Of a stretch of DNA of 64,000 bases, positions 1-64,000 are shown one piece after another. The DNA lies in the NCBI GenBank assembly GCA_031291305.1, contig JARLJH010000048.1, positions 186,001 through 250,000 of the forward strand, in the 5' to 3' direction. The translations under genes were made by a program, and so were the position numbers. The stretch is from Rhodoferax sp. GTDB taxonomy: Bacteria > Pseudomonadota > Gammaproteobacteria > Burkholderiales > Burkholderiaceae_C. Under the pieces are notes generated by a model. That model did not search any database, had not been told where the DNA came from, and saw only the letters and a list, made by a program, of their open reading frames with translations. The first letter of the stretch is position 1. Each line of letters begins with the position of its first letter.

Positions 1-102
1 GCCCTGGCTGCTGACGGCCTGCAGCAAATCAATCAACGGGTTGCGCACTTGCGCCGGAGTGGCGTCTCGTGAGAGGGTGTAATGGAGTTGAAGCCTATGC
101 AC
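1..102 (-). CDS. ModE-type N-terminal HTH regulator (partial, runs off the left edge)
   Basis: Thirty-four codons are visible, from a GTG at 100-102 toward the left edge. An in-frame TGA lies just upstream, so this GTG is the furthest possible start. The visible peptide begins VHRLQLHYTLSRDAT and continues with NPLIDLLQAVSSQG, which resembles the start of ModE-like winged-helix proteins placed beside tungstate transporters. Many of those carry a C-terminal periplasmic-binding-like domain. It is divergent from tupBCA, so control of that operon by tungstate or molybdate is likely by inference. Only the N-terminus can be seen, so the family call is tentative. Confidence 0.6.
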   Translation of the reverse strand, partial: MHRLQLHYTLSRDATPAQVRNPLIDLLQAVSSQG

Positions 103-166
103 GGTAGTTCATATGGTCAGTGAATGCGTCGGGGGCTACGATACCGCATCTTGTTCGATACATTGC

Positions 167-907
167 ATGACGACCTTTATCGATAGCGCCGCCACTGCGT
201 TGCACCTCATTACCTCCCTGGATAGCCAACTGATCACCATTGTGGGCCGGTCGCTGGCCGTTAGCGCCAGTGCCAGCGCCATGGCCTGTGCGCTGGGGCT
301 GGTGCTGGGGGCGTGGCTGGGCGTGGCGCGCTTTGCCGGGCGCGGCGCGCTGCTGACGCTGCTCAATACGTTTTTGGCGGTGCCCTCGGTGGTGGTGGGC
401 TTGGTCATTTACCTGTTGCTGTCGCGCAGCGGGCCGCTGGGTTATCTGGGTTGGCTGTTCAGCTTCAAGGCGATGGTGTTGGCGCAGGCCGTGCTAGTGC
501 TGCCGGTGGTCACCGCGCTGACACGTCAGGTGGTGGAAGATGTGCAACTGCAGCATGGTGAACAACTCCAGTCACTCGGAGCCCGGCCGTTGTTGCGAAG
601 CCTGCTGCTGGCTTGGGACGAGCGATATGCCCTGCTCACGGTGATCATTGCTGGCTTTGGCCGCGCCGTATCGGAGGTGGGTGCGGTGATGATTGTTGGC
701 GGCAACATCGACGGCTTCACGCGGGTGATGACCACCGCCATTGCGCTGGAGACCAGCAAGGGCGACCTGCCGCTGGCGCTGGGCCTGGGCTTGATCCTGC
801 TGGGGGTGGTGTGGCTACTCAATGCCTGCATCTCCTTGCTGAAACGCTGGCGTCAGACGCACGAGGCCGGGGCGTTGGCATCGCCTGTTCTGGGGGTGTC
901 GGTATGA
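167..907 (+). CDS. tupB: Tungstate ABC transporter permease TupB
   Basis: Inner-membrane permease for tungstate import, partner of TupC (ATPase) and TupA (binding protein). The protein is strongly hydrophobic, with about five membrane segments. The EAA-type loop that contacts the ATPase is visible as LGARPLLRSLLLAW. The later stretch EVGAVMIVGGNIDGFTRVM is typical of TupB/ModB-like permeases. The frame is open from an ATG at 113, but the ATG at 167 (MTTFIDSAATAL) starts where family homology normally starts and is preferred, giving 246 residues. First gene of tupBCA; a direct repeat CGATAC lies just before the chosen start. Specificity for tungstate over molybdate rests on the neighbouring TupA. 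Confidence 0.88.
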   Translation: MTTFIDSAATALHLITSLDSQLITIVGRSLAVSASASAMACALGLVLGAWLGVARFAGRGALLTLLNTFLAVPSVVVGLVIYLLLSRSGPLGYLGWLFSFKAMVLAQAVLVLPVVTALTRQVVEDVQLQHGEQLQSLGARPLLRSLLLAWDERYALLTVIIAGFGRAVSEVGAVMIVGGNIDGFTRVMTTAIALETSKGDLPLALGLGLILLGVVWLLNACISLLKRWRQTHEAGALASPVLGVSV

Positions 908-917
908 GGATGCGTCC

Positions 918-1637
918 GTGAGTGCATTGTTCGAACTCTCGGGCGTGGGTGTTCAGTTCGGCTCTGCGTCGCGCGGGGTTCGGGCGCTGTCGGCGGTTGA
1001 CTTGAAGATCCATGCGGGGGAGCGGCTGGCGCTGGTGGGTGCCAATGGCTGTGGCAAGAGCACTTTGTTGCGCCTGCTGCACGGTCTGATTGCCCCCACG
1101 GTGGGGCAGCTCAGCAGCCCGGACGCGATGCGTCAGGCCATGTTGTTCCAAAAGCCGTACCTGATGCGCCTGAGCGTGCAGGCCAATGTGGCGCTGGGTG
1201 CGTGGCTGCGCGGCACGCCATGGCGGCAGGCCAAAACTTGCGCGTTGGCCGCGCTGCAGCGGGTTGGCTTGGCAGATTTGGCGCAGCGCCAGGCGCGCGC
1301 TCTGTCAGGCGGGCAGCAGCAGCGCCTGGCTATGGCGCGGGCTTGGGCGCTGCAACCCCAGGTGCTGCTGCTCGATGAGCCCACCGCAAGCTTGGACCCA
1401 CATGCCAAGCGGGAGGTGGAGTCCCTGATGCACGAATTTGCCTGCCAAGGCCCCGACATGACACTCATTTTTGCCAGCCACAACCTGGGGCAGGTCAAGC
1501 GTCTGGCCAGTCGAGTGGTATACCTTGAGGGTGGACGGGTGATGGCAGACCTGTCGGTACACGATTTTTTCAACGGGTCGTTGCTGCAGGAACAGTATCC
1601 GGCGGCCCATTTTTTTGTCAAAGGAGAATCCCTGTGA
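918..1637 (+). CDS. tupC: Tungstate ABC transporter ATPase TupC
   Basis: Cytoplasmic ATPase subunit of the tungstate importer, 239 residues. The Walker A (GANGCGKST), signature (LSGGQQQRL) and Walker B (VLLLDEPTAS) motifs are all intact, with a switch histidine in ASHNLGQ. There is no C-terminal TOBE domain, unlike ModC in the same window, which fits TupC rather than ModC. The start is a GTG at 918 preceded by a GAGGA ribosome-binding site. The 3' end overlaps the start of tupA by four bases (GTGA), so translation is probably coupled. Confidence 0.9.
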   Translation: MSALFELSGVGVQFGSASRGVRALSAVDLKIHAGERLALVGANGCGKSTLLRLLHGLIAPTVGQLSSPDAMRQAMLFQKPYLMRLSVQANVALGAWLRGTPWRQAKTCALAALQRVGLADLAQRQARALSGGQQQRLAMARAWALQPQVLLLDEPTASLDPHAKREVESLMHEFACQGPDMTLIFASHNLGQVKRLASRVVYLEGGRVMADLSVHDFFNGSLLQEQYPAAHFFVKGESL

Positions 1638-2491
1638 AACCAATGAAATCATCGTCAGTTTGCAAGCATTTTTGGCCTCTAGCCCTTTTGGGTAAAGGAC
1701 TTGTAGCTGCATTGGCTGTAGCATCCATTAGTCTGAGTGCGAGCGCTCAGGCTCAGTCGATTGTGGTGGCATCGACGACGTCCACCGAGCAATCGGGCTT
1801 GTTTGGCTATCTGCTGCCCGAGTTCAAGAAGGCCAGTGGTATCGACGTGAAAGTGGTCGCCGTGGGCACTGGTCAGGCCATCGACATGGGGCGCCGAGGT
1901 GATGCTGATGTGCTGTTTGTGCACGACAAGGTGGCCGAGGAAAAAGTGGTGGCCGAGGGATTTGTCGTTAAACGTTTTGAGGTTATGTACAACGATTTTG
2001 TGTTGATCGGCCCCAAGGCCGACCCGGCCAAGACCAAAGGCAATGACATCGTCGAAGCGCTCAAGAAGGTTGCCGCCACCAACTCGGGCTTTATTTCGCG
2101 TGGCGACAAAAGCGGCACCAACGCGGCAGAGCTGCGTTTCTGGAAGATGGCCGACCTGACGGACAAGATGGGCGTCGGCTACAAGTCTTGCGGCTGCGGC
2201 ATGGGCCCGGCGTTGAACATGGCATCGAGCACCGGCGCCTACGTGCTGGCTGACCGTGGCACCTGGCTGAACTTCAAGAACCGCGGTGACCTGACGGTGC
2301 TGGTGGAAGGTGACAAGCGCCTGTTCAACCAGTATGGCGTGATGTTGGTCAATCCGGCCAAATTCCCGCAAGTCAAGGTGGCCGAGGGTCAGAAGTTCAT
2401 CGACTGGCTGATCTCCAGCGCTGGCCAGAACGTGATTGCCAACTACAAAATTGGTGGCGAGCAATTGTTCTTCCCGAACGCGGCCAAGTAA
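1634..2491 (+). CDS. tupA: Tungstate-binding periplasmic protein TupA
   Basis: High-affinity periplasmic tungstate-binding protein, 285 residues. A long signal peptide ends near SASAQAQ, followed by the family oxyanion motif VVASTTSTEQSGL and by GTGQAIDMGRRGDADVLF, the hallmark TupA segment. The later FISRGDKSGTN is the second ligand-binding loop. The start is GTG at 1634 with AAGGAGAA seven bases upstream; an in-frame ATG at 1643 is an alternative. The DNA encoding the signal peptide coincides with a copy of a dispersed repeat (1668-1711), which may explain its unusual length. Confidence 0.92.
   Translation: MKPMKSSSVCKHFWPLALLGKGLVAALAVASISLSASAQAQSIVVASTTSTEQSGLFGYLLPEFKKASGIDVKVVAVGTGQAIDMGRRGDADVLFVHDKVAEEKVVAEGFVVKRFEVMYNDFVLIGPKADPAKTKGNDIVEALKKVAATNSGFISRGDKSGTNAAELRFWKMADLTDKMGVGYKSCGCGMGPALNMASSTGAYVLADRGTWLNFKNRGDLTVLVEGDKRLFNQYGVMLVNPAKFPQVKVAEGQKFIDWLISSAGQNVIANYKIGGEQLFFPNAAK
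1668..1711 (+). repeat. Dispersed short repeat, copy inside the tupA signal-peptide region
   Basis: This segment contains GCCTCTAGCCCTTTTGGG, then TAAAGG, then GTAGCTGCA. It aligns with copies at 22731-22780 and 8925-8973 (CCCTT.TG..TAAAGG core with a trailing GTAGCT or similar). The other clear copies are intergenic; this one is translated as part of the TupA signal peptide. Confidence 0.55.
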
Positions 2492-2502
2492 GGCCAACGG
2501 CG

Positions 2503-3330
2503 ATGACGCAGATGAACAAGCTGCTGCTGGGCTCACTGGCAGTAGGTCTGGCAGGTTGTGCCAGCATGGAGAGGTCCGGCCCGGTGGCTGTGGTGAGTCC
2601 GACTGCGGTCTCGGTATATGCAGCAGGTAGTCTGCGCGCTGCCTTGACCACCATCGCCAATGACTACGAGGCACGCACCGGCCAGAAAATCGTCTTGACC
2701 TTTGGTGCCTCGGGCTTGCTGCGTGAGCGTATTGAGAGAGGCGAGGCTGCGCAGGTGTTCGCCTCCGCTGACACCGATCACCCGCAGCGCCTGGCAAGCC
2801 AGGGCGGCTGGCAACCGTCCATCGTGTTTACGCGCAACACCTTGTGTGCCTTGACCAGTGACAAGATGGACGCCACACCGGCGACCTTGTTGGCCACATT
2901 GCTGCGACCAGAGGTGCGGTTGGGCACATCTACACCCAAGTCAGACCCTTCGGGTGACTACACCTGGACTATGTTTGAGAAAGCCGATGCGCTGCACGCC
3001 GGTGCGTTTGCCACCCTCAGCGCCAAGGCGCAAAAGCTGGTCGGCGCGGTGAATTTGCCCCAACCGCCAGAGGGGCGGCTAGCTTACGCCTGGATCATGG
3101 ACAAAGGTGATGTGGACGTGTTTCTGACCTATTGCACCAGCGCCGTTGCCGCACAGAAAGAAGTGCCCCGTCTGAAAGTCGTGCAGCTGCCACCGGAACT
3201 GAAGGTGGGTGCAGCCTATGGTATGACCGTGCGGCAGGACGCACCACCAGCCGCCAGCGCATTTGCCAAGGCTTTGTTGGCCCCTGAGGGACAGGCCGTG
3301 TTTGCCCGCTTCGGCTTTGGCGCACCTTGA
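2503..3330 (+). CDS. ModA-like molybdate/tungstate-binding lipoprotein
   Basis: Extracytoplasmic binding protein of the ModA/WtpA-like superfamily, 275 residues. A short signal with lipobox LAGC (residues about 16-19) predicts lipid anchoring. The mature part starts with SVYAAGSLRAAL and FGASGLLRERIERG, the oxyanion-binding segments typical of ModA-like proteins, and ends FARFGF. It lies 11 bases after tupA in the same direction, so it looks like a second binding protein for the one permease TupB. Whether it binds molybdate, tungstate or another oxyanion cannot be told. MNKLLLG at 2512 is an alternative start. Confidence 0.82.
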   Translation: MTQMNKLLLGSLAVGLAGCASMERSGPVAVVSPTAVSVYAAGSLRAALTTIANDYEARTGQKIVLTFGASGLLRERIERGEAAQVFASADTDHPQRLASQGGWQPSIVFTRNTLCALTSDKMDATPATLLATLLRPEVRLGTSTPKSDPSGDYTWTMFEKADALHAGAFATLSAKAQKLVGAVNLPQPPEGRLAYAWIMDKGDVDVFLTYCTSAVAAQKEVPRLKVVQLPPELKVGAAYGMTVRQDAPPAASAFAKALLAPEGQAVFARFGFGAP

Positions 3331-3347
3331 TCTGAGTTGTGCAATGG

Positions 3348-3380
3348 GGCACGACACGCGTAGTGCGGTCGTGCCTTTTT
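3348..3380 (+). terminator. Rho-independent terminator of the tup operon
   Basis: Perfect eight-base arms GGCACGAC (3348-3355) and GTCGTGCC (3368-3375) enclose 12 bases and are followed by five T. It lies between the convergent tup operon and azlD. Confidence 0.88.
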
Positions 3381-3430
3381 GGGCTGTAGCCCAATGAAAT
3401 CGGGCGCTGGAAGCAATCAAATAAGGTGCA

Positions 3431-3760
3431 TTACAACCACGCCGTGTTGCGCAGCAGCACATACACGGCGGTGGCCAGCAGAATGCTCAGCAGGGCATGG
3501 CGCTGCCACCATTGCAATCCCAGTGCCACGGACACCGCAGCCAATTCAGCCCACGGCCCATGGGGGTTGTCACGCGCGTTGCCCACCAGCGTGTGCAGCA
3601 GCAAAAGTGTCATGATGGCTAGCGGCAAAAAGCGTCCCAGCTGTTGCACCATCGGATGCTTCTTCAGGAATTTGGCTGCCAGAAACGGCAGCGCTCTCAG
3701 CCCAAAGGTCACGCCAGCCATGGCCGTCATCACGCCTAGCGCGTAAGTGGCGTTGATCAT
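3431..3760 (-). CDS. azlD: AzlD-family branched-chain amino acid export subunit
   Basis: Small membrane subunit (109 residues) of an AzlCD-type branched-chain amino acid exporter. Three to four hydrophobic helices are visible, with the family features MAGVTFGLRALPF near the start and HPMVQQLGRFLPLAIM in the middle. The longer open frame to 4030 is a shadow over azlC. The ATG at 3760 overlaps the azlC stop by four bases (ATGA), which fixes the start and indicates coupling. Confidence 0.87.
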   Translation of the reverse strand: MINATYALGVMTAMAGVTFGLRALPFLAAKFLKKHPMVQQLGRFLPLAIMTLLLLHTLVGNARDNPHGPWAELAAVSVALGLQWWQRHALLSILLATAVYVLLRNTAWL

Positions 3761-4464
3761 GGTGCCACCTTGGTCGGCAGCCACATGGGCAACACCATTC
3801 CTGCGACAACGCTCAGGGCAATGCTGATCAGCAAGGCTTGCTGTGGCATCACAGCCTGCGCCAGCGCGTAGCTCACCAGTGCCACCCACAGCGGCGTGGC
3901 GGTGTGGGCACTGCGCCACTGCTCCACGGCCAGTACGGCGAACAGGGCGGCTAGCGCAAAGTCCAAACCCACCAGCGGCACCTGCGCCTGCGCGCCAATC
4001 ACCGCGCCCAGCAGTGTGCCCAGCACCCACCAGCCCTGGTTGATCAGCGCCACACTGACCATCTGGCGCGTGGTGGTGCCTGGGGGCAGGGTGGTGAGTA
4101 CCGAATAAGTCTCATCGGTCAGGGCAAACACCAGATACCAGCGTGCCCAAGGTTGATGCGGTAGTTTGTTCAATAAGGACAGGCCATAAAACATGTGGCG
4201 CAAATTCACCACCAGCGTAGCCAGTGCGATGGACGCAAGTGGCATGCCCGCAGCCAGCATGGGCACCATCATGAACTGGGCTGCCCCCGCAAACACCAGC
4301 ACACTGGCGGCGACTGCCAGCCACCAAGTAGCCCCGGCTTGCACAAACAGAAAACCAAACACCATGCCCAACGGCACATAGCCCATGGCCACCGGGATGG
4401 ATAGCGACAAGACGGAGATGGGCGGGGCTTGCACAGCCGGGATTTCAGGGCTAACAGGACGCAT
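3757..4464 (-). CDS. azlC: AzlC-family branched-chain amino acid permease
   Basis: Larger subunit (235 residues) of the AzlCD exporter in the inner membrane. The sequence shows SIPVAMGYVPLGMVFGFL near the N-terminus, the conserved GAAQFMMVPMLAAG helix and NLRHMFYGLSL, all typical of AzlC. The frame stays open upstream to 4632, but the ATG at 4464 (MRPVSPEIPAV) is preferred because residues before it lack membrane character and overlap the next gene. No clear ribosome-binding site is seen. Confidence 0.87.
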   Translation of the reverse strand: MRPVSPEIPAVQAPPISVLSLSIPVAMGYVPLGMVFGFLFVQAGATWWLAVAASVLVFAGAAQFMMVPMLAAGMPLASIALATLVVNLRHMFYGLSLLNKLPHQPWARWYLVFALTDETYSVLTTLPPGTTTRQMVSVALINQGWWVLGTLLGAVIGAQAQVPLVGLDFALAALFAVLAVEQWRSAHTATPLWVALVSYALAQAVMPQQALLISIALSVVAGMVLPMWLPTKVAP

Positions 4465-4517
4465 GAGCAGACACAGTTGTGGTGAAAGTTGGAAGTCTTT
4501 GATGACGTTTGTCTGCC

Positions 4518-5039
4518 CTATGCAGCCGCGCTGCCACAGCCAGAAAGAACGTCCTGGGGGGTGGCGTGTGTGGCCAGCAGGGCACAGGCCTCGTCTCGCC
4601 AACGCTGTAGCGCGGTGAAGTAGCTTTCCCACAAACAGCCGTTACATCCGCGTCCACAGCAGTCTGTGGGGGCAGAGGGCGCAGCGCGCAGAGCCGTGTT
4701 CAAGTCGATGCCGCGCCCTTGCGCACAAGTCTGCAGGTGGGCCATCAAAGCTGTTGCGTCAGCCAGGTTTGCCACGGGAACGGTCACCGCATCGTGGCGT
4801 GTAAAACGGGCTTGCTGCCGCCCCTGAAAAACCCCAACTTCCGAAAACATGGCTGCTGGGCGCACCCAGAGGCCGAAGCTGCCGTACAAAGCGCGGTACA
4901 GCGTCATGTCTTGCAGGGTTTCACTGCACCGCACAGTGTTGATCACTTCGTACCAGCCGCCCTTGTAGTGGCGATAGAGCCCAGGCTGAGCTGGGTTGGC
5001 GGGCGGCAGTTCGGGAGGGGTGGGGCTGGAGCTTGGCAT
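4518..5039 (-). CDS. DUF1653 protein with C-terminal oxidoreductase-like domain
   Basis: A 173-residue protein with two recognisable parts. The first (about residues 15-80) resembles DUF1653: GLYRHYKGGWYEVI, HSET-like CSETLQDMTLYRALYG and LWVRPAAMFSE. The C-terminal part holds DCCGRGCNGCLWESYF, which matches the cysteine-rich oxidoreductase-like N-terminal domain found in small eukaryotic and bacterial proteins. Four clustered cysteines could bind a metal or cluster. Function unknown. The start at 5039 is chosen because the frame upstream overlaps the patatin gene. Confidence 0.75.
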   Translation of the reverse strand: MPSSSPTPPELPPANPAQPGLYRHYKGGWYEVINTVRCSETLQDMTLYRALYGSFGLWVRPAAMFSEVGVFQGRQQARFTRHDAVTVPVANLADATALMAHLQTCAQGRGIDLNTALRAAPSAPTDCCGRGCNGCLWESYFTALQRWRDEACALLATHATPQDVLSGCGSAAA

Positions 5040-5115
5040 GGGGTGCAGATTGTCTGCGATCTGGTTGGTCAAACCAGTGTGCCTGTGTTTGCCAGGTTGA
5101 TGGTTTGCCGCAGCC

Positions 5116-6009
5116 TCATGGGTGACTGGTCTGCCACTTCTGGATCGCCAGCCGCAAGCTCGGCATGGCCAGCGCCACGGCTTTCTCTCCTTCCAGAATG
5201 GCCTTGTCCTTCTGGTCAAAGTCGGTGGCGCCGATTTTGCCGACCTTTGGGCGAATGACGACATCGGCGTGCGCGAGCTCTTGTTCGCCCAAGCGTTTGA
5301 TCATGATGATGAGCGATTGGTCAATCACATTGCTGATGCCGTCAAACACCACCCGCCGGTCCAACTGCCCCGAAATGTCCACGGCCACCACGATGTCGGC
5401 GCCCAACTTACGCGCGGCGTCCACCGGCACCGGGCTGACCAGGCAGCCGTCCACATAGGTCTTGCCCGCAATTTGCGTGGGTTTGAAAAACACCGGGAAG
5501 CTGCTGGAGGCACGCACCGCCTGGCCGGTGTTGCCGCGGGCAAAATCCACCCGCTGGCCGGTGTCGCCCTGAGTGGCGACAGCTACAAACGACTTGGGCA
5601 GCCGCTCGATGGGGCGGTTGTTGACCAGCTCGTTGACGTAGTCCTGTAATTTTTGGCCAATCACCAGGCCCTCCCAGGGGCTGCGCAAATTGAAGTCGGT
5701 GACTTTGCTCTCATCCAGTGCAAACGCCAGCTCCTGCAGCGCAAAGCCGTCCAGGCCGCTGGCGTACAGAGCCCCCACCACGCTGCCAGCGCTGGTACCA
5801 GCCACCAGATCGAGTTTCAGCCCCTGTGCTTCCAGCGCCTTGATGACGCCCACATGGGCAAAGCCTTTGGTGCCACCGCCGCCTAGGGCAATGCCGATGC
5901 GTGGCTGGCGCGGAGGGTTTGGCGGTGCGGGTGCAGGGGCAGGTGCGGGCGGTGTGCTGCAGGCTGCCAGCAAACTTGCGGCAGACAATAGGAGAGAACG
6001 ACGAAACAT
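5116..6009 (-). CDS. Patatin-like phospholipase, lipoprotein (RssA-like)
   Basis: Serine acyl hydrolase of the patatin family, 297 residues. A signal peptide with lipobox LAAC (about residues 13-16) is followed by a proline/alanine linker. The core has the oxyanion-hole glycines IALGGGGTKGFAHVGV, the nucleophile elbow GTSAG and the catalytic aspartate in VDGCLVSPVPVDAA, so the Ser-Asp dyad is intact. It probably acts on phospholipids at the envelope. Substrate unknown. It lies upstream of the DUF1653 gene on the same strand, 76 bases apart. Confidence 0.88.
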   Translation of the reverse strand: MFRRSLLLSAASLLAACSTPPAPAPAPAPPNPPRQPRIGIALGGGGTKGFAHVGVIKALEAQGLKLDLVAGTSAGSVVGALYASGLDGFALQELAFALDESKVTDFNLRSPWEGLVIGQKLQDYVNELVNNRPIERLPKSFVAVATQGDTGQRVDFARGNTGQAVRASSSFPVFFKPTQIAGKTYVDGCLVSPVPVDAARKLGADIVVAVDISGQLDRRVVFDGISNVIDQSLIIMIKRLGEQELAHADVVIRPKVGKIGATDFDQKDKAILEGEKAVALAMPSLRLAIQKWQTSHP

Positions 6010-6077
6010 AAATCTTTCGGTGTTTTAGGGCATTTGCCCTTATTTTACCTACGTTAATAGCTATCTATTTAATAGTA

Positions 6078-8867
6078 TTAGGTGGCTGTCTGCGGGGAGG
6101 GCTCATGCAGTACAACCTGGTTACGGCCAGCCTCCTTGGCTCTGTACATGGCCTCATCCGCCTGGTGCAGGATGATCTCCTGATCGGTCTGGCTGGGGTC
6201 AAATACAGCCACACCCAGGCTGGCGGTGCAATGGTGCTCAATGAGTTGGCGGGCATTGCCGTTGTGATTGCTGGCGCGAGCGAGCCGATAGACTTCTGAC
6301 AGTGATTGGCGGATTTTTTCGGCGATGGTCATGGCCAGTGCTTTGGATGCCTCCATCGTGGTGTCCAACTCGCTGAGCACCACCACGAACTCGTCGCCAC
6401 CCAGGCGGGCCACAGTGTCTACCTCGCGCACGCTGGCTTTCAGCCGCTGTGCCACTTCAATCAGCAACAGGTCGCCAAAGGCATGGCCATAGGTATCGTT
6501 GAGCGGTTTGAAGTTGTCCAGATCGAGAAACATCACCGCGCCAAAGTGGCCGTTGCGCTTGTTCGCCAGCAAAATTTGGCTCAGGCGGTCGGTCAGTAGT
6601 CGGCGGTTGGGGAGGTCGGTCAACGCATCAAAAAACGCCAATTGCCGCACCCTGTCTTCAATGGCCTTGCGCGCTGAGATGTCCGAGAACAGGGCCACGT
6701 ACTGGCGTGTGACACCTTGCTCGTCGCGCACCGCGCTGATGGTCAGCAGCTCGGGGTAAATCTCGCCGTTTTTGCGGCGGTTCCAGATCTCGCCGCTCCA
6801 GTGGCCGTTGACCAGCAGGGCTTTCCACATGGCTTCGTAAAAGCCGCGGTCCTGACGCTCGGACTTGAGCAGGCGCGTGTGTTTACCAATCACCTCGGCG
6901 CGCGAGTAGCCGGTAATCTGGCAGAACGTGTCGTTCACGTTCAGGATATAACCTTGGACGTCGGTGATGCTGATGCCTTCATGTGCGTGGCTGAATACGC
7001 TGGCGGACATTTCCAGATGCAACTGGGCTCGTTTGCGCTCGGTGATATCGCGCAAAAATGCAAACATGTCCCCACCACCATTGATGTTGACGGTGAGGCT
7101 GGCTTCCACGTTCCACAGCGACCCGTCTTTGCGGCGGTGGCAGGTTTCAAACTGTTCGCGCCCGGTCCGGTACAGGCGCACGATGCGCTCGGCGACTTCC
7201 TCGGTGTTTTCGGTGGCTTCCAGATCCAGCACAGACATTTGCAGCAACTCGTCCTCGCTGTAGCCCGACATGGCGCAGTAAGCCGGGTTGACCTGTAGCA
7301 GCCGCCCTTGCTTGTCGGCGCGGTAAAAGCCGTCCAGAGTGGTTTGCAGCACTGCCTGCAGGGCCGTGTAGCTGTGCTGCAAGGTTTCCTGGATCTGCTT
7401 GAGATCGGTGATGTCCTGCAGCGAGCCCACCAGCTTGCTGACCTCGCGCCGAGCATTGCGCTGCACTTCACCGCGCGCCAGGTAGTAGCGTTGTGAGCCG
7501 TCGCGGCGCATGGAGCGCAGTTCCAACTCATAGGGTATGCCGTAGTGCAGCGCCTTGTTGACTGCTTCCTTGAAATGTTGCGCGTCGTGCGGGATGTACA
7601 GCGTGGGCAGTTGCTCCATGGTGGGGGCACCCTTGGCGGGGTCTCTGCGAAAGAACTGGAACAGTTCGTCAGACCAGGTGACCGTGTCGCTGTCGATGTC
7701 CCACTCCCAACTGCCCACATGGGCCAGCGCCTCGGTGCGCGACAGCACGTCTTGCTGGGCTTGCAGCTTCTGGTTACGTTGCGCCAGCGTGGCCAGCAGG
7801 GTGTTGAAGGCGCGGATGAGCTCGCCAATCTCACCTGGCGCACCCACAGGCAGGGACCGCGGAATGCCTTCGCTGACCTCGCTTCTGCCAATGGCGCGGA
7901 TGGTGTTCAGCACGGGTGCCAACTGGTGGCGGACCAGCCACCAGGTCAGGCCACCAGCCAGCAAGGTGAGCAGCAGGGTGGTGTAGAACATGCGTTGCTG
8001 CATGGCGCGCATCGGCGCAAACGCCTCCTCTGTGGGCAGGGTTGCAGACATGACCCAGCCAGAGCTGGGCACGGTTTTGTCAGAGGCCAGAATTTCTTGT
8101 CCCTGCGGGCTCATCAACACCAGCGAGCCCTGAAATCCATTGATAAAGTGGTCCAGCGTTGGATTCACGCCCGGCGAGGGCAAGGCTTCCATGATGCGTG
8201 AGGTGTCGGTGGCGGTGATGACGCGCCGCTGCAGCGGGTCCACCAGCACGTAGCCTCCCGTTCGGCCAAAGTTGTTGTTGGTGACGATGCGCAAAAAGTT
8301 GGGTTTTCTCAGATTGGTTAGTCCAGTGATGGCGCCAATGGTTTGGCCACTGGCATCCTGTATCGGGACAGAAATGCCAAATAGTGGTGCACCCAGACCC
8401 GCGTCCACAAACACCTGCCCAATGCTGACCCGCGATTCATTCAAGGCCACATTCACCGACGGGAGATTCAGACGGCCCCGGCCCACGCGGCCAGCGTCTG
8501 TTGGTGCTTCGGCAATGGCGTAGCCTTTGGCATTGACCACCAGCACGCTCTCGTTGAACTCGCGGCGCAAAATGGGCTGCTGGTCAAGTTGGTTTTTCAG
8601 CGCGGCCGGGTCATTGAGTCGTTCAGGGGTGATTTCCTTGGCCACCAGTTGTAGCCACAGCAGTCGCTCGGTGAGGCGCTCATCGACCTGTCGTGCCAGC
8701 AGCGACACGGTGGCGTATTGCTGCGCACTGAGCTCCTCGCGCATGTCGTTTTTTAACTCGACGCTGGCGTAAAACGACAGCGACCACAAGCTGGCCAGAA
8801 AAATGGCCATGGTGGACAGGGTGACGCGGGTCTTGATCGAATGCCGCGCCAAGAAGTTGAGCTGCAT
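6078..8867 (-). CDS. Membrane PAS/GGDEF sensor diguanylate cyclase
   Basis: A 929-residue signalling protein. Residues about 15-35 form a membrane helix, then a periplasmic Cache-like sensor extends to about 290, then a second helix (TLLLTLLAGGLTWWLV) and a HAMP region. Three PAS domains follow (about 375-490, 495-620, 625-750). The C-terminal GGDEF domain (about 765-925) has an intact ARLGGDEFVVVL active site, so synthesis of cyclic di-GMP is expected. No EAL domain is present. The ligand is unknown. It is transcribed alone, with a dispersed repeat copy upstream. Confidence 0.9.
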   Translation of the reverse strand: MQLNFLARHSIKTRVTLSTMAIFLASLWSLSFYASVELKNDMREELSAQQYATVSLLARQVDERLTERLLWLQLVAKEITPERLNDPAALKNQLDQQPILRREFNESVLVVNAKGYAIAEAPTDAGRVGRGRLNLPSVNVALNESRVSIGQVFVDAGLGAPLFGISVPIQDASGQTIGAITGLTNLRKPNFLRIVTNNNFGRTGGYVLVDPLQRRVITATDTSRIMEALPSPGVNPTLDHFINGFQGSLVLMSPQGQEILASDKTVPSSGWVMSATLPTEEAFAPMRAMQQRMFYTTLLLTLLAGGLTWWLVRHQLAPVLNTIRAIGRSEVSEGIPRSLPVGAPGEIGELIRAFNTLLATLAQRNQKLQAQQDVLSRTEALAHVGSWEWDIDSDTVTWSDELFQFFRRDPAKGAPTMEQLPTLYIPHDAQHFKEAVNKALHYGIPYELELRSMRRDGSQRYYLARGEVQRNARREVSKLVGSLQDITDLKQIQETLQHSYTALQAVLQTTLDGFYRADKQGRLLQVNPAYCAMSGYSEDELLQMSVLDLEATENTEEVAERIVRLYRTGREQFETCHRRKDGSLWNVEASLTVNINGGGDMFAFLRDITERKRAQLHLEMSASVFSHAHEGISITDVQGYILNVNDTFCQITGYSRAEVIGKHTRLLKSERQDRGFYEAMWKALLVNGHWSGEIWNRRKNGEIYPELLTISAVRDEQGVTRQYVALFSDISARKAIEDRVRQLAFFDALTDLPNRRLLTDRLSQILLANKRNGHFGAVMFLDLDNFKPLNDTYGHAFGDLLLIEVAQRLKASVREVDTVARLGGDEFVVVLSELDTTMEASKALAMTIAEKIRQSLSEVYRLARASNHNGNARQLIEHHCTASLGVAVFDPSQTDQEIILHQADEAMYRAKEAGRNQVVLHEPSPQTAT

Positions 8868-8924
8868 GCAGCCATGCTAACGCCTGTCTGCGTGTTGGCG
8901 AAGTAGGTTGCTGATCTTTTACAA

Positions 8925-8973
8925 CATTTATGCTTCTGGTCCTTATGGATAAAGGGCGTGCAGATATCAATTT
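8925..8973 (+). repeat. Dispersed short repeat, intergenic copy
   Basis: CATTTATGCTTCTGG followed by TCCTTATGGATAAAGGGC and a degenerate CAGATATCAATT tail. It closely matches 22731-22780. It lies in the 246-base gap between the GGDEF gene and the DUF779 gene. The same gap ends with a 14-base perfect palindrome CTTTATATATAAAG (9098-9111) next to the DUF779 stop codon. Confidence 0.6.
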
Positions 8974-9113
8974 AGAAGCAAGTCATGGGTTCCGGTACAT
9001 GGACGCCGTGAGTGCAACAGCTGCTTGCTTGCGCCAGTGGCAGCTGGGTTGGCATGCAGGTAGTTCGGATGTTGCTACAGTATTTATACTATGAAGTCTT
9101 TATATATAAAGGG

Positions 9114-9521
9114 CTAGGAGCCAATTTTGCAACTATTTTCTGAAGTACCTGCGGCTGGTGGCGTAATGCCCAGTTCAGTCAACTCAGCGGCAGTAAACAC
9201 CCGCGACCGCGTGTGAAACGCCTTGCCTTCCGGTCCTTCGAGCGAAAACGTGCCGCCGTGGCCTTCGATCACGTCGATGATGAGCTGGGTGTGCTTCCAA
9301 TACTCGTACTGCGCACGGCCAATGTAGAACGGGCAGCCACCAATGTCGCCCAAATACACGTCGCCTGCGCCCATGGTGATTTCTCCGGGCAGGTAGCAGT
9401 TGGCGGCGCTGTTGTCGCAGCAACCGCCCGACTGGTGAAACATCAGGTCCGGGCCGTGCTTGGTTTTCAGGAAGGCGATGAGTTCGAGCGCTGCAGGCGT
9501 GGCGACAACTTTCTCAACCAT
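9114..9521 (-). CDS. DUF779 protein linked to aldehyde dehydrogenase
   Basis: A 135-residue protein of the DUF779 family, commonly found next to NAD-dependent aldehyde dehydrogenases. Conserved features include HQSGGCCDNSAANCYLPG near residue 30, which offers several cysteines, and IGRAQYEYWKHTQLIIDV further on. Its biochemical role is not established. It follows the aldehyde dehydrogenase gene on the same strand after 218 bases, and a good AGGAGA ribosome-binding site precedes its ATG. Two hairpins lie in the gap, so its expression may be separately tuned. Confidence 0.85.
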   Translation of the reverse strand: MVEKVVATPAALELIAFLKTKHGPDLMFHQSGGCCDNSAANCYLPGEITMGAGDVYLGDIGGCPFYIGRAQYEYWKHTQLIIDVIEGHGGTFSLEGPEGKAFHTRSRVFTAAELTELGITPPAAGTSENSCKIGS

Positions 9522-9624
9522 GCGTTTCTCCTAGCAATAGAACATACATTGCTGAACTGTTGCCGTGAGTCATGAAAATTTTGGCAACGTCTAGCGGCGT
9601 GTGTTGGGTGTTTGACGGAGCGTG

Positions 9625-9675
9625 GATTTGGGGTTTTGCCAAATCAAGGAGGAGGCTTGGGGCAAGCCCCAAGCC
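9625..9675. other. Two intercistronic hairpins between aldehyde dehydrogenase and DUF779 genes
   Basis: Hairpin one: GATTTGG (9625-9631) and CCAAATC (9639-9645). Hairpin two: ten-base perfect arms GGCTTGGGGC (9654-9663) and GCCCCAAGCC (9666-9675) with a two-base spacer. No T-run follows on either strand, so these look like processing or attenuation structures rather than simple terminators. The surrounding gap 9522-9739 holds no convincing gene. Confidence 0.6.
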
Positions 9676-9739
9676 GGGGACATTCGCGTAGCCAAATGCC
9701 CAACGCGCGCCGCGGGTTAAAACCAGCTGGCTCAACGGG

Positions 9740-11260
9740 TCAGAAGAAACCCAGCTTGTTCTCGCTGTAACTCACCAGCAGGTTCTTGGTTTGCTGGTAG
9801 TGGTCGAGCATCACCTTGTGGGTTTCGCGGCCGATGCCGGATTCTTTGTAGCCGCCAAACGCCGCGTGCGCCGGGTAGGCGTGATAGCAGTTGGTCCAGA
9901 CGCGGCCAGCCTTGATAGCGCGGCCCATGCGGTAGGCCACGTTGCCGTTGCGGCTCCAGACGCCCGCACCCAGGCCGTAGAGTGTGTCGTTGGCAATCGC
10001 CAGCGCTTCGGCTTCGTCCTTGAAGGTGGTGACAGCCAGCACCGGGCCGAAGATTTCTTCCTGGAAGATGCGCATCTTGTTGTGGCCCTTGAACAGCGTG
10101 GGCTGCACGTAGTAGCCACCGGCCTGGTCGCCTGCCAACTGCGCCTGTGCGCCACCGATCAACACCTCAGCGCCTTCCTGCTTGCCCAGGTCAAGGTAAG
10201 ACAGGATCTTGGTGAGCTGTTCCTTGCTGGCTTGCGCACCCATCATGGTGGCAGTATCCAGCGGGTCACCCTGCACGATGGCAGCCACGCGTTTCAGGAC
10301 GCGTTCCATGAACTTGTCGTAAATGCTTTCCTGAATCAGCGCGCGGCTCGGGCAGGTACAGACCTCGCCCTGGTTGAAGGCAAACAGAACCAGACCTTCG
10401 ATGGCTTTGTCCAGAAAGCTGTCGTCCTTGTCCATGATGTCGGCAAAGAACACGTTGGGAGATTTGCCACCGAGCTCCAGCGTGGCTGGAATCAGGTTGT
10501 TGGCTGCAGCCTGGGCAATCACCCGACCCGTGGTGGTGGAGCCGGTGAAGGCAATCTTGGCGATGCGCTTGCTGGTGGCCAGCGGCATGCCGGCTTCACG
10601 GCCATAACCGTTGACGATGTTGAGCACCCCCGCAGGCAAGATGTCGGCAATCAGCTCGGCCAAAACCAGAATGCTGATGGGTGTGGATTCGGCGGGCTTC
10701 AAGACCACGCAGTTACCCGCGCCAATGGCCGGGGCCAGCTTCCAGGCTGCCATCAGGATCGGGAAGTTCCAGGGGATGATCTGGCCGACCACGCCAAGCG
10801 GCTCATGGATGTGGTACGCCATGGTGTTCTCGTCAATCTCGCTGATGCCACCTTCCTGCGCGCGCAGGCAACCGGCAAAGTAGCGGAAATGGTCGATGGT
10901 CAGCGGAATGTCGGCGTTGAGCGTCTCACGGATGGGCTTGCCGTTGTCCACGGTTTCCACATAGGCCAGCAGCTCCAGATTGGCTTCCAGGCGGTCGGCA
11001 ATCTTCAGCAGGATGTTGGAGCGTGTCGCTGCATCGGTTTTGCCCCAGGCGTCAGCGGCAGTGTGGGCGGCGTCCAGCGCCAAGTCGATGTCTTCCGCTC
11101 CGGAGCGGGCGACCTGGGTATAGACCTTGCCCGTGGTTGGGGTGACCACATCAAAGTATTGGCCTTTGACGGGAGCGACAAACTTGCCACCAATGAAGTT
11201 GTCGTATCGGGTTTTGAAAACGTGTTTGGCACCGGCGGCGCCAGGGGCTGCGTAAATCAT
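9740..11260 (-). CDS. NAD-dependent aldehyde dehydrogenase (ExaC/AldA type)
   Basis: A 506-residue aldehyde dehydrogenase oxidising aldehydes to acids with NAD. The Rossmann motif region [11 protein letters not shown], the glutamate motif [12 protein letters not shown] and the catalytic cysteine in [14 protein letters not shown] are all intact. The length and the [13 protein letters not shown] segment fit the ExaC/acetaldehyde dehydrogenase group used in ethanol or acetoin catabolism. It is divergent from an AcoR-like activator and preceded by a sigma-54 promoter, so aldehyde- or alcohol-dependent induction is likely. The exact substrate cannot be read from the sequence. Confidence 0.92.
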
Positions 11261-11317
11261 GTTGTGTCCTCTTTATGTGTTTGATGGAATGAATTTCCCT
11301 TGCGGGCCTGTTTGTTT

Positions 11318-11333
11318 ATCAAGTCGCGTGCCA
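11318..11333 (-). promoter_or_regulatory. Sigma-54 (-24/-12) promoter for the aldehyde dehydrogenase operon
   Basis: On the minus strand the sequence reads TGGCAC-GCGAC-TTGAT, with the invariant GG and correct spacing; the -12 element has GA instead of GC. It lies 58 bases before the aldehyde dehydrogenase ATG. The adjacent activator has an intact sigma-54 contact motif. Further upstream GTGTCT (about 11403) and AGACAC form a dyad that could be an activator site. The gap 11261-11572 holds no gene. Confidence 0.75.
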
Positions 11334-11572
11334 GCTTTGTTGCTAACGGTCAAGTGATTGATTTCATTGGATACTTGAAGCTCATGGTGGCTGCGCCACT
11401 GCGTGTCTGGCGGCCGGTGTTGTTGCAGAACGAGACACCTGTCCAGAAACGCAACGGCGCCGAATGACCCCACTCTATGCAACGCGGTTCATATCGCAGG
11501 AACGCGCCGCGCTGGCTACCATCGCACGTCCAACACACCAGAGAGCAGACATCAGTCTGCCCAGGAGACAAC

Positions 11573-13471
11573 GTGCGAACACCCCCCACTGCCGTGGCTT
11601 TGCGCCAGGCGCGTCTGCATTTGCTTGAACATGGCGACTGTCCACCAGGCGGTCTGGATGAGCGCGTGGCGCGCTCGTGGCGGCGCAGCCTGGCAGCAGG
11701 CTTGCTGCCAGCCGGGCGACTGCTGGATTGCGAACATGCCACTGGCGCAGAACTGACCCGTACCCTGGCCTCCAACCACGATCTGCTGGCGCATTCACAA
11801 CCGGTGATGGAGCACTTGTTTGAGCAGGTTCGCCACACGCAAGGCATGGTGATCCTGGCTGACAAGCGGGGCACCTTGCTGCACACCCTGGGCCATGCGG
11901 ATTTTTTGAACCGGGCCGACCGGGTGGCTTTGTCGTGTGGCGCCAATTGGCATGAGCAGCAGCGCGGCACCAACGCCATTGGTACGGCGCTGGTGGAAGC
12001 TCACGGTGTGGAAATCCACGGTGCCGAGCATTTTCTGGAGCGCAACGAGTTTTTGACCTGCACCGCCGTGCCGATTTTGTCGGCGTTGGGGGACTTGATG
12101 GGCGTGCTGGACATCTCGGGCGACCAGCGCAGCCGCCACCCGCACACGCTGGGGTTGGTGGGCATGGCCTCGCGCATGATCGAGAACAGGCTTGTCATCA
12201 AATCTTGCCAGCGGCATATCCGTCTGCACCTGCATGCCCAGCCTGAAGGCATCGGCAGCGTGGCCGAGGGCATTGTGGCGCTGTCGGAAGATGGTTGGCT
12301 GGTTGGCGCCAATCGCGCTGGCATGGCGATGTTGAATCTGGCCCGCGCTGACCTGGGTGCCGTGCAGCTGGCTAACCGGCTGGATGTGTCGTTGGCTGAA
12401 CTGCTGTCGCGCCACAAACGCCGCCCGGGGCAGCCCACGCAGGTGCGCCAAAGGGATGGCACCTGCCTGTTTGTGCAGGTGCAGCATGATGCCCCGGCCC
12501 TGGCCAGCCCGGCGTCGGTGCCCAAGCAACCCACACCGGCGCCGGATGCCTTGCGCAGCCTGGATACGGGTGATCAGCGGTGGCGCAACGCTGCAGACAA
12601 GGTGCGGCGCGTGCTGGACAAGCCAATTCCACTGCTGATTCAAGGCGAATCAGGCGTTGGAAAGGAACTCTTTGCTCGTGCCTCGCATGACAGTGGACCC
12701 CGCAAAAATAAAGCGTTTATAGCTATAAATTGCGCAGCGGTTCCTGAAAATCTGATCGAGGCAGAACTGTTTGGCTACGCACCGGGCGCTTTCACCGGCG
12801 CACGCCGCGAGGGCAGCGTCGGGCGCTTGCGTGAGGCGCAGGGCGGCACCTTGTTTTTGGACGAGATTGGCGACATGCCGCTGGGGCTGCAAGCGCGCTT
12901 GCTGCGCGTGCTGCAAGACCGGCAGGTGACGCCCCTGGGCGGCGGGCAGCCGGTGGCCGTTGACTTTGCCCTGATCTGCGCCAGCCACCACAAGCTGCGC
13001 GAAGAAGCTGCTGCCGGGCGTTTTCGCCAGGACCTGTATTACCGTATCAATGGCCTGACGGTTCTGCTGCCTGCATTGCGTGAGCGCACCGATTTCCCGG
13101 TCCTGACCGAGCGACTCTTGGCCGACCTGAACCCGGGCCGCCAAGTGGCGGTGGCCCCGGAGGTGATGGCGCTTCTGTGCCAGCACACCTGGCCGGGCAA
13201 TCTGCGCCAGTATGCCAATGTGCTCCGCACGGCCAGCGCCATGCTGGACGCGCACGAAGACTGCATCACCTGGAGCCATCTGCCGGACGACTTGCTGGAA
13301 GACCTGCAGCAGCCCGAGACACGGACAGAAAAGCCGCTGGCGGACAACCTTCAGGAACTCTCGCGTCAGGCGGTTCGTCAGGCGGTGGATGCCAGTGCTG
13401 GCAACCTGTCGCAGGCAGCGCGGCGACTGGGGATCAGCCGGCAAACCCTGTACCGCAAGCTGCGTGTTTGA
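11573..13471 (+). CDS. AcoR-like sigma-54-dependent transcriptional activator
   Basis: Enhancer-binding protein of about 632 residues. The order is an N-terminal GAF-type sensor (about 50-220), a PAS-like linker, an AAA+ domain with Walker A GESGVGKE, the sigma-54 contact loop GAFTGA and GGTLFLDEIGD, then a C-terminal Fis-type helix-turn-helix ending LGISRQTLYRKLRV. The GTG at 11573 has AGGAGA five bases upstream and is preferred over the open frame from 11477. It faces the aldehyde dehydrogenase operon, whose promoter is of sigma-54 type, so that operon is its likely target. The inducer is unknown. Confidence 0.9.
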   Translation: MRTPPTAVALRQARLHLLEHGDCPPGGLDERVARSWRRSLAAGLLPAGRLLDCEHATGAELTRTLASNHDLLAHSQPVMEHLFEQVRHTQGMVILADKRGTLLHTLGHADFLNRADRVALSCGANWHEQQRGTNAIGTALVEAHGVEIHGAEHFLERNEFLTCTAVPILSALGDLMGVLDISGDQRSRHPHTLGLVGMASRMIENRLVIKSCQRHIRLHLHAQPEGIGSVAEGIVALSEDGWLVGANRAGMAMLNLARADLGAVQLANRLDVSLAELLSRHKRRPGQPTQVRQRDGTCLFVQVQHDAPALASPASVPKQPTPAPDALRSLDTGDQRWRNAADKVRRVLDKPIPLLIQGESGVGKELFARASHDSGPRKNKAFIAINCAAVPENLIEAELFGYAPGAFTGARREGSVGRLREAQGGTLFLDEIGDMPLGLQARLLRVLQDRQVTPLGGGQPVAVDFALICASHHKLREEAAAGRFRQDLYYRINGLTVLLPALRERTDFPVLTERLLADLNPGRQVAVAPEVMALLCQHTWPGNLRQYANVLRTASAMLDAHEDCITWSHLPDDLLEDLQQPETRTEKPLADNLQELSRQAVRQAVDASAGNLSQAARRLGISRQTLYRKLRV

Positions 13472-13556
13472 GGGGGTTTGGCAGTTGCCGATATATTCGC
13501 CCGCTTGTTGGTTTTTTGCCTGATCGCCCAACCGGTGTTTGCCCGCCGGGACATCC

Positions 13557-14546
13557 ATGAATTTGTTTACATCACTTCGCTATTTGACGGCGCTGCACGA
13601 ACACAAGCACTTTGGCCGTGCGGCCGACGCTTGTCACATCACGCAGCCTGCGCTGTCCAACGCCATTCGCGCCCTGGAAGAAGAGTATGGCGCCGCCATT
13701 GTCAAACGCGGGCGGTCTTTTGAGAGTTTCACGCCCGAAGGGGAGCGCATTTTTCTGAGTGCGCAGCGCATGCTGCATGAACAAGAAATTTTGTTGCAAG
13801 ATCTTAAGGGTAGTGCAGCTCAACCGGTGGGGGCGCTGACTCTGGGTGCCGTGCCATCGGTGCTGCCGGTCGCGGCGCGATTCGCGGGATATTTGCAGTC
13901 CCGTTGTCCCAAGCTGACCCTGACGGTGCGCTCTATGAGTTCCCAGGATATTGAGTCTGGCCTGGAAAATCTGTCGGTGGACATGGGGATGGGCTATACC
14001 GACCGGATCAAATCTCGCGCAGCTCGACTGAGCACCATTTACCAGTACAACGAACACTATTTTTTGCTCAGGCGCGCCGTCAAGCCGTGCAAGGCGGGTT
14101 TGCGCGTCAGCAAGACGCCCATGTCCTGGCAGGCGGCAGCGGCTTTGCCCATGTGCCTGCTCACACCCGAGATGCACAACCGCAGTATTGTGGATGCAAC
14201 GTTCAAGGAGATAGGGGTACAGGTATGGCCAGTGATTGAAACCAACTCCATCCTGACGCTGGGTTTGACTGTGCTGGTGGGGGACGTGTGCAGCATCCTG
14301 CCGGGCGCCCTGGTGGGCGTGCTGCGCGGTTACTCCGAATTAGAGGCTGTGCCCTTGGTCGAGCCAGATGTGCAGACGCCCATCGGTTTCATGCTGGCCG
14401 TGAATGAGCGGCCATCGCATGCCATGAAGGCCGCATTGGACTTGGCCAACAGCCCTGAATGGCTCCTGCATCTCAGGGCGCATGTGGGCTTGCTGAAGTC
14501 CGAGAAAGCAGGCGGCTGGCCAGCTTCCTGCCAGTCAGACAATTAG
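13557..14546 (+). CDS. LysR-type regulator, probable regulator of the formate dehydrogenase operon
   Basis: A 329-residue LysR-family protein. The N-terminal winged helix is clear (FTSLRYLTALHEHKHFGRAA, then ITQPALSNAIRALEEE). The effector domain follows from about residue 90. It lies directly upstream of the OFA transporter and fdsGBACD on the same strand. In other betaproteobacteria a LysR protein (FdsR) controls fds operons; that it does so here is inference from position. MNLFTS at 13557 is preferred to the ATG at 13539 because LysR proteins usually start this close to the helix-turn-helix. Confidence 0.85.
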   Translation: MNLFTSLRYLTALHEHKHFGRAADACHITQPALSNAIRALEEEYGAAIVKRGRSFESFTPEGERIFLSAQRMLHEQEILLQDLKGSAAQPVGALTLGAVPSVLPVAARFAGYLQSRCPKLTLTVRSMSSQDIESGLENLSVDMGMGYTDRIKSRAARLSTIYQYNEHYFLLRRAVKPCKAGLRVSKTPMSWQAAAALPMCLLTPEMHNRSIVDATFKEIGVQVWPVIETNSILTLGLTVLVGDVCSILPGALVGVLRGYSELEAVPLVEPDVQTPIGFMLAVNERPSHAMKAALDLANSPEWLLHLRAHVGLLKSEKAGGWPASCQSDN

Positions 14547-14677
14547 GAAGTGTGCCAACGGTCTTGATTCATTTTTTGAATCGGGCCATGTTCACAATAA
14601 ATTTGCCAGTACATGGAATACGCCGTGACACTGCGCGCCAGCTCACACCAAGTGAGTACTTACCATAAGGAGACATC

Positions 14678-16348
14678 GTGACGACCATAGCAACAGGCAT
14701 TGTTGGGCCCCATGGCGGGCAGCAGGACAGTTTTCTATCCAGAGCGCGCACCATCGCCAAGCCAGGGTTCAACCGCTGGCTGGTGCCACCAGCGGCGCTG
14801 GCCGTTCATTTGTGTATTGGCATGGCGTATGGCTTTTCTGTGTTTTGGTTGCCGCTGTCGCGCGCCATAGGCATCAGCAAGTCCGTGGCGTGCCCTGCCG
14901 ATATGGGTTTTTTTGCGGAAATGGTCAGCACCACGTGCGACTGGAAAATCTCCATGCTGGGGTGGATGTACACCCTGTTCTTTGTATTCCTGGGCTCATC
15001 TGCGGCGCTGTGGGGCGGCTGGCTTGAGCGCGCCGGGCCGCGCAAAGCCGGTGTCATCGCAGCCATTTGCTGGTGTGGTGGATTGGTCATTTCAGCACTG
15101 GGTGTACAGATGCACCAGATATGGATGCTGTGGCTGGGCTCGGGGGTCATTGGCGGCATTGGCCTGGGGCTGGGCTATATCTCGCCGGTCTCCACCTTGA
15201 TCAAGTGGTTCCCCGACCGCCGTGGCATGGCCACTGGCATGGCCATCATGGGTTTTGGCGGCGGAGCCATGATTGGTGCGCCGCTGGCCGACAAGATGAT
15301 GAAATACTTTGCCACCCCGACCTCGGTGGGTGTGATGGAAACCTTCCTGGCGCTGGCTGCCATCTACTTTGTTTTCATGATGGCTGGGGCGCTGGGCTAC
15401 CGCGTGCCCGCGGATAACTGGAAACCCGCGGGATGGACGCCACCTGCAGAGTCGAAAAAGGGCATGATCACCGACCGCCATGTGCATCTGGATGTGGCCT
15501 GGCGCACGCCGCAGTTCTGGCTGGTGTGGAGCGTGCTCACACTCAACGTCACGGCGGGCATTGGCATCATCGGCATGGCTTCGCCCTTGCTGCAAGAGGT
15601 GTTTGCTGGCAAGCTGATTGGTCTGAATCTGACCTTTAACGAACTGGATGCAGCACAAAAAGGGCAGATCGCAGCCGTAGCGGCGGGCTTTACCGGCTTG
15701 CTGTCGCTGTTCAACATTGGCGGGCGTTTTTTCTGGGCCACGCTGTCGGACAAACTTGGGCGCAAGATGACCTATTCGGTTTTCTTCCTGCTGGGGTGCA
15801 CGCTTTACTCATCCATTCCGAGCATGGCCGCTGCTGGAAATCTGGCCTTTTTTGTGGCCTTCTTTTGCATTATTTTGTCGATGTATGGTGGCGCTTTTGC
15901 CACGGTTCCGGCTTATCTGGCAGACATGTTCGGTACCAAGATGGTGGGTGCCATCCATGGCCGTTTGTTGACGGCCTGGTCCACGGCGGGCATTCTTGGC
16001 CCGGTGCTGGTCAACTACATCCGTGAGTACCAACTGTCACACGGGGTGGCCCGGGCCGATGCCTACACCATCACCATGTACATCCTGGCGGGCTTGCTGG
16101 TGGTTGGTTTCATTTGCAACTGGCTGGTCAAGTCGGTGGCTGAGCAGCATTACATGAGCGACGATGAACTCAAGCAAGAAAAGACGCTTGCTGACGACAC
16201 CCATCAACATTTTGTCGCCGATGTTGAAGCGTTGGCCGGTGAGGCCAGTCACAGTGGCAAGGTATTGCTGGCCTGGACGGCGGTGTGGTTGCCGCTGGGC
16301 TGGGGCATCTGGATGACGCTGCAAAAAGCCGTCATTCTTTTCAAATAA
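14678..16348 (+). CDS. OFA-family MFS transporter (oxalate/formate type)
   Basis: A 556-residue major facilitator with about 12 membrane helices. Features are GMAYGFSVFWLPLSRAIG in helix 1, GIGLGLGYISPVSTLIKWF and DRRGMATGMAIMGFGGGAM in the middle, and NIGGRFFWATLSDKLGRK in the second half, the pattern of oxalate/formate antiporter relatives. A cytoplasmic extension follows the last but one helix. The start is GTG at 14678 with AAGGAG five bases upstream. It is 27 bases before fdsG, so it probably brings formate or a related acid to the dehydrogenase. The substrate is inferred from context. Confidence 0.87.
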   Translation: MTTIATGIVGPHGGQQDSFLSRARTIAKPGFNRWLVPPAALAVHLCIGMAYGFSVFWLPLSRAIGISKSVACPADMGFFAEMVSTTCDWKISMLGWMYTLFFVFLGSSAALWGGWLERAGPRKAGVIAAICWCGGLVISALGVQMHQIWMLWLGSGVIGGIGLGLGYISPVSTLIKWFPDRRGMATGMAIMGFGGGAMIGAPLADKMMKYFATPTSVGVMETFLALAAIYFVFMMAGALGYRVPADNWKPAGWTPPAESKKGMITDRHVHLDVAWRTPQFWLVWSVLTLNVTAGIGIIGMASPLLQEVFAGKLIGLNLTFNELDAAQKGQIAAVAAGFTGLLSLFNIGGRFFWATLSDKLGRKMTYSVFFLLGCTLYSSIPSMAAAGNLAFFVAFFCIILSMYGGAFATVPAYLADMFGTKMVGAIHGRLLTAWSTAGILGPVLVNYIREYQLSHGVARADAYTITMYILAGLLVVGFICNWLVKSVAEQHYMSDDELKQEKTLADDTHQHFVADVEALAGEASHSGKVLLAWTAVWLPLGWGIWMTLQKAVILFK

Positions 16349-16375
16349 TTCGTTTTAAACAGTGGGCAACCCGGT

Positions 16376-16849
16376 ATGTTGACAGATGACATGGTGCAGA
16401 CGGTTCAGCGATTGTTGGCGAGTAAAAAAGACGTACCGGGCGCGTTGCTTGTGCTGCTTCATGACATTCAGGATGCCCTGGGTTATGTGCCTGATGACGC
16501 TGTGCCCCTGGTGGCCAAAGAACTGAACCTTTCCCGTGCAGAAGTGCATGGTGTTCTGACCTACTACCACTACTTTCGGCGCACCCCCGCAGGCAGACAT
16601 GTGGTGCAACTGTGCCGCGCCGAGGCTTGCCAGGCCTGTGGTGCGGACGAGTTGCTGGCGCGGGCAGAGGCGCTATTGGGTTGCAAGTTGCATGAAACCC
16701 GCGCCGATGGCGCTGTAACGCTGGAACCGGTGTATTGCTTAGGGCTGTGTGCTGCAGCGCCCGCCATGCAAGTCGATGAACGTTTGCATGCACGGGTCAC
16801 ACCGGCTGTCATTGAACGTCTGGCTGATCAGATGGAGATATCCTCATGA
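16376..16849 (+). CDS. fdsG: NAD-dependent formate dehydrogenase gamma subunit FdsG
   Basis: A 157-residue NuoE-like electron-transfer subunit of soluble NAD-dependent formate dehydrogenase. The four cluster ligands of a thioredoxin-like [2Fe-2S] ferredoxin are present as CRAEAC (about residue 82) and CLGLC (about residue 122). The N-terminal helical bundle includes LLVLLHDIQDALGYVP, as in NuoE. It overlaps fdsB by four bases (ATGA). First subunit gene of fdsGBACD. Confidence 0.93.
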   Translation: MLTDDMVQTVQRLLASKKDVPGALLVLLHDIQDALGYVPDDAVPLVAKELNLSRAEVHGVLTYYHYFRRTPAGRHVVQLCRAEACQACGADELLARAEALLGCKLHETRADGAVTLEPVYCLGLCAAAPAMQVDERLHARVTPAVIERLADQMEISS

Positions 16850-18405
16850 GCGCCATCAAAGTGTATGTGCCGCGTGACTCGGTGGCGCTGGCCCTCGGTG
16901 CTGACGAGGTGGCTGAGGCCCTTCTGGCAGCTTGCGCGGCGCGTGGCGAGCGCATTGAACTGGTTCGCAATGGTTCGCGCGGCATGTTCTGGCTGGAAAC
17001 CCTGGTGGAAGTACAAACGCCTTTGGGGCGCGTGGCCTACGGGCCAGTTACGCCACAGGATGTGCCTGCCTTGCTGGATGCTGGTTTGCTGCACGGCGGC
17101 GAGCATGCCCTGCGCCACGGCGTCACCGAGCAGATGCCTTATCTGGCGCTGCAGGAGCGGCTGACTTTTGCTCGCATGGGCGTGACGGACCCGCTGTCGC
17201 TGGCTGATTACGCTGAGCATGAGGGCTGGGCCGGTTTGCAGCGTGCGTTGAGCTTGGGTGCAGATGCGTTGATTCACGAGGTCACGCATTCCGGCCTGCG
17301 TGGGCGGGGTGGGGCGGCTTTTCCAGCGGGCATCAAATGGAAAACGGTGGCTTCAATACCGGCTGCACAAAAGTACGTGGTGTGCAACGCCGACGAAGGC
17401 GACTCAGGCACGTTTTCAGACCGCATGACGATGGAGGGTGACCCCTTCATGCTGATTGAGGGCATGACGATTGCCGCTCTTGCCGTGGGTGCCAGCCAGG
17501 GCTATGTGTACATCCGTTGCGAATACCCGCACGCCGTGGCCAGCATGACCGAGGCGATTACCCGCGCCAAAGCGGCAGGCTATCTGGGCGACAACATTCT
17601 GGGCAGTGGCCGGACCTTTCACCTGGAGGTGCGCAAAGCTGCAGGTGCCTATGTCTGCGGCGAAGAAACGGCCATGTTGGAAAGTCTGGAAGGCAAGCGC
17701 GGCATCGTGCGTGCCAAGCCGCCGTTGCCAGCCATTGAAGGCTTGTTTGGCCAGCCGACGGTGATCAACAACGTCATCACCCTCTCTAGCGTGCCGATCA
17801 TTCTGGCGCGCGGGGCTGATTTCTACCGTAACTTTGGCATGGGCCGCTCGCACGGGTCTTTGCCATTTCAGTTGGCAGGCAACATCAAGCACGGAGGTCT
17901 GGTGGAGAAGGCTTTTGGCATCACCTTGCGTGAGTTGCTGTATGGCTTTGGCGGCGGCTCAGTCAGTGGCCGCCCGATCAAGGCGGTACAGGTGGGCGGT
18001 CCGCTGGGTGCGTATGTGCCAGAGTCGCAATGGGACGTGCCGTTGGACTACGAAGCCTACGCTGCGATGGGCGCTGTGATCGGGCACGGCGGCATCGTGG
18101 TGCATGATGACCGTGCCAACATGGCCAAGCTGGCGCGCTATGCGATGGAATTTTGTGCCCTGGAGTCCTGTGGCAAATGCACGCCATGTCGCATTGGATC
18201 GACACGCGGGGTCGAGGTGATTGACCGCATCACCCAGGACATAAATCGCACCCAGCAAATCCATCTGCTGCGTGATCTCTGTGACACCATGACCCACGGC
18301 AGTCTTTGCGCCATGGGCAGCATGACGCCTTACCCGGTGTTGTCTGCGCTGAACCATTACCCGCAGGACTTTGGCATCACTCCCATCGCGGCCATATCCG
18401 CATGA
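16846..18405 (+). CDS. fdsB: NAD-dependent formate dehydrogenase beta subunit FdsB
   Basis: A 519-residue NuoF-like diaphorase subunit that passes electrons from the iron-sulfur chain to NAD through FMN. An N-terminal thioredoxin-like domain is followed by the nucleotide-binding GLRGRGGAAFPAGIKW, the FMN-site ADEGDSGTFSDR and the [4Fe-4S] motif SCGKCTPCRIGSTRG near residue 445. All ligands are intact. Its ATG overlaps the fdsG stop, and fdsA follows within 24 bases, so the subunits are co-translated. Confidence 0.94.
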   Translation: MSAIKVYVPRDSVALALGADEVAEALLAACAARGERIELVRNGSRGMFWLETLVEVQTPLGRVAYGPVTPQDVPALLDAGLLHGGEHALRHGVTEQMPYLALQERLTFARMGVTDPLSLADYAEHEGWAGLQRALSLGADALIHEVTHSGLRGRGGAAFPAGIKWKTVASIPAAQKYVVCNADEGDSGTFSDRMTMEGDPFMLIEGMTIAALAVGASQGYVYIRCEYPHAVASMTEAITRAKAAGYLGDNILGSGRTFHLEVRKAAGAYVCGEETAMLESLEGKRGIVRAKPPLPAIEGLFGQPTVINNVITLSSVPIILARGADFYRNFGMGRSHGSLPFQLAGNIKHGGLVEKAFGITLRELLYGFGGGSVSGRPIKAVQVGGPLGAYVPESQWDVPLDYEAYAAMGAVIGHGGIVVHDDRANMAKLARYAMEFCALESCGKCTPCRIGSTRGVEVIDRITQDINRTQQIHLLRDLCDTMTHGSLCAMGSMTPYPVLSALNHYPQDFGITPIAAISA

Positions 18406-18429
18406 ATACCATTGCTGTCGGAGACAACC

Positions 18430-21315
18430 ATGCTTGAACATCTGAAGGTTAGCGACTACGGCACGCCGCGCCGTGTGTCTGCGCACGAGGTGACGCTTGA
18501 AATCGATGGTGAAATGATCACCGTGCCAAAGGGTACGTCGCTCATGCGCGCTGCGGTGGATGCGGGCATCCAAGTGCCCAAGCTGTGCGCCACCGACACC
18601 CTGGAGCCGTTTGGCTCCTGCCGCCTGTGCCTGGTTGAGATCGAGGGCCGCAAGGGTTTCCCGGCGTCCTGCACCACGCCTGCGGAAAATGGCATGAAAG
18701 TGCGCACCCAGACGCCCCGGTTGCAGGAACTGCGCAAGGGCGTGATGGAGCTTTACATCAGCGACCACCCGCTGGATTGCCTGACTTGCAGTGCCAATGG
18801 CGACTGCGAGTTGCAGACCATGGCTGGCGTGACCGGCCTGCGCCATGTGCGCTACGGCGTGGGAGCGGCGGCGGGTGCCCACCATCTGGATGCCAAAAAG
18901 GACGAGTCCAACCCGTATTTCACCTATGACGCCAGCAAATGCATCGTCTGCAATCGCTGCGTGCGGGCGTGTGAGGAGACGCAGGGCACGTTTGCACTGA
19001 CCATCAGTGGCCGTGGTTTTGCGTCGCGCGTTTCTGCCGGGCAGGACCAGCCTTTCATGCAGAGCGAATGTGTCAGCTGCGGGGCCTGCGTCGCTGCCTG
19101 CCCAACGGCCACACTGCAGGAGAAGACCGTCATCGAACTCGGCCAACCCGAGCACAGTGCCATCACCACCTGCGCCTACTGTGGCGTGGGCTGTGGCTTC
19201 AAGGCGGAGATGAAGGGCAACCAGGTGGTGCGCATGGTGCCGTGGAAAGACGGCAAGGCCAATGAGGGCCACGCCTGCATCAAAGGGCGCTTTGCCTGGG
19301 GCTATGCCACCCACAAAGACCGCATGACCCAGCCGATGATCCGCAAAACGATCAACGACGCCTGGCAGGAAGTCAGTTGGGACGAAGCCATCAACTACGC
19401 TGCCAGCGAATTTCGCCGTATTCAGGCCAAGTATGGTCAGGATGCGGTGGGCGGCATCACCTCGTCACGATGCACCAACGAAGAAACCTATCTGGTCCAA
19501 AAACTGGTGCGCGCCGCCTTTGGCAACAACAATGTGGACACTTGCGCGCGCGTCTGCCATTCGCCCACCGGTTACGGGTTGGGGCAAACCTATGGCACGT
19601 CGGCGGGCACACAAACCTTCAAGTCGGTCGAAAAGGCCGATGTCATTCTGGTCATGGGAGCCAACCCCTCAGCAGCGCACCCGGTTTTTGCCTCGCGCAT
19701 GAAGAAGCGCTTGCGCCAGGGGGCCAAGCTGATCGTGATCGACCCGCGCGAAATCGATCTGGTGGAGTCGGCGCACATCCAGGCGGACTACCACCTGCAG
19801 CTCAAGCCGGGCACCAATGTGGCCCTCATCACGGCGTTGGCACATGTGGTGGTGACCGAAGGCTTGCTGGCGGCGGATTTTGTGGCCGAGCGCTGTGATG
19901 AGAAGTCGTTTGGGCAATGGCGCGAATTTGTTGCCCGTCCAGAAAACTCGCCCGAGGCGTTTGAGCCGGTGACGGGTGTGCCCGCTGCCCAGGTGCGCGG
20001 TGCAGCGCGTCTGTACGCCACCGGCGGCAACGCGGCGATCTACTATGGTTTGGGGGTGACCGAACATGCGCAAGGCTCCACCACGGTCATGGGCATTGCC
20101 AACTTGGCGATGGCCACGGGCAATGTTGGGCGCGAAGGTGTCGGGGTGAACCCCTTGCGCGGACAGAACAACGTGCAGGGCTCTTGCGACATGGGCAGCT
20201 TCCCGCACGAGTTGCCTGGCTATCGCCATATTTCTGATAGCACGGTACGTAGTCAATTCGAGGGCGCGTGGGGTGTTACGCTTAATCCAGAGCCGGGTCT
20301 GCGGATCCCCAACATGTTTGATGCTGCGCAGGCTGGTACCTTCATGGGGCTGTACTGCGAGGGCGAGGACATCGTGCAGTCTGACCCTAACACCCAGCAT
20401 GTGACGGCTTCGCTGATGGCGATGGAATGCATTGTGGTGCAGGACTTGTTTTTGAACGAAACCGCCAAGTACGCACATGTCTTTTTGCCCGGCTCGTCCT
20501 TTCTGGAGAAAGACGGCACCTTTACCAATGCCGAGCGGCGCATCTCGCGCGTGCGTCGGGTGATGCCGCCCAAGGCTGGGCTGGCTGACTGGGAAATTAC
20601 CGTCAAGCTGGCCAATGCCCTGGGCTACCCGATGCACTACAGCCATCCGCGCGAAATCATGGCTGAGATTGCAGCGCTCACGCCCAGCTTTGCCGGGGTG
20701 AGCTACGAGAAGATCGAACAGCACGGTAGCGTGCAGTGGCCATGCAACGTCAACACCGCTGAGCTGGGCACCGAGATCATGCACGTGGACAAGTTTGTGC
20801 GCGGCAAGGGTCGCTTCATCATCACCCAGTATGTGGCGACGGACGAGAAGGTAACGCGCAAGTTCCCGCTGATCCTCACCACCGGGCGCATCCTGAGCCA
20901 GTACAACGTCGGCGCGCAAACCCGGCGCACAGAAAACAGCCAGTGGCACAGTGAAGACAGGCTGGAGATTCACCCGCACGATGCTGAAGAACGCGGCATC
21001 AAGCAGGACGACTGGGTCGGCATTGACAGTCGCGCCGGGCAGACTGTGTTGCGTGCCGAGGTCACCGAGCGCATCCAGCCCGGTGTGGTTTACACCACCT
21101 TCCACTTTCCCGAGTCGGGCGCCAATGTGATCACCACCGACAACTCCGACTGGGCCACCAATTGCCCCGAGTACAAGGTGACCGCCGTGCAGGTGATGCC
21201 GGTGGTCCAGCCTTCAGACTGGCAGAAGTCCTACTCGCGCTTCAACGCACGGCAACTGGCGTTGGCACAGGGTGAGCCGCTGGTAGATCAGCGCGTGGCA
21301 AACCTGGGTCGCTGA
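18430..21315 (+). CDS. fdsA: Mo-dependent formate dehydrogenase catalytic subunit FdsA
   Basis: About 961 residues. Formate oxidation to CO2 at a bis-MGD molybdenum site. The N-terminus has a [2Fe-2S] domain (SCRLCLVEI), a His-Cys [4Fe-4S] motif (HPLDCLTCSANGDC), two ferredoxin clusters (CIVCNRCVRAC and CVSCGACVAACP) and a further cluster at CAYCGVGCGF. The metal-ligand cysteine is in TCARVCHSPTGYG, so the enzyme uses cysteine rather than selenocysteine. The ATG at 18430 has GGAG six bases upstream; the longer frame uses a TTG at 18412. Molybdenum is the expected metal, though a tungsten transporter is also nearby. Confidence 0.95.
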   Translation: MLEHLKVSDYGTPRRVSAHEVTLEIDGEMITVPKGTSLMRAAVDAGIQVPKLCATDTLEPFGSCRLCLVEIEGRKGFPASCTTPAENGMKVRTQTPRLQELRKGVMELYISDHPLDCLTCSANGDCELQTMAGVTGLRHVRYGVGAAAGAHHLDAKKDESNPYFTYDASKCIVCNRCVRACEETQGTFALTISGRGFASRVSAGQDQPFMQSECVSCGACVAACPTATLQEKTVIELGQPEHSAITTCAYCGVGCGFKAEMKGNQVVRMVPWKDGKANEGHACIKGRFAWGYATHKDRMTQPMIRKTINDAWQEVSWDEAINYAASEFRRIQAKYGQDAVGGITSSRCTNEETYLVQKLVRAAFGNNNVDTCARVCHSPTGYGLGQTYGTSAGTQTFKSVEKADVILVMGANPSAAHPVFASRMKKRLRQGAKLIVIDPREIDLVESAHIQADYHLQLKPGTNVALITALAHVVVTEGLLAADFVAERCDEKSFGQWREFVARPENSPEAFEPVTGVPAAQVRGAARLYATGGNAAIYYGLGVTEHAQGSTTVMGIANLAMATGNVGREGVGVNPLRGQNNVQGSCDMGSFPHELPGYRHISDSTVRSQFEGAWGVTLNPEPGLRIPNMFDAAQAGTFMGLYCEGEDIVQSDPNTQHVTASLMAMECIVVQDLFLNETAKYAHVFLPGSSFLEKDGTFTNAERRISRVRRVMPPKAGLADWEITVKLANALGYPMHYSHPREIMAEIAALTPSFAGVSYEKIEQHGSVQWPCNVNTAELGTEIMHVDKFVRGKGRFIITQYVATDEKVTRKFPLILTTGRILSQYNVGAQTRRTENSQWHSEDRLEIHPHDAEERGIKQDDWVGIDSRAGQTVLRAEVTERIQPGVVYTTFHFPESGANVITTDNSDWATNCPEYKVTAVQVMPVVQPSDWQKSYSRFNARQLALAQGEPLVDQRVANLGR

Positions 21316-21324
21316 AGGTACGCC

Positions 21325-22152
21325 ATGGACATGCCTGTCACACCTGCTTTTGCCGGTCAAGCGTGGCGCACCGTTGAGGTGAGCGGCGTGCGCGACCAAC
21401 AACCGATGCAGTGGCGTGACTGCGTGGCCGAAGAGGTGCCTGTGGCACTGGAGTTCAACGGCATCTCCCATGCGGTGATGATGGCCAGCCCTGCAGATTT
21501 TGAAGACTTTGCCTACGGCTTTGCGCTCACCGAAGGGGTTGTGGACAACGCCGCGCAGATTTTTGACTGTGACTGGTCTTGCACGGCGTTGGGTTACACC
21601 GTGCACCTGACCATCGCGGCATCCTGCTTTGCGCGGCTCAAGGGCATGCGCCGCAACTTGACCGGGCGCACCGGCTGTGGCCTGTGCGGCACCGAAAGCC
21701 TGACCCACGCCGTGCGTCAAATTGAGTCGGTGCAAACCAGCGTCAGATTTTCTGCGGCGGCGGTGCGCCGTGCGCTGGCTGCACTGCGTGATCGTCAGGT
21801 GCTGCTGTCTATCAGCGGGGCGACACATGCTGCGGCATGGTGCTCAGGTGATGGACAAATCAAATGGATTCGTGAGGACGTAGGCCGCCACAACGCCTTG
21901 GATAAGTTGCTTGGGGCGCTGTCGCGTGCCGGTTGCGATGCCAGCTGCGGCTTCGTGGTAGTGACCAGCCGGGCGAGTTTTGAAATGGTGCAAAAAACCG
22001 CCGCAGCGGGTGTCGCCTTGCTGGTGGCAGTGTCGGGGGTGACCAGCCTGGCGGTGGAGGTGGCGCAACGCACCGATTTGGTACTGGCCGGGTTTGCCCG
22101 GGGCGGTGATATCAGCCTCTACAGTCACCCGCAACGCTTTGAATTGGACTAG
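21325..22152 (+). CDS. fdsC: FdhD/FdsC sulfurtransferase for formate dehydrogenase maturation
   Basis: A 275-residue FdhD-family protein that transfers sulfur to the bis-MGD cofactor before insertion into FdsA. The key cysteine motif GCGLCGTES is present near residue 115, and the C-terminal GRHNALDKLLGA with VVTSRASFEMVQKTA is typical. The gene name follows the fdsGBACD order used in Cupriavidus and Rhodobacter. It starts 9 bases after fdsA. Confidence 0.92.
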   Translation: MDMPVTPAFAGQAWRTVEVSGVRDQQPMQWRDCVAEEVPVALEFNGISHAVMMASPADFEDFAYGFALTEGVVDNAAQIFDCDWSCTALGYTVHLTIAASCFARLKGMRRNLTGRTGCGLCGTESLTHAVRQIESVQTSVRFSAAAVRRALAALRDRQVLLSISGATHAAAWCSGDGQIKWIREDVGRHNALDKLLGALSRAGCDASCGFVVVTSRASFEMVQKTAAAGVALLVAVSGVTSLAVEVAQRTDLVLAGFARGGDISLYSHPQRFELD

Positions 22153-22155
22153 CTG

Positions 22156-22383
22156 ATGACGACTGATGACAACCTGATCCGTATGGCCAACCAGATTGGC
22201 ACTTTTTTTGAGAGCATGCCCGAGCGCACTGAGGCGCTTGAAGGCATTGCCAGACACCTGAAAAACTTCTGGGACCCACGCATGCGTCGTGCCTTCTTGG
22301 CCCAGGTGGACGCAGCTCAAAACCCCGGCATTCACGACATCGTGCTGGCGGCGGTGCGCGAACATCGTGCGTTGCTGCATTAA
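22156..22383 (+). CDS. fdsD: Formate dehydrogenase delta subunit FdsD
   Basis: A 75-residue small subunit matching the FdsD family by size, position and sequence: NLIRMANQIGTFFESMP near the start and the conserved HLKNFWDPRMRR in the middle. It ends the operon, three bases after fdsC. In related enzymes it is needed for assembly or stability of the complex; its exact role is not established. Confidence 0.9.
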   Translation: MTTDDNLIRMANQIGTFFESMPERTEALEGIARHLKNFWDPRMRRAFLAQVDAAQNPGIHDIVLAAVREHRALLH

Positions 22384-22547
22384 CGTGAAAGAGCATTCCT
22401 GGCGACTGACGTGAGCTTTGCGGGGGCGATTCAAGGAGTGTGGTGTGTTGGCGCGGACTGTCTGGCCGCTAATGCATTCTCTTGTGTTGCCATGGGGAGT
22501 GAGTCCAGGGCGGTGAACCAGCAGCATCGACGCACGGCGCGGCGACC

Positions 22548-22655
22548 GGGTCAGGCGCATGCGGTTTTGGGGTGAAAGCACGCGCGGGGGGATGTTGCCG
22601 TATGCGCGAAGCCCAAGGCGCGCGCATTTCACCCCAAAGCCCGGTCACCTGACCC
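22548..22655. repeat. Long imperfect inverted repeat downstream of the fds operon
   Basis: Inner perfect arms TTTGGGGTGAAA (22566-22577) and TTTCACCCCAAA (22627-22638). Outer arms GGGTCAGG (22548-22555) and CCTGACCC (22648-22655), with GC-rich pairing inside. It lies in the 416-base gap 22384-22799 between the convergent fds and mod operons, which otherwise holds no gene. It may act as a bidirectional terminator, or be a mobile palindromic element. Confidence 0.6.
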
Positions 22656-22730
22656 AGCCACCACGCCTCAAGTGCTTTTGAAGCAGCACAGGTTCAGAAT
22701 AAACCCGGGCGACCAGGCCAAGGTATGCAT

Positions 22731-22780
22731 CATTTATGCCTCTAACCCTTATGAATAAAGGGTAAGCAGCTACAAATACA
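22731..22780 (+). repeat. Dispersed short repeat, reference copy
   Basis: CATTTATGCCTCTAACCCTT continues with ATGAATAAAGGG and TAAGCAGCTACAAATAC. The central CCCTTATgaATAAAGGG is a near-perfect dyad. Related copies are at 8925-8973, 1668-1711 and, more divergent, 32311-32363. Confidence 0.6.
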
Positions 22781-22799
22781 AAAGCATTCCGAAGGCGGT

Positions 22800-23912
22800 T
22801 CAACCCAGAATCGCTACGCCCTTGATTTGGGCGAACACCGTTTGACCGGGGTGCAAGCCCAGCGCGCGCGCCGAACGCTCAGTCACCCGTGCCAGCAGGG
22901 CGCTGCCACTGGCCTGCAGCGCCACCATCATTTGGCCGGGGCTGTCGGGTGTGATGGCGGTGACGGTGGCGCCGAGGATGTTCAGAATGCTGGTGTCCTG
23001 CTGGTGTTGCAGGGTCAGGCTGACATCGCGTGCTTGTACCCGTACCCGCAGCACTTGGCCCGGCTCGGCTTCGTGCCATGGCAGCAGCAGCGTGGCGTCG
23101 CCAAAAGTGGTGACCATCAGGTGGTCCGCTGGGTCATGGCCTTGCACGGTGCAGGCCAGCATGGCGCTGGCGCTGTCGCCATGCGCCAGGGACAGGTCCA
23201 ACCGGGTCATTAGCTCGGCGGTGGGGCCATGGCCGATGACCCGACCGTCTTCCAACAACACCAGGTGATCGGCCAGCCGGGCCACCTCGTCGAGGGCGTG
23301 GCTGACATAGATCACCGGGATGTCGAGTTCCTGATGCAGGCGCTCCAGCCAGGGCAAGATGTCGGCCTTGCGCGCGCTGTCCAGCGCGGCCAGGGGTTCG
23401 TCCATCAGCAGCACGCGCGGGCTGGTGGCCAGGGCCCGAGCGATGGCCACGCGCTGGCGCTCACCGCCAGAGAGTTCGTGCGGCATGCGCGTCAGCAAGT
23501 GGCTAATACCCAAAAGGGCCAGGCCTTGGTCCCAGTTGTAGCGGCGCAGCGCCTGCGGCGTGCGTTGAAAACCAAACTTCAGGTTGCCCTCGACGCTCAG
23601 GTGGGCCAGCAGGCTGGCCTCCTGAAACACGTAGCCTAGCAAGCGCTGGTGCACCGGGCGAAACACGTGCGTTGCGCTGTCTTGCCAGACCTCGCCAGCC
23701 ACGCTGACGTGCCCGGTGGCGCTAGGTTCCAGCCCGGCCAGGGCGCGCAGGCAGGTGGTTTTTCCCGATCCAGAGGGGCCAAACAACGCGGTGACGCCTT
23801 GCGCTGGCAATTGCATATCGACATCCAGCAAGAAGCCTGGGCGTTGCAGCCTGGCGCGCAGTTGCAGTGGCGCGGGGTTGGAGGAAGACGGGCTGTTAGA
23901 CGGGGGGGTCAT
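22800..23912 (-). CDS. modC: Molybdate ABC transporter ATPase ModC
   Basis: A 370-residue ATPase of the molybdate importer. Walker [11 protein letters not shown], signature [15 protein letters not shown] and Walker [13 protein letters not shown] are intact. After residue about 300 there is a TOBE-type oxyanion-binding domain ([11 protein letters not shown] and [10 protein letters not shown]), which marks ModC rather than TupC. The ATG overlaps the modB stop by four bases. Last gene of modABC. Confidence 0.94.
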
Positions 23913-24592
23913 GGGCTGCGCGGTTGGCTGCGCTGGTTGTAGGTGTGCAGGACCAGCAGCACCAGGAACGAGAAGCCCAGCATCACAGCTGCCAGCCGGT
24001 GGGCCTCACCGTATTCCATGGCTTCCACGTGGTCATAAATTTGCACTGAGATCACGCGGGTGACGCCAGGAATGTTGCCACCCACCATCAGCACGACGCC
24101 AAATTCACCCACCGTATGGGCAAAACTCATGATGGTGCCCGTGATCAGGCCTGGCTTGCACAGCGGTAGAACGATATGAAAAAAAGTGTCCAGCTTGGAG
24201 GCTCGCAAGGTGGCTGCCACCTCCAGCGGGCGATCACCCAATGCCGCCATGGCGTTTTGTACTGGTTGCACCATGAAGGGCAGCGAGTACAGCACCGAGC
24301 CCACGACCAGACCAGCAAAGGTAAAAGGCAGCACGCCCCAGCCCATGGCCTGTGTCCATTGCCCCACCGGACCATGCGGTCCCATCGCCACCAGCAAATA
24401 AAAGCCCAGTACCGATGGTGGTAGCACCAGTGGCAGTGACACCAGTGCTGCCAGCGGTTTTTTGATCCAGGAGCCGGAACGGGCCAACCACCATGCCAGC
24501 GGTGTACCGATCAGCAGCAGGATGCTTGTGGTGAGTGTGGCAACCTTGAGTGTCAGGCCGATGGCTTGCAGGTTGTCTGGTGTCAGCAGCAT
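23909..24592 (-). CDS. modB: Molybdate ABC transporter permease ModB
   Basis: A 227-residue inner-membrane permease with five to six helices. The family motifs are [15 protein letters not shown], the EAA loop [20 protein letters not shown] and [20 protein letters not shown]. It overlaps modC and is 34 bases after modA. Confidence 0.94.
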
Positions 24593-24626
24593 CAGGTCGT
24601 GTAGAGGGCCGGTTGCAACAGATTGC

Positions 24627-25382
24627 TCAGAGCTCGTAGCCGTATGAGCGGATCAGGTTTTTGATGTTGGGGCTTTTCAGCAGTTGCATCAGCGCCTTGG
24701 CCGCTTCGTTATCTGCACCGTGCTGCAGCACCACCGCGTCTTGACGGATCGGGTCATACAGGGTCTGCGGAATCACCCACATTGAGCCGCCCTTGAGCTT
24801 GCCGCCTTCGAGCACCTGCGACATGGCGACAAAACCGACCTCGGCATTGCCGGTGGCAGCAAAGGCGAAGGTCTGACCAATGCTCTCGCCTTGCACCAGT
24901 TTGGGTGTGATGGTGGCTGTCATGCCCAGGCTGTCGAGCACTTTCATGGTGGCCGCGCCATAGGGGGCGGTTTTGGGGTTGGCGTAAGACACTTTGCCCA
25001 GGGTGGGACTTTTCAGAATCTCGCCCTTGGCATCCACGGTAGCGGCATTGGCCGACCACAGCACCAGCTTGCCGGTGGCGTAGGTAAAGCGGCTGCCGGG
25101 CTGGGCCATGCCTTCTTTTTCAAGCCTCTCCGGGGTTTGGGTGTCTGCCGCCAGCAGCACATCAAATGGTGCGCCATTCTTGATTTGCGCGTAAAGCTTG
25201 CCGGTGGCGCCCAGCGTCACCTTGAGCGTGTGGCCGGTGGTTTTTTGCAGCACGGAGGCAATGGCTTTGATCGGCTCGGCAAAGTTGGCAGCAACGGCCA
25301 CTTGCGCTTCAGCGGCGTGAAGCTGGGTAACTGCAGTGGTGATCAGCAGCAGTGCTGAAGCACGAAGAAAGAGGTGACGCAT
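24627..25382 (-). CDS. modA: Molybdate-binding periplasmic protein ModA
   Basis: A 251-residue periplasmic binding protein. The signal peptide is [17 protein letters not shown] and ends near LHAAEA. The mature protein has [15 protein letters not shown], then [20 protein letters not shown], the two segments that bind the oxyanion, and ends IRSYGYEL. The ATG at 25382 is preferred over the upstream GTG-type start at 25397 because it begins the signal peptide directly. A ModE-type box lies 48 bases upstream. Confidence 0.94.
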
Positions 25383-25429
25383 GTGAACTCCTGGCATGTG
25401 GGTGGATGACAGGCTAGGAGTGTATCAGT

Positions 25430-25452
25430 CGCTATTCCAAACAAGAATAACG
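25430..25452 (-). promoter_or_regulatory. ModE-type operator upstream of modA
   Basis: Near-palindrome CGCTATTC (25430-25437), seven bases, GAATAACG (25445-25452), with one mismatch in eight. This matches the form of ModE boxes (CGNTAT arms around a short spacer). Position just before modA and a modE gene nearby support repression by ModE with molybdate. Confidence 0.72.
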
Positions 25453-25491
25453 GTGCTTTTTACCCGATCAGCGAACCGGGTGATTGGGGAT

Positions 25492-25911
25492 TCAAGGCTT
25501 GATGTAGCCGTAACCCTGGCCTTCAAGCTGCCCGATGCGCACCACCCCCGACGGGGTAAAGCCAGCATCCATGACAAACTGCTCTTTCTTCAGTCCCATG
25601 GCGCGCAGGGTCAGTTCGCACACCTCGAACTTCACGCCCTTGGACACCAGGTCAGAGATCAGCGGACCGTATTCGATGTTGGGGTTCTTCTTGTCTTTGG
25701 CGCCTTCCATCAGGAAGTTGACACCGTCGCCCACGGCCACCGCAATGATCTTGGTATTCGGGGCCGTGTCCATGTAGTTGCGCAGGGTGCGTAGCCCGGC
25801 AGTTGCCTGGGTGTCGCTGTTGTCAAAGTGGTAGACCACTTTGTCCTGGGCCAGAGCCAGGGCTGACGTCAGTGTGAGCAGCAGGGCAGCAAAAAAAGAA
25901 CGAAATTGCAT
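25492..25911 (-). CDS. Secreted DsrE-family protein
   Basis: A 139-residue DsrE/DsrF-like protein with a signal peptide (FFAALLLTLTSALALAQ). The mature part has VVYHFDNSDTQATAGLRTL, then IIAVAVGDGVNFLMEG and a single cysteine in VKFEVCELTLRAMG. Related periplasmic DsrE proteins are of unknown function; a role in sulfur handling is only suggested by the fold. The frame continues upstream to 26277 but overlaps modE, so the ATG at 25911 is used. It is upstream of modA on the same strand. Confidence 0.83.
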   Translation of the reverse strand: MQFRSFFAALLLTLTSALALAQDKVVYHFDNSDTQATAGLRTLRNYMDTAPNTKIIAVAVGDGVNFLMEGAKDKKNPNIEYGPLISDLVSKGVKFEVCELTLRAMGLKKEQFVMDAGFTPSGVVRIGQLEGQGYGYIKP

Positions 25912-25998
25912 GTTGAGGTCTCCAGATAGGTTGGCAAGGCGTGTTTGAGTACAGGCTCTGACGCTGATGATGCCATGTTTTCCTGAAACAATGCAGGC

Positions 25999-26772
25999 AT
26001 GAGCGCGCCAAACACCTCTCTCACCGATGCCCTGGGCCATGCCGCGAGCGACAAACGCCTGGAGGTCTTGCGCCTGGTTGCGCGTTCTGGCTCCATCTCC
26101 CAGGCCGGTCGCGAGCTGGGCATCAGCTACAAGGCAGCTTGGCAAGCCATTGATACGCTGACCAATTTGAGCGGAACGGTACTGGTGGAGCGCACGGTGG
26201 GTGGCTCTGGTGGCGGTGGCGCGTGTATCACGGAACAGGGCTTGGCCCTGCTGGAGCTGGCGGATGCGTTGGCGCAAGCGCGTGCACAGGTGTTGAGTCG
26301 GCGGGGTCTGGGTTCGGGCACGGCGGTGGGTTTGGGTCTGCGCACCAGCATGCGCAACCAGTTGCCGTGCCGCGTGCTGGCGTGCGAGCTGCCGACGCAG
26401 CCCGATCCGCTGGTCTGGGTGCGTCTGCAGACAGAATCTGGCGATCAGTTGCTGGCCAGCTTGACGCGCGAGAGTGCAGATTTGCTCGGTATGCAGGTTG
26501 ACCTGCGTGTGCTAGTCATGTGCAAGGCCACGGCCGTGGTTGTCACGCTGCCAGACAGCCTGCCAGTATGGCCAGAGGAGCCCGGTTGGTGTCACGTGTG
26601 CGGCGAGGTGCAGCTCGTATCAAAAGGCGGTGAGCGTGATGAGGTGGTGTTGGGCTTGCCGGGCGGTGCAACCTGGGTAGGTTTTGCGGCCCATGCGGCG
26701 AAATTTGAATCTGGCATGCGCGCTTGCGCCCAGATGCAGGCCTCGGCGCTGGTGATTGGTCTGGCGGACTGA
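25999..26772 (+). CDS. modE: Molybdate-responsive regulator ModE
   Basis: A 257-residue ModE protein. The N-terminal winged helix reads LRLVARSGSISQAGRELG then ISYKAAWQAIDTLTNL. Two TOBE/Mop-like domains follow (ARASNH-type first copy with TRESADLLGMQVD, second with MRACAQMQASALVIGLAD). It represses molybdate uptake genes when metal is abundant in other bacteria. It is divergent from the DsrE gene and modABC, with a ModE-type box before modA. Confidence 0.92.
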   Translation: MSAPNTSLTDALGHAASDKRLEVLRLVARSGSISQAGRELGISYKAAWQAIDTLTNLSGTVLVERTVGGSGGGGACITEQGLALLELADALAQARAQVLSRRGLGSGTAVGLGLRTSMRNQLPCRVLACELPTQPDPLVWVRLQTESGDQLLASLTRESADLLGMQVDLRVLVMCKATAVVVTLPDSLPVWPEEPGWCHVCGEVQLVSKGGERDEVVLGLPGGATWVGFAAHAAKFESGMRACAQMQASALVIGLAD

Positions 26773-26796
26773 ACTTGCTGTTGGCTTCGCCAAACT

Positions 26797-26822
26797 AACA
26801 ACGACACGGATGTTAGAAATGG
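26797..26822 (-). repeat. Short repeat shared with 32754-32781
   Basis: AACAACGACACGGATG (26797-26812) followed by AAATGG. The same 16 bases, again followed by AAATGG, occur at 32754-32781. Each copy sits immediately after the stop codon of an unrelated minus-strand gene. Confidence 0.7.
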
Positions 26823-26824
26823 AC

Positions 26825-27949
26825 TCAGTGGGCGCGCTGGCCCAGTTTGCGGTACAGCGTGGCACGGCCAATGCCCAGCATGCGGGCGGCCTGGCTGATG
26901 TTGCCGCCAGTGTCATCAACAGCCTTGCGGATCATGGCGGCTTCGACATCTCGCAGTGGTACGGTGCCTGATGTCGCTGGTAAGGCGTTGGCTTCATCGG
27001 TATGTGCAATGGCTTGAGCTTGCAGGCGCAGGCCACTCCACAAGGGCAGTTCCAGCAAGTGATCAGGTCGTTTGCTGGCATCAAACAATTGTTCGATGGG
27101 CAGGCCAAACACCTCGTTGATGTGCACGTCAGCCCGCGTTGCGCTGGTTAAATCAGACACCATCTGTCGCGCCACCCGGTTGGCTCCTTTGATCCAACCA
27201 TCTTCGTCCAGACACACCAGACCGTCGGCCTCATGGCCGATGGGGTTGCCGGGCCAGTTCAGGCGCAACAGTATGCTGTGTTTCTGGGCCAGCACCATCG
27301 CGTTTTCGATCTTGCAGGCGGATTGACGCACCAGGTGCTTAAGCTCGCGGCGTTCCTGCACATCAACACCGGTCACATCAAGAATGCCGATGCAGGCACC
27401 GTCAGGTCCGAACAGCGGTGCCCCGGCGCAGCTGTAGACCGAGGTGGCTTCAAAGAAATGCTCACCACGATGCACCCAGACTGGTTGCAGCTCACTCAAG
27501 GCAGTGCCAATGGCCGTGGTGCCAATGCTGTGCTCGCACAGGTCGGTGCCGACGCGGGTGATCTGGGTGGCCCGCGTATCGCTGCGGTCAATGGCCCCGC
27601 AGGCATCAACGACGACCCCCTCGGCGTTGGTGAGGATGGCAAAGTAGCGCGTGTTCACAATCGCACGTGCCAGGTTTTCCAGCAGGGGTCGGGCGGTGCT
27701 GGCCAGGTGCTGGTTGGCCTCTTGCGTACTGCGGGCGCGTGCTGCAGATATTTGGTCAAACGCGACGGACATGCGGGGTTTGAGCCCCAGAGCCAGGCAA
27801 CGTTGCCAAGAGCGCTCGACCCAAGGCGAAATTCTGCCGGTTTGAAGCTTCTGGCCGGTTTGCAGCAGCGCCTGACGTGCTTGCGTAATGCTTGCCAGAC
27901 GTGGGGAGGGGTGGGCTGCGGCGCTGGAGATGATGGCGTTTTTGGTCAT
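26825..27949 (-). CDS. GAF-Fis transcriptional regulator lacking the AAA+ domain, divergent from the AOR operon
   Basis: About 374 residues. The N-terminal part resembles the GAF sensor of AcoR-like activators (ISPWVERSWQRCLALGL, CEHSIGTTAIGTAL, GAPLFGPDGACIGILDVTG). The C-terminus is a Fis-type helix-turn-helix (NISQAARMLGIGRATLYRKL). There is no Walker A, no GAFTGA and no room for an AAA+ domain, so it cannot act as a classical sigma-54 activator. It is divergent from the AOR operon across 175 bases and probably regulates it. The frame is also open from an ATG at 27979. Confidence 0.85.
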   Translation of the reverse strand: MTKNAIISSAAAHPSPRLASITQARQALLQTGQKLQTGRISPWVERSWQRCLALGLKPRMSVAFDQISAARARSTQEANQHLASTARPLLENLARAIVNTRYFAILTNAEGVVVDACGAIDRSDTRATQITRVGTDLCEHSIGTTAIGTALSELQPVWVHRGEHFFEATSVYSCAGAPLFGPDGACIGILDVTGVDVQERRELKHLVRQSACKIENAMVLAQKHSILLRLNWPGNPIGHEADGLVCLDEDGWIKGANRVARQMVSDLTSATRADVHINEVFGLPIEQLFDASKRPDHLLELPLWSGLRLQAQAIAHTDEANALPATSGTVPLRDVEAAMIRKAVDDTGGNISQAARMLGIGRATLYRKLGQRAH

Positions 27950-28124
27950 GGTGAACTTGTCTCGTTTTGAGAATTTCATGCGAACCGATAAGCTTTTCAG
28001 GGTTAATCCCTAGCGATTAGCATTGGCAAAACCTCAACAATTGTTATGTATTCAATTTCATAAGAACAGTATTGCATAAGTGCTGTTCGATGTGGTTTAT
28101 TTATTCCCCAAAGGAGATACACAC

Positions 28125-28601
28125 ATGCAAAAGGTGTTGCACATCAACGCAGACAAATGCACCGGCTGTCTGCAGTGCGAAATGGCTTGTTCGTTTGAAA
28201 ACTACGGCACCTTCGCCACGGCCAAATCGCGCATCAAGGTATTCAACTTCCATCACACCGGCAAGAAAGTGCCCTACACCTGCACCCAGTGCGACGAAGC
28301 GTGGTGTTTGCATGCGTGCCCGGTGGAAGCCATCACGGTGGACAAGCTCTCCGGCGCGAAGGTAGTCAACGAGGCCACCTGTGTGGGTTGCAAGGTCTGC
28401 ACCATTGCCTGCCCGTTTGGCACCATCAACTATGTTCAGGAAACCGGCAAGGTGCAGAAATGTGACCTGTGTGGCGGCGAGCCTGCTTGCGCCGAGGCTT
28501 GCCCCACCAGCGCCATCACCTTCATCGACGCCAACTGGACCGGTCTGTCGAAGATGGAACAGTGGGCCAACAAGCTCGGCAATCAACCGGCAGCAGCGTA
28601 A
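28125..28601 (+). CDS. aorA: Polyferredoxin subunit of aldehyde oxidoreductase (AorA-like)
   Basis: A 158-residue electron-transfer protein with four [4Fe-4S] motifs: CTGCLQCEMAC, CTQCDEAWCLHAC, CVGCKVCTIAC and CDLCGGEPACAEAC. This matches the small subunit of the AOR complex described in Aromatoleum aromaticum. It passes electrons from AorB toward the FAD subunit. ATG at 28125 with AAGGAG nine bases upstream; the longer frame from 28080 lacks a ribosome-binding site. First gene of a five-gene operon. Confidence 0.9.
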   Translation: MQKVLHINADKCTGCLQCEMACSFENYGTFATAKSRIKVFNFHHTGKKVPYTCTQCDEAWCLHACPVEAITVDKLSGAKVVNEATCVGCKVCTIACPFGTINYVQETGKVQKCDLCGGEPACAEACPTSAITFIDANWTGLSKMEQWANKLGNQPAAA

Positions 28602-28675
28602 ATAACTTTGCGGTACAGACGGTGGCCACATAGCGAGCCAGGTCTGTCTTCAACACATTCATTAGGAGAAGCAAC

Positions 28676-30529
28676 ATGTCATGGGCTGGAAAAATCCTTC
28701 GCGTTAACCTGACTGCTGGCACGGTCAAATCTGAACCACTGAACATGGAGTGGGCGCAGGCCTATATCGGTTCACGCGGTATGGGCACCAAATACCTGGT
28801 TGAAGAGGTCGATGCAACCGTTGACCCCCTGTCTGCGGACAACAAGATCATCTGGGCCACCGGCCCACTCACCGGCACCATGGCGTCTACCGGCGGCCGT
28901 TACACCGTCATCACCAAAAGCCCGCTGACCGGTGCCATCGCCTGCTCCAACTCAGGCGGCTACTGGGGGGCGGAGTTCAAGATGGCCGGTTGGGACATGG
29001 TTATTTTTGAAGGCAAAAGCGCCAAACCGGTTTACTTGTACGTCAACGACGATGTGGCCGAACTGCGCGATGCCAGTCACCTGTGGGGCAAGAGTGTCTG
29101 GGAAACCGAAGAAATCATCAAGAAAGGTTTGCAAGACCCGCTGGCACGTGTGTCGTCCATCGGCAAGGCCGGTGAAAACGGCGTGCTGTTTGCTGCCGTG
29201 GTCAACGACTTGCACCGTGCCGCAGGCCGCTCCGGCGTGGGTGCGGTCATGGGCAGCAAAAACCTCAAGGCCATTGCCGTGCGCGGCACAAAAGGCGTGG
29301 GCAACCTGCACAACCCGAAAGCCTTCATGGCTGCAACCAAAGCCGCCAAAAAAGTGTTGGCGGAAAACGGTGTCACCGGCACCGGGCTGCCCGCCATGGG
29401 CACCCAGGTGCTGATGAGCGTGATCAACGAAATCGGCGGCCTGCCCACCCGTAACCACCAGGACAACCAGTTTGAAGGCGCCAAGGACATCGGCGCCGAA
29501 GCCATGGCCACGCCGCGCAAGACCGACGGCAAAAAGCAGCTGGTGACCAATCAGGCCTGTTTTGGCTGCACCATTGCCTGCGGACGCATCAGCAAGATGG
29601 ACGAAGGCCACTTCACCATCGAAAACAAGCCGCAATACCGCGGTGCCAACGGCGGTCTGGAGTACGAAGCCGCCTGGGCGCTGGGTGCTGCCAATGGTGT
29701 GAACGACCTGGAAGCCTTGCAATACGTCAACATGCTGTGCAACGAAGAAGGTATTGACCCGATCACCTTTGGCGCCACCATCGGCGCCGTCATGGAACTC
29801 TATGGCATGGGCATCCTGACCAAAGAGCAGCTGGGTATTGAAGCCACTTTTGGCTCGGCCCGTGCGGTGGCTTTCCTGGCCGAAGAAACGGTGAATGGTC
29901 GTGGCTTTGGCAAGGAGATTGGCCTGGGCTCCAAACGCCTGACCGCCAAGTACGGCCACCCGGAACTCAGCATGTCCAGCAAAGGCCAGGAATTCCCGGC
30001 CTACGACGCACGCGCCATCCAGGGCATTGGCCTGGCCTACGCCACAAGCAACCGTGGCGGCTGCCACCTGCGCGGCTACACCATCGCGTCCGAAGTGTTG
30101 GGCATCCCGGTCAAGACCGACCCGTTGGAAAGCCAGGGCAAGCCCGAGCTGGTCAAGGCCTTCCAGGACGCCACGGCTGCATTTGACTCGTCCGGCCTGT
30201 GCATCTTCACCACCTTTGCCTGGGGCCTACAAGATCTGGCACCGCAAATGCAGGGTGCCTGCGGTGATCAGTACACCATTGAAGAACTGGCCAAGATCGG
30301 TGAGCGCATCTGGAACATGGAGCGCGAGTTCAACAACCGCGCCGGTTTCACCGCCAAGGACGACAGTCTGCCACCACGTTTGACCGGTGTTGACGGTGCT
30401 TGCAAAACCGGCCCGGCCAAAGGCAAGTTCAACGAATTGGCCACGATGCTGCCGCTGTATTACCAAGCCCGTGGCTGGGATACTGAAGGTCGTCCAACGG
30501 CCGAGACCAGAGAGCGATTGAGTTTGTAG
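28676..30529 (+). CDS. aorB: Tungsten-containing aldehyde:ferredoxin oxidoreductase large subunit (AorB)
   Basis: A 617-residue AOR-family enzyme that oxidises aldehydes to acids at a tungsten bis-pterin site, and may run in reverse. It begins GWAGKILRVNLTAGTV, as the family does. Cluster ligands are CFGCTIAC near residue 300 and the distal cysteine in DSSGLCIFTTF near residue 510. Pterin-binding segments such as NDLHRAAGRSGVGAVMGSKN are intact. AGGAGA precedes the ATG. The tungstate transporter in the same region fits the metal requirement. Substrate range (aromatic or aliphatic) is not readable. Confidence 0.94.
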   Translation: MSWAGKILRVNLTAGTVKSEPLNMEWAQAYIGSRGMGTKYLVEEVDATVDPLSADNKIIWATGPLTGTMASTGGRYTVITKSPLTGAIACSNSGGYWGAEFKMAGWDMVIFEGKSAKPVYLYVNDDVAELRDASHLWGKSVWETEEIIKKGLQDPLARVSSIGKAGENGVLFAAVVNDLHRAAGRSGVGAVMGSKNLKAIAVRGTKGVGNLHNPKAFMAATKAAKKVLAENGVTGTGLPAMGTQVLMSVINEIGGLPTRNHQDNQFEGAKDIGAEAMATPRKTDGKKQLVTNQACFGCTIACGRISKMDEGHFTIENKPQYRGANGGLEYEAAWALGAANGVNDLEALQYVNMLCNEEGIDPITFGATIGAVMELYGMGILTKEQLGIEATFGSARAVAFLAEETVNGRGFGKEIGLGSKRLTAKYGHPELSMSSKGQEFPAYDARAIQGIGLAYATSNRGGCHLRGYTIASEVLGIPVKTDPLESQGKPELVKAFQDATAAFDSSGLCIFTTFAWGLQDLAPQMQGACGDQYTIEELAKIGERIWNMEREFNNRAGFTAKDDSLPPRLTGVDGACKTGPAKGKFNELATMLPLYYQARGWDTEGRPTAETRERLSL

Positions 30530-30551
30530 TGGAAGACGGCGCAGGTTTTTT

Positions 30552-30605
30552 TTGGGGTCGGATCACCGTAGAGAGCGAAGCGAACGAAGCGTGCTCAGAC
30601 CCCAA
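30552..30605. other. Long hairpin between aorB and aorC
   Basis: Arms TTGGGGTC (30552-30559) and GACCCCAA (30598-30605) with further pairing GAGAGC/GCTC inside and a GCGAAGCGAACGAAGCG stretch in the loop. There is no T-run downstream, so partial attenuation or mRNA processing between the enzyme and FAD subunit genes is more likely than full termination. Confidence 0.55.
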
Positions 30606-30711
30606 TAAACTGGATCACAACGTGTTGTGCGCCGAATCCTGTGGACGCTTATTCAAATAACATCCAACAAGCGGTCTTCATTGGCCGCTTTTCTTTTCTG
30701 GAGAATCCACC

Positions 30712-32007
30712 ATGACCCATCACGTCATCCTGGGCAGCGGCCCCGCCGGTGTCATCGCCGCCGAGACGATTCGCAAGCATGCGCCTGACGACACGATCAC
30801 CCTGATTGGCGACGAGCCCGAGCCGTCGTATTCGCGCATGGCCATTCCGTATCTGCTGATGGGCAACATCGACGAGAGCGGCACCTATCTGCGCAAGAGT
30901 CCGACGCATTTTGCGGATTTGAAGATCGATGTGATTCTTGACCGCGTGCGCTCTGTGCAGACTGCTACAAAATCGATTGCGCTTAAAAGCGGTGGCGAGA
31001 TCCACTATGACACCTTGTTGATCGCTACAGGATCGCACCCGGTCAGCCCACCCATTCCCGGCATCAAGTCTGAAGGCGTGCACACCTGCTGGACGCTGGA
31101 GGACGCCCGTGCCATCGCCGCGCTGGCTCAGCCGGGTGCCCGCGTGTTGCAACTGGGCGCAGGCTTTATCGGCTGCATCATCATGGAGGCGCTGGCCGCG
31201 CGTGGCGTGCATTTGAGCGTGGTCGAGATGGGCGACCGCATGGTGCCGCGGATGATGGGCCCGGTTGCTGGCGGCATGATCCGCGACTGGGTCGAGTCCA
31301 AAGGTGTGGAAGTGTTTACCAGCACCAAGGTGGAATCCATCGAGCCAGGCAAGCCCTTGAACGTGAAGCTGTCCAACGGCAAGACCCTGCAGGCCGATCT
31401 GGTCATCAGCGCCGCTGGTGTGCGCCCGGCCATCGGGTTCCTGGAAGGGTCGGGCGTTCTGTGCCTGCTGGGTGTGCTGACCGACGAACACCTGCAAACC
31501 AATGTGCCCGGCATCTTTGCCGCCGGAGACTGTGCCGAGGCCTTTGACAAGGTGTCGGGTAAAACCATGGTCAGTGCCATCCAGCCCAATGCGTCCGAAC
31601 AAGCGCGCATTGCGGCGGCCAACATGGTGGCATTTACGCGTGGCAAACCGGTGCAAGCCGAGCTCAAAGGTGTGACGCAAATCAATGTGCTCGACACCCT
31701 GGGCCTGATTTCGGCGAGTTTCGGCGACTGGCAAGGCGTGCCCGATGGTGAGCATGTGGAAATCACCGACCAGGCAGCGGGCAAACATCTGAGTCTGCAA
31801 TTCAAGGGCGATGTGCTGATCGGCTGCAATTGCGTCGGCTGGACCCAGCACGTCGGCGCGATGCGCGGTCTGGTGGAAGGCCAGGTCAAACTCGGTGCCT
31901 GGAAAGACACCTTGATGCGCGACCCCACCCGTCTGGTGGAAGCCTATCAGGCGGCTGCGCATGGTCAGGCCAACTGGTCGGGTGCGCATGACAAAGACAA
32001 GCGATGA
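30712..32007 (+). CDS. aorC: FAD-dependent NAD(P) oxidoreductase of the AOR complex (AorC-like)
   Basis: A 431-residue pyridine nucleotide-disulfide oxidoreductase-fold protein. The FAD-binding GSGPAGVIAAE near the start, the central LQLGAGFIGCIIMEAL for NAD and the FAD-closing GIFAAGDCAEAFD are present. No redox-active CxxxxC disulfide is seen near the N-terminus, so simple NAD reduction through FAD is expected. In Aromatoleum the equivalent AorC links the AOR to NAD. GGAGAA precedes the ATG. Confidence 0.9.
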   Translation: MTHHVILGSGPAGVIAAETIRKHAPDDTITLIGDEPEPSYSRMAIPYLLMGNIDESGTYLRKSPTHFADLKIDVILDRVRSVQTATKSIALKSGGEIHYDTLLIATGSHPVSPPIPGIKSEGVHTCWTLEDARAIAALAQPGARVLQLGAGFIGCIIMEALAARGVHLSVVEMGDRMVPRMMGPVAGGMIRDWVESKGVEVFTSTKVESIEPGKPLNVKLSNGKTLQADLVISAAGVRPAIGFLEGSGVLCLLGVLTDEHLQTNVPGIFAAGDCAEAFDKVSGKTMVSAIQPNASEQARIAAANMVAFTRGKPVQAELKGVTQINVLDTLGLISASFGDWQGVPDGEHVEITDQAAGKHLSLQFKGDVLIGCNCVGWTQHVGAMRGLVEGQVKLGAWKDTLMRDPTRLVEAYQAAAHGQANWSGAHDKDKR

Positions 32008-32046
32008 TCCTTTGTGCATCATGCTGAACCAGTCAGATCCTCGTTC

Positions 32047-32301
32047 ATGAAAATCACCTTCAAACTCTTTGCCACGCTCACCGATTACCTGCCCACAACG
32101 GACAAGTACACCAACCTGGTCGAACTTGACCTACCGACTGGCACCACCATCGGCCAGGTGATCACACAGCATCGCCTGCCAGAGAAATGGGTGCATCTGG
32201 TGTTGGTCAATGGCAGCTACGTGGCGCCTGAGCAGCGCCTGGCCCATGTGCTGCAAGAGGGTGACACACTGGCCATCTGGCCACCCATTGCCGGCGGCTG
32301 A
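32047..32301 (+). CDS. aorD: MoaD/ThiS-like sulfur carrier (AorD-like)
   Basis: An 84-residue ubiquitin-fold sulfur carrier ending WPPIAGG, whose terminal Gly-Gly would be thiocarboxylated to supply sulfur for pterin dithiolene formation. The internal LVLVNGSYVAPEQRL and EGDTLAIWPP are typical MoaD segments. As a dedicated copy in the AOR operon it probably serves the tungsten cofactor. The ATG at 32047 begins the beta-grasp fold (MKITFKLFATL); the frame upstream to 32014 is not needed. Confidence 0.88.
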   Translation: MKITFKLFATLTDYLPTTDKYTNLVELDLPTGTTIGQVITQHRLPEKWVHLVLVNGSYVAPEQRLAHVLQEGDTLAIWPPIAGG

Positions 32302-32310
32302 TTGTTATAG

Positions 32311-32363
32311 ATGAAATCGTGCTCTAGCCACCGTTTCATAAGGGCCTGTAGCTACTAAAAATG
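32311..32363 (+). repeat. Dispersed short repeat, divergent copy before aorE
   Basis: TGAAATCGTGCTCTAGCC followed by TTTCATAAGGGCCTGTAGCTAC. The CTCTAGCC and AAGGGC-TGTAGCTAC parts match the other copies, the centre differs. It fills the gap between aorD and aorE and supplies the bases just before the aorE start. Confidence 0.5.
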
Positions 32364-32660
32364 CAGTATTTCTACCCTGAGCAATTTGAGCGCGAAATGG
32401 CTTGCACGGAGGCTGATTGGCTGCGCTGGCTGCCTGCTGCCATCGGTGATCTGCATTGGAAGCAGCAGACTGGCTGCGCGGGAGTGCGTATTGGCGACGG
32501 CGCGCTGGGTTTGAAATGGCAGGTTGCATCGCCGCGTGTGATTGGCCTGATCAGCCTGCCGGTGCTGCGCGTGAGCTTTCGTTTTGCCGGCGTGGAAGAG
32601 GCGCAGCGCCATGAGTTCATGACACGGTTCGATCTTTACATGCAGCGTGGGGGCGGCTAG
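32361..32660 (+). CDS. aorE: Small conserved AOR-operon protein (AorE-like), C-terminal Gly-Gly-Gly
   Basis: A 99-residue protein of unknown function. Visible features are EADWLRWLPAAIGD near residue 17, alternating hydrophobic strands and the end FDLYMQRGGG. Position as the last gene of the operon fits the small AorE of Aromatoleum-type clusters. The terminal glycines recall sulfur-carrier tails, but no ubiquitin fold is obvious. A role in cofactor assembly or AOR maturation is a guess. No strong ribosome-binding site is visible. Confidence 0.72.
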   Translation: MQYFYPEQFEREMACTEADWLRWLPAAIGDLHWKQQTGCAGVRIGDGALGLKWQVASPRVIGLISLPVLRVSFRFAGVEEAQRHEFMTRFDLYMQRGGG

Positions 32661-32689
32661 CGTAACACCCCACTAACGACCTCATTCCG

Positions 32690-32778
32690 TTTCCAAATCA
32701 TTTGTGTCTAGGCTTGATACCGCAGGCAGTGCTGACGCACGACTAGGCGAAGCAACAACGACACGGATGATTGGGAAA
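32690..32778. repeat. Inverted repeat between convergent aor and TRAP operons
   Basis: Arms of 19 bases: TTTCCAAATCATTTGTGTC (32690-32708) and GACACGGATGATTGGGAAA (32760-32778). They differ at three places, two of which still allow G-T pairing. The right arm includes the repeat shared with 26797. It could stop both operons or be a remnant mobile element. Confidence 0.65.
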
Positions 32779-32783
32779 TGGAA

Positions 32784-34085
32784 TTAGCCGCGCATCTGAT
32801 GCGGCAGCCAGGTGACGATGCCGGGCACAAAGTAAATCAGCAGCACCGCTGCCACCATCAGGAAAAACATCGGACTGGCCACGCGGGCGATGTAGGTCAG
32901 CTGCTTGCCCGTCATGCCCTGCAGCACAAACAGGTTGAAGCCGACTGGCGGCGTGATTTGCGCCATCTCGACCACCAGAACGATGAAGATTCCAAACCAC
33001 ACCGGGTCAATGCCCGCCTTTTGCACCGTGGGCATCAGCACGCCCATGGTCAGCACCACCACGCTGATGCCGTCCAGAAAACAGCCCAGCACGATGAAGA
33101 ACACCATCAACGCCATGATCAGCCAGAACTGGCTCAGGCCCAGGCTGCTGATCCACTCGGCCAGATGCCGTGGCAAGCCGATGTAACCCATGGCCAGAGT
33201 CAAAAAGGCCGCGCCCGACAGGATCAGCGCAATCATGCAGTACAGGCGCGTGGCACCCATAAGGGCACCTTTGAAGGTCGGCCAGTTCATGCTGCCTTGC
33301 AGGGTGGACAAAACCAGTGAGCCAACCACGCCCACACCGGCCGCTTCAGTCGCGGTGGCGATACCGGCGTAGATGGAACCCAGCACCGCCACGATGAGCA
33401 ACACGACCGGAATCAGGCTGCTGGATTCCTTGAGTTTGGCCACAAAACTCATGTGCGCGTCGCGTGGTGGAATCTGGTCTGGGTGGCACAATGACCAGAT
33501 GGCGATGTAGCCGGAAAACAGGGTGGCCAGCAGGATGCCGGGCAGCACACCGGCGATGAATAGGTCGGAAATCGACACGTCAGCCGCCACACCGTAAACG
33601 ATCATGATGATGCTGGGCGGTATCAACAAGCCCAGTGTGCCCGCGCCCGCCAGGGTGCCAATGGTCATGGCTTCAGGGTAGCCTCGGCGCTTGAGTTCGG
33701 GTAGGGTCATTTTGCCGATGGTGGCACAGGTGGCCGCGCTGGAGCCAGACACGGCGGCAAAGATGGCGCAGCCGATCACATTGGTGTGCAACAAGCGTCC
33801 GGGCAGCGCCTGCATCCAGGGTGCCAGGCCCTTGAACATGTCGTTGGACAAGCGAGTGCGGAACAAAATTTCACCCATCCAGATGAACAGCGGCAGCGCA
33901 GTGAGCGTCCAGCCCGAAGCCGCGCCCCAGATGGTGACCGCCATGGCATCACCCGCTGGGCGGGCCGAAAATATCTGGATAGCCAACCAGGCTACGCCCG
34001 AGAGGGTGAGCCCGATCCAGACCCCGCTGCCCAGTATGAGAAATAACGTACCCACCAGTAGGGTGGTGATGAGCAGATCATTCAT
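32784..34085 (-). CDS. dctM: TRAP transporter large permease DctM
   Basis: A 433-residue membrane protein with about 12 helices, the large permease of a TRAP importer for organic acids. Family features include GSGVWIGLTLSGVAWLAI near the start, GAGTLGLLIPPSIIMIVYG in the middle and ITPPVGFNLFVLQGMTG near the end. It is the last gene of dctPQM, 15 bases after dctQ. The operon's binding protein is disrupted, so transport is probably lost or impaired. Confidence 0.92.
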   Translation of the reverse strand: MNDLLITTLLVGTLFLILGSGVWIGLTLSGVAWLAIQIFSARPAGDAMAVTIWGAASGWTLTALPLFIWMGEILFRTRLSNDMFKGLAPWMQALPGRLLHTNVIGCAIFAAVSGSSAATCATIGKMTLPELKRRGYPEAMTIGTLAGAGTLGLLIPPSIIMIVYGVAADVSISDLFIAGVLPGILLATLFSGYIAIWSLCHPDQIPPRDAHMSFVAKLKESSSLIPVVLLIVAVLGSIYAGIATATEAAGVGVVGSLVLSTLQGSMNWPTFKGALMGATRLYCMIALILSGAAFLTLAMGYIGLPRHLAEWISSLGLSQFWLIMALMVFFIVLGCFLDGISVVVLTMGVLMPTVQKAGIDPVWFGIFIVLVVEMAQITPPVGFNLFVLQGMTGKQLTYIARVASPMFFLMVAAVLLIYFVPGIVTWLPHQMRG

Positions 34086-34100
34086 GAGACAGGCCCGTGC

Positions 34101-34610
34101 TTATTCGTTGCGCAGCATTTCGCCGCTGATCTTCGCTTGGCGTTTGCCAAGCAGTTCCAGCACCAGTTCATCGACAAATGCTATGGCAAACACCACCGCG
34201 CCGATGGCCATGCCAAGCTGCGGAATCCACAAGGGGGTTGCATCGTTACCGGTGGAGATGTCGTTGAACTGCAGGGATTGCCAGGCCAGGCGGCAGCTGT
34301 AAAAGGCCAGCAGTACACCTAACAGTGAGGCCACGACCAGACTCCATATCTCAAAGGCCCTGCGGGTTGGGCTGCCAAAGGTGTTGAGGACCAGCGTGAC
34401 CCGGATGTGTTCGCCACATTTGAAGGTGTGGGCCAGCGCCAGAAAACCGGCCCCTGCCATTAGGTAGCCGGCGTAAGCATCAACGCCACGGACATTGAAC
34501 CCCAACAGACGGCTGATCACGGAGAGCATGACCATGCCCAGCAGTCCGACCAAGCACAACGCAGCCAGTGCGGCTGCGCTGTCGTACAGGCCATCTAAAA
34601 GTCGGCGCAT
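34101..34610 (-). CDS. dctQ: TRAP transporter small permease DctQ
   Basis: A 169-residue protein with four membrane helices, the small permease of the TRAP system. The stretch AHTFKCGEHIRVTLVL is the typical DctQ segment before helix three. It lies between dctP and dctM on the same strand. Confidence 0.88.
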   Translation of the reverse strand: MRRLLDGLYDSAAALAALCLVGLLGMVMLSVISRLLGFNVRGVDAYAGYLMAGAGFLALAHTFKCGEHIRVTLVLNTFGSPTRRAFEIWSLVVASLLGVLLAFYSCRLAWQSLQFNDISTGNDATPLWIPQLGMAIGAVVFAIAFVDELVLELLGKRQAKISGEMLRNE

Positions 34611-34618
34611 CTTGTGCT

Positions 34619-35528
34619 TCAGGACTTCTTGAATGCGTCGATCAGGATCTTGCCTTCAGGTCCGGCTTTGTCAAGCCACTCCTTGAGCATGGTGTCGCCG
34701 ACCTTCTTCATGTCGGCCTTGAGTTGCGGCGACGGGGTAACCACCTGCATGCCATAAGCTTTGAGCTTTTCAAGCGTGTCCACATTCACTTTTTGGCTGG
34801 CGGCAAATCCACGTGCTTCAGCGTCGGCGGCAGCTTTCAGCACCGCACCTTGGGTGGCTTTGTCCAGGGCGTCAAACGCCTGTTTGTTGACCAGCACACC
34901 GTTTTTGGGGAGCCAGGCTTGCATGTCGTAGTAATACTTCAGGTTCTCAAAGAGCTTGCTATCCACGCCGGTGGCACCCGATGTCATGGTCGCTTCCACC
35001 ACGCCGGTGGCCAGTGCCTGCGACAGCTCAGCCGCCTGTACCGTGACGGGCTGCGCGCCGACCAGTTCGGCAATGCGGCTGGTGGCCGGGCTGTAGGCCC
35101 GCCATTTCACGCCCTTCAGGTCAGCCGCCGAGGCCAGCGGTTTCTTGGTGTAGATGCCCTGAGGGGGCCAGGGCACGGCGTACAGCAGACGCATACCCTG
35201 CTCGGCCAGCTTCTTCTCGATCAACGGTTTTTGTGCTGCGTAAAGTTTGTTGGACTCGGCGTAGCTGTCGGCCAGGAAAGGCAGACCATCGGCACCGTAA
35301 ATCTGCCATTCGTTCTGGAAATTGGCAAAAATGATTTCACCTGCCTGAACCTGACCACCTTGCACTGCGCGCTTGATTTCAGGCGCCTTGAACAGCGAGG
35401 CCCCGGCATGCACGGTGATTTTGAGCTTGCCAGCGGTGGCTTTGTCGACATCGTCCGCAAATTGCTGCAGATTCACCGAGTGGAAGTTGGTCGCCGGGTA
35501 GGCGGCAGCCAAGTCCCAAGGGGGGGGA
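34619..35528 (-). pseudogene. dctP: TRAP binding protein DctP, 5' end cut off by the prophage
   Basis: The open frame encodes about 300 residues beginning WDLAAAYPATNFHSVN, which is where the mature part of DctP proteins starts. The rest is full length (EGKILIDAFKKS at the end). The signal peptide and start codon are missing: upstream of codon TGG lies a run of eight G on the plus strand, then the prophage end, and the frame meets a stop inside the prophage. The missing 5' part should lie beyond the far prophage end. The operon promoter is cut off too, so the operon is likely silent. Confidence 0.85.
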
Positions 35529-35712
35529 TGTTTGAATTGATCCAGGGGAAAGGCGCCAGAAAATCCGAAAAACGCCTATTGAATCAATGATTTACGGGAA
35601 GGCGGACAAAATCGCTAGGAACGTTTATTTTGATCCAGTAGGTGACCAAAATTCGGCTGAAAGTGTTCATTAAATGCCGATTAAATGCCTGGTGAAGTGC
35701 CAGAAAAATGCC
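35529..35712 (+). repeat. Prophage left end with transposase-site-like repeats and a phased array
   Basis: Three related direct repeats start at about 35538, 35588 and 35631. Each begins TGATCCA or TGATTTA and ends AAAATC or AAAATTC. They resemble multiple transposase-binding sites of Mu-type ends. Further in, ATTAAATGCC (35669), ATTAAATGCC (35680), GTGAAGTGCC (35692) and GAAAAATGCC (35703) repeat every 11-12 bases. The 343-base gap 35513-35855 holds no gene. Confidence 0.7.
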
Positions 35713-35832
35713 CGAATATTGCTAATGACGGGTGGCTGGCTTAAACTTCAGCCAAGTCAGTGGACTGGAAATGCACCAGCCAAAATCCGCGAAGGCGGCT
35801 TTATTATGAAGACGTAGCGCCCTTTCTGACCC

Positions 35833-35856
35833 AAGCCCACCATGTGTGGGCTTTTT
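35833..35856. terminator. Hairpin at the 3' end of the packaging operon
   Basis: Arms AAGCCCAC (35833-35840) and GTGGGCTT (35846-35853) with T's following on the plus strand. It abuts the stop codon of the F-like gene. The T-run favours plus-strand termination, but the stem may also stop leftward transcription before the prophage end. Confidence 0.6.
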
Positions 35857-37088
35857 CATGGGTCAAGGGTTCCAAGCAGAAGGTCGTAAGCATTCGGGTC
35901 AGCCAAGTTTGCAGCCGACGCACTTCCGAGAGAGATGACGGATGCAGACGTGCCGAATTTAGTGGGTTCGTTTAGCCGCATCGTGATTTTTGGTAGCGTC
36001 TTGTTGAAGCTACCCTGCGGCACCACGATCAGTGTCTTCTTGAGCTTGTCCCAAAGAACCGCCCGATAGTTTCTGAAATGCTCCGGTAGGCTGTTGACCC
36101 ACTCATCTGGCCAAGCCTGCAGGGATGAAGCCTTGTGATTACCGGCCAGATGGTTGGTCTTGTTGTCAAACACTGAAACCGCCGTCGATTGCAAATCAAT
36201 TTCAGGAAGTTTGTCAGCCAGAGCGTTGATCATTCCGCTATCCATGAATCCAACGATTTGAGCCTGCCCGACGGGCTGTTTAATCCCCGATTTAAAGCCC
36301 TTGAAATTGTCACTGAGCACCTTTTGAAAGGCCGGTGAAATTGTTTTATCGACCAACGGACCTTGCAATTGACGCGGCAAAGCCGCCAGCTTTTGACCGA
36401 GAGCCTGTTCGGGACCGATCCAGGACTGACCGACGTTGTGATCCCAGCCGGGGTCGATGCCGATTGGCACCCTGTCCTTGATTTCTCCGTCAGCACTGAT
36501 CACCTCGCGGGTCTTGATCTCAAACGGCGCGGACTCAGACAGGTCTTTGTCTTTCATCTCGGCCTCGCCGTAGGCGCGGACAGTGCAGCGACAGCCCCAG
36601 CCGTTGGGTGGATAGTGAGTTTGCCAGAAAGGATCGGAAAGCAGATAAATCAGGCCGTTCCACATGCGGTGCTGTGGGCGAACGTGGGAATCACCCGCCG
36701 TACGGTATTGCAGATAGGGGCGTTGCGCCTGGTTGGCTACCAGTTGCTTCCAGCGTCCCGCCATGTGCGCCGACCGCATGTTTGTATTGAAGATGACGCT
36801 GGTGCGCCAGCCGCGTGATCCGCGATAACTCCAGCCGTACTTCTGCACAGTGGCATCCCAGTCCTTACGAAACTGCGTAATCGTGGTGCCGTTCTTCAGC
36901 GCGTCCACCAACGACTTTTGAATGTCATCCACTAGGTCGGTATTGGTGGCCCCTGCAATAGCAAACACCTTGCCGTGCACCGGGCCTGCCAGATCGTCCC
37001 ACTTCAGAGTGGACTCAGGCAGCTTTGCCTTGAGGTAATCAATGGCCTGGCCGAACTGGACGCCAAATGGCTTCACTGCGTCAGCCAT
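35856..37088 (-). CDS. Mu F-like phage head morphogenesis protein with C-terminal extension
   Basis: A 410-residue minor head protein. The N-terminal 230 residues match the Mu F-like family: VIFNTNMRSAHMAGRWKQL, RTAGDSHVRPQHRMWNGL and HYPPNGWGCRCTVRAYGE, with the zinc-type CRC motif. The C-terminal part (about 265-410) is separate: SVFDNKTNHLAGNHKASSL, then LPEHFRNYRAVLWD and TLIVVPQ. This resembles the barnase/EndoU/RelE-like nuclease domains often fused to Mu F proteins, a tentative reading. Last gene of the leftward operon; overlaps the DUF4406 gene by eight bases. Confidence 0.85.
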   Translation of the reverse strand: MADAVKPFGVQFGQAIDYLKAKLPESTLKWDDLAGPVHGKVFAIAGATNTDLVDDIQKSLVDALKNGTTITQFRKDWDATVQKYGWSYRGSRGWRTSVIFNTNMRSAHMAGRWKQLVANQAQRPYLQYRTAGDSHVRPQHRMWNGLIYLLSDPFWQTHYPPNGWGCRCTVRAYGEAEMKDKDLSESAPFEIKTREVISADGEIKDRVPIGIDPGWDHNVGQSWIGPEQALGQKLAALPRQLQGPLVDKTISPAFQKVLSDNFKGFKSGIKQPVGQAQIVGFMDSGMINALADKLPEIDLQSTAVSVFDNKTNHLAGNHKASSLQAWPDEWVNSLPEHFRNYRAVLWDKLKKTLIVVPQGSFNKTLPKITMRLNEPTKFGTSASVISLGSASAANLADPNAYDLLLGTLDP

Positions 37089-37404
37089 TTATCACCTCAG
37101 GGCCGTCCTCAATGCGCTCAGCGGCGACCACGGTCAGGCCCAGCATGCCTGCGAGCCAGCGTTCAATGCGTGCGCCGCGCGAACCCCGCCAACCTGGAAG
37201 AAGCGCAACGATGTCACAGGTAACGAGTTGCCGTATGGCCATACGCATGTAGCCCAGCCAGGTTCCGCAGTTCGGCTCTGGGTTCTCGGCAGGGTTTTCC
37301 ACCACGAATCCGAGTGCCCGCAGACGCTGAGCTGCCGCATTGAAGGCTGGATAGTTGAAGTCAGGCAAGCCGGTCATAGGACCAGCGAGGTAGATACGTT
37401 TCAT
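37081..37404 (-). CDS. DUF4406 protein (nucleoside deoxyribosyltransferase-like)
   Basis: A 107-residue protein beginning MKRIYLAGPMTGLPDFNYPAF, the signature of DUF4406, a family with a nucleoside 2-deoxyribosyltransferase-like fold. TCDIVALLPGW carries the typical strand with an acidic residue. It may act on nucleotides or nucleosides; no activity is proven for the family. An accessory gene inserted between portal and F genes. Confidence 0.82.
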   Translation of the reverse strand: MKRIYLAGPMTGLPDFNYPAFNAAAQRLRALGFVVENPAENPEPNCGTWLGYMRMAIRQLVTCDIVALLPGWRGSRGARIERWLAGMLGLTVVAAERIEDGPEVING

Positions 37405-37694
37405 GGCAAAACCTCAATATGAATGCATGCCGCATAGGCTCCATGCGCCTTGATACCAAATACGCGGTTGAATACGTGGCTCGGATCGTCAATTCGATGC
37501 TTGTCGAAACCGGCAACTACGCCTTTGATACGTTCGGAACACCCGTATCCCTTTGACAGAACCACCTCTCGACCGGGAACGCATGTTTTTTCATTCCAAC
37601 GTTTGCCATAGATGCGCCATTCGCATGTCTTTTTCCCAGACTTGAAAGCAAGAAAGTGCTCTGTCATAAGGGGAATAAATAACGGTTTAGTCAC
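37401..37694 (-). CDS. ASCH/PUA-like small phage protein
   Basis: A 97-residue protein. The order FLAFKSGKKTCEWRIYGKRW, then PGREVVLSKGYG and RIKGVVAGFDKH fits a small ASCH/PUA-type beta-barrel, a fold that binds RNA or modified bases. Identification is by pattern only. Overlaps the DUF4406 start by four bases, so it is co-translated. Confidence 0.55.
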   Translation of the reverse strand: MTKPLFIPLMTEHFLAFKSGKKTCEWRIYGKRWNEKTCVPGREVVLSKGYGCSERIKGVVAGFDKHRIDDPSHVFNRVFGIKAHGAYAACIHIEVLP

Positions 37695-37708
37695 TTCTTT
37701 CCCCCGGA

Positions 37709-37894
37709 TCAGCCTTCAGATGCAGCCAATGCTCCGACCAAAGCCAGTGCCAACTGACCACATACACCCGCCGCGTCGACGATTGCCCCAATTTGTTCGG
37801 CGCACTGTTTCACCATCTCTTGGTCTGATGCGGGAAGATCAAATATGACCCCCTTGATCGCCAGCAGAACAGCCGCGTCGCTCGAATCAGCCAT
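37709..37894 (-). CDS. Hypothetical small phage protein
   Basis: A 61-residue protein with no recognised family (MADSSDAAVLLAIKGVIFD, then alanine-rich helix ending LVGALAASEG). Mostly helical by composition. It overlaps the Gp49-like gene by eight bases and lies 14 bases before the next gene, which supports it as a real operon member. Confidence 0.6.
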   Translation of the reverse strand: MADSSDAAVLLAIKGVIFDLPASDQEMVKQCAEQIGAIVDAAGVCGQLALALVGALAASEG

Positions 37895-38222
37895 GGTGTT
37901 CCTCCTGGTCGTCCTGGGCCGCCAGCTTTTCCTTCAGCGCGTAGCCCATCAAAGGCCAAAGTTCTTCCTTGGCATTTGCGATTGCAACCTTCTCACCAAT
38001 TTCAGCGTTGTCGTTTTCCTTGGATACGGAGCAAGAAGGCTTTCCGGCCACGGCAAAGCCGTTGCAAGTCGTCAGAACCGCCCACCGCAGGACTTGCCCA
38101 GACTTGGCGACGTGCTTCACGATTTCTGTGTCAACGATATTCGCCTCAATGTCGGCTGGCGTCACACGTGGCGCAGTCAGGCATTTGGCTCGGATTTCTT
38201 GCTCGATAGATTGGTCAGTCAT
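37887..38222 (-). CDS. Gp49-like phage protein
   Basis: A 111-residue protein of the phage Gp49 family: RVTPADIEANIVDTEIVKH, LTTCNGFAVAGKPSCSVSKE and ENDNAEIGEKVAIANA, then ELWPLMGYALKEKL. The family is common in phages and its function is unknown. It starts 20 bases after the portal gene stop. Confidence 0.8.
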   Translation of the reverse strand: MTDQSIEQEIRAKCLTAPRVTPADIEANIVDTEIVKHVAKSGQVLRWAVLTTCNGFAVAGKPSCSVSKENDNAEIGEKVAIANAKEELWPLMGYALKEKLAAQDDQEEHHG

Positions 38223-38242
38223 AGTGCTCTCCGTTAAAAAAA

Positions 38243-39802
38243 TCAGTTGGCTTGCGTAGCAGCGCCGCGCAGCATGGAATAGGTCAAGGCTCGGTCGATG
38301 ATTTCGCGCAGGCCTTCATCGTCCATCTCGCCCACCAGTTTGCCCAGCGCCTGCTGGAATTCGGCCAGCGTTTTCCCCTCTGACTCAAACTGCACCAGCA
38401 TGTCGTAGACCGGCGCGATCATCTTGTCTTCAATGGCTTGGTCGGCTGCATCGGCGGCGAGCGCCATGGCTTCGTCTTCGGTCATGCCTGCGGCTTTGGC
38501 AAACGTGAACCCGGCCACCGCTGAAAAGTCCACCGCTGGGGTGGTATCAGGCGCTGCAGGTGTGGCTGCAGGGGCCCCGCGCAGCACAGGCAAAAGCGCA
38601 TCCTGCACATCTGTCGCCTCCGGAATGTCCAGCTCCTCAAGCATGGCCTTGCGCGACGGCTTGGCTCCCATGTTGGCCGCGATCTGGTATGTCTCGGCCC
38701 GCCCCTTGCCAGCGGCTTCCTGTTTGTAAAACTCCAGCGTTGGTGGTGCCACACCCTCGCCAAAGTTGAACAAGGTGATCCATTTAAAAATCTGGCCCAT
38801 GCTGGCTGCTGAAATATCGCGGTCTGAGTCGTGTACCTCGTTCTGGCGTTCCTTGGCCGTGTCCGATGCGGCGCGTGCACCCTTGTCAAGCTGCTCACCA
38901 ATCATGGCCTGGCTGGTCAGCGCCTTGGACATTTCCCGGTTGCAAAGTGAAATCAGGTTCTGCTGCGGCAAGTTGCCCGATCCGCCACCCTGGGGCACCA
39001 GCAGCTCAACGCCATTGTTTTCCTGCATGACGATGTAGCCCGCCTCCATCATTCCGGCCAGCGCATTCGCCAGGTCCTCCTGTTCTTTCTCGCTCGTGCC
39101 TGCCGGATAGCGCCCTATGGGCCAAGGTAGACCATGGCGCTCGCAATACTTCACAAAATAGCGCCACCCACCCGTTTTGAACGTCCATGGCCAAAAGCAA
39201 CTCGACAACAGCGCCAGGCCGTAGGGGTTGTCATACGTCGGCATGTGCCTGGACACCACAAACTGATACGGCTCCACCGGAGCGCCCAGCCAGGCCCCGT
39301 TAGAGATCAGCATGGGCGCGCCATTCACGTCAAACCGAAAGCGGCGGCCTGGGCGATCAATCACACTCGTGGGCAGGTACTTGCCGTCCACCAGCTCCCA
39401 CACCAATTCATGGGCGCGGTAGCCGGTGAAGATGCAGGCGCTCATCTGCCACATCACCTCCAGCCAATCGACAATCGCGTTAGGCTGTTGGTTGTCCATC
39501 CACTTGGCGCACAGTTCCATCGCGGCAGCAGACTTGCTGTCACCATCCTTGCCCACCGACAGCCGGTATTTATGCGACCGGAAAGAACCGCGAATAGAGC
39601 GAATCTCCCCAATCACATGGGCATCCACCATGATGGAGTGATACACCTGATCTGCCCGGCCCATCTCACGCAAGATCGGGTCTGGGTTGGGCAGCGTCAG
39701 CATGGTGCCAAAGAAGCGCTGCGGGTCAGTTTCTGGCGTTGCAATGGGCTTGCCAAGCCAAGAATTCAAATTGCGAATCAGGCCTTTGAGGGGAGAAATC
39801 AT
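38243..39802 (-). CDS. Phage portal protein, DUF935 (Mu gp29-like)
   Basis: A 519-residue portal protein through which DNA enters the head. Typical DUF935 features are PDPILREMGRADQVYHSI, HELVWELVDGKYLPTSV and CNREMSKALTSQAMIGEQ, and the acidic C-terminal region. The ATG at 39802 overlaps the terminase stop by four bases and is preferred over the open frame from 39862. Confidence 0.92.
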   Translation of the reverse strand: MISPLKGLIRNLNSWLGKPIATPETDPQRFFGTMLTLPNPDPILREMGRADQVYHSIMVDAHVIGEIRSIRGSFRSHKYRLSVGKDGDSKSAAAMELCAKWMDNQQPNAIVDWLEVMWQMSACIFTGYRAHELVWELVDGKYLPTSVIDRPGRRFRFDVNGAPMLISNGAWLGAPVEPYQFVVSRHMPTYDNPYGLALLSSCFWPWTFKTGGWRYFVKYCERHGLPWPIGRYPAGTSEKEQEDLANALAGMMEAGYIVMQENNGVELLVPQGGGSGNLPQQNLISLCNREMSKALTSQAMIGEQLDKGARAASDTAKERQNEVHDSDRDISAASMGQIFKWITLFNFGEGVAPPTLEFYKQEAAGKGRAETYQIAANMGAKPSRKAMLEELDIPEATDVQDALLPVLRGAPAATPAAPDTTPAVDFSAVAGFTFAKAAGMTEDEAMALAADAADQAIEDKMIAPVYDMLVQFESEGKTLAEFQQALGKLVGEMDDEGLREIIDRALTYSMLRGAATQAN

Positions 39803-41430
39803 CGTGTTCTTCCAAGTCGGATTTTGGGGATGCCACCGGCACGCTTCAGACAGAGATTCCAAAGAATCTCCAGCGCATCGGGGCCGTCGTCGTGGTCGGC
39901 TTCTGGCCAGTGGCGCAATTGCGAATTGAGAACGGTATGACGTTGGTTAAACAAGATCAGGCCGTTGTAGACATGAGGGCCTAGTCCCTCAATGCGCAAA
40001 TCTTTATCGGTGCTTGGAATAACCGGCAGAGCTGGCACAGGAACCCCTTGCTTGGCAGACTCTGCAACCAGAATCTGACGCATGAACTCCTGAAACTGCA
40101 CTGCCTCGAAACCCCAGACCAGGCAGCGGTAGACACGTTGAAATTCAATGATGTGACTGATTTGCAGGGTTGGGATGCGTCGCGAGACGATGGCTTCTAC
40201 GACAGACAACTTTCCATGATTGCGGTCGAAGCCACCCACCAAAGTAGCAGCCGGGTCGCGGCTCTTGTTGTTCTTTCCCAGAGAGGGATCGTGGGCCCCA
40301 TAGAACACCCAGTCGCGGCACGGTTGCACCCAGTAGGTCATCTTCTGGAAATAGGTGTTGTCCTCGTTCGAGGGGTCGTTCTGGTACTCACAGTCAAAGG
40401 CGTGGTGGTCACCGGCCCGAATGCGCATCAACTTAACCAGAGGGCGCGTGGTTGGCCAGCTAACGATAGCGCCCGCGTCCATAGCCACTTTGTTGGCTGC
40501 ATAGAACTTGTCGGCAGGGCTTTCTGCGCCCTGCATGGCATCATCGCTGCTGTCTTCTTCGGCCTCGTTGATCAGCAGTTCTTCCCACTGTTCCCACAGG
40601 TCCATGCGATCAGGCCACCGCACGATGGCCTTGAACTTTTTACGCCGCCACAGCGGGTTGCGGTGAAAGCGATTTGCCGCAGAGTCGTAATGCAGGATGG
40701 TGTTGAGGTACAGCACGTCCATAGACCCATCAGGTGGGCCAAGTGGAAGAACTACCTTCTTCACCCATTGTTCTACCTTGTCGCGCTGTTCCTTGCTGCG
40801 CACGTTCTCATCGTTTTCGATGTCGTCCAGCATCACCAGATCCGGGCGATAGGGGCCGTGGCGCAAACCACGCATACGCTTGCCTGAGCCAAAGGCTTGC
40901 ACTTTCACGCCGCCAACGGTAACGATCACACCGGCATTCCACACCCGGCCTGCACCCGTGACATCAGGGAAGTCCATCTGCAGGCGCGGATTGCTCTCGA
41001 GCTCCACCTTGACGGCCTCCAGCATGGTTGCCGCCTGGTCAAGTGCGTCCATCACGATAGGGATGAAGTGCTTGCGTTTGGTAACGATGCACCACAGCGT
41101 GAATAGCTGTGTACCAAGGGTGGACTTAGCCTCTCCGCGTGGCGCTGAAATATCTAGCAACTGCCCTTCTGGCTTGTCAATCAGAACGGGAACCGTGTCA
41201 TAAAACCAGCGGTGAAACAGAGACGGATCACCCTTGACGTAGTGCGGGAAGTAGGTCTTGCAAAAGAACTCATAGTCATTCTGCGCACGGGTGGCACGCT
41301 GATCGCGGGCCGCGTGGTCCGTACTGAAACCATCACACTCGGCCTCTACCAGGCGGCGCTGTTCATCTGCATAAGCACGCAGCTCCTGCAGAAAGTCCTT
41401 ATCCTTGAGAAGCCGAATTTTCTTAGCCAT
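39799..41430 (-). CDS. Phage terminase large subunit (Mu gp28-like)
   Basis: A 543-residue DNA-packaging motor. The ATPase has a Walker A-like SAPRGEAKSTLG and Walker B VMLDDIENDE. The C-terminal RNase H-like nuclease has aspartates in GAHDPSLGK and DDGPDALEILW. It shares one base with the small terminase stop and overlaps the portal start. Confidence 0.92.
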   Translation of the reverse strand: MAKKIRLLKDKDFLQELRAYADEQRRLVEAECDGFSTDHAARDQRATRAQNDYEFFCKTYFPHYVKGDPSLFHRWFYDTVPVLIDKPEGQLLDISAPRGEAKSTLGTQLFTLWCIVTKRKHFIPIVMDALDQAATMLEAVKVELESNPRLQMDFPDVTGAGRVWNAGVIVTVGGVKVQAFGSGKRMRGLRHGPYRPDLVMLDDIENDENVRSKEQRDKVEQWVKKVVLPLGPPDGSMDVLYLNTILHYDSAANRFHRNPLWRRKKFKAIVRWPDRMDLWEQWEELLINEAEEDSSDDAMQGAESPADKFYAANKVAMDAGAIVSWPTTRPLVKLMRIRAGDHHAFDCEYQNDPSNEDNTYFQKMTYWVQPCRDWVFYGAHDPSLGKNNKSRDPAATLVGGFDRNHGKLSVVEAIVSRRIPTLQISHIIEFQRVYRCLVWGFEAVQFQEFMRQILVAESAKQGVPVPALPVIPSTDKDLRIEGLGPHVYNGLILFNQRHTVLNSQLRHWPEADHDDGPDALEILWNLCLKRAGGIPKIRLGRTR

Positions 41431-41939
41431 CAGGCACCACCCGACCCAAACTCACGGGCCAAATCGTCTGCAGACGCTTCCATGATCTCAATGAATGCAC
41501 CACGGTGCTTTGGGTAGCGCGATGCAATAAAGGTGCTCAGGAACTTGAACACATCCATGGCCACGGCCAGGCGGTTGGCGTTGGGCATGGCGCGGCTGGC
41601 GGCACCGATGGCCTTGTTGTAGCCATCCATCAGCCGCACCATGATGTCAGCGCGCTTGTCGGCGGGCATCTTGGGGTCTTTCTTGACGGCTTCCAGCGTG
41701 GCCAGAAACTGCTCGGCCAGTTCGCCCAACACCTCGTTGGCCATGTCCTCGACGCCGCTTTTGGTCATGCGCCGGGCATTGCGCGTCAAGTCCCAGTCGT
41801 TGCCATCGTCAGCGTCCTGGCGCTTCCAGTTGCGCGCCGTGTTGTAGGGCACCTTACACGCTTCTGCCGCTGTGGCCAGGGGCAGGCCCTGCACGTACTT
41901 GGCACGCACCTTATTGCGGGTCGGACGGTCGTAAGCCAT
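41430..41939 (-). CDS. Phage small terminase-type protein, DUF1804
   Basis: A 169-residue protein starting with a helix-turn-helix (RNKVRAKYVQGLPLATAAE, then VPYNTARNWKRQ), followed by a long helical region. The DUF1804 family occupies the small-terminase position of Mu-like phages, so DNA recognition for packaging is likely. Immediately upstream of the large terminase. Confidence 0.82.
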   Translation of the reverse strand: MAYDRPTRNKVRAKYVQGLPLATAAEACKVPYNTARNWKRQDADDGNDWDLTRNARRMTKSGVEDMANEVLGELAEQFLATLEAVKKDPKMPADKRADIMVRLMDGYNKAIGAASRAMPNANRLAVAMDVFKFLSTFIASRYPKHRGAFIEIMEASADDLAREFGSGGA

Positions 41940-41942
41940 TGA

Positions 41943-42221
41943 TCAGTGCCCCATGCCTCGCATGGCTGCAATGCCAGCAGCCACGATGGCACCGGCCAGA
42001 GCACCCGTTCCCGCAGCACGGATGGCGGTGCCACGTTCGTTCTTCTCCAGCGTAGACAAACGGGCTTCAAGGCCGTCGAATCGGGTATTGACAGATTGGC
42101 TCAGGTCTTCAATTCGCGTTTGGGTGGCTGCATGGTTTTGCCGAAGCATCTCGGTCATGGCGGTGAGTTGGCCTTTGACTTGGCCCATCTCGACCAACAT
42201 GGCGGTGGCGGGGTCACTCAT
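41943..42221 (-). CDS. Hypothetical phage protein, coiled coil plus membrane helix
   Basis: A 92-residue protein. Residues 1-65 have a heptad-like pattern (GQVKGQLTAMTEMLRQN, TRIEDLSQSVNTRFDGLE), then a glycine/alanine-rich membrane helix (AAGTGALAGAIVAAGIAAM). Similar small proteins occur between lysis and terminase genes of Mu-like phages. Function unknown. Overlaps the upstream zinc-finger gene by four bases. Confidence 0.7.
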   Translation of the reverse strand: MSDPATAMLVEMGQVKGQLTAMTEMLRQNHAATQTRIEDLSQSVNTRFDGLEARLSTLEKNERGTAIRAAGTGALAGAIVAAGIAAMRGMGH

Positions 42222-42436
42222 GAATAGGTTCCTTTACGTTTTTCAAAAATGGTTTGGCAGGCTATGCAGCGAACCGCATTGGGTGCAGCCTTGCGGCGCT
42301 CACGCGGGATCGGTTCGCTGCAGTCTTCACAGCGGGCTTTGCCTTTTCCCTGCAGTGCACGGCGCGCGGCGGATAGACCATCGTCACGGCGGCTTTGCTC
42401 CAGGGCGGCGGCTTGTTCATGAAACTTTTCATCCAC
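42218..42436 (-). CDS. TraR/DksA-type zinc finger protein
   Basis: A 72-residue protein with the four-cysteine zinc finger CEDCSEPIPRERR...CIACQ, the hallmark of short TraR/DksA proteins. These bind the RNA polymerase secondary channel and shift host transcription. Common in Mu-like phages at this place. Overlaps the next gene. Confidence 0.87.
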   Translation of the reverse strand: MDEKFHEQAAALEQSRRDDGLSAARRALQGKGKARCEDCSEPIPRERRKAAPNAVRCIACQTIFEKRKGTYS

Positions 42437-42459
42437 GAAAAAGACCTTTCAAACTCCCT

Positions 42460-42750
42460 TTAAGGACTGTTTGTCCAGGGTTTGCATCCGTCATCGTTGA
42501 TCTCCAGAAAGGCCAGCAGATTGCACATCTGCAAGGCCAGCAGGTGATAGGCCCGCGCTGTGGCCAGGTGGTTGGATTCCAAGTCGCGCATCTGGCCGGA
42601 GTCCGGAGGTGGCAACGGCTGGGGCGGCGCTGTCAGGCTGGCTGGGGGCAGTACCTTCACTGGTGTCGACGTGACCGGCGTTGGCGTCGGTCCAGCGGCG
42701 CAGGCGCTCAGCAGGCAGCACACAACTATCAACAGGGTCAGCAGGCGCAT
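42460..42750 (-). CDS. Rz1-like outer-membrane spanin lipoprotein
   Basis: A 96-residue lipoprotein with signal LLTLLIVVCCLLSAC (lipobox LSAC) and a proline-rich stretch (TPTPVTSTPVKVLPPAS), as in Rz1 o-spanins. It is encoded mostly within the Rz gene in another frame. With Rz it should bridge and fuse the membranes at lysis. The ATG at 42750 begins the signal peptide; upstream frame to 42828 is shadow. Confidence 0.82.
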   Translation of the reverse strand: MRLLTLLIVVCCLLSACAAGPTPTPVTSTPVKVLPPASLTAPPQPLPPPDSGQMRDLESNHLATARAYHLLALQMCNLLAFLEINDDGCKPWTNSP

Positions 42751-43009
42751 GATCTTGATCCTTGGCAAGTTGATTGAAAAAAGTGGTAACGGCGACACGG
42801 CTGCGCTCCTGGCGGGTGCCGACGACATCGGCGCGCTTGATCACGGCTTGGGTGTCGGCCTTTTGGGTGGCCTCGGCTTTCTCATTGACCTTGAGCTGGG
42901 TGACTTCGCAGATGTTCTTGCCACTGGATGCACCGAGGTCATAGGCCTTCAGAAGAGCCACCGCCACTGCAATGGCAGCAATAGCCAGGTAGATAGCTGA
43001 TCGAATCAT
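42491..43009 (-). CDS. Rz-like inner-membrane spanin
   Basis: A 172-residue protein with an N-terminal membrane helix (AIYLAIAAIAVAVALLKAY) and a helical periplasmic part (LKVNEKAEATQKADTQAV), the i-spanin pattern. It overlaps the lytic transglycosylase stop by four bases (start 43009). The Rz1 gene begins inside it. The C-terminal 60 residues are low complexity, shaped by the overlapping frame. Confidence 0.78.
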   Translation of the reverse strand: MIRSAIYLAIAAIAVAVALLKAYDLGASSGKNICEVTQLKVNEKAEATQKADTQAVIKRADVVGTRQERSRVAVTTFFNQLAKDQDHAPADPVDSCVLPAERLRRWTDANAGHVDTSEGTAPSQPDSAAPAVATSGLRPDARLGIQPPGHSAGLSPAGLADVQSAGLSGDQR

Positions 43010-43626
43010 GCGCAGCTCCTGCCGCCCCAACTGGCGTAAATCGGCTCAAACTTGCGCAGGATCACCACCGGGTAGTGCTGGTTTTCTGCCTGGTTGGCGG
43101 GTGCCACGCCGGGGTTGAGGTTGCAGGTGCGGTCTAGGCACACGCCAGGCGTTGGGCTGATCTTCTGGCGCTTGTAGACATAGCCCAGACCGCCGTTGTA
43201 GGCGCTGAGCACGTAGGCCATTCGCTCGCAGGCGTTATCCGCTTTGATACGGTCTGCCAGCCACTTGTCATAGGTCACCAGGGCGCGCAGTGACCAGGCC
43301 GGGTTGCTGGGCGCGCGCGTGCTCAAGGCCGCGTCTATCCCACCAATCCAATTGGCCGTGGCGGGCATGAACTGCGCCAGGCCGACCGCACCCACAGGGG
43401 ATCGCGCATCCAGCCGCCACCGGCTCTCTTGATGCACCTGTGCGGCAAAGGTGGCCACCGGGGCTTGCAGGCCCCAGGCGAAATGCGCTTCGCGTTTGAG
43501 TGTGAGCTGGTAGCGCTGAGCGTCGCGCGGTATGGGCTGGGCCATGGCCACTGACAGACAAGCGCCAACCACGAAGAGCAGCATGCCAACATGCAGCCAG
43601 AGCGCGATGCGGGTAATTGGGCGCAT
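43006..43626 (-). CDS. Lytic transglycosylase endolysin
   Basis: A 206-residue peptidoglycan-cleaving enzyme with an N-terminal membrane signal (LWLHVGMLLFVVGACLSVA). The SLT domain shows the catalytic glutamate in VHQESRWRLDARS, then GAVGLAQFMPATA and VLSAYNGGLGYV. As phage lysin with a signal-anchor it may be released at lysis. ATG at 43626, next to the holin stop. Confidence 0.9.
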   Translation of the reverse strand: MRPITRIALWLHVGMLLFVVGACLSVAMAQPIPRDAQRYQLTLKREAHFAWGLQAPVATFAAQVHQESRWRLDARSPVGAVGLAQFMPATANWIGGIDAALSTRAPSNPAWSLRALVTYDKWLADRIKADNACERMAYVLSAYNGGLGYVYKRQKISPTPGVCLDRTCNLNPGVAPANQAENQHYPVVILRKFEPIYASWGGRSCA

Positions 43627-43627
43627 G

Positions 43628-43990
43628 TCAGGCCCCCAGGCCCACACAGATCAGACAGGCGGCGACGATGATGGCGCGGCGCAGCATCGAATGACCGAAT
43701 GATCCGGAATGATCCACAGCCGTGCCATATTGAATGGCTAGGTCGTCAGACTCGGGCGCGTCTGCGATGTCTGACGAATCGTCTATCTGGCAGTATTTAT
43801 GCGGGCGGTCATACGGGAACAAGCTGCGGTCCAGCCAGTAGCCACCCCAGCCGCCCAGGGCCATCAGGTGTGATTTGTAGATGGTGACGGCCAACAGGCT
43901 GTCGGGTTGAGACTGCTTTAGGAAGAGGGACAAGGCCATCAACAGCAGCGTGAGCACCAGAAAGACCAGCATGCGCGGGATCGCAACCAT
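43628..43990 (-). CDS. Putative holin
   Basis: A 120-residue membrane protein with an N-terminal helix (LVFLVLTLLLMALSLFL), a second helix (SHLMALGGWGGYWLDRSLFP) and a third at the C-terminus (AIIVAACLICVGLGA). The layout matches the putative 2/3-transmembrane holins of Mu-like phages. First gene of the leftward late operon, 66 bases after the late dyad at 44057-44080. Confidence 0.8.
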   Translation of the reverse strand: MVAIPRMLVFLVLTLLLMALSLFLKQSQPDSLLAVTIYKSHLMALGGWGGYWLDRSLFPYDRPHKYCQIDDSSDIADAPESDDLAIQYGTAVDHSGSFGHSMLRRAIIVAACLICVGLGA

Positions 43991-44056
43991 AGAGAACTCC
44001 AGACGTAAAAAAGGACTACTAAAAAGAAGTCCCAGTGTCTGGAATCAGCGGTCTTT

Positions 44057-44080
44057 GGTCATGGTGAACTACTTCACCAC
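44057..44080 (-). promoter_or_regulatory. Late-promoter dyad, copy for the leftward lysis/packaging operon
   Basis: On the minus strand: GGTGAAGTAGTTCACC followed by ATGACC. It matches the copy at 54942 (GGTGAAGCGTTTCACC then ATGACC) except in the centre, including the preceding GT. It sits between a terminator and the holin gene, where a late promoter is expected. Confidence 0.72.
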
Positions 44081-44096
44081 CGGTCCGAAGTTAGGC

Positions 44097-44120
44097 AAAA
44101 AAAAGGCACCCGTGGGTGCC
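44097..44120 (-). terminator. Terminator of the repressor operon
   Basis: On the minus strand GGCACC-CACG-GGTGCC is followed by eight T. It separates the lysogeny operon (44207-45672) from the late dyad and holin gene. Confidence 0.88.
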
Positions 44121-44206
44121 TGAGAGTCTCGACCGGGGGGATATAAGTAGATCAGCTTGCAAGTCTGACCGGTGGCCGAGATGTTTTTATCAGTGGAAAG
44201 TCTACA

Positions 44207-44428
44207 TCAGTTTTTGCGTGGTTTGGATGTCCTATCCGGAGGCTGACTATCTTCCGCACTGCATGTCTTTTTAGATTGGCTGGTGGTGCCATCGTTGCAG
44301 ACAAAGTATTTCCCCAGGCAGTGTGAGACACCGCCTTTGCGACCAGAGCATGGGTAGTTGGTTGCTTGAGCGCTGGACGCCATGATGATGATGACAAAAA
44401 GGAAAAACGGTTTCATGTGAATTTTCAT
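44207..44428 (-). CDS. Small secreted cysteine-containing protein, co-transcribed with the repressor
   Basis: A 73-residue protein with a signal peptide (KPFFLFVIIIMASSAQA) and a compact mature part: YPCSGRKGGVSHCLG, FVCNDGTTSQSKKTC, four cysteines that could pair. Similar short secreted proteins are widespread in proteobacteria, without known function. The ATG at 44428 overlaps the upstream gene by four bases; an in-frame ATG at 44416 is an alternative. Followed by the operon terminator. Expression in the lysogen is expected. Confidence 0.72.
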   Translation of the reverse strand: MKIHMKPFFLFVIIIMASSAQATNYPCSGRKGGVSHCLGKYFVCNDGTTSQSKKTCSAEDSQPPDRTSKPRKN

Positions 44429-45021
44429 GAGCAATACGAACCACGCTTAGCCGTTGCAGATGGGTATTTTTTGTAAAACTCACACACCCATGGCCTGGGT
44501 TGAAGGTAAGGTACATCGAGAGATGCATAACTCATTTTCTGCAGATACGTCAGGGCCATCCAGTCAGCAGGAAGCTCGCTTCGTTTGAGTTCAACAATGG
44601 CCCAGTTCTTGCCGCTGGACTCGACTGCATTGAAACGTATCCATTCCAGCGTAGGCGCTTTTTTAAAGGCGTTTCGCGCTACGCGCATGGTGTCATCAGC
44701 TAACCCATTGAAGTCCTGAGAACTCCCCCACAATCCGCCCGTGTTAAAGGTAACCTCGACTCGGTACATGGGCGTATCAATAGGTTTGTTATTGACGTAT
44801 GCCAGAGAATTTGAGCAAATTTTCTGCACGCTTGATACCCCGATTTCGTCTTTTACCAGGGCTTCAATGGCAGGGGCGTCACTGTCGCCACATGCCGCAG
44901 CAGCGCTTTTTACCAAAACGTGAGTGCCGCTGCTGGCACGTTGCCAGCTCTGATAACCCCACGCCATGACCAGCAAAAGCAGAAAGCAAATAAGGGCCAA
45001 AGTTCTTGGTGCGATTTTCAT
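44425..45021 (-). CDS. Membrane-anchored hypothetical protein in the repressor operon
   Basis: A 198-residue protein with an N-terminal membrane anchor (LALICFLLLLVMAWGYQSW) and a periplasmic domain of about 170 residues with five cysteines. No family recognised. It starts six bases after the repressor stop and overlaps the small secreted gene, so the three genes form one lysogeny operon. Position and topology suggest lysogenic conversion or superinfection exclusion; this is inference. Confidence 0.75.
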   Translation of the reverse strand: MKIAPRTLALICFLLLLVMAWGYQSWQRASSGTHVLVKSAAAACGDSDAPAIEALVKDEIGVSSVQKICSNSLAYVNNKPIDTPMYRVEVTFNTGGLWGSSQDFNGLADDTMRVARNAFKKAPTLEWIRFNAVESSGKNWAIVELKRSELPADWMALTYLQKMSYASLDVPYLQPRPWVCEFYKKYPSATAKRGSYCS

Positions 45022-45027
45022 AACTGT

Positions 45028-45672
45028 TCACCATTCGTGAGTTGATGCGACGACCCGACCCAGAATTGATACGTCCTGTGACTTGGCCAGGTTGATGTCA
45101 TAGGGCGGGAAATTGGGGTTTTCACTGCTGAGTCTCAGGATGCCTTCGGGTAGCAGCTGGCAGTATTTCACAAGCAATTCATCATCCTGGCGCAACACGT
45201 AGGCATAGCCGCTTTTGGGGAGAGTCTGCCCGAGATCAATGAGCACCTTGTCGCCATCTGACAACTTGCCAGACATGGATTCCCCGGACACATCAATGAC
45301 TCGCAAGTTGGCTGGTGAAAGCCCTCGCTTATTGAGCCAGCGTCGGCTGAAACAAAGTCCCTCAACTTGTGACTCTGCATCATGACCATTAACGGCACCA
45401 GGACCGGCACTCGCGTAAGCATTGTGACGTGGGACAACGACAAAGCTGTCGTCATTGCCAGCGCTTCGGTTTCCAGTGACAACAAACAAAACGTCAACAC
45501 CTATCAAGTGCGCTGCAGCCAGATAAGCAGCATCAGGCATACGTCCACCGGACTCGTAGTTGAACTGGGACGTTTTGCTAACCCCCGCTTTTCTGCCGAA
45601 CTCTTCTTGACCAAGGCCGAGCCGTTGCCGTTCTAACTTGAGACGGTCGCCTATTTCAACATTCGTTGACAT
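45028..45672 (-). CDS. LexA/CI-type phage repressor
   Basis: A 214-residue repressor. An N-terminal helix-turn-helix (ERQRLGLGQEEFGRKAG, then VSKTSQFNYESGGR) is joined to an S24 peptidase domain with catalytic Ser in DVSGESMSGKLSDGD, Lys in ELLVKYCQLL and a plausible Ala-Gly cleavage site in YASAGPG. All parts for RecA-stimulated self-cleavage are present, so SOS induction is likely. The ATG at 45672 is preferred; a GTG at 45696 lies inside the operator repeats. Confidence 0.9.
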   Translation of the reverse strand: MSTNVEIGDRLKLERQRLGLGQEEFGRKAGVSKTSQFNYESGGRMPDAAYLAAAHLIGVDVLFVVTGNRSAGNDDSFVVVPRHNAYASAGPGAVNGHDAESQVEGLCFSRRWLNKRGLSPANLRVIDVSGESMSGKLSDGDKVLIDLGQTLPKSGYAYVLRQDDELLVKYCQLLPEGILRLSSENPNFPPYDINLAKSQDVSILGRVVASTHEW

Positions 45673-45694
45673 TTCGGTTGATGGTTCTTGTTTC

Positions 45695-45894
45695 ACTGTT
45701 AATCAACTGTTAACTAAAACCCGAGTATGTCACCAACAAACCGGCATGCATAGACCAGGGTTATGCCGATACCGACACCTTCTTTTGGAAATATTCAACA
45801 AAACAACAGTCAAAGCATTGCAATAGCCGTTTTGTTGAACTATGATTGCTAACAGTTCAATAAATGTTAATTAACTGTCCTGAGAGGTCAACAG
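45695..45894. promoter_or_regulatory. Early control region with repressor operator candidates
   Basis: ACTGTTAA occurs twice 11 bases apart (45695-45702, 45706-45713). On the right are its inverse TAACAGT (about 45850-45856) and the palindrome GTTAATTAAC (45866-45875) running into AACTGT. These flank the divergent repressor and early genes and are likely operators. A GAGAGG ribosome-binding site precedes the early gene at 45895. Confidence 0.62.
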
Positions 45895-46101
45895 ATGGCA
45901 ACTAATTCAGTAGCAGGTTCCACAAAGGTGAAAACGCCTGAAGAAGCCAAGCAGGCGCTCTATGCGAAGGGAATCACCCTGTCGCAGTTCGCTGCCAACC
46001 ATGGTTTTAAGTACCGCACCGTCTCGGAAGTGATACGTGGTGTGAACAAGGGGCTCTACGGCGAGGGCCACAACGTGGCTGTTGCCTTGGGATTGAAGTA
46101 A
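45895..46101 (+). CDS. Ner-like DNA-binding protein (BcepMu gp16 type)
   Basis: A 68-residue protein: KTPEEAKQALYAKGITLSQF, ANHGFKYRTVSEVIRGVNKG and HNVAVALGLK, a helix-turn-helix of the small early regulators of transposable phages. It probably tunes the early promoter, as Ner does in Mu. First gene of the rightward early operon. Confidence 0.82.
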   Translation: MATNSVAGSTKVKTPEEAKQALYAKGITLSQFAANHGFKYRTVSEVIRGVNKGLYGEGHNVAVALGLK

Positions 46102-46115
46102 CTCACTGGGAAATC

Positions 46116-46334
46116 ATGAACATCTCTGCAACCCTAACCGAAGGCCGCCATGACCAGCTGCTGGTGCTGCTGGATACCAGTGCGATGTCCCCGGCCGCAA
46201 CGCATCTTGCGTTCCTGCGAAAAGTAGCCACCAACGCACCCATTTCGGCCTACCGCGAGACGTATGCCCGCCAGGCGAGAGAGTTGGCAGGTCTGATTAT
46301 TCAGGCCGGTTGCCGCCCAGTTTTAGAAGGATAA
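46116..46334 (+). CDS. Hypothetical early phage protein
   Basis: A 72-residue protein, no family recognised. MNISATLTEGRHDQLLVLLD then helical AYRETYARQARELAGLII. It lies 14 bases after the Ner-like gene and directly abuts the next gene. Confidence 0.65.
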   Translation: MNISATLTEGRHDQLLVLLDTSAMSPAATHLAFLRKVATNAPISAYRETYARQARELAGLIIQAGCRPVLEG

Positions 46335-47366
46335 ATGATGACAAAAAAGCAAACAACCGAAGTAGTCGAGACCAATGTACGGACAGTGCGTACATTGGAT
46401 TTCACGGATGCTGACTCAGCGGCAGCCCAGGATTTGGGGATCATGATTGGCGGTGCCATCGGTGACCGGATTTCTCGGGCAGTGGTTTCCTACAACATGG
46501 CCGCAAGGCTTGCTGTTGAGGCTGGCTATCTGTTGCTGAGCGTGAAGGCCGAAACCGACGATGGGAAGTTCATCGCCAGTGTTGAGGCAATGGGATTGAC
46601 GCGCCAACGGTCGGCCGAGCTGATGCGTATGGCCAAGTTCACCACTATGCTTCCCGAAGCCCAGCGCGCCGAGCTTCTGACTCTGCCGAAGTCCAAAGTC
46701 CTGGCCCTCGCCAGCGCCGACTCGGCTGTCATTGAGCAGATGCTGGAAGACGGCGATGTATCTGACCTGGAAGACATGAGTGTGCGCGGCCTGCGTGATC
46801 GCATCCGCCAGTTGGAAGCCGGTGTGACTGATCTAGCGGTTGAGCGCGATACGGCCCTGGCCGACCTCAAGGCCGCAGAGAAGAGCGCCAAGCGCCGGGC
46901 GCGTGACGAAGAAGACTTTGGCGTGCCGATGGTGGTGGTCGATGCACGGGCAGAACTAGCAGCCCTGATCAAGAAGGCTGAACTGGCCATCACCTCGCTC
47001 TACCCGGTGGGCGTAGAAATCTACAACCTGACCACCCATGAGGAAGCCCGCGAATGGGTGGCCCCCAGCCTTCGGCTTGGACTGTCTGGCCTGCTGGCGG
47101 TGCGTGAGTTGGTGGACGGCAGCATCAAGAGCTATGTCGAGGCCATGGGTGAGTCAGCCCAGCGCCTGAAGTCTCAGCCGGATGTGCTGGCCTTCCTGGA
47201 CCCAACCGAGATCAAAGCGCTAGCCGAAGAGTGGGCGCGACTGACCGACACCCATAAATACGAATCCGATCTGCGCGTGCATGAGCGTGCTGCGGCCAAG
47301 CCTCGCGGCAAGGGTCGGCCAGCCAACGCACCAGAAGCACCCACAACTACCAGGAGCAGCAAATGA
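46335..47366 (+). CDS. Early phage protein with ParB/DUF3102-like character, unidentified
   Basis: A 343-residue protein. The first half resembles phage proteins that read environmental or replication cues (AARLAVEAGYLLLSVKAE, FIASVEAMGLTRQRSAELMR, LLTLPKSKVLALASAD). A central coiled coil follows (LRDRIRQLEAGVTDLAVERD). The C-terminus is rich in Lys/Pro/Ala. Function unknown. Overlaps the next gene by four bases. Confidence 0.7.
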   Translation: MMTKKQTTEVVETNVRTVRTLDFTDADSAAAQDLGIMIGGAIGDRISRAVVSYNMAARLAVEAGYLLLSVKAETDDGKFIASVEAMGLTRQRSAELMRMAKFTTMLPEAQRAELLTLPKSKVLALASADSAVIEQMLEDGDVSDLEDMSVRGLRDRIRQLEAGVTDLAVERDTALADLKAAEKSAKRRARDEEDFGVPMVVVDARAELAALIKKAELAITSLYPVGVEIYNLTTHEEAREWVAPSLRLGLSGLLAVRELVDGSIKSYVEAMGESAQRLKSQPDVLAFLDPTEIKALAEEWARLTDTHKYESDLRVHERAAAKPRGKGRPANAPEAPTTTRSSK

Positions 47367-47560
47367 AACCGCATAACACCAATCCAATCATGATTGACCA
47401 AGGTCGCAACACATGCTCCCCAGAGGAGTTGGCAGTTCTTGAAAAGCTGGGCCTGGAAGTTTCCCAAATGACCCCGTGGAACCCGTCTAAGAAAGGACGT
47501 GTCGAGCTCGCCCTGCAGGTTGCGGAACGTGAGGTCATAGCCCGGAAGGGCAATGTCTAA
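47363..47560 (+). CDS. Hypothetical small early protein
   Basis: A 65-residue protein, no family recognised. The stretch CSPEELAVLEKLGLEVSQM suggests a helical fold. Overlaps the upstream gene (ATGA) and lies 30 bases before the transposase gene. Confidence 0.65.
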   Translation: MKPHNTNPIMIDQGRNTCSPEELAVLEKLGLEVSQMTPWNPSKKGRVELALQVAEREVIARKGNV

Positions 47561-47590
47561 ACCTGACCACCAACCCAAACAGGTGACCCC

Positions 47591-49255
47591 ATGGGCGCAC
47601 TCCTCAAATTAACCAAAGACATCCGCCAGATGAGTGAAATTTCGGCGGCGTTGAACCCTGACCCATGGGCTAACGCCAGTGAAGAGGCTCGCCGGGTGGC
47701 TGGCTTGCGTGAATCCCTGATTGCGCCGCTGGTGGACCTGGTGAATGGCGGGGCCAGCATCAACCATGCAGCGGCGCTGCTCAAGTCGCAGCTGGATGCG
47801 GGCACGTCAGACCTGCGCACAAAACACCTGGTGGCCATGCTGGCGGGTGATGCGACGGTGGATGTGCTGAGCGTGCCCACCCTCAAGCGCTGGCTGAGCG
47901 GCTTCATCAAGGGCGGAAAGAATTCGTTGCTTCCCAAGCACACCGGGCGCGTGCGCCAGGCCTATGGCTGGGAAGAGCGCGCTGTGGACCTGTACAACCT
48001 GCCCGGCAAGCCGGGTTATGCCGACGTGTCTTCAAGGCTGATTCAAGAGGGGTTTAAAGACGCCACTGAGAGCCGGGTGAAACGCTACCTGAAGGCGCTG
48101 CCCGCTACGCTGGGCAAGTTCAGCGCAGACCGCATTGGCAAGCACCTGCACAAGCTGACGCGCCAGAAGTTTCAGCGCCGCAGCCTGGCCGAGGTGCTGG
48201 TGGGCGAGATTTATGCCGGCGACGGCCACACCGCCGACTGCTATGTGGCGCACCCGAACACGGGGAAACCGTTCCGGCCCGAGCTGACGGTGTTCATCGA
48301 CATCAAGAGCAGCTTCATATCGGGCTGGTGGATGAGTGAGAGTGAAAGCACGGTGTCCACCATGTTCGCTTTGAGCCACGCCATGCGCATGTTCAACCAT
48401 GTGCCTGCATGGGTGTATGTGGACCGGGGGCCGGGCTACCGCGCCCGGCTGCTGTCGGATGAAAGCACCGGCTTCTACAGCCGCTTTGACATTGGCCTGA
48501 TCGGCGCGCTGCCAGGCAACCCGCACGGCAAGGGCTGGATTGAGCGCTTCTTCCGCACTGTGCGCGACAAGCATGACAAGTTCTTTGCCGGTGGCCAGGT
48601 GTATTGCGGCGATGACATGGCCCCCGAGACCAACCGCCGTTTGAGTGCTGATCTGGCCATGGGGCGGCGGCAACTGCCTAGCCTGAAATCGTATGTGGAC
48701 AGCTTCACCGCCTGGCTGGAGCATTACCACGACCAGCCGCAGGACAAGCTCAATGGGCGCACACCCGCCCAGGTGTGGGCCGAGCTGACGCCGGTGCCAG
48801 TCGAGCTGAGCATGGATGCCATTGCCCGGCCACGCGAAGAGTGCACGGTGGGCCGCCAGACCGTGCGCCTGCACAACCGCTTCTATTACGCCGAGGCACT
48901 GGCACTGTTCGACGCGCAGAAGGTGGACGTGGAATACGACCTGCACCACGACAGCCATGTGTGGGTGTTTGACAAGAAGGGCCGCTTCATTGTTGAAGCC
49001 AAGCTCAACAACACGATTGGCGTGCTGCCCACCAGCCGCCTGGAAGAAGGCCGCGACCGCCGCCTGGCAGGCCAGCTCAAACGCCTGCAGCGCAAGGTGG
49101 ACGAGGCCACCCGCCGCCGCGACGACCCGGTGGATGCCACCAGCCAGGCTGCTGCCATCGAGTCCCTGGCACCCGCTGCACCCGCGCTGCCCGCACCGAC
49201 CACCCGTGATGACGATTTCAAGATTGACCTATTAACTTGGAGGAATGACCAGTGA
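47591..49255 (+). CDS. MuA-type DDE transposase
   Basis: A 554-residue transposase with helix-turn-helix-like N-terminal DNA-binding segments (VPTLKRWLSGFIKGGKN) and a retroviral-type catalytic core. The catalytic triad is visible as Asp in YAGDGHTADCY, Asp in WVYVDRGPGYRA and Glu in HGKGWIERFFR. A Mu-type C-terminal domain follows (NRFYYAEALALFDAQKVDVE), then a basic helix that may contact MuB. It cuts and joins the phage ends for integration and replicative transposition. Confidence 0.94.
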   Translation: MGALLKLTKDIRQMSEISAALNPDPWANASEEARRVAGLRESLIAPLVDLVNGGASINHAAALLKSQLDAGTSDLRTKHLVAMLAGDATVDVLSVPTLKRWLSGFIKGGKNSLLPKHTGRVRQAYGWEERAVDLYNLPGKPGYADVSSRLIQEGFKDATESRVKRYLKALPATLGKFSADRIGKHLHKLTRQKFQRRSLAEVLVGEIYAGDGHTADCYVAHPNTGKPFRPELTVFIDIKSSFISGWWMSESESTVSTMFALSHAMRMFNHVPAWVYVDRGPGYRARLLSDESTGFYSRFDIGLIGALPGNPHGKGWIERFFRTVRDKHDKFFAGGQVYCGDDMAPETNRRLSADLAMGRRQLPSLKSYVDSFTAWLEHYHDQPQDKLNGRTPAQVWAELTPVPVELSMDAIARPREECTVGRQTVRLHNRFYYAEALALFDAQKVDVEYDLHHDSHVWVFDKKGRFIVEAKLNNTIGVLPTSRLEEGRDRRLAGQLKRLQRKVDEATRRRDDPVDATSQAAAIESLAPAAPALPAPTTRDDDFKIDLLTWRNDQ

Positions 49256-50253
49256 GTACCCCCGCAACCGACACCCAGAACGCCCTGCCCGGCATGACCA
49301 GCGCGCCGACGGCATACACACCGCAAGACGCGTCCAAGGTGGACGCCATCAAGAAGTGGCTGGAAGACCGCAAGAAAAGCCGCGCCTGGCTGAGCAAGAA
49401 GGCCGACATTCCCAGCGGCACACTGAGCCAGATTCTGAGCGGCAAGTACATCAGCAGCCCGACACGTCAGCTCAACCAGATGTTGAGTGTGCTGGACGTG
49501 GAAGCTGATCGCCTCAAAGACGGCACGCCCGGCTACGTGAAGGGCAGCGTGCACAAGCTGATGGGCGTGGTGTGTGACCGCACCCGCAAGCACCAGAACT
49601 TCGGTGTCATCACCGGCTATGTGGGGGTGGGCAAAAGCCGCTTCTGCGCCGAGTACCGTGAGACCAACCCAATGACGCTGCTGGTCGAAGTCAGCCCCAA
49701 CATGACACCTGGCGTGCTGATGACCGAGCTGCTGGAGCAACTCAACAACGCGGTGCCTGCCGGGCTGGACCGCAAGTTCCGCGAGCTGGTGCGGGTGCTC
49801 AAGGGCACCAACTATGTGATCGTCGCTGATGAGGCCGAGAAGATGAGCAGCAGCGCGCTGGAGCACCTGCGCCGCCTGCGCGACATGGCCATGGTCGGCG
49901 TGGTGCTGGTGGGCACCGAGAAGCTCACCAGCCTGATCAAACCCCAGCACGGCCAGTTTGACCAGGTGCGCAGCCGGGTGGGCATGTGGCCCGAGACGAT
50001 CCAGCGCATCAGCCGCGATGATGCCGATGACATGGTGCGCGCCGCCCTGGCGGATGCTGGTGAGCTGACAGATGACGTGCTGGACACCCTGTGGGCATAC
50101 TGCGACGGCAGCGCCCGTGTGCTCAATGAAAACCTGGTGCCTGCCGTGCGTGACTACGGCATGGGCAGCTTGCCCCTGAACAGCCGCATGATTGAGAAGA
50201 TTGCCGCCAGCGTGCTGTTTATGACCAAGCCACGCGTTGAGGTGGCGAAATGA
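49252..50253 (+). CDS. MuB-type transposition ATPase
   Basis: A 333-residue AAA+ target-selection protein. An N-terminal lambda-like helix-turn-helix (KKADIPSGTLSQILSGKY) is followed by Walker A TGYVGVGKSRF and Walker B NYVIVADEAEKM. It delivers target DNA to the transposase and sets immunity. GTG start overlapping the transposase stop by four bases. Confidence 0.92.
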   Translation: MSTPATDTQNALPGMTSAPTAYTPQDASKVDAIKKWLEDRKKSRAWLSKKADIPSGTLSQILSGKYISSPTRQLNQMLSVLDVEADRLKDGTPGYVKGSVHKLMGVVCDRTRKHQNFGVITGYVGVGKSRFCAEYRETNPMTLLVEVSPNMTPGVLMTELLEQLNNAVPAGLDRKFRELVRVLKGTNYVIVADEAEKMSSSALEHLRRLRDMAMVGVVLVGTEKLTSLIKPQHGQFDQVRSRVGMWPETIQRISRDDADDMVRAALADAGELTDDVLDTLWAYCDGSARVLNENLVPAVRDYGMGSLPLNSRMIEKIAASVLFMTKPRVEVAK

Positions 50254-50816
50254 TCGCCGCAGCCAACGAACCTGGCCCCTTGCTGGCGTGCAGCGTTGTG
50301 ATCAGGATGCCAGATGGCTCACGCGGAGAGCACAACGGCCTGTACTACCACCGAATGGACGCGCTGGCTGAGGCGATGGACTTGTTTCCAGGTGCCAAGC
50401 TGATCAGCGTGTCGGGTGGAAAGTCCCGCATCGTGAGCCAGGCCCACACCTGCGATGCGCTGGGCGTGTGCAACAGCCGCCACTGCAGCGACGTGGGCGC
50501 TTGCCCAGACTATGACCCGTCGGCGTGTAACGACACGTCCTGCCAGGGGCATGCCGAGATTGCAGCCAAGGGACTTTGCCACTACAAACGCCCGCAACGC
50601 CGGTTTACGGACCGGCCAGGATGTGCCAGCGAGGCCTACCCGCAGCCGACCTACCCGTTTGCGCCGGGTGTGATCCAGCGACAACCTATAGGTGCGGCTG
50701 GTGAGTTCTGCGGCGCATCCGACCGTTTCCCGCTGAGCCTGTTTGACACGGCCGTGGTGTTGGTTGTGGTGCTGGTGCTAGTGCTGGCGGGACTGATCAT
50801 GGGGGGTGCCGAATGA
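50250..50816 (+). CDS. Hypothetical early protein, cysteine-rich with C-terminal membrane helix
   Basis: A 188-residue protein with about 12 cysteines between residues 60 and 155 (CDALGVCNSRHC, CPDYDPSACNDTSC) and a C-terminal helix (AVVLVVVLVLVLAGLIMGG). The cysteine spacing suggests metal binding; no family is recognised. It overlaps its neighbours by four bases on both sides, so it is translated with MuB. Confidence 0.72.
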   Translation: MIAAANEPGPLLACSVVIRMPDGSRGEHNGLYYHRMDALAEAMDLFPGAKLISVSGGKSRIVSQAHTCDALGVCNSRHCSDVGACPDYDPSACNDTSCQGHAEIAAKGLCHYKRPQRRFTDRPGCASEAYPQPTYPFAPGVIQRQPIGAAGEFCGASDRFPLSLFDTAVVLVVVLVLVLAGLIMGGAE

Positions 50817-51421
50817 CGCACGAAATGAACTGCCCCGTATGCGGCACCGGCCTGAGCATGGCCCACCTGCTGGTCAATGCGGATGACAGGGCTGCCGTAG
50901 TGCGCCTGCTGGCCCTGAGCACACCTTTAGGCGCTGCGGTAGGCCGCTACATCAGCCTGTTCACCCCGCCCAAGACCAGCCTGACGCTGCGCAAGCAGGT
51001 GCGCATCGTGCTGCAGCTGCTGCCCGATCTGGAGCGCCGCGCCATCACGCACCGTGGGCGCGATTGGTCGGTGCCTCTGAAGGTGTGGGAGGCAGGCATT
51101 GACCAGATGCTGGCGGCACGCGATGCGGGCAAGCTGGATTTGCCCATGAAGGGGCACGCCTACCTCTACACGATTCTGATGAGCCTGGCTGACAAGACCG
51201 AAGCTGTTGCCGAGACCCAGCACGAAGCCCAGCGCCGCACGTCTGCAGCCACCTTCCAGGTGCGCGGCCAGACCTTGCCCATGGGCCAGGCGCTGGACCA
51301 GGTGTTTGGCGATGTTGACCCCACGCTGGCCCGGCTGGATGCCGAGGCAGGAAAAGCCGCGCCGGTGCCCGACTCGGCGCGTGCGCTGCTGCAGAACCTG
51401 AAGCAAGGCAAGAAAGCCTGA
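50813..51421 (+). CDS. Hypothetical early phage protein with N-terminal CxxC
   Basis: A 202-residue protein beginning MTHEMNCPVCGTGLSMAHL, one half of a zinc ribbon. The middle (AVGRYISLFTPPKTSLTLRK) and the helical remainder occur in early regions of transposable phages. Function unknown. Confidence 0.72.
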   Translation: MTHEMNCPVCGTGLSMAHLLVNADDRAAVVRLLALSTPLGAAVGRYISLFTPPKTSLTLRKQVRIVLQLLPDLERRAITHRGRDWSVPLKVWEAGIDQMLAARDAGKLDLPMKGHAYLYTILMSLADKTEAVAETQHEAQRRTSAATFQVRGQTLPMGQALDQVFGDVDPTLARLDAEAGKAAPVPDSARALLQNLKQGKKA

Positions 51422-51452
51422 ACCCCAATTTTTAACTGAGAAGGAACAGATC

Positions 51453-52076
51453 ATGACTGAACAAAAAGAAACCGTGCCCGCTGGCTACTGGAAGGACGCC
51501 AATGGCTCCTTGGTGCCCGTGTCGAAGATAAAGGAAATCGACAAGCTGCGCCACCAATGCGTGACTGGCCTGGCCGAGGCAGCTAAGAAGGCCAGCGCCG
51601 ACTTGCTGGCTTTCAAGCTCTGTGCCATGCAGGAAGTCCAGTCTTTCATTGAGACCAGCCTGGACCAATATGACGTGAAGCAAGGCGGTAAAAAGGGTAA
51701 CGTCTCGCTGGAGTCGTTTGATGGTCGCTACAAGATCAAACGCACCATGCAGGACACCATCGTGTTTGATGAGCGCCTGCAGGCCGCCAAGGCACTGGTG
51801 GACGAATGTGTGAAGGTCTGGAGCAAGGGCAGCAATGACAACATCAAAGTGCTGGTCAACAACGCCTTCCAGGTGGACAAGGCCGGGGCGGTGAACGTGG
51901 GCCGCATCCTGAACCTGCGCACGCTCAAGATTAACGATGAAAAGTGGCAGCGCGCCATGGCGGCCATTGGTGACAGCATGAAGGTGCACAGCACCAAGCC
52001 TTACATCCGGTTCTATGAACTCGATGAGCAGGCGGGTGACTACTTGCCTATTTCTTTGGATGTGGCGGCGTTATGA
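51453..52076 (+). CDS. DUF3164 phage protein
   Basis: A 207-residue protein of DUF3164: AGYWKDANGSLVPVSKIKE, GNVSLESFDGRYKIKR and the end YIRFYELDEQAGDYLPISLD. The family sits near transposase and MuB in Mu-like phages; a host-nuclease or replication role has been suggested for relatives, not shown here. AAGGAACAG lies before the start. Confidence 0.87.
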   Translation: MTEQKETVPAGYWKDANGSLVPVSKIKEIDKLRHQCVTGLAEAAKKASADLLAFKLCAMQEVQSFIETSLDQYDVKQGGKKGNVSLESFDGRYKIKRTMQDTIVFDERLQAAKALVDECVKVWSKGSNDNIKVLVNNAFQVDKAGAVNVGRILNLRTLKINDEKWQRAMAAIGDSMKVHSTKPYIRFYELDEQAGDYLPISLDVAAL

Positions 52077-52417
52077 GCACACCCTCCACAAACCAGGAGA
52101 CAGTAGTGACCGTGACATTTCAGGACCACGGACAGGACTTTCTTGAGTGGGATATCAAGGACATGACTGTTGTTGGTTGTCGGCCATTCCAGGCCTGGGT
52201 CTGGGTTGGCAAGAAAGTACACACCATGCCAACGCTGCCGATGCAGCAGATTGTGATCATCAACGAGGCAGGGGAACCTCGACCAATCAGATATCCGGTC
52301 GTAAAGATCAAGCCGCAAAGTTGCAAAAAGCTCTCAAGACCGGTGCTGAATAGCAAAGTAGTGACCCGTGGTGCCCAGGCCCTGCTGGCCAAGTACAAGA
52401 ACGGAGCCACATCGTGA
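52073..52417 (+). CDS. Hypothetical early phage protein
   Basis: A 114-residue protein, mostly beta by pattern (TVTFQDHGQDFLEWDIKDM, QIVIINEAGEPRPI). No family recognised. Overlaps both neighbours by four bases. Confidence 0.65.
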   Translation: MSTPSTNQETVVTVTFQDHGQDFLEWDIKDMTVVGCRPFQAWVWVGKKVHTMPTLPMQQIVIINEAGEPRPIRYPVVKIKPQSCKKLSRPVLNSKVVTRGAQALLAKYKNGATS

Positions 52418-52707
52418 GCAACGAACTACCTATGACCGACACAATGGTCGAATTTATTGAAGCCCTCACCTTTTGGCACACAACCAAGGTCACCAGACTG
52501 CGTGGCATTCAGGATGAAGTCAAAGAAGGCACGGGACTTAGATTGGGGTCAGCATCATCTGACATAGCGACGATGTCGAAGAGGGAGGCGGCATTTTTCC
52601 AAGCGGGCATGGAAGCCGTATTGGTGGAGCTCGGAAAGCTTCCGTTCACCGTTAATCGCAACGATGAAGATGACGACTCCGTCGATGAGTTTGGGGCCAC
52701 ATCATGA
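52414..52707 (+). CDS. Hypothetical early phage protein
   Basis: A 97-residue helical, acidic protein (FIEALTFWHTTKVTRLRGIQ; ending NRNDEDDDSVDEF). No family recognised. GTG start, overlapping neighbours by four bases. Confidence 0.62.
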   Translation: MSNELPMTDTMVEFIEALTFWHTTKVTRLRGIQDEVKEGTGLRLGSASSDIATMSKREAAFFQAGMEAVLVELGKLPFTVNRNDEDDDSVDEFGATS

Positions 52708-53057
52708 ATGCGACCAATCTCAAACAGCTGGCAGTAATTTCTGCCATGGCAGGCAGACTCTGTGCTGATATTTCCGCTTTCAATTGCGCGCATGGTGGCA
52801 GTCAAAAGCCGATCGACCTTACCCAAGCCACACCGCGCCCGGTCAGGCTTCAGATGAATACGAAAGGTGCCTGGCGCGACGTGCTTGACTTTGACTGTGC
52901 TGATGAAGATCGGGTCAAGACAGCAGCCGAGCTGCTATTTCGGGGCGACAAGCGGGTCACATTGCGGGTGATCGCTCCAAAGCTGCCCGGCCCGCCGCTG
53001 ATGTGCTGGTCTGATGCCACGGGCTGGCGGCTGTGGGGAGATCGCCATGGCAACTAG
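52704..53057 (+). CDS. Hypothetical early phage protein
   Basis: A 117-residue protein with no recognised family. Visible: RPVRLQMNTKGAWRDVLDF and PLMCWSDATGWRLWGD. It overlaps the next gene by 11 bases in another frame. Confidence 0.6.
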   Translation: MNATNLKQLAVISAMAGRLCADISAFNCAHGGSQKPIDLTQATPRPVRLQMNTKGAWRDVLDFDCADEDRVKTAAELLFRGDKRVTLRVIAPKLPGPPLMCWSDATGWRLWGDRHGN

Positions 53058-53334
53058 ACCCGCACCCCGAAAAGCCAAATCCGCATCCTCCATGTGCGTT
53101 GTCACCATTGGAAACTTGGTAAATCTAATCATGCCCACGAACCATGGGCTCAAAGTGATCGACCTGCTACAGCACGCCACCGAAGGACACCCCACCTATG
53201 TTGGCGGCCCCGGATACATCTACAAGATGGACTATTACGCAGTTCAGACTGAACTCAAGATCATTCAGTCCACGCAGCTTCGCGCGGCTAGCCATCAAAA
53301 GGGGGACCCAATCCTGCTGGGTACAGACCTATGA
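53047..53334 (+). CDS. Hypothetical early phage protein
   Basis: A 95-residue protein starting MATRPAPRKAKSASSM, basic at the N-terminus, then VIDLLQHATEGHPTYVGG. No family recognised. The ATG at 53047 lies inside the end of the previous gene; the upstream frame start at 53014 is less likely. Confidence 0.6.
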   Translation: MATRPAPRKAKSASSMCVVTIGNLVNLIMPTNHGLKVIDLLQHATEGHPTYVGGPGYIYKMDYYAVQTELKIIQSTQLRAASHQKGDPILLGTDL

Positions 53335-53807
53335 GTCAGCCTACAACCGACATCCATCGCAAGCGCGAGCTGACCTTGATCCACTTGGCCAGGGTCCAGC
53401 TTGGGCTGAGTCGTGCCGACTATGAGCATGTGCTGGACACGGTGACTGGCGCGATCAGCTCCGCCGATCTGGATGCGGCTGGGCGTGACAAATTGATCAA
53501 GCACTTCAAGTCCAAGGGGTTTGTGGTCAAGCCGACGGGCAAGTCAAAGCAGGCTAGATCGTTGGATGCGCCGCAAGTGCGCAAGCTGCGCGCCATGTGG
53601 TGGGCGTTGGCCGACGTGGCTGCGGTGGAGAAGCCAGCCAATGCCCTGGCTTGCGCCAAGGCGGTGGAGGCCTGGGCCGTGCGCCAGGCCAGCCAGGGGG
53701 CGGTGGGCGCGTTCTCAGCCTTGCGCTTTGCGTCGCACCACCAGCTCAATAAGCTGATTGAAGAAATGAAGGCCTGGGGCCTGCGCGTGAAGGCAGATAT
53801 CCAATGA
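53331..53807 (+). CDS. GemA-like regulatory protein
   Basis: A 158-residue protein of the GemA/gp16 family: LIHLARVQLGLSRADYEHVL, DKLIKHFKSKGFVVKP and ALRFASHHQLNKLIEEMKAW. In Mu GemA alters host gene expression and DNA supercoiling. Overlaps the Mor gene by four bases. Confidence 0.9.
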   Translation: MSQPTTDIHRKRELTLIHLARVQLGLSRADYEHVLDTVTGAISSADLDAAGRDKLIKHFKSKGFVVKPTGKSKQARSLDAPQVRKLRAMWWALADVAAVEKPANALACAKAVEAWAVRQASQGAVGAFSALRFASHHQLNKLIEEMKAWGLRVKADIQ

Positions 53808-54283
53808 TCCGCCCAGCCCCCACGCTGACCATCAAGCCCCAAGCCCTGCCCGCTGCCTTGCGCGAGCTGGCGCGGGTGCTGGGCGACTCTGACGCGCTGC
53901 GCCTGGTGGGCATGCACGGCGGTGCGCGGGTGTCGGTGCCCAAGCAGGCGCGCGCTGACCACCCGCTGCGCATGGCGCTGGGTGAAGAGGCGTTTGGGAA
54001 GCTGGTGGCGGAATACGCAGGCGAGACGATTGAGCTGCCCAAGGGTGATGCGTACCTGCGGGAGCTGCGCCACGACCAGGTGCGCCAGTGTCGTGAGCAA
54101 GGCCTGACGGTGGATGAGACCGCCGAGGCGGTGGGCTACAGCCGCCGCCATGTGATCAACATCATTGGCGGCCATGCGGATGGCACCGATACGCTGACGA
54201 TGGATATGTTTGAGGAGGCTCCGGCTCCCAAGAGCTACGCTGGCCAGGCCAACGACCCGTTCGGGATGAGCGGGTCTAGGTGA
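53804..54283 (+). CDS. Mor-type middle/late transcription activator
   Basis: A 159-residue Mor/C-family activator. The N-terminal dimerisation region is followed by the helix-turn-helix RQCREQGLTVDETAEAVG then YSRRHVINIIGG. It is the only Mor/C-like gene in the window and is the best candidate to bind the late dyads at 44057, 54942 and 61663. Last gene of the early operon. Confidence 0.88.
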   Translation: MIRPAPTLTIKPQALPAALRELARVLGDSDALRLVGMHGGARVSVPKQARADHPLRMALGEEAFGKLVAEYAGETIELPKGDAYLRELRHDQVRQCREQGLTVDETAEAVGYSRRHVINIIGGHADGTDTLTMDMFEEAPAPKSYAGQANDPFGMSGSR

Positions 54284-54296
54284 GATAATTTGAGCG

Positions 54297-54480
54297 TCAC
54301 CTCAAAAAAAGGGGTGATGGGATGTGAGAGTCCCTTGAGACGCGGCAGGAGCCGCAGCACCGCAAGTTTGCGGCTTCTTCATTCGTGCACCAATTTTTGG
54401 CGGCTCGAATGGGAGAAGCGCAAGCTTCTGCCGGTAACGCTCGCGTCTCCCGGTCTCTCACACCCTTTCGAGTCGCCGCC
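54297..54480 (+). ncRNA. Structured region resembling phage C4-type antisense RNA
   Basis: Hairpins in order: TCACCTC/GGGGTGA around seven A (54297-54317); GCGGC-AGGA-GCCGC (54342-54355); CCGCAA/TTGCGG (54360-54373); a long closing stem GGCGGCTCGAA (54399-54409) with TTCGAGTCGCCGCC (54467-54480) enclosing AGAAGC-GCAA-GCTTCT. Two upstream segments are complementary to downstream ones: TGTGAGAG (54323) with CTCTCACA (54454) and GAGACGCG (54337) with CGCGTCTC (54442). Paired complementary segments of this kind are the hallmark of P1 C4 and P4 CI RNAs. Confidence 0.55.
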
Positions 54481-54825
54481 CTAACGGGTGGGTTTGAAAC
54501 GATGGGAGCTTTTCTGAATTCGCATCCAAACGTGCCGCCAGTAGTTGCGGCCATCCTTGTACAGACTGACCAGCAGCGCCGTGCCTTCAAAGTGGTGGAT
54601 GCGGTGGATGACCTGGACAGCCAGTTGGGCGCTTACCGAGCCGTTGAACAGTTGGCCATGAGTGAGAAGGCCCAGGGTGACGAGGGGCTGCCGCAGTTGC
54701 GCCGCAGTGACCTGGCCCAATTGCTGTCGGTGCTCAATACCAATTTGTCAGACTATTGTGCAAAAGCGCGCCAGGCTGCTTTATTCTCTGCGCAGGGATC
54801 AGGCAACGGCCCTAACCCTGTTTAA
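54385..54825 (+). CDS. Hypothetical phage protein overlapping the structured RNA (Ash/Icd-like start)
   Basis: Up to 146 residues from a GTG at 54385; ATGs at 54409 and 54502 are alternative starts. The first 40 residues (ARMGEAQASAGNARVSRSL, TPFRVAALTGGFE) are read through the RNA structure and resemble the start of phage Ash/Icd-like proteins, where conservation reflects the RNA. The rest (QQRRAFKVVDAVDDLDSQ, LPQLRRSDLAQLLSVLN) is helical and unrecognised. Translation may be controlled by the RNA. Confidence 0.6.
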   Translation: MHQFLAARMGEAQASAGNARVSRSLTPFRVAALTGGFETMGAFLNSHPNVPPVVAAILVQTDQQRRAFKVVDAVDDLDSQLGAYRAVEQLAMSEKAQGDEGLPQLRRSDLAQLLSVLNTNLSDYCAKARQAALFSAQGSGNGPNPV

Positions 54826-54941
54826 AACCCCCGCAAACCCGTTTAAAACCGCCTTCTGGACCAAGCCCGGTATATCCGGAGCCAAAAGCGCCTCAAGGCC
54901 CGCCACGGGCCATATTCCAAACATCTGTTTATGCCTGATGT

Positions 54942-54957
54942 GGTGAAGCGTTTCACC
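54942..54957 (+). promoter_or_regulatory. Late-promoter dyad before the protease/scaffold gene
   Basis: GGTGAAGCGTTTCACC, followed by ATGACC. The dyad ends 36 bases before the ATG at 54994, and the same distance separates the copy at 61663 from its gene. Downstream, GGCAAAGT in this copy aligns with GGCACAGT there. The 168-base gap 54826-54993 holds no gene. Confidence 0.72.
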
Positions 54958-54993
54958 ATGACCTAAAGCCCTGTGCCCGGCAAAGTACAGGGC

Positions 54994-56166
54994 ATGAACA
55001 AAGCACACCAATTTACAGGCCTTGCCGACTGGATCGAAGTCTTCAAGGCGGGCACGCACACCGACAGCAAGGGCCGCAGCTGCACTTTCACCGAGGGTGA
55101 TCTGGATCAGATGGTGAGCAACCTGGCACTGGGCGCGGCACCCGCCGTGCTGGGCCACCCCAAACACAACGACCCGGCCTATGGCTGGGTCAAGCCCGAA
55201 GGGGCCAAGCGCGAAGGAGCGTCCTTGTTCGTCAAGTTTGACGACATCAACCCGGCCTTTGCGGCAGGTGTGGACAGCGGCGCGTACCGCAACCGCTCGG
55301 TGTCGATTTTCAAAGACAAAGACGCGGGTTGGCGCTTGCAGCATGTGGGCTGGCTCGGTGCGGCCCGCCCTGCCATTGATGGCCTGGCCCCGCTGGACTA
55401 CAGCGCCGCCGTGGATGCCTATGAGTTTGATGCCGACGACTGGGACATTGGCAGCGCCCTGGGCGACACGGCTGACCTGCTGCGCGGCCTGCGTGAGCAA
55501 CTGATTGCCAAAGAAGGCCTGGAGGCTGCTGATGCCGCGCTGCCCAGCTGGCGCATTCAGTCTGTGGCCGATGCCGCCCAGCGCGTCAAGACCGCCGCCC
55601 TGGCCGAGCCTGATGAGAGCGATCCCAGCCCATTTTCAAAACCAACCCCAACCGGAGGAGTTATGTCATTTACCCAAGAGCAGCTGGACGCTGCAACGGC
55701 CCAGGCCAAAAAAGAAGCCCAGGACAAGGCGGCGGCCGAATTTGCCGCCAGCCAGGCCGAGCTGACCAAGCTGCGCAGTGAGCGCCAGGCGGATCGCATT
55801 GGTGCACAGATCAATGGCTGGAAGGCCAAAGGTCTGGTCACCCCGGCTGAAGAGGCTGGGCTGGCTGAGTTCATGGGCTCGCTGGAAAGTGGTGCCGGTG
55901 CTGAGTTCAGCTTCAGTGCCAGTGACAAGAGCCAGGTCAAGAAGACGCCAGCGCAGTTTTTTGCTGACTTTATGGCGGCGCGCAAGCCATTGGTGAAGCT
56001 GGGCCAACAGGTGGTTGCTGATGAATTGCCTGGTGTGAATGGCAATGACGCCTCTTCTCTGGCCGATGCGGCGCGCAGCTATATGAAAGAACAGGCCGAA
56101 CAAGGTCTGACCGTGAGCGTGGCGGAAGCCGTGAGCTACGTGTCCAGCCGCACGGGTGCCGTGTAA
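54994..56166 (+). CDS. Prohead protease fused to scaffold (Mu I/Z-like)
   Basis: A 390-residue protein. The first 220 residues match Mu gpI-like proteases (FTGLADWIEVFKAGTHTD, AVLGHPKHNDPAYGWVKPE, YRNRSVSIFKD, HVGWLGAARPAIDGLAPL). The rest is an alanine-rich coiled-coil scaffold. The ATG at 54994 is preferred to the GTG at 54973. An internal start at 55663 should give the scaffold alone, as for Mu Z. Confidence 0.9.
   Translation: MNKAHQFTGLADWIEVFKAGTHTDSKGRSCTFTEGDLDQMVSNLALGAAPAVLGHPKHNDPAYGWVKPEGAKREGASLFVKFDDINPAFAAGVDSGAYRNRSVSIFKDKDAGWRLQHVGWLGAARPAIDGLAPLDYSAAVDAYEFDADDWDIGSALGDTADLLRGLREQLIAKEGLEAADAALPSWRIQSVADAAQRVKTAALAEPDESDPSPFSKPTPTGGVMSFTQEQLDAATAQAKKEAQDKAAAEFAASQAELTKLRSERQADRIGAQINGWKAKGLVTPAEEAGLAEFMGSLESGAGAEFSFSASDKSQVKKTPAQFFADFMAARKPLVKLGQQVVADELPGVNGNDASSLADAARSYMKEQAEQGLTVSVAEAVSYVSSRTGAV
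55651..55665 (+). promoter_or_regulatory. Internal ribosome-binding site and start for the scaffold protein (Z-like, 55663-56166)
   Basis: GGAGGAG (55654-55660) lies two bases before an in-frame ATG at 55663, codon 224 of the protease gene. The product would be 167 residues starting MSFTQEQLDAATAQAKK, the whole coiled-coil scaffold. Confidence 0.75.
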
Positions 56167-56198
56167 CCCCCAACGATTTATCAACGGAGAAAACAAGC

Positions 56199-56582
56199 AT
56201 GGCTAACTTACTTTTGGCAATTTCAGCGGTGGCCGATGTGGCCTTGACCAACAACCGCATCGTCAAGCAAGGCAGCGGCGACTTTGCCGTCACCACCGCC
56301 GTGGCGGCTACAGATGCGCTTTACGGCGTGGTCAACGAAAAACCCTATGGCGTGGCCGCTGGCGAGCAGGTGGACGTGGTGCGCGTGGGCATTGCGTGGG
56401 TGGAGGCCGGTGCCGCCGCTGCACGCGGTGCACCCGTGACGGCTGACGCGGTGGGCCGTGGTGTTGCCGCAGCGCCTGCAGCTGGCTCCAACGTGCGAAT
56501 CATCGGCTTTTTCGACGAAGCGCCCAGTGCTGCTGGTGACGTGGTTCGCGTGATGCTGTCTCCCGGCCTGATGCAGGGCTAA
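56199..56582 (+). CDS. Capsid decoration/DUF2190-like protein
   Basis: A 127-residue protein placed between scaffold and major capsid. Small-residue-rich beta pattern: ALTNNRIVKQGSGDFAVTTA, EQVDVVRVGIAWVEAGAAA and FFDEAPSAAGDVVRVMLSP, as in DUF2190-like cement proteins. AACGGAG precedes the start. Confidence 0.75.
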   Translation: MANLLLAISAVADVALTNNRIVKQGSGDFAVTTAVAATDALYGVVNEKPYGVAAGEQVDVVRVGIAWVEAGAAAARGAPVTADAVGRGVAAAPAAGSNVRIIGFFDEAPSAAGDVVRVMLSPGLMQG

Positions 56583-56620
56583 GTAACCAACTGATTTATT
56601 AACCAGGACAGGAACCAACT

Positions 56621-57577
56621 ATGACAACGACTGCCTTCCCCGTCAATCCGGCGCTGACCGCGATTTCGATGATGTACACCAACCCGGATGTGGCGCTGAT
56701 CGCCGATCAGGTGTTGCCCCGCATCCCGGTAGCCAAGAAGTTCAGCTACAGCGCGTATGACCTGGCACAGGCATTCACCGTGCCACAAACCCAGGTGGGG
56801 CGCAAGTCGCAGCCTGTGCAGGTGGACTTCTCAGGCCAATTGGTGAACTCTGAGACGGTTGACTACGCACTGGATGATCTGGTGCCCAACGATGACATCA
56901 ACGCCTGGGCCAGCATGCCCAAGCCGGATCGTGGCGGCCCACCCAACCCTCTGGATGTGTCGACCATGATGTTGACCAAGCTGGTGCAGCTGGCACGTGA
57001 AATCCGTGTCGCGGCCCAAGTGTTCAACACAGCCAACTACGTCGCTGGACAATTCGCCACTTTGTCGGGCACCAGCCAGTGGAGTGACTACACCAACAGC
57101 AACCCGCTGGATGCCCTCTTGTCCGCCCTGGACGTGCCCATCTATCGCCCCAACCTGGTGGTGTTGGGTCAACAAGCGTTCACCAAGCTGCGCCAACACC
57201 CCAAGGTGGTGCAGGCGGTGTTTGGCACGGCGCAAACCGGCGGTGTGGTGGGGCGCAAGCAACTGGCCGAGGTCCTGGAGGTGCAGGACGTGGTGGTGGG
57301 GGCAGGGTTTGTCAACACCGCTCGCAAAGGGCAAAACGCCAACATGTCGCGGGTGTGGGGCAAGCACTGCGCACTGTTGTACGCCAGCAAAGAAAGCGCA
57401 CAAATGGGCCAGCCGGTTTGGGGCTTTACTGGCCAGTGGGGCGACAAGACCGCTGGCGACATGCCTGACCCGAAGACAGGCCGCAATGGCTCGCAACTGG
57501 TGCGCGTGGGTGAGGGTGTGAAAGAAGTCATCAGTGCGCCCGCCTTGGGCTACTTCTTCCAAAACGCAGTGGCGTAA
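56621..57577 (+). CDS. Major capsid protein
   Basis: A 318-residue capsid subunit with HK97-type features: NPDVALIADQVLPRIPVAKK near the N-terminus, TMMLTKLVQLAREIRVAAQV along the spine helix, then RPNLVVLGQQAFTKLRQHP and GVKEVISAPALGYFFQNAV at the end. Position after the decoration protein matches Mu T. Which capsid family it belongs to is not certain. Confidence 0.86.
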   Translation: MTTTAFPVNPALTAISMMYTNPDVALIADQVLPRIPVAKKFSYSAYDLAQAFTVPQTQVGRKSQPVQVDFSGQLVNSETVDYALDDLVPNDDINAWASMPKPDRGGPPNPLDVSTMMLTKLVQLAREIRVAAQVFNTANYVAGQFATLSGTSQWSDYTNSNPLDALLSALDVPIYRPNLVVLGQQAFTKLRQHPKVVQAVFGTAQTGGVVGRKQLAEVLEVQDVVVGAGFVNTARKGQNANMSRVWGKHCALLYASKESAQMGQPVWGFTGQWGDKTAGDMPDPKTGRNGSQLVRVGEGVKEVISAPALGYFFQNAVA

Positions 57578-57612
57578 GCCACCCCACTATTTTTGATTGA
57601 ACGGAGATTGAT

Positions 57613-57810
57613 ATGGCTACAGCAAAAAACACATCAGCTGCCCCCGCTTTGGTGGCGCTGACTGCCCTGTCGGTGGTAGAGCATGACGGCGTGACTTATG
57701 GACCCGGCATGGATGCGGGCGACAAGCTGCAGGTGACCGCCGCCCAGGCCAAGGCCTTGGTTGACGTGGGCGCTGCCGCGCTGGACGAACCCGCCCCCGC
57801 AGCCGAGTAA
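57613..57810 (+). CDS. Hypothetical small virion-region protein
   Basis: A 65-residue protein: ALTALSVVEHDGVTYGPG, then LQVTAAQAKALVDVGAAAL. This short helix-strand pattern recurs between capsid and DUF1320 genes of Mu-like phages. Function unknown. Confidence 0.7.
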   Translation: MATAKNTSAAPALVALTALSVVEHDGVTYGPGMDAGDKLQVTAAQAKALVDVGAAALDEPAPAAE

Positions 57811-57816
57811 GCGCCC

Positions 57817-58335
57817 ATGAGCTACGCCACCCCGCAGCGCTTCATTCAGGAATATGGCCTGGATGAGACCACCCAGCTCCTGGCCGATGAGCAGCAGTTG
57901 CTCACCAGCCAGTTGTTGACCGATGCGCTGACCGGGGCGTGGACGGGTACGCCCAGTGCGCCTGAGCAAGCTGCGGCCACCGCCGCCAAAGACCGCATCA
58001 TGCGCAAGCTGCTGACCGTGAGCAACTACATGGACGGCTACCTCCGCAGCGCGGTGACCTTGCCCCTGTCTACCACCGATGCCAACGCAGGCACGCTTGA
58101 AGAGTGCTGCATTGCCCTGGTGCGCACGGGCCTGGCCGACGACTCGGACAACACCTCTGAGCGCATGGAGAAGATTGCTGACCAGTGGCGAGCCTGGCTG
58201 AAAGATGTGCAGTCTGGCCGGGTCACGCTGGTGGCCAGTTCGGGTGATGAGGTGGTGGGCCTGAGCCGTGTGCACACCGGCCAGGCAGCCACGCGCTTTG
58301 GTTGGGATTCGTTCCCGCCGATCAGGAGCTGGTGA
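57817..58335 (+). CDS. DUF1320 head-tail connector-type protein (Mu gp36-like)
   Basis: A 172-residue protein: SYATPQRFIQEYGLDETTQ, AAKDRIMRKLLTVSNYMDGY and LRSAVTLPLSTT, typical of DUF1320. It probably forms part of the head-tail junction. The stop overlaps the next start (TGATG). Confidence 0.88.
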   Translation: MSYATPQRFIQEYGLDETTQLLADEQQLLTSQLLTDALTGAWTGTPSAPEQAAATAAKDRIMRKLLTVSNYMDGYLRSAVTLPLSTTDANAGTLEECCIALVRTGLADDSDNTSERMEKIADQWRAWLKDVQSGRVTLVASSGDEVVGLSRVHTGQAATRFGWDSFPPIRSW

Positions 58336-58781
58336 TGGCTGGCACGGCACTGACGATGACGTTTGAAGACGGCCCGCTGGTCAGGCACCTGGCGCGCTTG
58401 TCGGCCCGCCAGGAGTGGACCAAGGCGCGCCGTGACATCGGCGAGTTCATGGTGGGTGACATCCAGGACAACCTGGACGGGCAAAAGCTGTTTGACGGCT
58501 CACCCATGCCACAAAGCAAGGCAGCTATCAAGCGGCGTGGAAAGACGCTGATCAAGGACCACCATCTGTATGACAGCTACACCTACAACCTGGTGGGTGG
58601 CGGGCTGGAGGTCGGTTCGAATAAGGTCTATGCGGCCATTCAACACTTCGGTGGTGAAACAGGTCGCGGCCATAAAACCAAAATTGAAGCCCGCCCTGTG
58701 ATGGGCATCGCCATACGCCAGGAGCTGCAGATTGGGTACATCGTGAGCCAGGCTATCCGAGATATTGAGAGAGCCCAATGA
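58335..58781 (+). CDS. Virion morphogenesis protein (Mu G-like)
   Basis: A 148-residue protein: TKARRDIGEFMVGDIQDNLD, DGSPMPQSKAAIKRRGKTLI and YAAIQHFGGETGR, as in the phage virion morphogenesis family. In Mu gene G follows F in the head operon; here F is in the leftward operon and G sits among the connector genes. Confidence 0.88.
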   Translation: MAGTALTMTFEDGPLVRHLARLSARQEWTKARRDIGEFMVGDIQDNLDGQKLFDGSPMPQSKAAIKRRGKTLIKDHHLYDSYTYNLVGGGLEVGSNKVYAAIQHFGGETGRGHKTKIEARPVMGIAIRQELQIGYIVSQAIRDIERAQ

Positions 58782-59386
58782 GCGCAACGATTCTTCTTGA
58801 CCAGGCGGTGGCACGCATTCGCGCCCAGTTCACCAAGGCCGAGGTGGCCACAGTGCAGGCGTATGCGGGCGAATTCTCTGCAGCGGAGATTCCGTTCAAA
58901 AGCTACAGCTGCCCCGCCATTTTTGTGACGGTGCAGGGCTGGCAACCCGCCGACAACAGTTGCCGCCTGAGTGGCAAGCATGCCACCAAGGTGCGCATGG
59001 CGGCGTTTGTGGCGTTCAAACATGCCGACCGCAACAAGCGCATGGCCGGGGCGATGCTGCTGGCGGAGCGCCTGGGCATCGTGATGCGCCAGTGGGAGCC
59101 GATGCGCGAAGCGGCCAATGCCAATCTGCCGGTGACGATCGCTGGTCTGGAGGCGGATGCCACCTGCGAAAACCTCTATGGCCGGGCGCTGGACGCGGCT
59201 GGCCAGGCGCTGTTCCTGGTGGACTGGCAGCAGTGTGTAAAGCCTGCCGTGCCGATGGAACAGCTGTGGGACTTGCTGTCCATCGAGATCATTGACAGCG
59301 CGCGGGGCGGCATGGTGCCCCCGGCTGCTGCGGCCACGGGCGTGGTGCCGGTGGTGACTGAAGACGTGAAATTTGTTCAAAACTGA
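58778..59386 (+). CDS. DUF1834 tail-terminator-type protein (Mu gp37-like)
   Basis: A 202-residue protein: LDQAVARIRAQFTKAEVATV, AFVAFKHADRNKRMAGAM and MEQLWDLLSIEIIDSARGG. DUF1834 members occupy the gp37 place of Mu-like phages. Overlaps the G-like gene by four bases. Confidence 0.86.
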   Translation: MSATILLDQAVARIRAQFTKAEVATVQAYAGEFSAAEIPFKSYSCPAIFVTVQGWQPADNSCRLSGKHATKVRMAAFVAFKHADRNKRMAGAMLLAERLGIVMRQWEPMREAANANLPVTIAGLEADATCENLYGRALDAAGQALFLVDWQQCVKPAVPMEQLWDLLSIEIIDSARGGMVPPAAAATGVVPVVTEDVKFVQN

Positions 59387-59396
59387 AAGGTGCCCC

Positions 59397-59624
59397 ATGG
59401 CCAAGACTGATTTAAAGACTGACGATGTTGCTGCCGCTGACCAGGCGACCACCGCAGCGACGCCCGCCATGGGCTCGCTGGTGCAGGTGAAAGTGGCCGC
59501 TGGCTGCATGCTGGTGAACAACGAAACCGGTGCTTACTTTGAGCCCGATGTGGCTACGCCGGTGACGGTGACCACGACGCTGCTGCGTCGCCTGCAGGAT
59601 GGTGATGTGACGCTGGTGGGCTAA
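59397..59624 (+). CDS. DUF2635 small tail protein (Mu gp38-like)
   Basis: A 75-residue protein ending VTTTLLRRLQDGDVTLVG, with a central QVKVAAGCMLVNNETGAYFE, typical of DUF2635. The ATG at 59397 is preferred over the frame start inside the preceding gene. Confidence 0.8.
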   Translation: MAKTDLKTDDVAAADQATTAATPAMGSLVQVKVAAGCMLVNNETGAYFEPDVATPVTVTTTLLRRLQDGDVTLVG

Positions 59625-59680
59625 AGCCGCTTCAAGTCATCACAAAACCCCTTTCATACAGCTTTTAACGGAACTTTGAT

Positions 59681-61165
59681 ATGTCTTTACCCAACCTGCT
59701 TTCTTTGAGCTTCCTGGTGCCGTTTGTGGCGGCCAAGAATGATTTTTCTCGCGCCATCCGGGGCCTGCGCGGCATGCCTCGGCGGCTGCTGCTGGTGGGC
59801 CACAAGCTGGCGGCTGGTGGCGCGGCGTTGAACACACTGATCACGGTGACGACCGAGGCCGATGCCATTGCGCAGTTTGGCGAGGGCTCCATGCTGACAA
59901 GCATGTGGCGTGATGCCAAGGCCAATGCCGATTTGGGCCTGCCAATTGATTGCTTCTGCATTGCGCCAGGCGGCTCAGCCGTGTCTGCCACCAGCACGAT
60001 TGCGATCACGCCGCCGGGTAACCTGGCCATGAGTGGCGAGGTGATGTTGTATGTGGGCGGTGAGCGTGTGAGTGTGGGGGTGACCACGGCAGACACAGCC
60101 AATACGGTGGCCACCAAGCTGATCAATGCGATCAATGCCAATGCCAAGCTGCCCGTGACAGCAGCGGCGACGGTTAATCTGTATGAGTGCAAGCTGACGT
60201 GCAAATGGGGTGGCCCGACTGGCAATGACATTGACCTGCGTACCACTTACTACACCGATGACCGCTTGCCCAACAGCTTGATCGTGACAGTGCCCGCGAT
60301 GACGGGCGGTGCTGTTGTGCCTGATGTGACGCCGCTCATCGCGGCCATGAACCTGTACCGGGCGACCGAGATTGTGGTGCCGTTTACCGACAGCGCCAAC
60401 ATGGGCATCCTGGAGACCGAGCTGGCCGCACGCTGGTTGGCCAACAATATGCAGGACGGGACGGTGATCAATTCCATTCGCGGCACCGAAGCGGCGAATA
60501 CCACCTGGCTGAGCACCCGCAACAGCCCGCATGTGCACACCATCACCACGACCAAAGACTGCACCAACCCGTGGGAACTGGCTGCGGCAGCTGGTGCGGC
60601 GATAGAGAGCCTGGCCGCTATTGACCCGGCGATGCCTGCCACAGGGGTGGCGCTGGTGGGCTACAAGGGGCCGGCCCAGGGGCAGCATTGGACCGTTGAC
60701 CAGCTCAACAACATGCTGGTGGCCGGTGGCTGCCCGCTGCAGATTGCGTCGGACTACAGCGGCACACTGCTGCGCATGGTGACTAACTACAAGAAAACGA
60801 CCGCTGGTGCTGCCGACCGCAGCATGGCTGAGCTGGCCTGGATCAAGACGATGAGCTACTACCGGTGGTTCCACGTGACGGAGTTCCAGACCAAGTACCA
60901 GGGCTTCAAGATTGCCCAGTACATCACCGACCCAATTCCTGGCCAGAAGATCATGACCCAGCAGCTGGGCGAGGAAATCATGATTGGGCTGTACAAGCAG
61001 TTCATGGACGCCGGGCTGTGCCAGAACATGGACTATTACCGAAAAACGCTGGTGGTGGAGGTGGATGGCCCCAACGGCAAGCTCAAGGTGCAGGATGAGC
61101 CGGTGATCGTGACCCAGCACTACCAAACTGAAATCAGCAGCTACGTGGTGGCGGGCCAAGTCTGA
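59681..61165 (+). CDS. Contractile tail sheath protein (Mu L-like)
   Basis: A 494-residue sheath subunit: LPNLLSLSFLVPFVAAKNDF at the start, GGAVVPDVTPLIAAMNLYRA in the middle and the conserved sheath C-terminus (MDYYRKTLVVEVDGPNGKL, QTEISSYVVAGQV). Shows that the phage is a myovirus. Confidence 0.94.
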   Translation: MSLPNLLSLSFLVPFVAAKNDFSRAIRGLRGMPRRLLLVGHKLAAGGAALNTLITVTTEADAIAQFGEGSMLTSMWRDAKANADLGLPIDCFCIAPGGSAVSATSTIAITPPGNLAMSGEVMLYVGGERVSVGVTTADTANTVATKLINAINANAKLPVTAAATVNLYECKLTCKWGGPTGNDIDLRTTYYTDDRLPNSLIVTVPAMTGGAVVPDVTPLIAAMNLYRATEIVVPFTDSANMGILETELAARWLANNMQDGTVINSIRGTEAANTTWLSTRNSPHVHTITTTKDCTNPWELAAAAGAAIESLAAIDPAMPATGVALVGYKGPAQGQHWTVDQLNNMLVAGGCPLQIASDYSGTLLRMVTNYKKTTAGAADRSMAELAWIKTMSYYRWFHVTEFQTKYQGFKIAQYITDPIPGQKIMTQQLGEEIMIGLYKQFMDAGLCQNMDYYRKTLVVEVDGPNGKLKVQDEPVIVTQHYQTEISSYVVAGQV

Positions 61166-61201
61166 GCCTGAAGCGCTACCCAATCAACTTAGGAGATAGA
61201 C

Positions 61202-61576
61202 ATGGCAGGAACAGACAATTTGCTTTTTCACATCGACCAGATCGTGGTGGACGGCAAGCCCATCGCGTTTGAAGACGGATCGGGCATGCTGAGCGGCGCG
61301 GCACGCTTTCGGAATGAGGTGGTGGCCAGCGCGAGCGGTGATGACTTCAACAAGCGTAATCGGGTGCCGACGCTGTTCAAAACCAAGATTCAGTTTGGCC
61401 CGGCGGTGAACCCGGATGACTATGCCAATTACCAAGGGGTGCAGATCACGGCGCGTGATGCGCAAAGTGGGCGCCGTGCACTGATGCCCAATTGCAGTTT
61501 TGGCGAGATGGGCGAAATTGGCGGCGGGTCGGTGGACGTGACGTTTAACGTGCTGGCACCGGTGCAGTGGCTGTAA
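61202..61576 (+). CDS. Tail tube protein (Mu M-like)
   Basis: A 124-residue tube subunit: AGTDNLLFHIDQIVVDGKP at the start, VPTLFKTKIQFGPAVNP in the middle and MGEIGGGSVDVTFNVLAP at the end. AGGAGATA precedes the ATG. Followed by a strong terminator. Confidence 0.9.
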   Translation: MAGTDNLLFHIDQIVVDGKPIAFEDGSGMLSGAARFRNEVVASASGDDFNKRNRVPTLFKTKIQFGPAVNPDDYANYQGVQITARDAQSGRRALMPNCSFGEMGEIGGGSVDVTFNVLAPVQWL

Positions 61577-61629
61577 AGTAACAACACACCAAGGAACCCG
61601 CAAGGGGCTGGCCCGGCGGAGGGCACTAA

Positions 61630-61657
61630 GGGGCAGGCTTATCACCTGCCCCTTTTT
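61630..61657 (+). terminator. Terminator after the tail tube gene
   Basis: Perfect arms GGGGCAGG (61630-61637) and CCTGCCCC (61645-61652) followed by five T. Ends the first rightward late operon; a new late dyad begins six bases later. Confidence 0.9.
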
Positions 61658-61662
61658 CATTT

Positions 61663-61678
61663 GGTGAAGTGTTTCACC
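61663..61678 (+). promoter_or_regulatory. Late-promoter dyad before the tail assembly gene
   Basis: GGTGAAGTGTTTCACC, followed by GTGAC. It differs from the 54942 copy by one base inside the dyad and lies at the same distance from its gene. It immediately follows a terminator, so it should start a separate late transcript. Confidence 0.74.
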
Positions 61679-61714
61679 GTGACGCTTTGGGCCTGGCGCG
61701 GCACAGTCGGTGCC

Positions 61715-62287
61715 ATGGACACACAAAGCAAAAACATTGACGATCTCTACACCCTGACCCTGGTGGACGGCCTGCCGACCGAGAGCCAGGGCAAGACCAT
61801 CAAGTACCAAATCGTGAAGCTGCGCGAGACCACGGTGGCTGATGAACGCATTGCCCAGCGTCTGGCCGAGCGTGTGGTGCTGGTGGGTGGTGTGCACAAG
61901 CTGCTGGTGAGTGACGCAGATTTTCAGTTTGGTATGACGGTGCGCCACATTGAGGCGTTTATCTGCGATGGCCAGAAGATTCCCCAGCCAATGATTGATA
62001 TGGAGCTGGTAGGCAAGCTCAGCTCGCATGACTTGGGGCTGATTGAACAGAGGGTGTTCTTGATCTCTCTGGCGGCAGAAGTTCGCTACGGAAACCTCAA
62101 CCAAGAAGAGTTTGACCGGATTGTGGCGGGAGGTGCACCAGCACAGGCGGGCCAGGCATCCCCACAGCGTTCGGGCCAGGCTGCTGATGTGGGACAGGCT
62201 CCTGCTCAGTCTCAGTCTGGCCCTGCACTGCTCGCCGATTTCACTGGAGGAGATACCCCTGGCGCGGCTGCGAGCGATGCAGGCTGA
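61715..62287 (+). CDS. Tail assembly chaperone (Mu gp41-like)
   Basis: A 190-residue protein: LYTLTLVDGLPTESQGKTIK, QRLAERVVLVGGVHKLLVS and FGMTVRHIEAFICDGQKIP, typical of Mu-like tail assembly proteins. The C-terminal 45 residues are low complexity (Ala, Gln, Ser) and overlap a second open frame, the usual arrangement for frameshifted tail chaperones. ATG at 61715 is set by the promoter alignment. Confidence 0.86.
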   Translation: MDTQSKNIDDLYTLTLVDGLPTESQGKTIKYQIVKLRETTVADERIAQRLAERVVLVGGVHKLLVSDADFQFGMTVRHIEAFICDGQKIPQPMIDMELVGKLSSHDLGLIEQRVFLISLAAEVRYGNLNQEEFDRIVAGGAPAQAGQASPQRSGQAADVGQAPAQSQSGPALLADFTGGDTPGAAASDAG

Positions 62288-62315
62288 GCTGGTCAAGCTG
62301 GCTAAATCGTCATGA
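62064..62315 (+). CDS. Second tail-chaperone frame, probably made by programmed frameshift
   Basis: Open in the +1 (or -2) frame from 62064 to a TGA at 62313-62315, overlapping the tail chaperone and then the tape-measure start. The C-terminal stretch SPISLEEIPLARLRAMQAE then LVKLAKSS looks like a genuine helical end, whereas no good start codon with ribosome-binding site exists. A shift from the upstream gene is the likely route. Start here marks the open frame, not a start codon. Confidence 0.5.
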   Translation, partial: SLWRQKFATETSTKKSLTGLWREVHQHRRARHPHSVRARLLMWDRLLLSLSLALHCSPISLEEIPLARLRAMQAELVKLAKSS

Positions 62316-64000
62316 GTCAACTGTCCCTGAAATACACCATCGCGCTGGTTAGCGACATCGGTCGGCGTGCGACTGAAGAAGCCAAGGTGCTGGAGAAGGC
62401 GCATGAAACGATGCGCAAGGCGACTGAAAAAACTACCGGCGCAGTGAAGGCGCTGGAGAAAGAAGTCGTCATTTCCAAGGGGAATATTGTCGATCTGCAG
62501 AGTGCTATTACGGGTGCGACCAACAAGTTCAATGATCTTGATCGGGCCATGTCGCGCATCGGTGGCAATGTTGGCAGCAGGCAGCAGATTACTTTCCTGA
62601 ATGCGCTCAAGGGGAGGATTGACCAGGCGACCAATAGTGCTGCGAAATTGCGTGAAGGCCTGAACAAAGCGGGTCGAGAACGGCTGGACATTGCGGATGT
62701 TGCGGCGGCTGGGTACGGCGCAAAGAAGGTTGTGACGCCATTTATCAAAAGCTACTCAAGCCTGGAGGATGCTGAGACCGGACTCAAGATTGCCATGATG
62801 ACCAAGGGTGGCAAGGTTGGTGGCGACTATGAGGCCATCAAGAAGATTGCGGTGGAACAGGGCAACAAGCTCCCTGGCTCTACCAAGGACATGACCCAGG
62901 CGGCAACGGAGTTGATTTCCCTGGGCATCACACCAGAGGCTGTCAAGAATGGCGGCTTGGTGGCAGCCACCAATCTGGGTGTTGTGCTGGGCATTCCACA
63001 AACGCAGGCGGCTGAGACGACAGCCAAGCTGCGCGAGGCCTATAGCCTGAAGGATGATGAGCTACCGGCCATGGCGGACACGGTACAGCGCAATCGCTAT
63101 GCCGGTGGTATCAACCCAGAAGAACTTTTGATGGCCGCCAAGTATGAGGCACCCATCATTAATGCATTGGGCATGGGCGGCCTCAAGGGCATGTCGGATG
63201 TGCTGACCGTACAAGGTATGGCTAACCAAAAAGGGATGAATGGCGGCGAATTTGGCACCAACTTTGCCGAAATGCTGACCCGCCTGGCGACCGGGCCGTT
63301 GATGGTGGAAGAAGCCAAGAAAGGGATGAAAGCCGAGGCGCGAGACCGCATGGATGCGTTGGGCATCAAGTTCAACTTCTTTGATGACAAAGGGAAGGTG
63401 AAAACGCTGGACGGTAGCGCCGTGAAGGGCATCTTTTCAGAGTTGGAAAAGTTCAATCTGATCAAAAACAAAGATGGCTCAGCGGACGACAAAACGCGGC
63501 TTGAGGTCGCCAAGGCGTTGTTTGGGTCAGAGGGTGGGCGACCTGCCTTGATCATGGCGCAAGCGGGCCTGAAAGGTTTTGAGGCGGCGCGGTCACGGGT
63601 GGTTGACCAGGCGTCACTGGATGAGCGGATCAATACCAAGCTGGAGACATTTGCCTCCAAGCTGGAATCGCTAGGCGGAACCATTGAGAACGTGATGGCG
63701 CACATGGGCGCACAACTTGGGCGGGCGGCCAAGCCGGTCATGGACGGCGCCAATGGCGTGCTGGGCGGTGGAATTGATGAATTTATGCAGGCCCACCCCA
63801 CGGCTGGCACAGTAGGCATCGCGGGCGGGGCTATCGGGGCAGCGTTGGCAGCATTGAAGTCCAAGGCGCTTTTGTTCAGACTGCTCGGCCTGGGCGGTGG
63901 TGCGGCTGAAGGGGGTGCGGCAGCCGCTGCTGCAGGGGGCATTTCCTTAGGGGCTGCGGGTGCGGGTGCCGCAGGCATTTTTGCGGGCTCGCAGCTGTGG
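62312..64000 (+). CDS. Tail tape-measure protein (partial, runs off the right edge)
   Basis: At least 563 residues. Begins MSQLSLKYTIALVSDIGRRA, then a coiled coil, then the tape-measure core (YSSLEDAETGLKIAMMTKGG, LPGSTKDMTQAATELISLG, VRGLARYAG-like NRYAGGINPEELLMAAKYE) and a glycine/alanine-rich hydrophobic stretch near the edge (GGAIGAALAALKSKALLF). It sets tail length. The start overlaps the frameshift product stop (ATGA). Confidence 0.92.
   Translation, partial: MSQLSLKYTIALVSDIGRRATEEAKVLEKAHETMRKATEKTTGAVKALEKEVVISKGNIVDLQSAITGATNKFNDLDRAMSRIGGNVGSRQQITFLNALKGRIDQATNSAAKLREGLNKAGRERLDIADVAAAGYGAKKVVTPFIKSYSSLEDAETGLKIAMMTKGGKVGGDYEAIKKIAVEQGNKLPGSTKDMTQAATELISLGITPEAVKNGGLVAATNLGVVLGIPQTQAAETTAKLREAYSLKDDELPAMADTVQRNRYAGGINPEELLMAAKYEAPIINALGMGGLKGMSDVLTVQGMANQKGMNGGEFGTNFAEMLTRLATGPLMVEEAKKGMKAEARDRMDALGIKFNFFDDKGKVKTLDGSAVKGIFSELEKFNLIKNKDGSADDKTRLEVAKALFGSEGGRPALIMAQAGLKGFEAARSRVVDQASLDERINTKLETFASKLESLGGTIENVMAHMGAQLGRAAKPVMDGANGVLGGGIDEFMQAHPTAGTVGIAGGAIGAALAALKSKALLFRLLGLGGGAAEGGAAAAAAGGISLGAAGAGAAGIFAGSQLW

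Follow-up and report, generated by a model that had tools for sequence, protein, structure and literature searches.

Four copies of one palindromic dyad precede the late genes of a Mu-like prophage in Rhodoferax sp., each opening a rigid promoter cassette whose sequence and placement are conserved among related phages, and a single Mor-type gene passes the family cut-off in the genome. We consider it quite likely that a single activator, in all likelihood the Mor-like protein, uses the dyads as its operators, serving leaderless cassettes and, at the lysis unit, a start inside a hairpin. Whether the complete arrangement holds, with operator, -35, -10 and start codon fused, and with one Mor-type protein controlling four units of which three are leaderless and the fourth starts within a terminator hairpin, is in our judgement evenly balanced. 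An earlier sequence-only reading had proposed Mu-style late promoters with a different dyad, an interpretation supported by the recurrence of the sites before the same four genes in relatives and by a geometry that matches the one described for Mor at Mu Pm.

The window (the whole 64,000-nucleotide stretch of DNA that was analysed) holds most of the prophage, whose split gene order is that of Burkholderia phage KS10 and Curvibacter phage TJ1. Genes for holin, endolysin, terminase and a portal-like protein run leftward; rightward, the order is transposase, transposition protein, Mor-like gene, and then protease, sheath and tail genes, and collinearity with TJ1 continues past the window to about 73.6 kb (window scale). 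The dyads stand ahead of holin, protease, tail chaperone and gp46/V. Three of them, exact copies of GGTGAAGTAGTTCACC (lysis/packaging unit), GGTGAAGCGTTTCACC (head unit) and GGTGAAGTGTTTCACC (tail unit), lie precisely where they had first been reported, each followed by RTGAC and each ahead of the first gene of its late unit (Table 1). All three late-promoter dyads of that count are thus real, and the total is four, the last lying 3.3 kb beyond the window at G000:C12:253296 (67296 on the window scale), ahead of gp46/V.

Table 1. Late-unit features in the window; promoter elements and transcription starts are predicted
Feature	Position	Strand	Basis or remark
Mor-like gene, proposed activator	53804..54283	+	PHROG 836, Pfam Mor
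Terminator-like hairpin with T8, upstream of lysis promoter	44097..44122	-	By eye
Operator dyad (putative), lysis/packaging unit	44063..44078	-	Exact match; matrix 52.8
-35-like ATGACC, lysis	44057..44062	-	4/6 bases of TTGACA; 17 bp to -10-like hexamer
-10-like GACACT, lysis	44034..44039	-	Fixed offset 23-28 after dyad
Hairpin (one mismatch) and T-run over predicted start at ~44026-44027	44006..44033	-	Folding, arm search
Holin, first lysis-unit gene	43628..43990	-	PHROG 1528, E 3.4e-29; Pfam Holin_2-3
Operator dyad (putative), head unit	54942..54957	+	Exact match; matrix 51.1
-35-like ATGACC, head	54958..54963	+	Sequence
-10-like CAAAGT, head	54981..54986	+	Fixed offset
Head maturation protease, ATG = predicted +1	54994..56166	+	PHROG 976, E 8.3e-78; ATG offset 36
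Terminator-like hairpin with T-run, just before tail promoter	61630..61657	+	Upstream 45 bases, -18.9 kcal/mol; T-run by eye
Operator dyad (putative), tail unit	61663..61678	+	Exact match; matrix 52.9
-35-like GTGACG, tail	61679..61684	+	Sequence
-10-like CACAGT, tail	61702..61707	+	Fixed offset
Tail assembly chaperone, ATG = predicted +1	61715..62287	+	PHROG 508, E 1.6e-11; ATG offset 36

With up to three mismatches, GGTGAAGYGTTTCACC gave 7 rows in the window versus 1.02 expected, a count reached by none of 100 shuffles; since palindromes match on both strands, these rows represent 4 places. The looser GGTGAANNNNTTCACC at up to two mismatches gave 6 matches versus 2.34 expected (reached by 3 of 100 shuffles), a count barely above chance; its exact matches in the window are the three dyads only. 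In the 4.98-Mb genome overall, 6 places match GGTGAANNNNTTCACC exactly, namely the four in the prophage and two elsewhere that carry no RTGA, hexamer or ATG on either strand. A matrix built from relatives scored the four prophage dyads at 51-60 bits, the next-best site in the window reaching 5.6. When 399 genomes of the family were scanned with GGTGAANNNNTTCACCRTGAC, four matched: this genome with 4 sites, and three others with 1 each, at which the hexamer is absent. No plasmid matched the protease promoter region when this was used as query. The motif search of the prophage and its relatives, which had been suggested as a check, found sites kept before the same four genes and no crowd of host copies.

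The sites share a fixed order of dyad, RTGACC (-35-like), 17 bp, an.A.A.T hexamer (-10-like), 5-7 bp and ATG, with the consensus ATGACC, 17 bp, SANAST, where the A, A and T of SANAST are fixed by selection of the set. The hexamer lies at offset 23-28 after the dyad in all 44 late-gene sites; among loci picked without regard to it, it occurs at this offset in 39 of 42 sites and at other offsets from 15 to 35 in none (0/42), the three exceptions being L028 and two lysis dyads read from their back side. Grouping 49 sites by spacer similarity gave 16 clusters, 14 of which have the hexamer in every member. RTGACC shares four of six bases with TTGACA, and RTGAC, which had been counted with the operator, makes better sense as a -35-like element. 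If the hexamer is taken as -12 to -7, with the predicted +1 seven bases after it, the fixed offset puts the dyad at about -51 to -36. Sigma-54 elements were considered at the GGCAC stretch and rejected by eye, as the -12 part fails to fit.

The sites recur in relatives, ahead of the same genes. TJ1 has four of them, before the same four genes; its Mor protein is 73% identical to the Mor-like protein, with 99% query coverage. IMG/VR scans yielded 33 stretches with dyad plus RTGA and, by Mor protein, 9 loci; a scan with a Mor alignment yielded 14 loci, including those 9. Exact dyads in these relatives' loci amount to 96 distinct strand readings, 44 of which are followed by a match to one late gene: gp46/V in 13 (counting L046, where a stretch of about 300 bases, another gene, separates the site from gp46), holin in 7, protease in 10 and tail chaperone in 14. 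The remaining 52 comprise 49 back-strand readings and 3 forward ones without a late-gene match (L015 at 142, L021 and L028). Protease sites without RTGAC also exist, in L050 and L128 (also L207-L209). As a control, at least 73 sites of GTGAANNNNTTCACNRTGA type in other viral contigs were inspected; the hexamer is present at 6, the ATG at 7 and both at 4, and these four lie in contigs that encode Mor relatives of this group (two in L101, one each in L104 and L128).

Matrix scores need to be read with care. Sites above 20 bits were found in 14 of 14 viral contigs identified by Mor protein or alignment, a figure that is not independent, since the same contigs also fed the matrix; TJ1, L008 and a relative with a Mor 96% identical to that of the window are represented in it as well. 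KS10 lies outside the training set and its Mor is only 43% identical to the Mor-like protein; its three best matches (15.7, 11.0 and 3.6; the next is -8.9) have diverged dyads and precede protease, holin and the V homologue. As unrelated viral loci reach best scores of 19.3 and 14.6, only scores well above 20 are safe, and the 15.7 of KS10 rests on the place of the site, not on its score. Extension of the same grammar to 32 distant Mor loci (L056-L087) was rejected: on the plus strand, these loci and KS10 gave scattered, chance-like matches, KS10 being the exception; with the hexamer required, both strands of the 32 loci (1.8-3.4 kb each) gave 0 matches. The best matrix score in them is 0.5.

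Among PHROG families, the Mor-like protein hits 836, late transcriptional activator, at E 2.9e-25 and 532 at E 1.4e-4; curated models thus place it in the Mor/C family, Pfam Mor barely so, at 25.1 bits with a cut-off of 24.9. Its gene is the sole Mor-type match over the cut-off in the genome, a second match reaching 12.1 bits within a 1050-codon frame elsewhere, and ten other early proteins that were examined gave no Mor/C-type match. The link to Mu Mor and C is weak: hhalign gave probabilities of 4% to Mu Mor and 40% to Mu C, and the AlphaFold model (pLDDT 71, pTM 0.48) had 0 PDB matches at E <= 0.001, with no Mor among the best 50 of 195 and only a C-terminal helix-turn-helix-like match; a sequence search of solved structures likewise returned no Mor. 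The sequence-only reading had named either this protein or an unseen C-like one as regulator. The former is likely the activator of the late units, and the latter is not needed, as a single Mor-type gene passes the cut-off. Co-occurrence of gene and dyads suggests that the protein binds them. Palindromes are often bound by temperate-phage repressors, and the prophage has one (45028-45696), yet we think it very improbable that the dyads are targets of this repressor or of some other regulator: the intergenic region between repressor and early genes (45697-46115) contains no dyad-like site at up to three mismatches, the sites stand only ahead of late genes, a dyad centre at -43.5 fits an activator, and no other site followed by RTGAC occurs in the host genome.

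The two plus-strand dyads had been noted to lie at an equal distance of 36 bases from the next ATG, which is correct, and this fixed spacing is an indication of leaderless mRNAs. Of 37 non-lysis sites, 36 have an ATG at offset 34-36, as against none of 7 holin sites; in KS10, it is at offset 36 for the protease only. Removal of two sites with short frames (L021, with a stop 4 codons past its ATG, and the back-side reading L049 901) from a set of 42 left 40 ATG junctions with 39 distinct spacers, and the 17-bp spacers have a mean identity of 36%. A Shine-Dalgarno match of 3 nt or none was seen in 38 of 38 sites; in TJ1, 44 of 54 genes have a match of at least 4 nt, and the three leaderless candidates reach 3. 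The two marks of a leaderless gene, no Shine-Dalgarno sequence and a start codon at +1 by promoter geometry, are both found here, with +1 predicted. Enrichment of A and C in the first codons, tried as a further sign, was not decisive (0.70-0.73 for protease and tail chaperone and 0.60 for gp46; mean 0.59 for 51 other TJ1 genes).

The same promoters and activator might act through very short leaders or upstream in-frame starts, without leaderless mRNAs. Deposited records do place the TJ1 tail chaperone start (25586) and the KS10 protease start (18120) upstream, 12 of 40 sites keep an open in-frame start further upstream, and the offset-35 ATG of L021 is unusable for a long frame. However, a start at offset 0 would fall inside the -35-like element, the other 28 of 40 sites lack an upstream start or have it cut off, and the C that precedes the ATG in all 40 sites gives a C-A junction that fits a normal +1. 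We regard such leaders or upstream starts as unlikely; the late mRNAs are probably leaderless in three of the four units, those of protease, tail chaperone and gp46/V.

The lysis unit is built differently. It has no ATG at +1; instead, a hairpin opens right after the hexamer (offset 29) in all of ten lysis-type sites, and its arms vary among phages with pairing kept (GGACTAC/GTAGTCC, GGGCTTC/GAAGCCC). Holin was found downstream in 7 of the ten phages (L033 and L015 being contigs of L053 and L055), and L055, L205 and L208 were called lysis-type by place, strand and hairpin only. Folding there gives a mean of -12.5 kcal/mol for lysis sites (n=10) and -6.0 for leaderless-type sites (n=40), single ones of which reach -14.6. 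As the 5' arm begins immediately after the hexamer, transcription starting normally, at offset 35, would begin within it, and RNA from that position loses the stem, folding energies changing from between -7.9 and -15.0 to between -1.2 and 0 kcal/mol. Eight of the ten hairpins are followed by a T-run. TJ1 and L053, which are near copies, keep the stem without a T-run, and this would suit a 5' stabiliser or leader structure of the lysis mRNA, to which we assign a real but somewhat smaller chance than an even one; the constant arm position, the T-runs and the loss of folding speak against it. That the hairpin is a start-site valve guarding the lysis genes stands at about even odds.

Two of the dyads had been said to follow terminators directly, and hairpins with T-runs do precede them on the lysis and tail sides (Table 1). 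Strong hairpins directly 5' of the tail-chaperone dyad were found in 12 of 12 sites examined (of 15 distinct), at -15.7 to -28.6 kcal/mol, with T-runs, read by eye, that are weak in TJ1, L008 and L209. These hairpins probably divide the late region into several transcripts.

We propose that the Mor-like protein would directly switch on all four late units, with lysis and packaging read leftward and head, tail and baseplate rightward. In each cassette, the dyad would span -51 to -36 (or -52 to -37), followed by an abutting RTGACC, 17 bp, and a weak -10-like hexamer in which A at -11 and T at -7 are retained. On its own, host sigma-70 polymerase would bind such a promoter poorly, and we infer that a Mor-like dimer just upstream of the -35 could aid it. 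For protease, tail chaperone and gp46/V, the predicted +1 coincides with the A of the start codon, and translation of their mRNAs would therefore proceed without a leader. At the lysis unit, +1 would fall inside the 5' arm of the hairpin, mostly followed by a T-run; read-through RNA from the repressor side would keep the hairpin and could terminate there, and RNA begun at the late promoter would be without the arm and continue to the holin gene.

The excerpted account of Mu Pm has the Mor dyad reach from -51 to -36, right next to the -35 region (PMC4287176), and the prophage promoters resemble Pm and Mor in dyad place, host polymerase and weak core as given there, and also in an activator gene just ahead of the genes controlled. 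They differ in dyad sequence and in their RTGACC, whereas Pm has no -35 hexamer in that account (PMC4287176); because RTGAC directly follows the dyad in most sites, Pm's lack of a recognisable -35 is not shared. In Mu, Mor acts through C on the late genes, whereas no second Mor/C-type gene for such a relay was found over the cut-off in this genome, and the annotated starts of Mu E18 and C have leaders. The C-dependent Plys, PI, PP and Pmom offer another likeness, as in the excerpt there are several late units, all of which have a dyad and a non-consensus -10 (PMC4461284), and differ in activator subgroup, dyad and gene split; by eye, Plys has TAGACT at the would-be -10 and no leaderless geometry. 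The prophage sites would accordingly appear as Mor-type late promoters, novel in one-step control, the -35-like element and start codons at +1. A Laribacter paper was dismissed as precedent, the dyad being catalytic and the late promoter activator Ogr in its excerpted text (PMC3125207).

A literature search among open-licence papers returned no report recognised as describing such a cassette. If true, the proposal would equip one group of Mu-like phages with a one-step late switch, readable straight from DNA. It would also provide a natural collection of structural genes with leaderless mRNAs in a proteobacterial phage, a setting where such mRNAs are considered rare. The lysis promoter would, if true, be a simple means to make a gene deaf to read-through. 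TJ1 has all four sites, and in KS10 three of the four positions have diverged dyads; the records of both annotate no such promoters, and the excerpted KS10 paper starts the protease at an upstream TTG and has no such promoters in that text (PMC2628397). Corrections to start codons in deposited phage records are suggested. In the window, the tail assembly chaperone scores 25.6 bits against Pfam Gp41_Mu, under its cut-off of 27, and its longest ORF, from 61661, opens within the dyad.

Between the Mor-like gene on one side and the protease promoter on the other lies a C4 antisense RNA (RF01695), which was detected both in the window and in the viral relative L049, and was looked for without success in Curvibacter phage TJ1, Burkholderia phage KS10 and the relative L050. 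At the place of the window ORF that overlaps this RNA, the sequence of L049 differs.

Coordinates of ORFs without a PHROG match, C4 RNAs and protease-site dyads
Feature	Genome	Position	Strand	Remark
ORF, no PHROG match	window	44425-45021	-	adjoins repressor
ORF, no PHROG match	window	54385-54825	+	overlaps C4 RNA
C4 antisense RNA	window	54393-54483	+	47.8 bits (cut-off 45)
C4 antisense RNA	L049	10677-10764		63.9 bits (cut-off 45)
Protease-site dyad	L207	10647		extended stem
Protease-site dyad	L209	10643		extended stem
Protease-site dyad	L208	10626		extended stem

At the protease sites of three further relatives (L207, L208 and L209), RTGAC is absent and the lengthened dyad stem is followed by a T-run, which reaches T8 in L207 and L209; in these phages the protease operator appears to serve at the same time as the early operon's intrinsic terminator. 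The lysis dyads of two other phages, L033 (6346-6361) and L035 (7754-7769), carry RTGA on both flanks, and thus their divergent use is conceivable; contrary to such use, no hexamer was found on the back side of either dyad.

Deposited start codons of protease or tail chaperone genes in TJ1 (18593 and 25586) and KS10 (18120) fall within the proposed promoter or ahead of it, and have probably been placed too far upstream. Separately, KS10 carries a type II hammerhead ribozyme at 15732-15799, which matches RF02276 with 72 bits.
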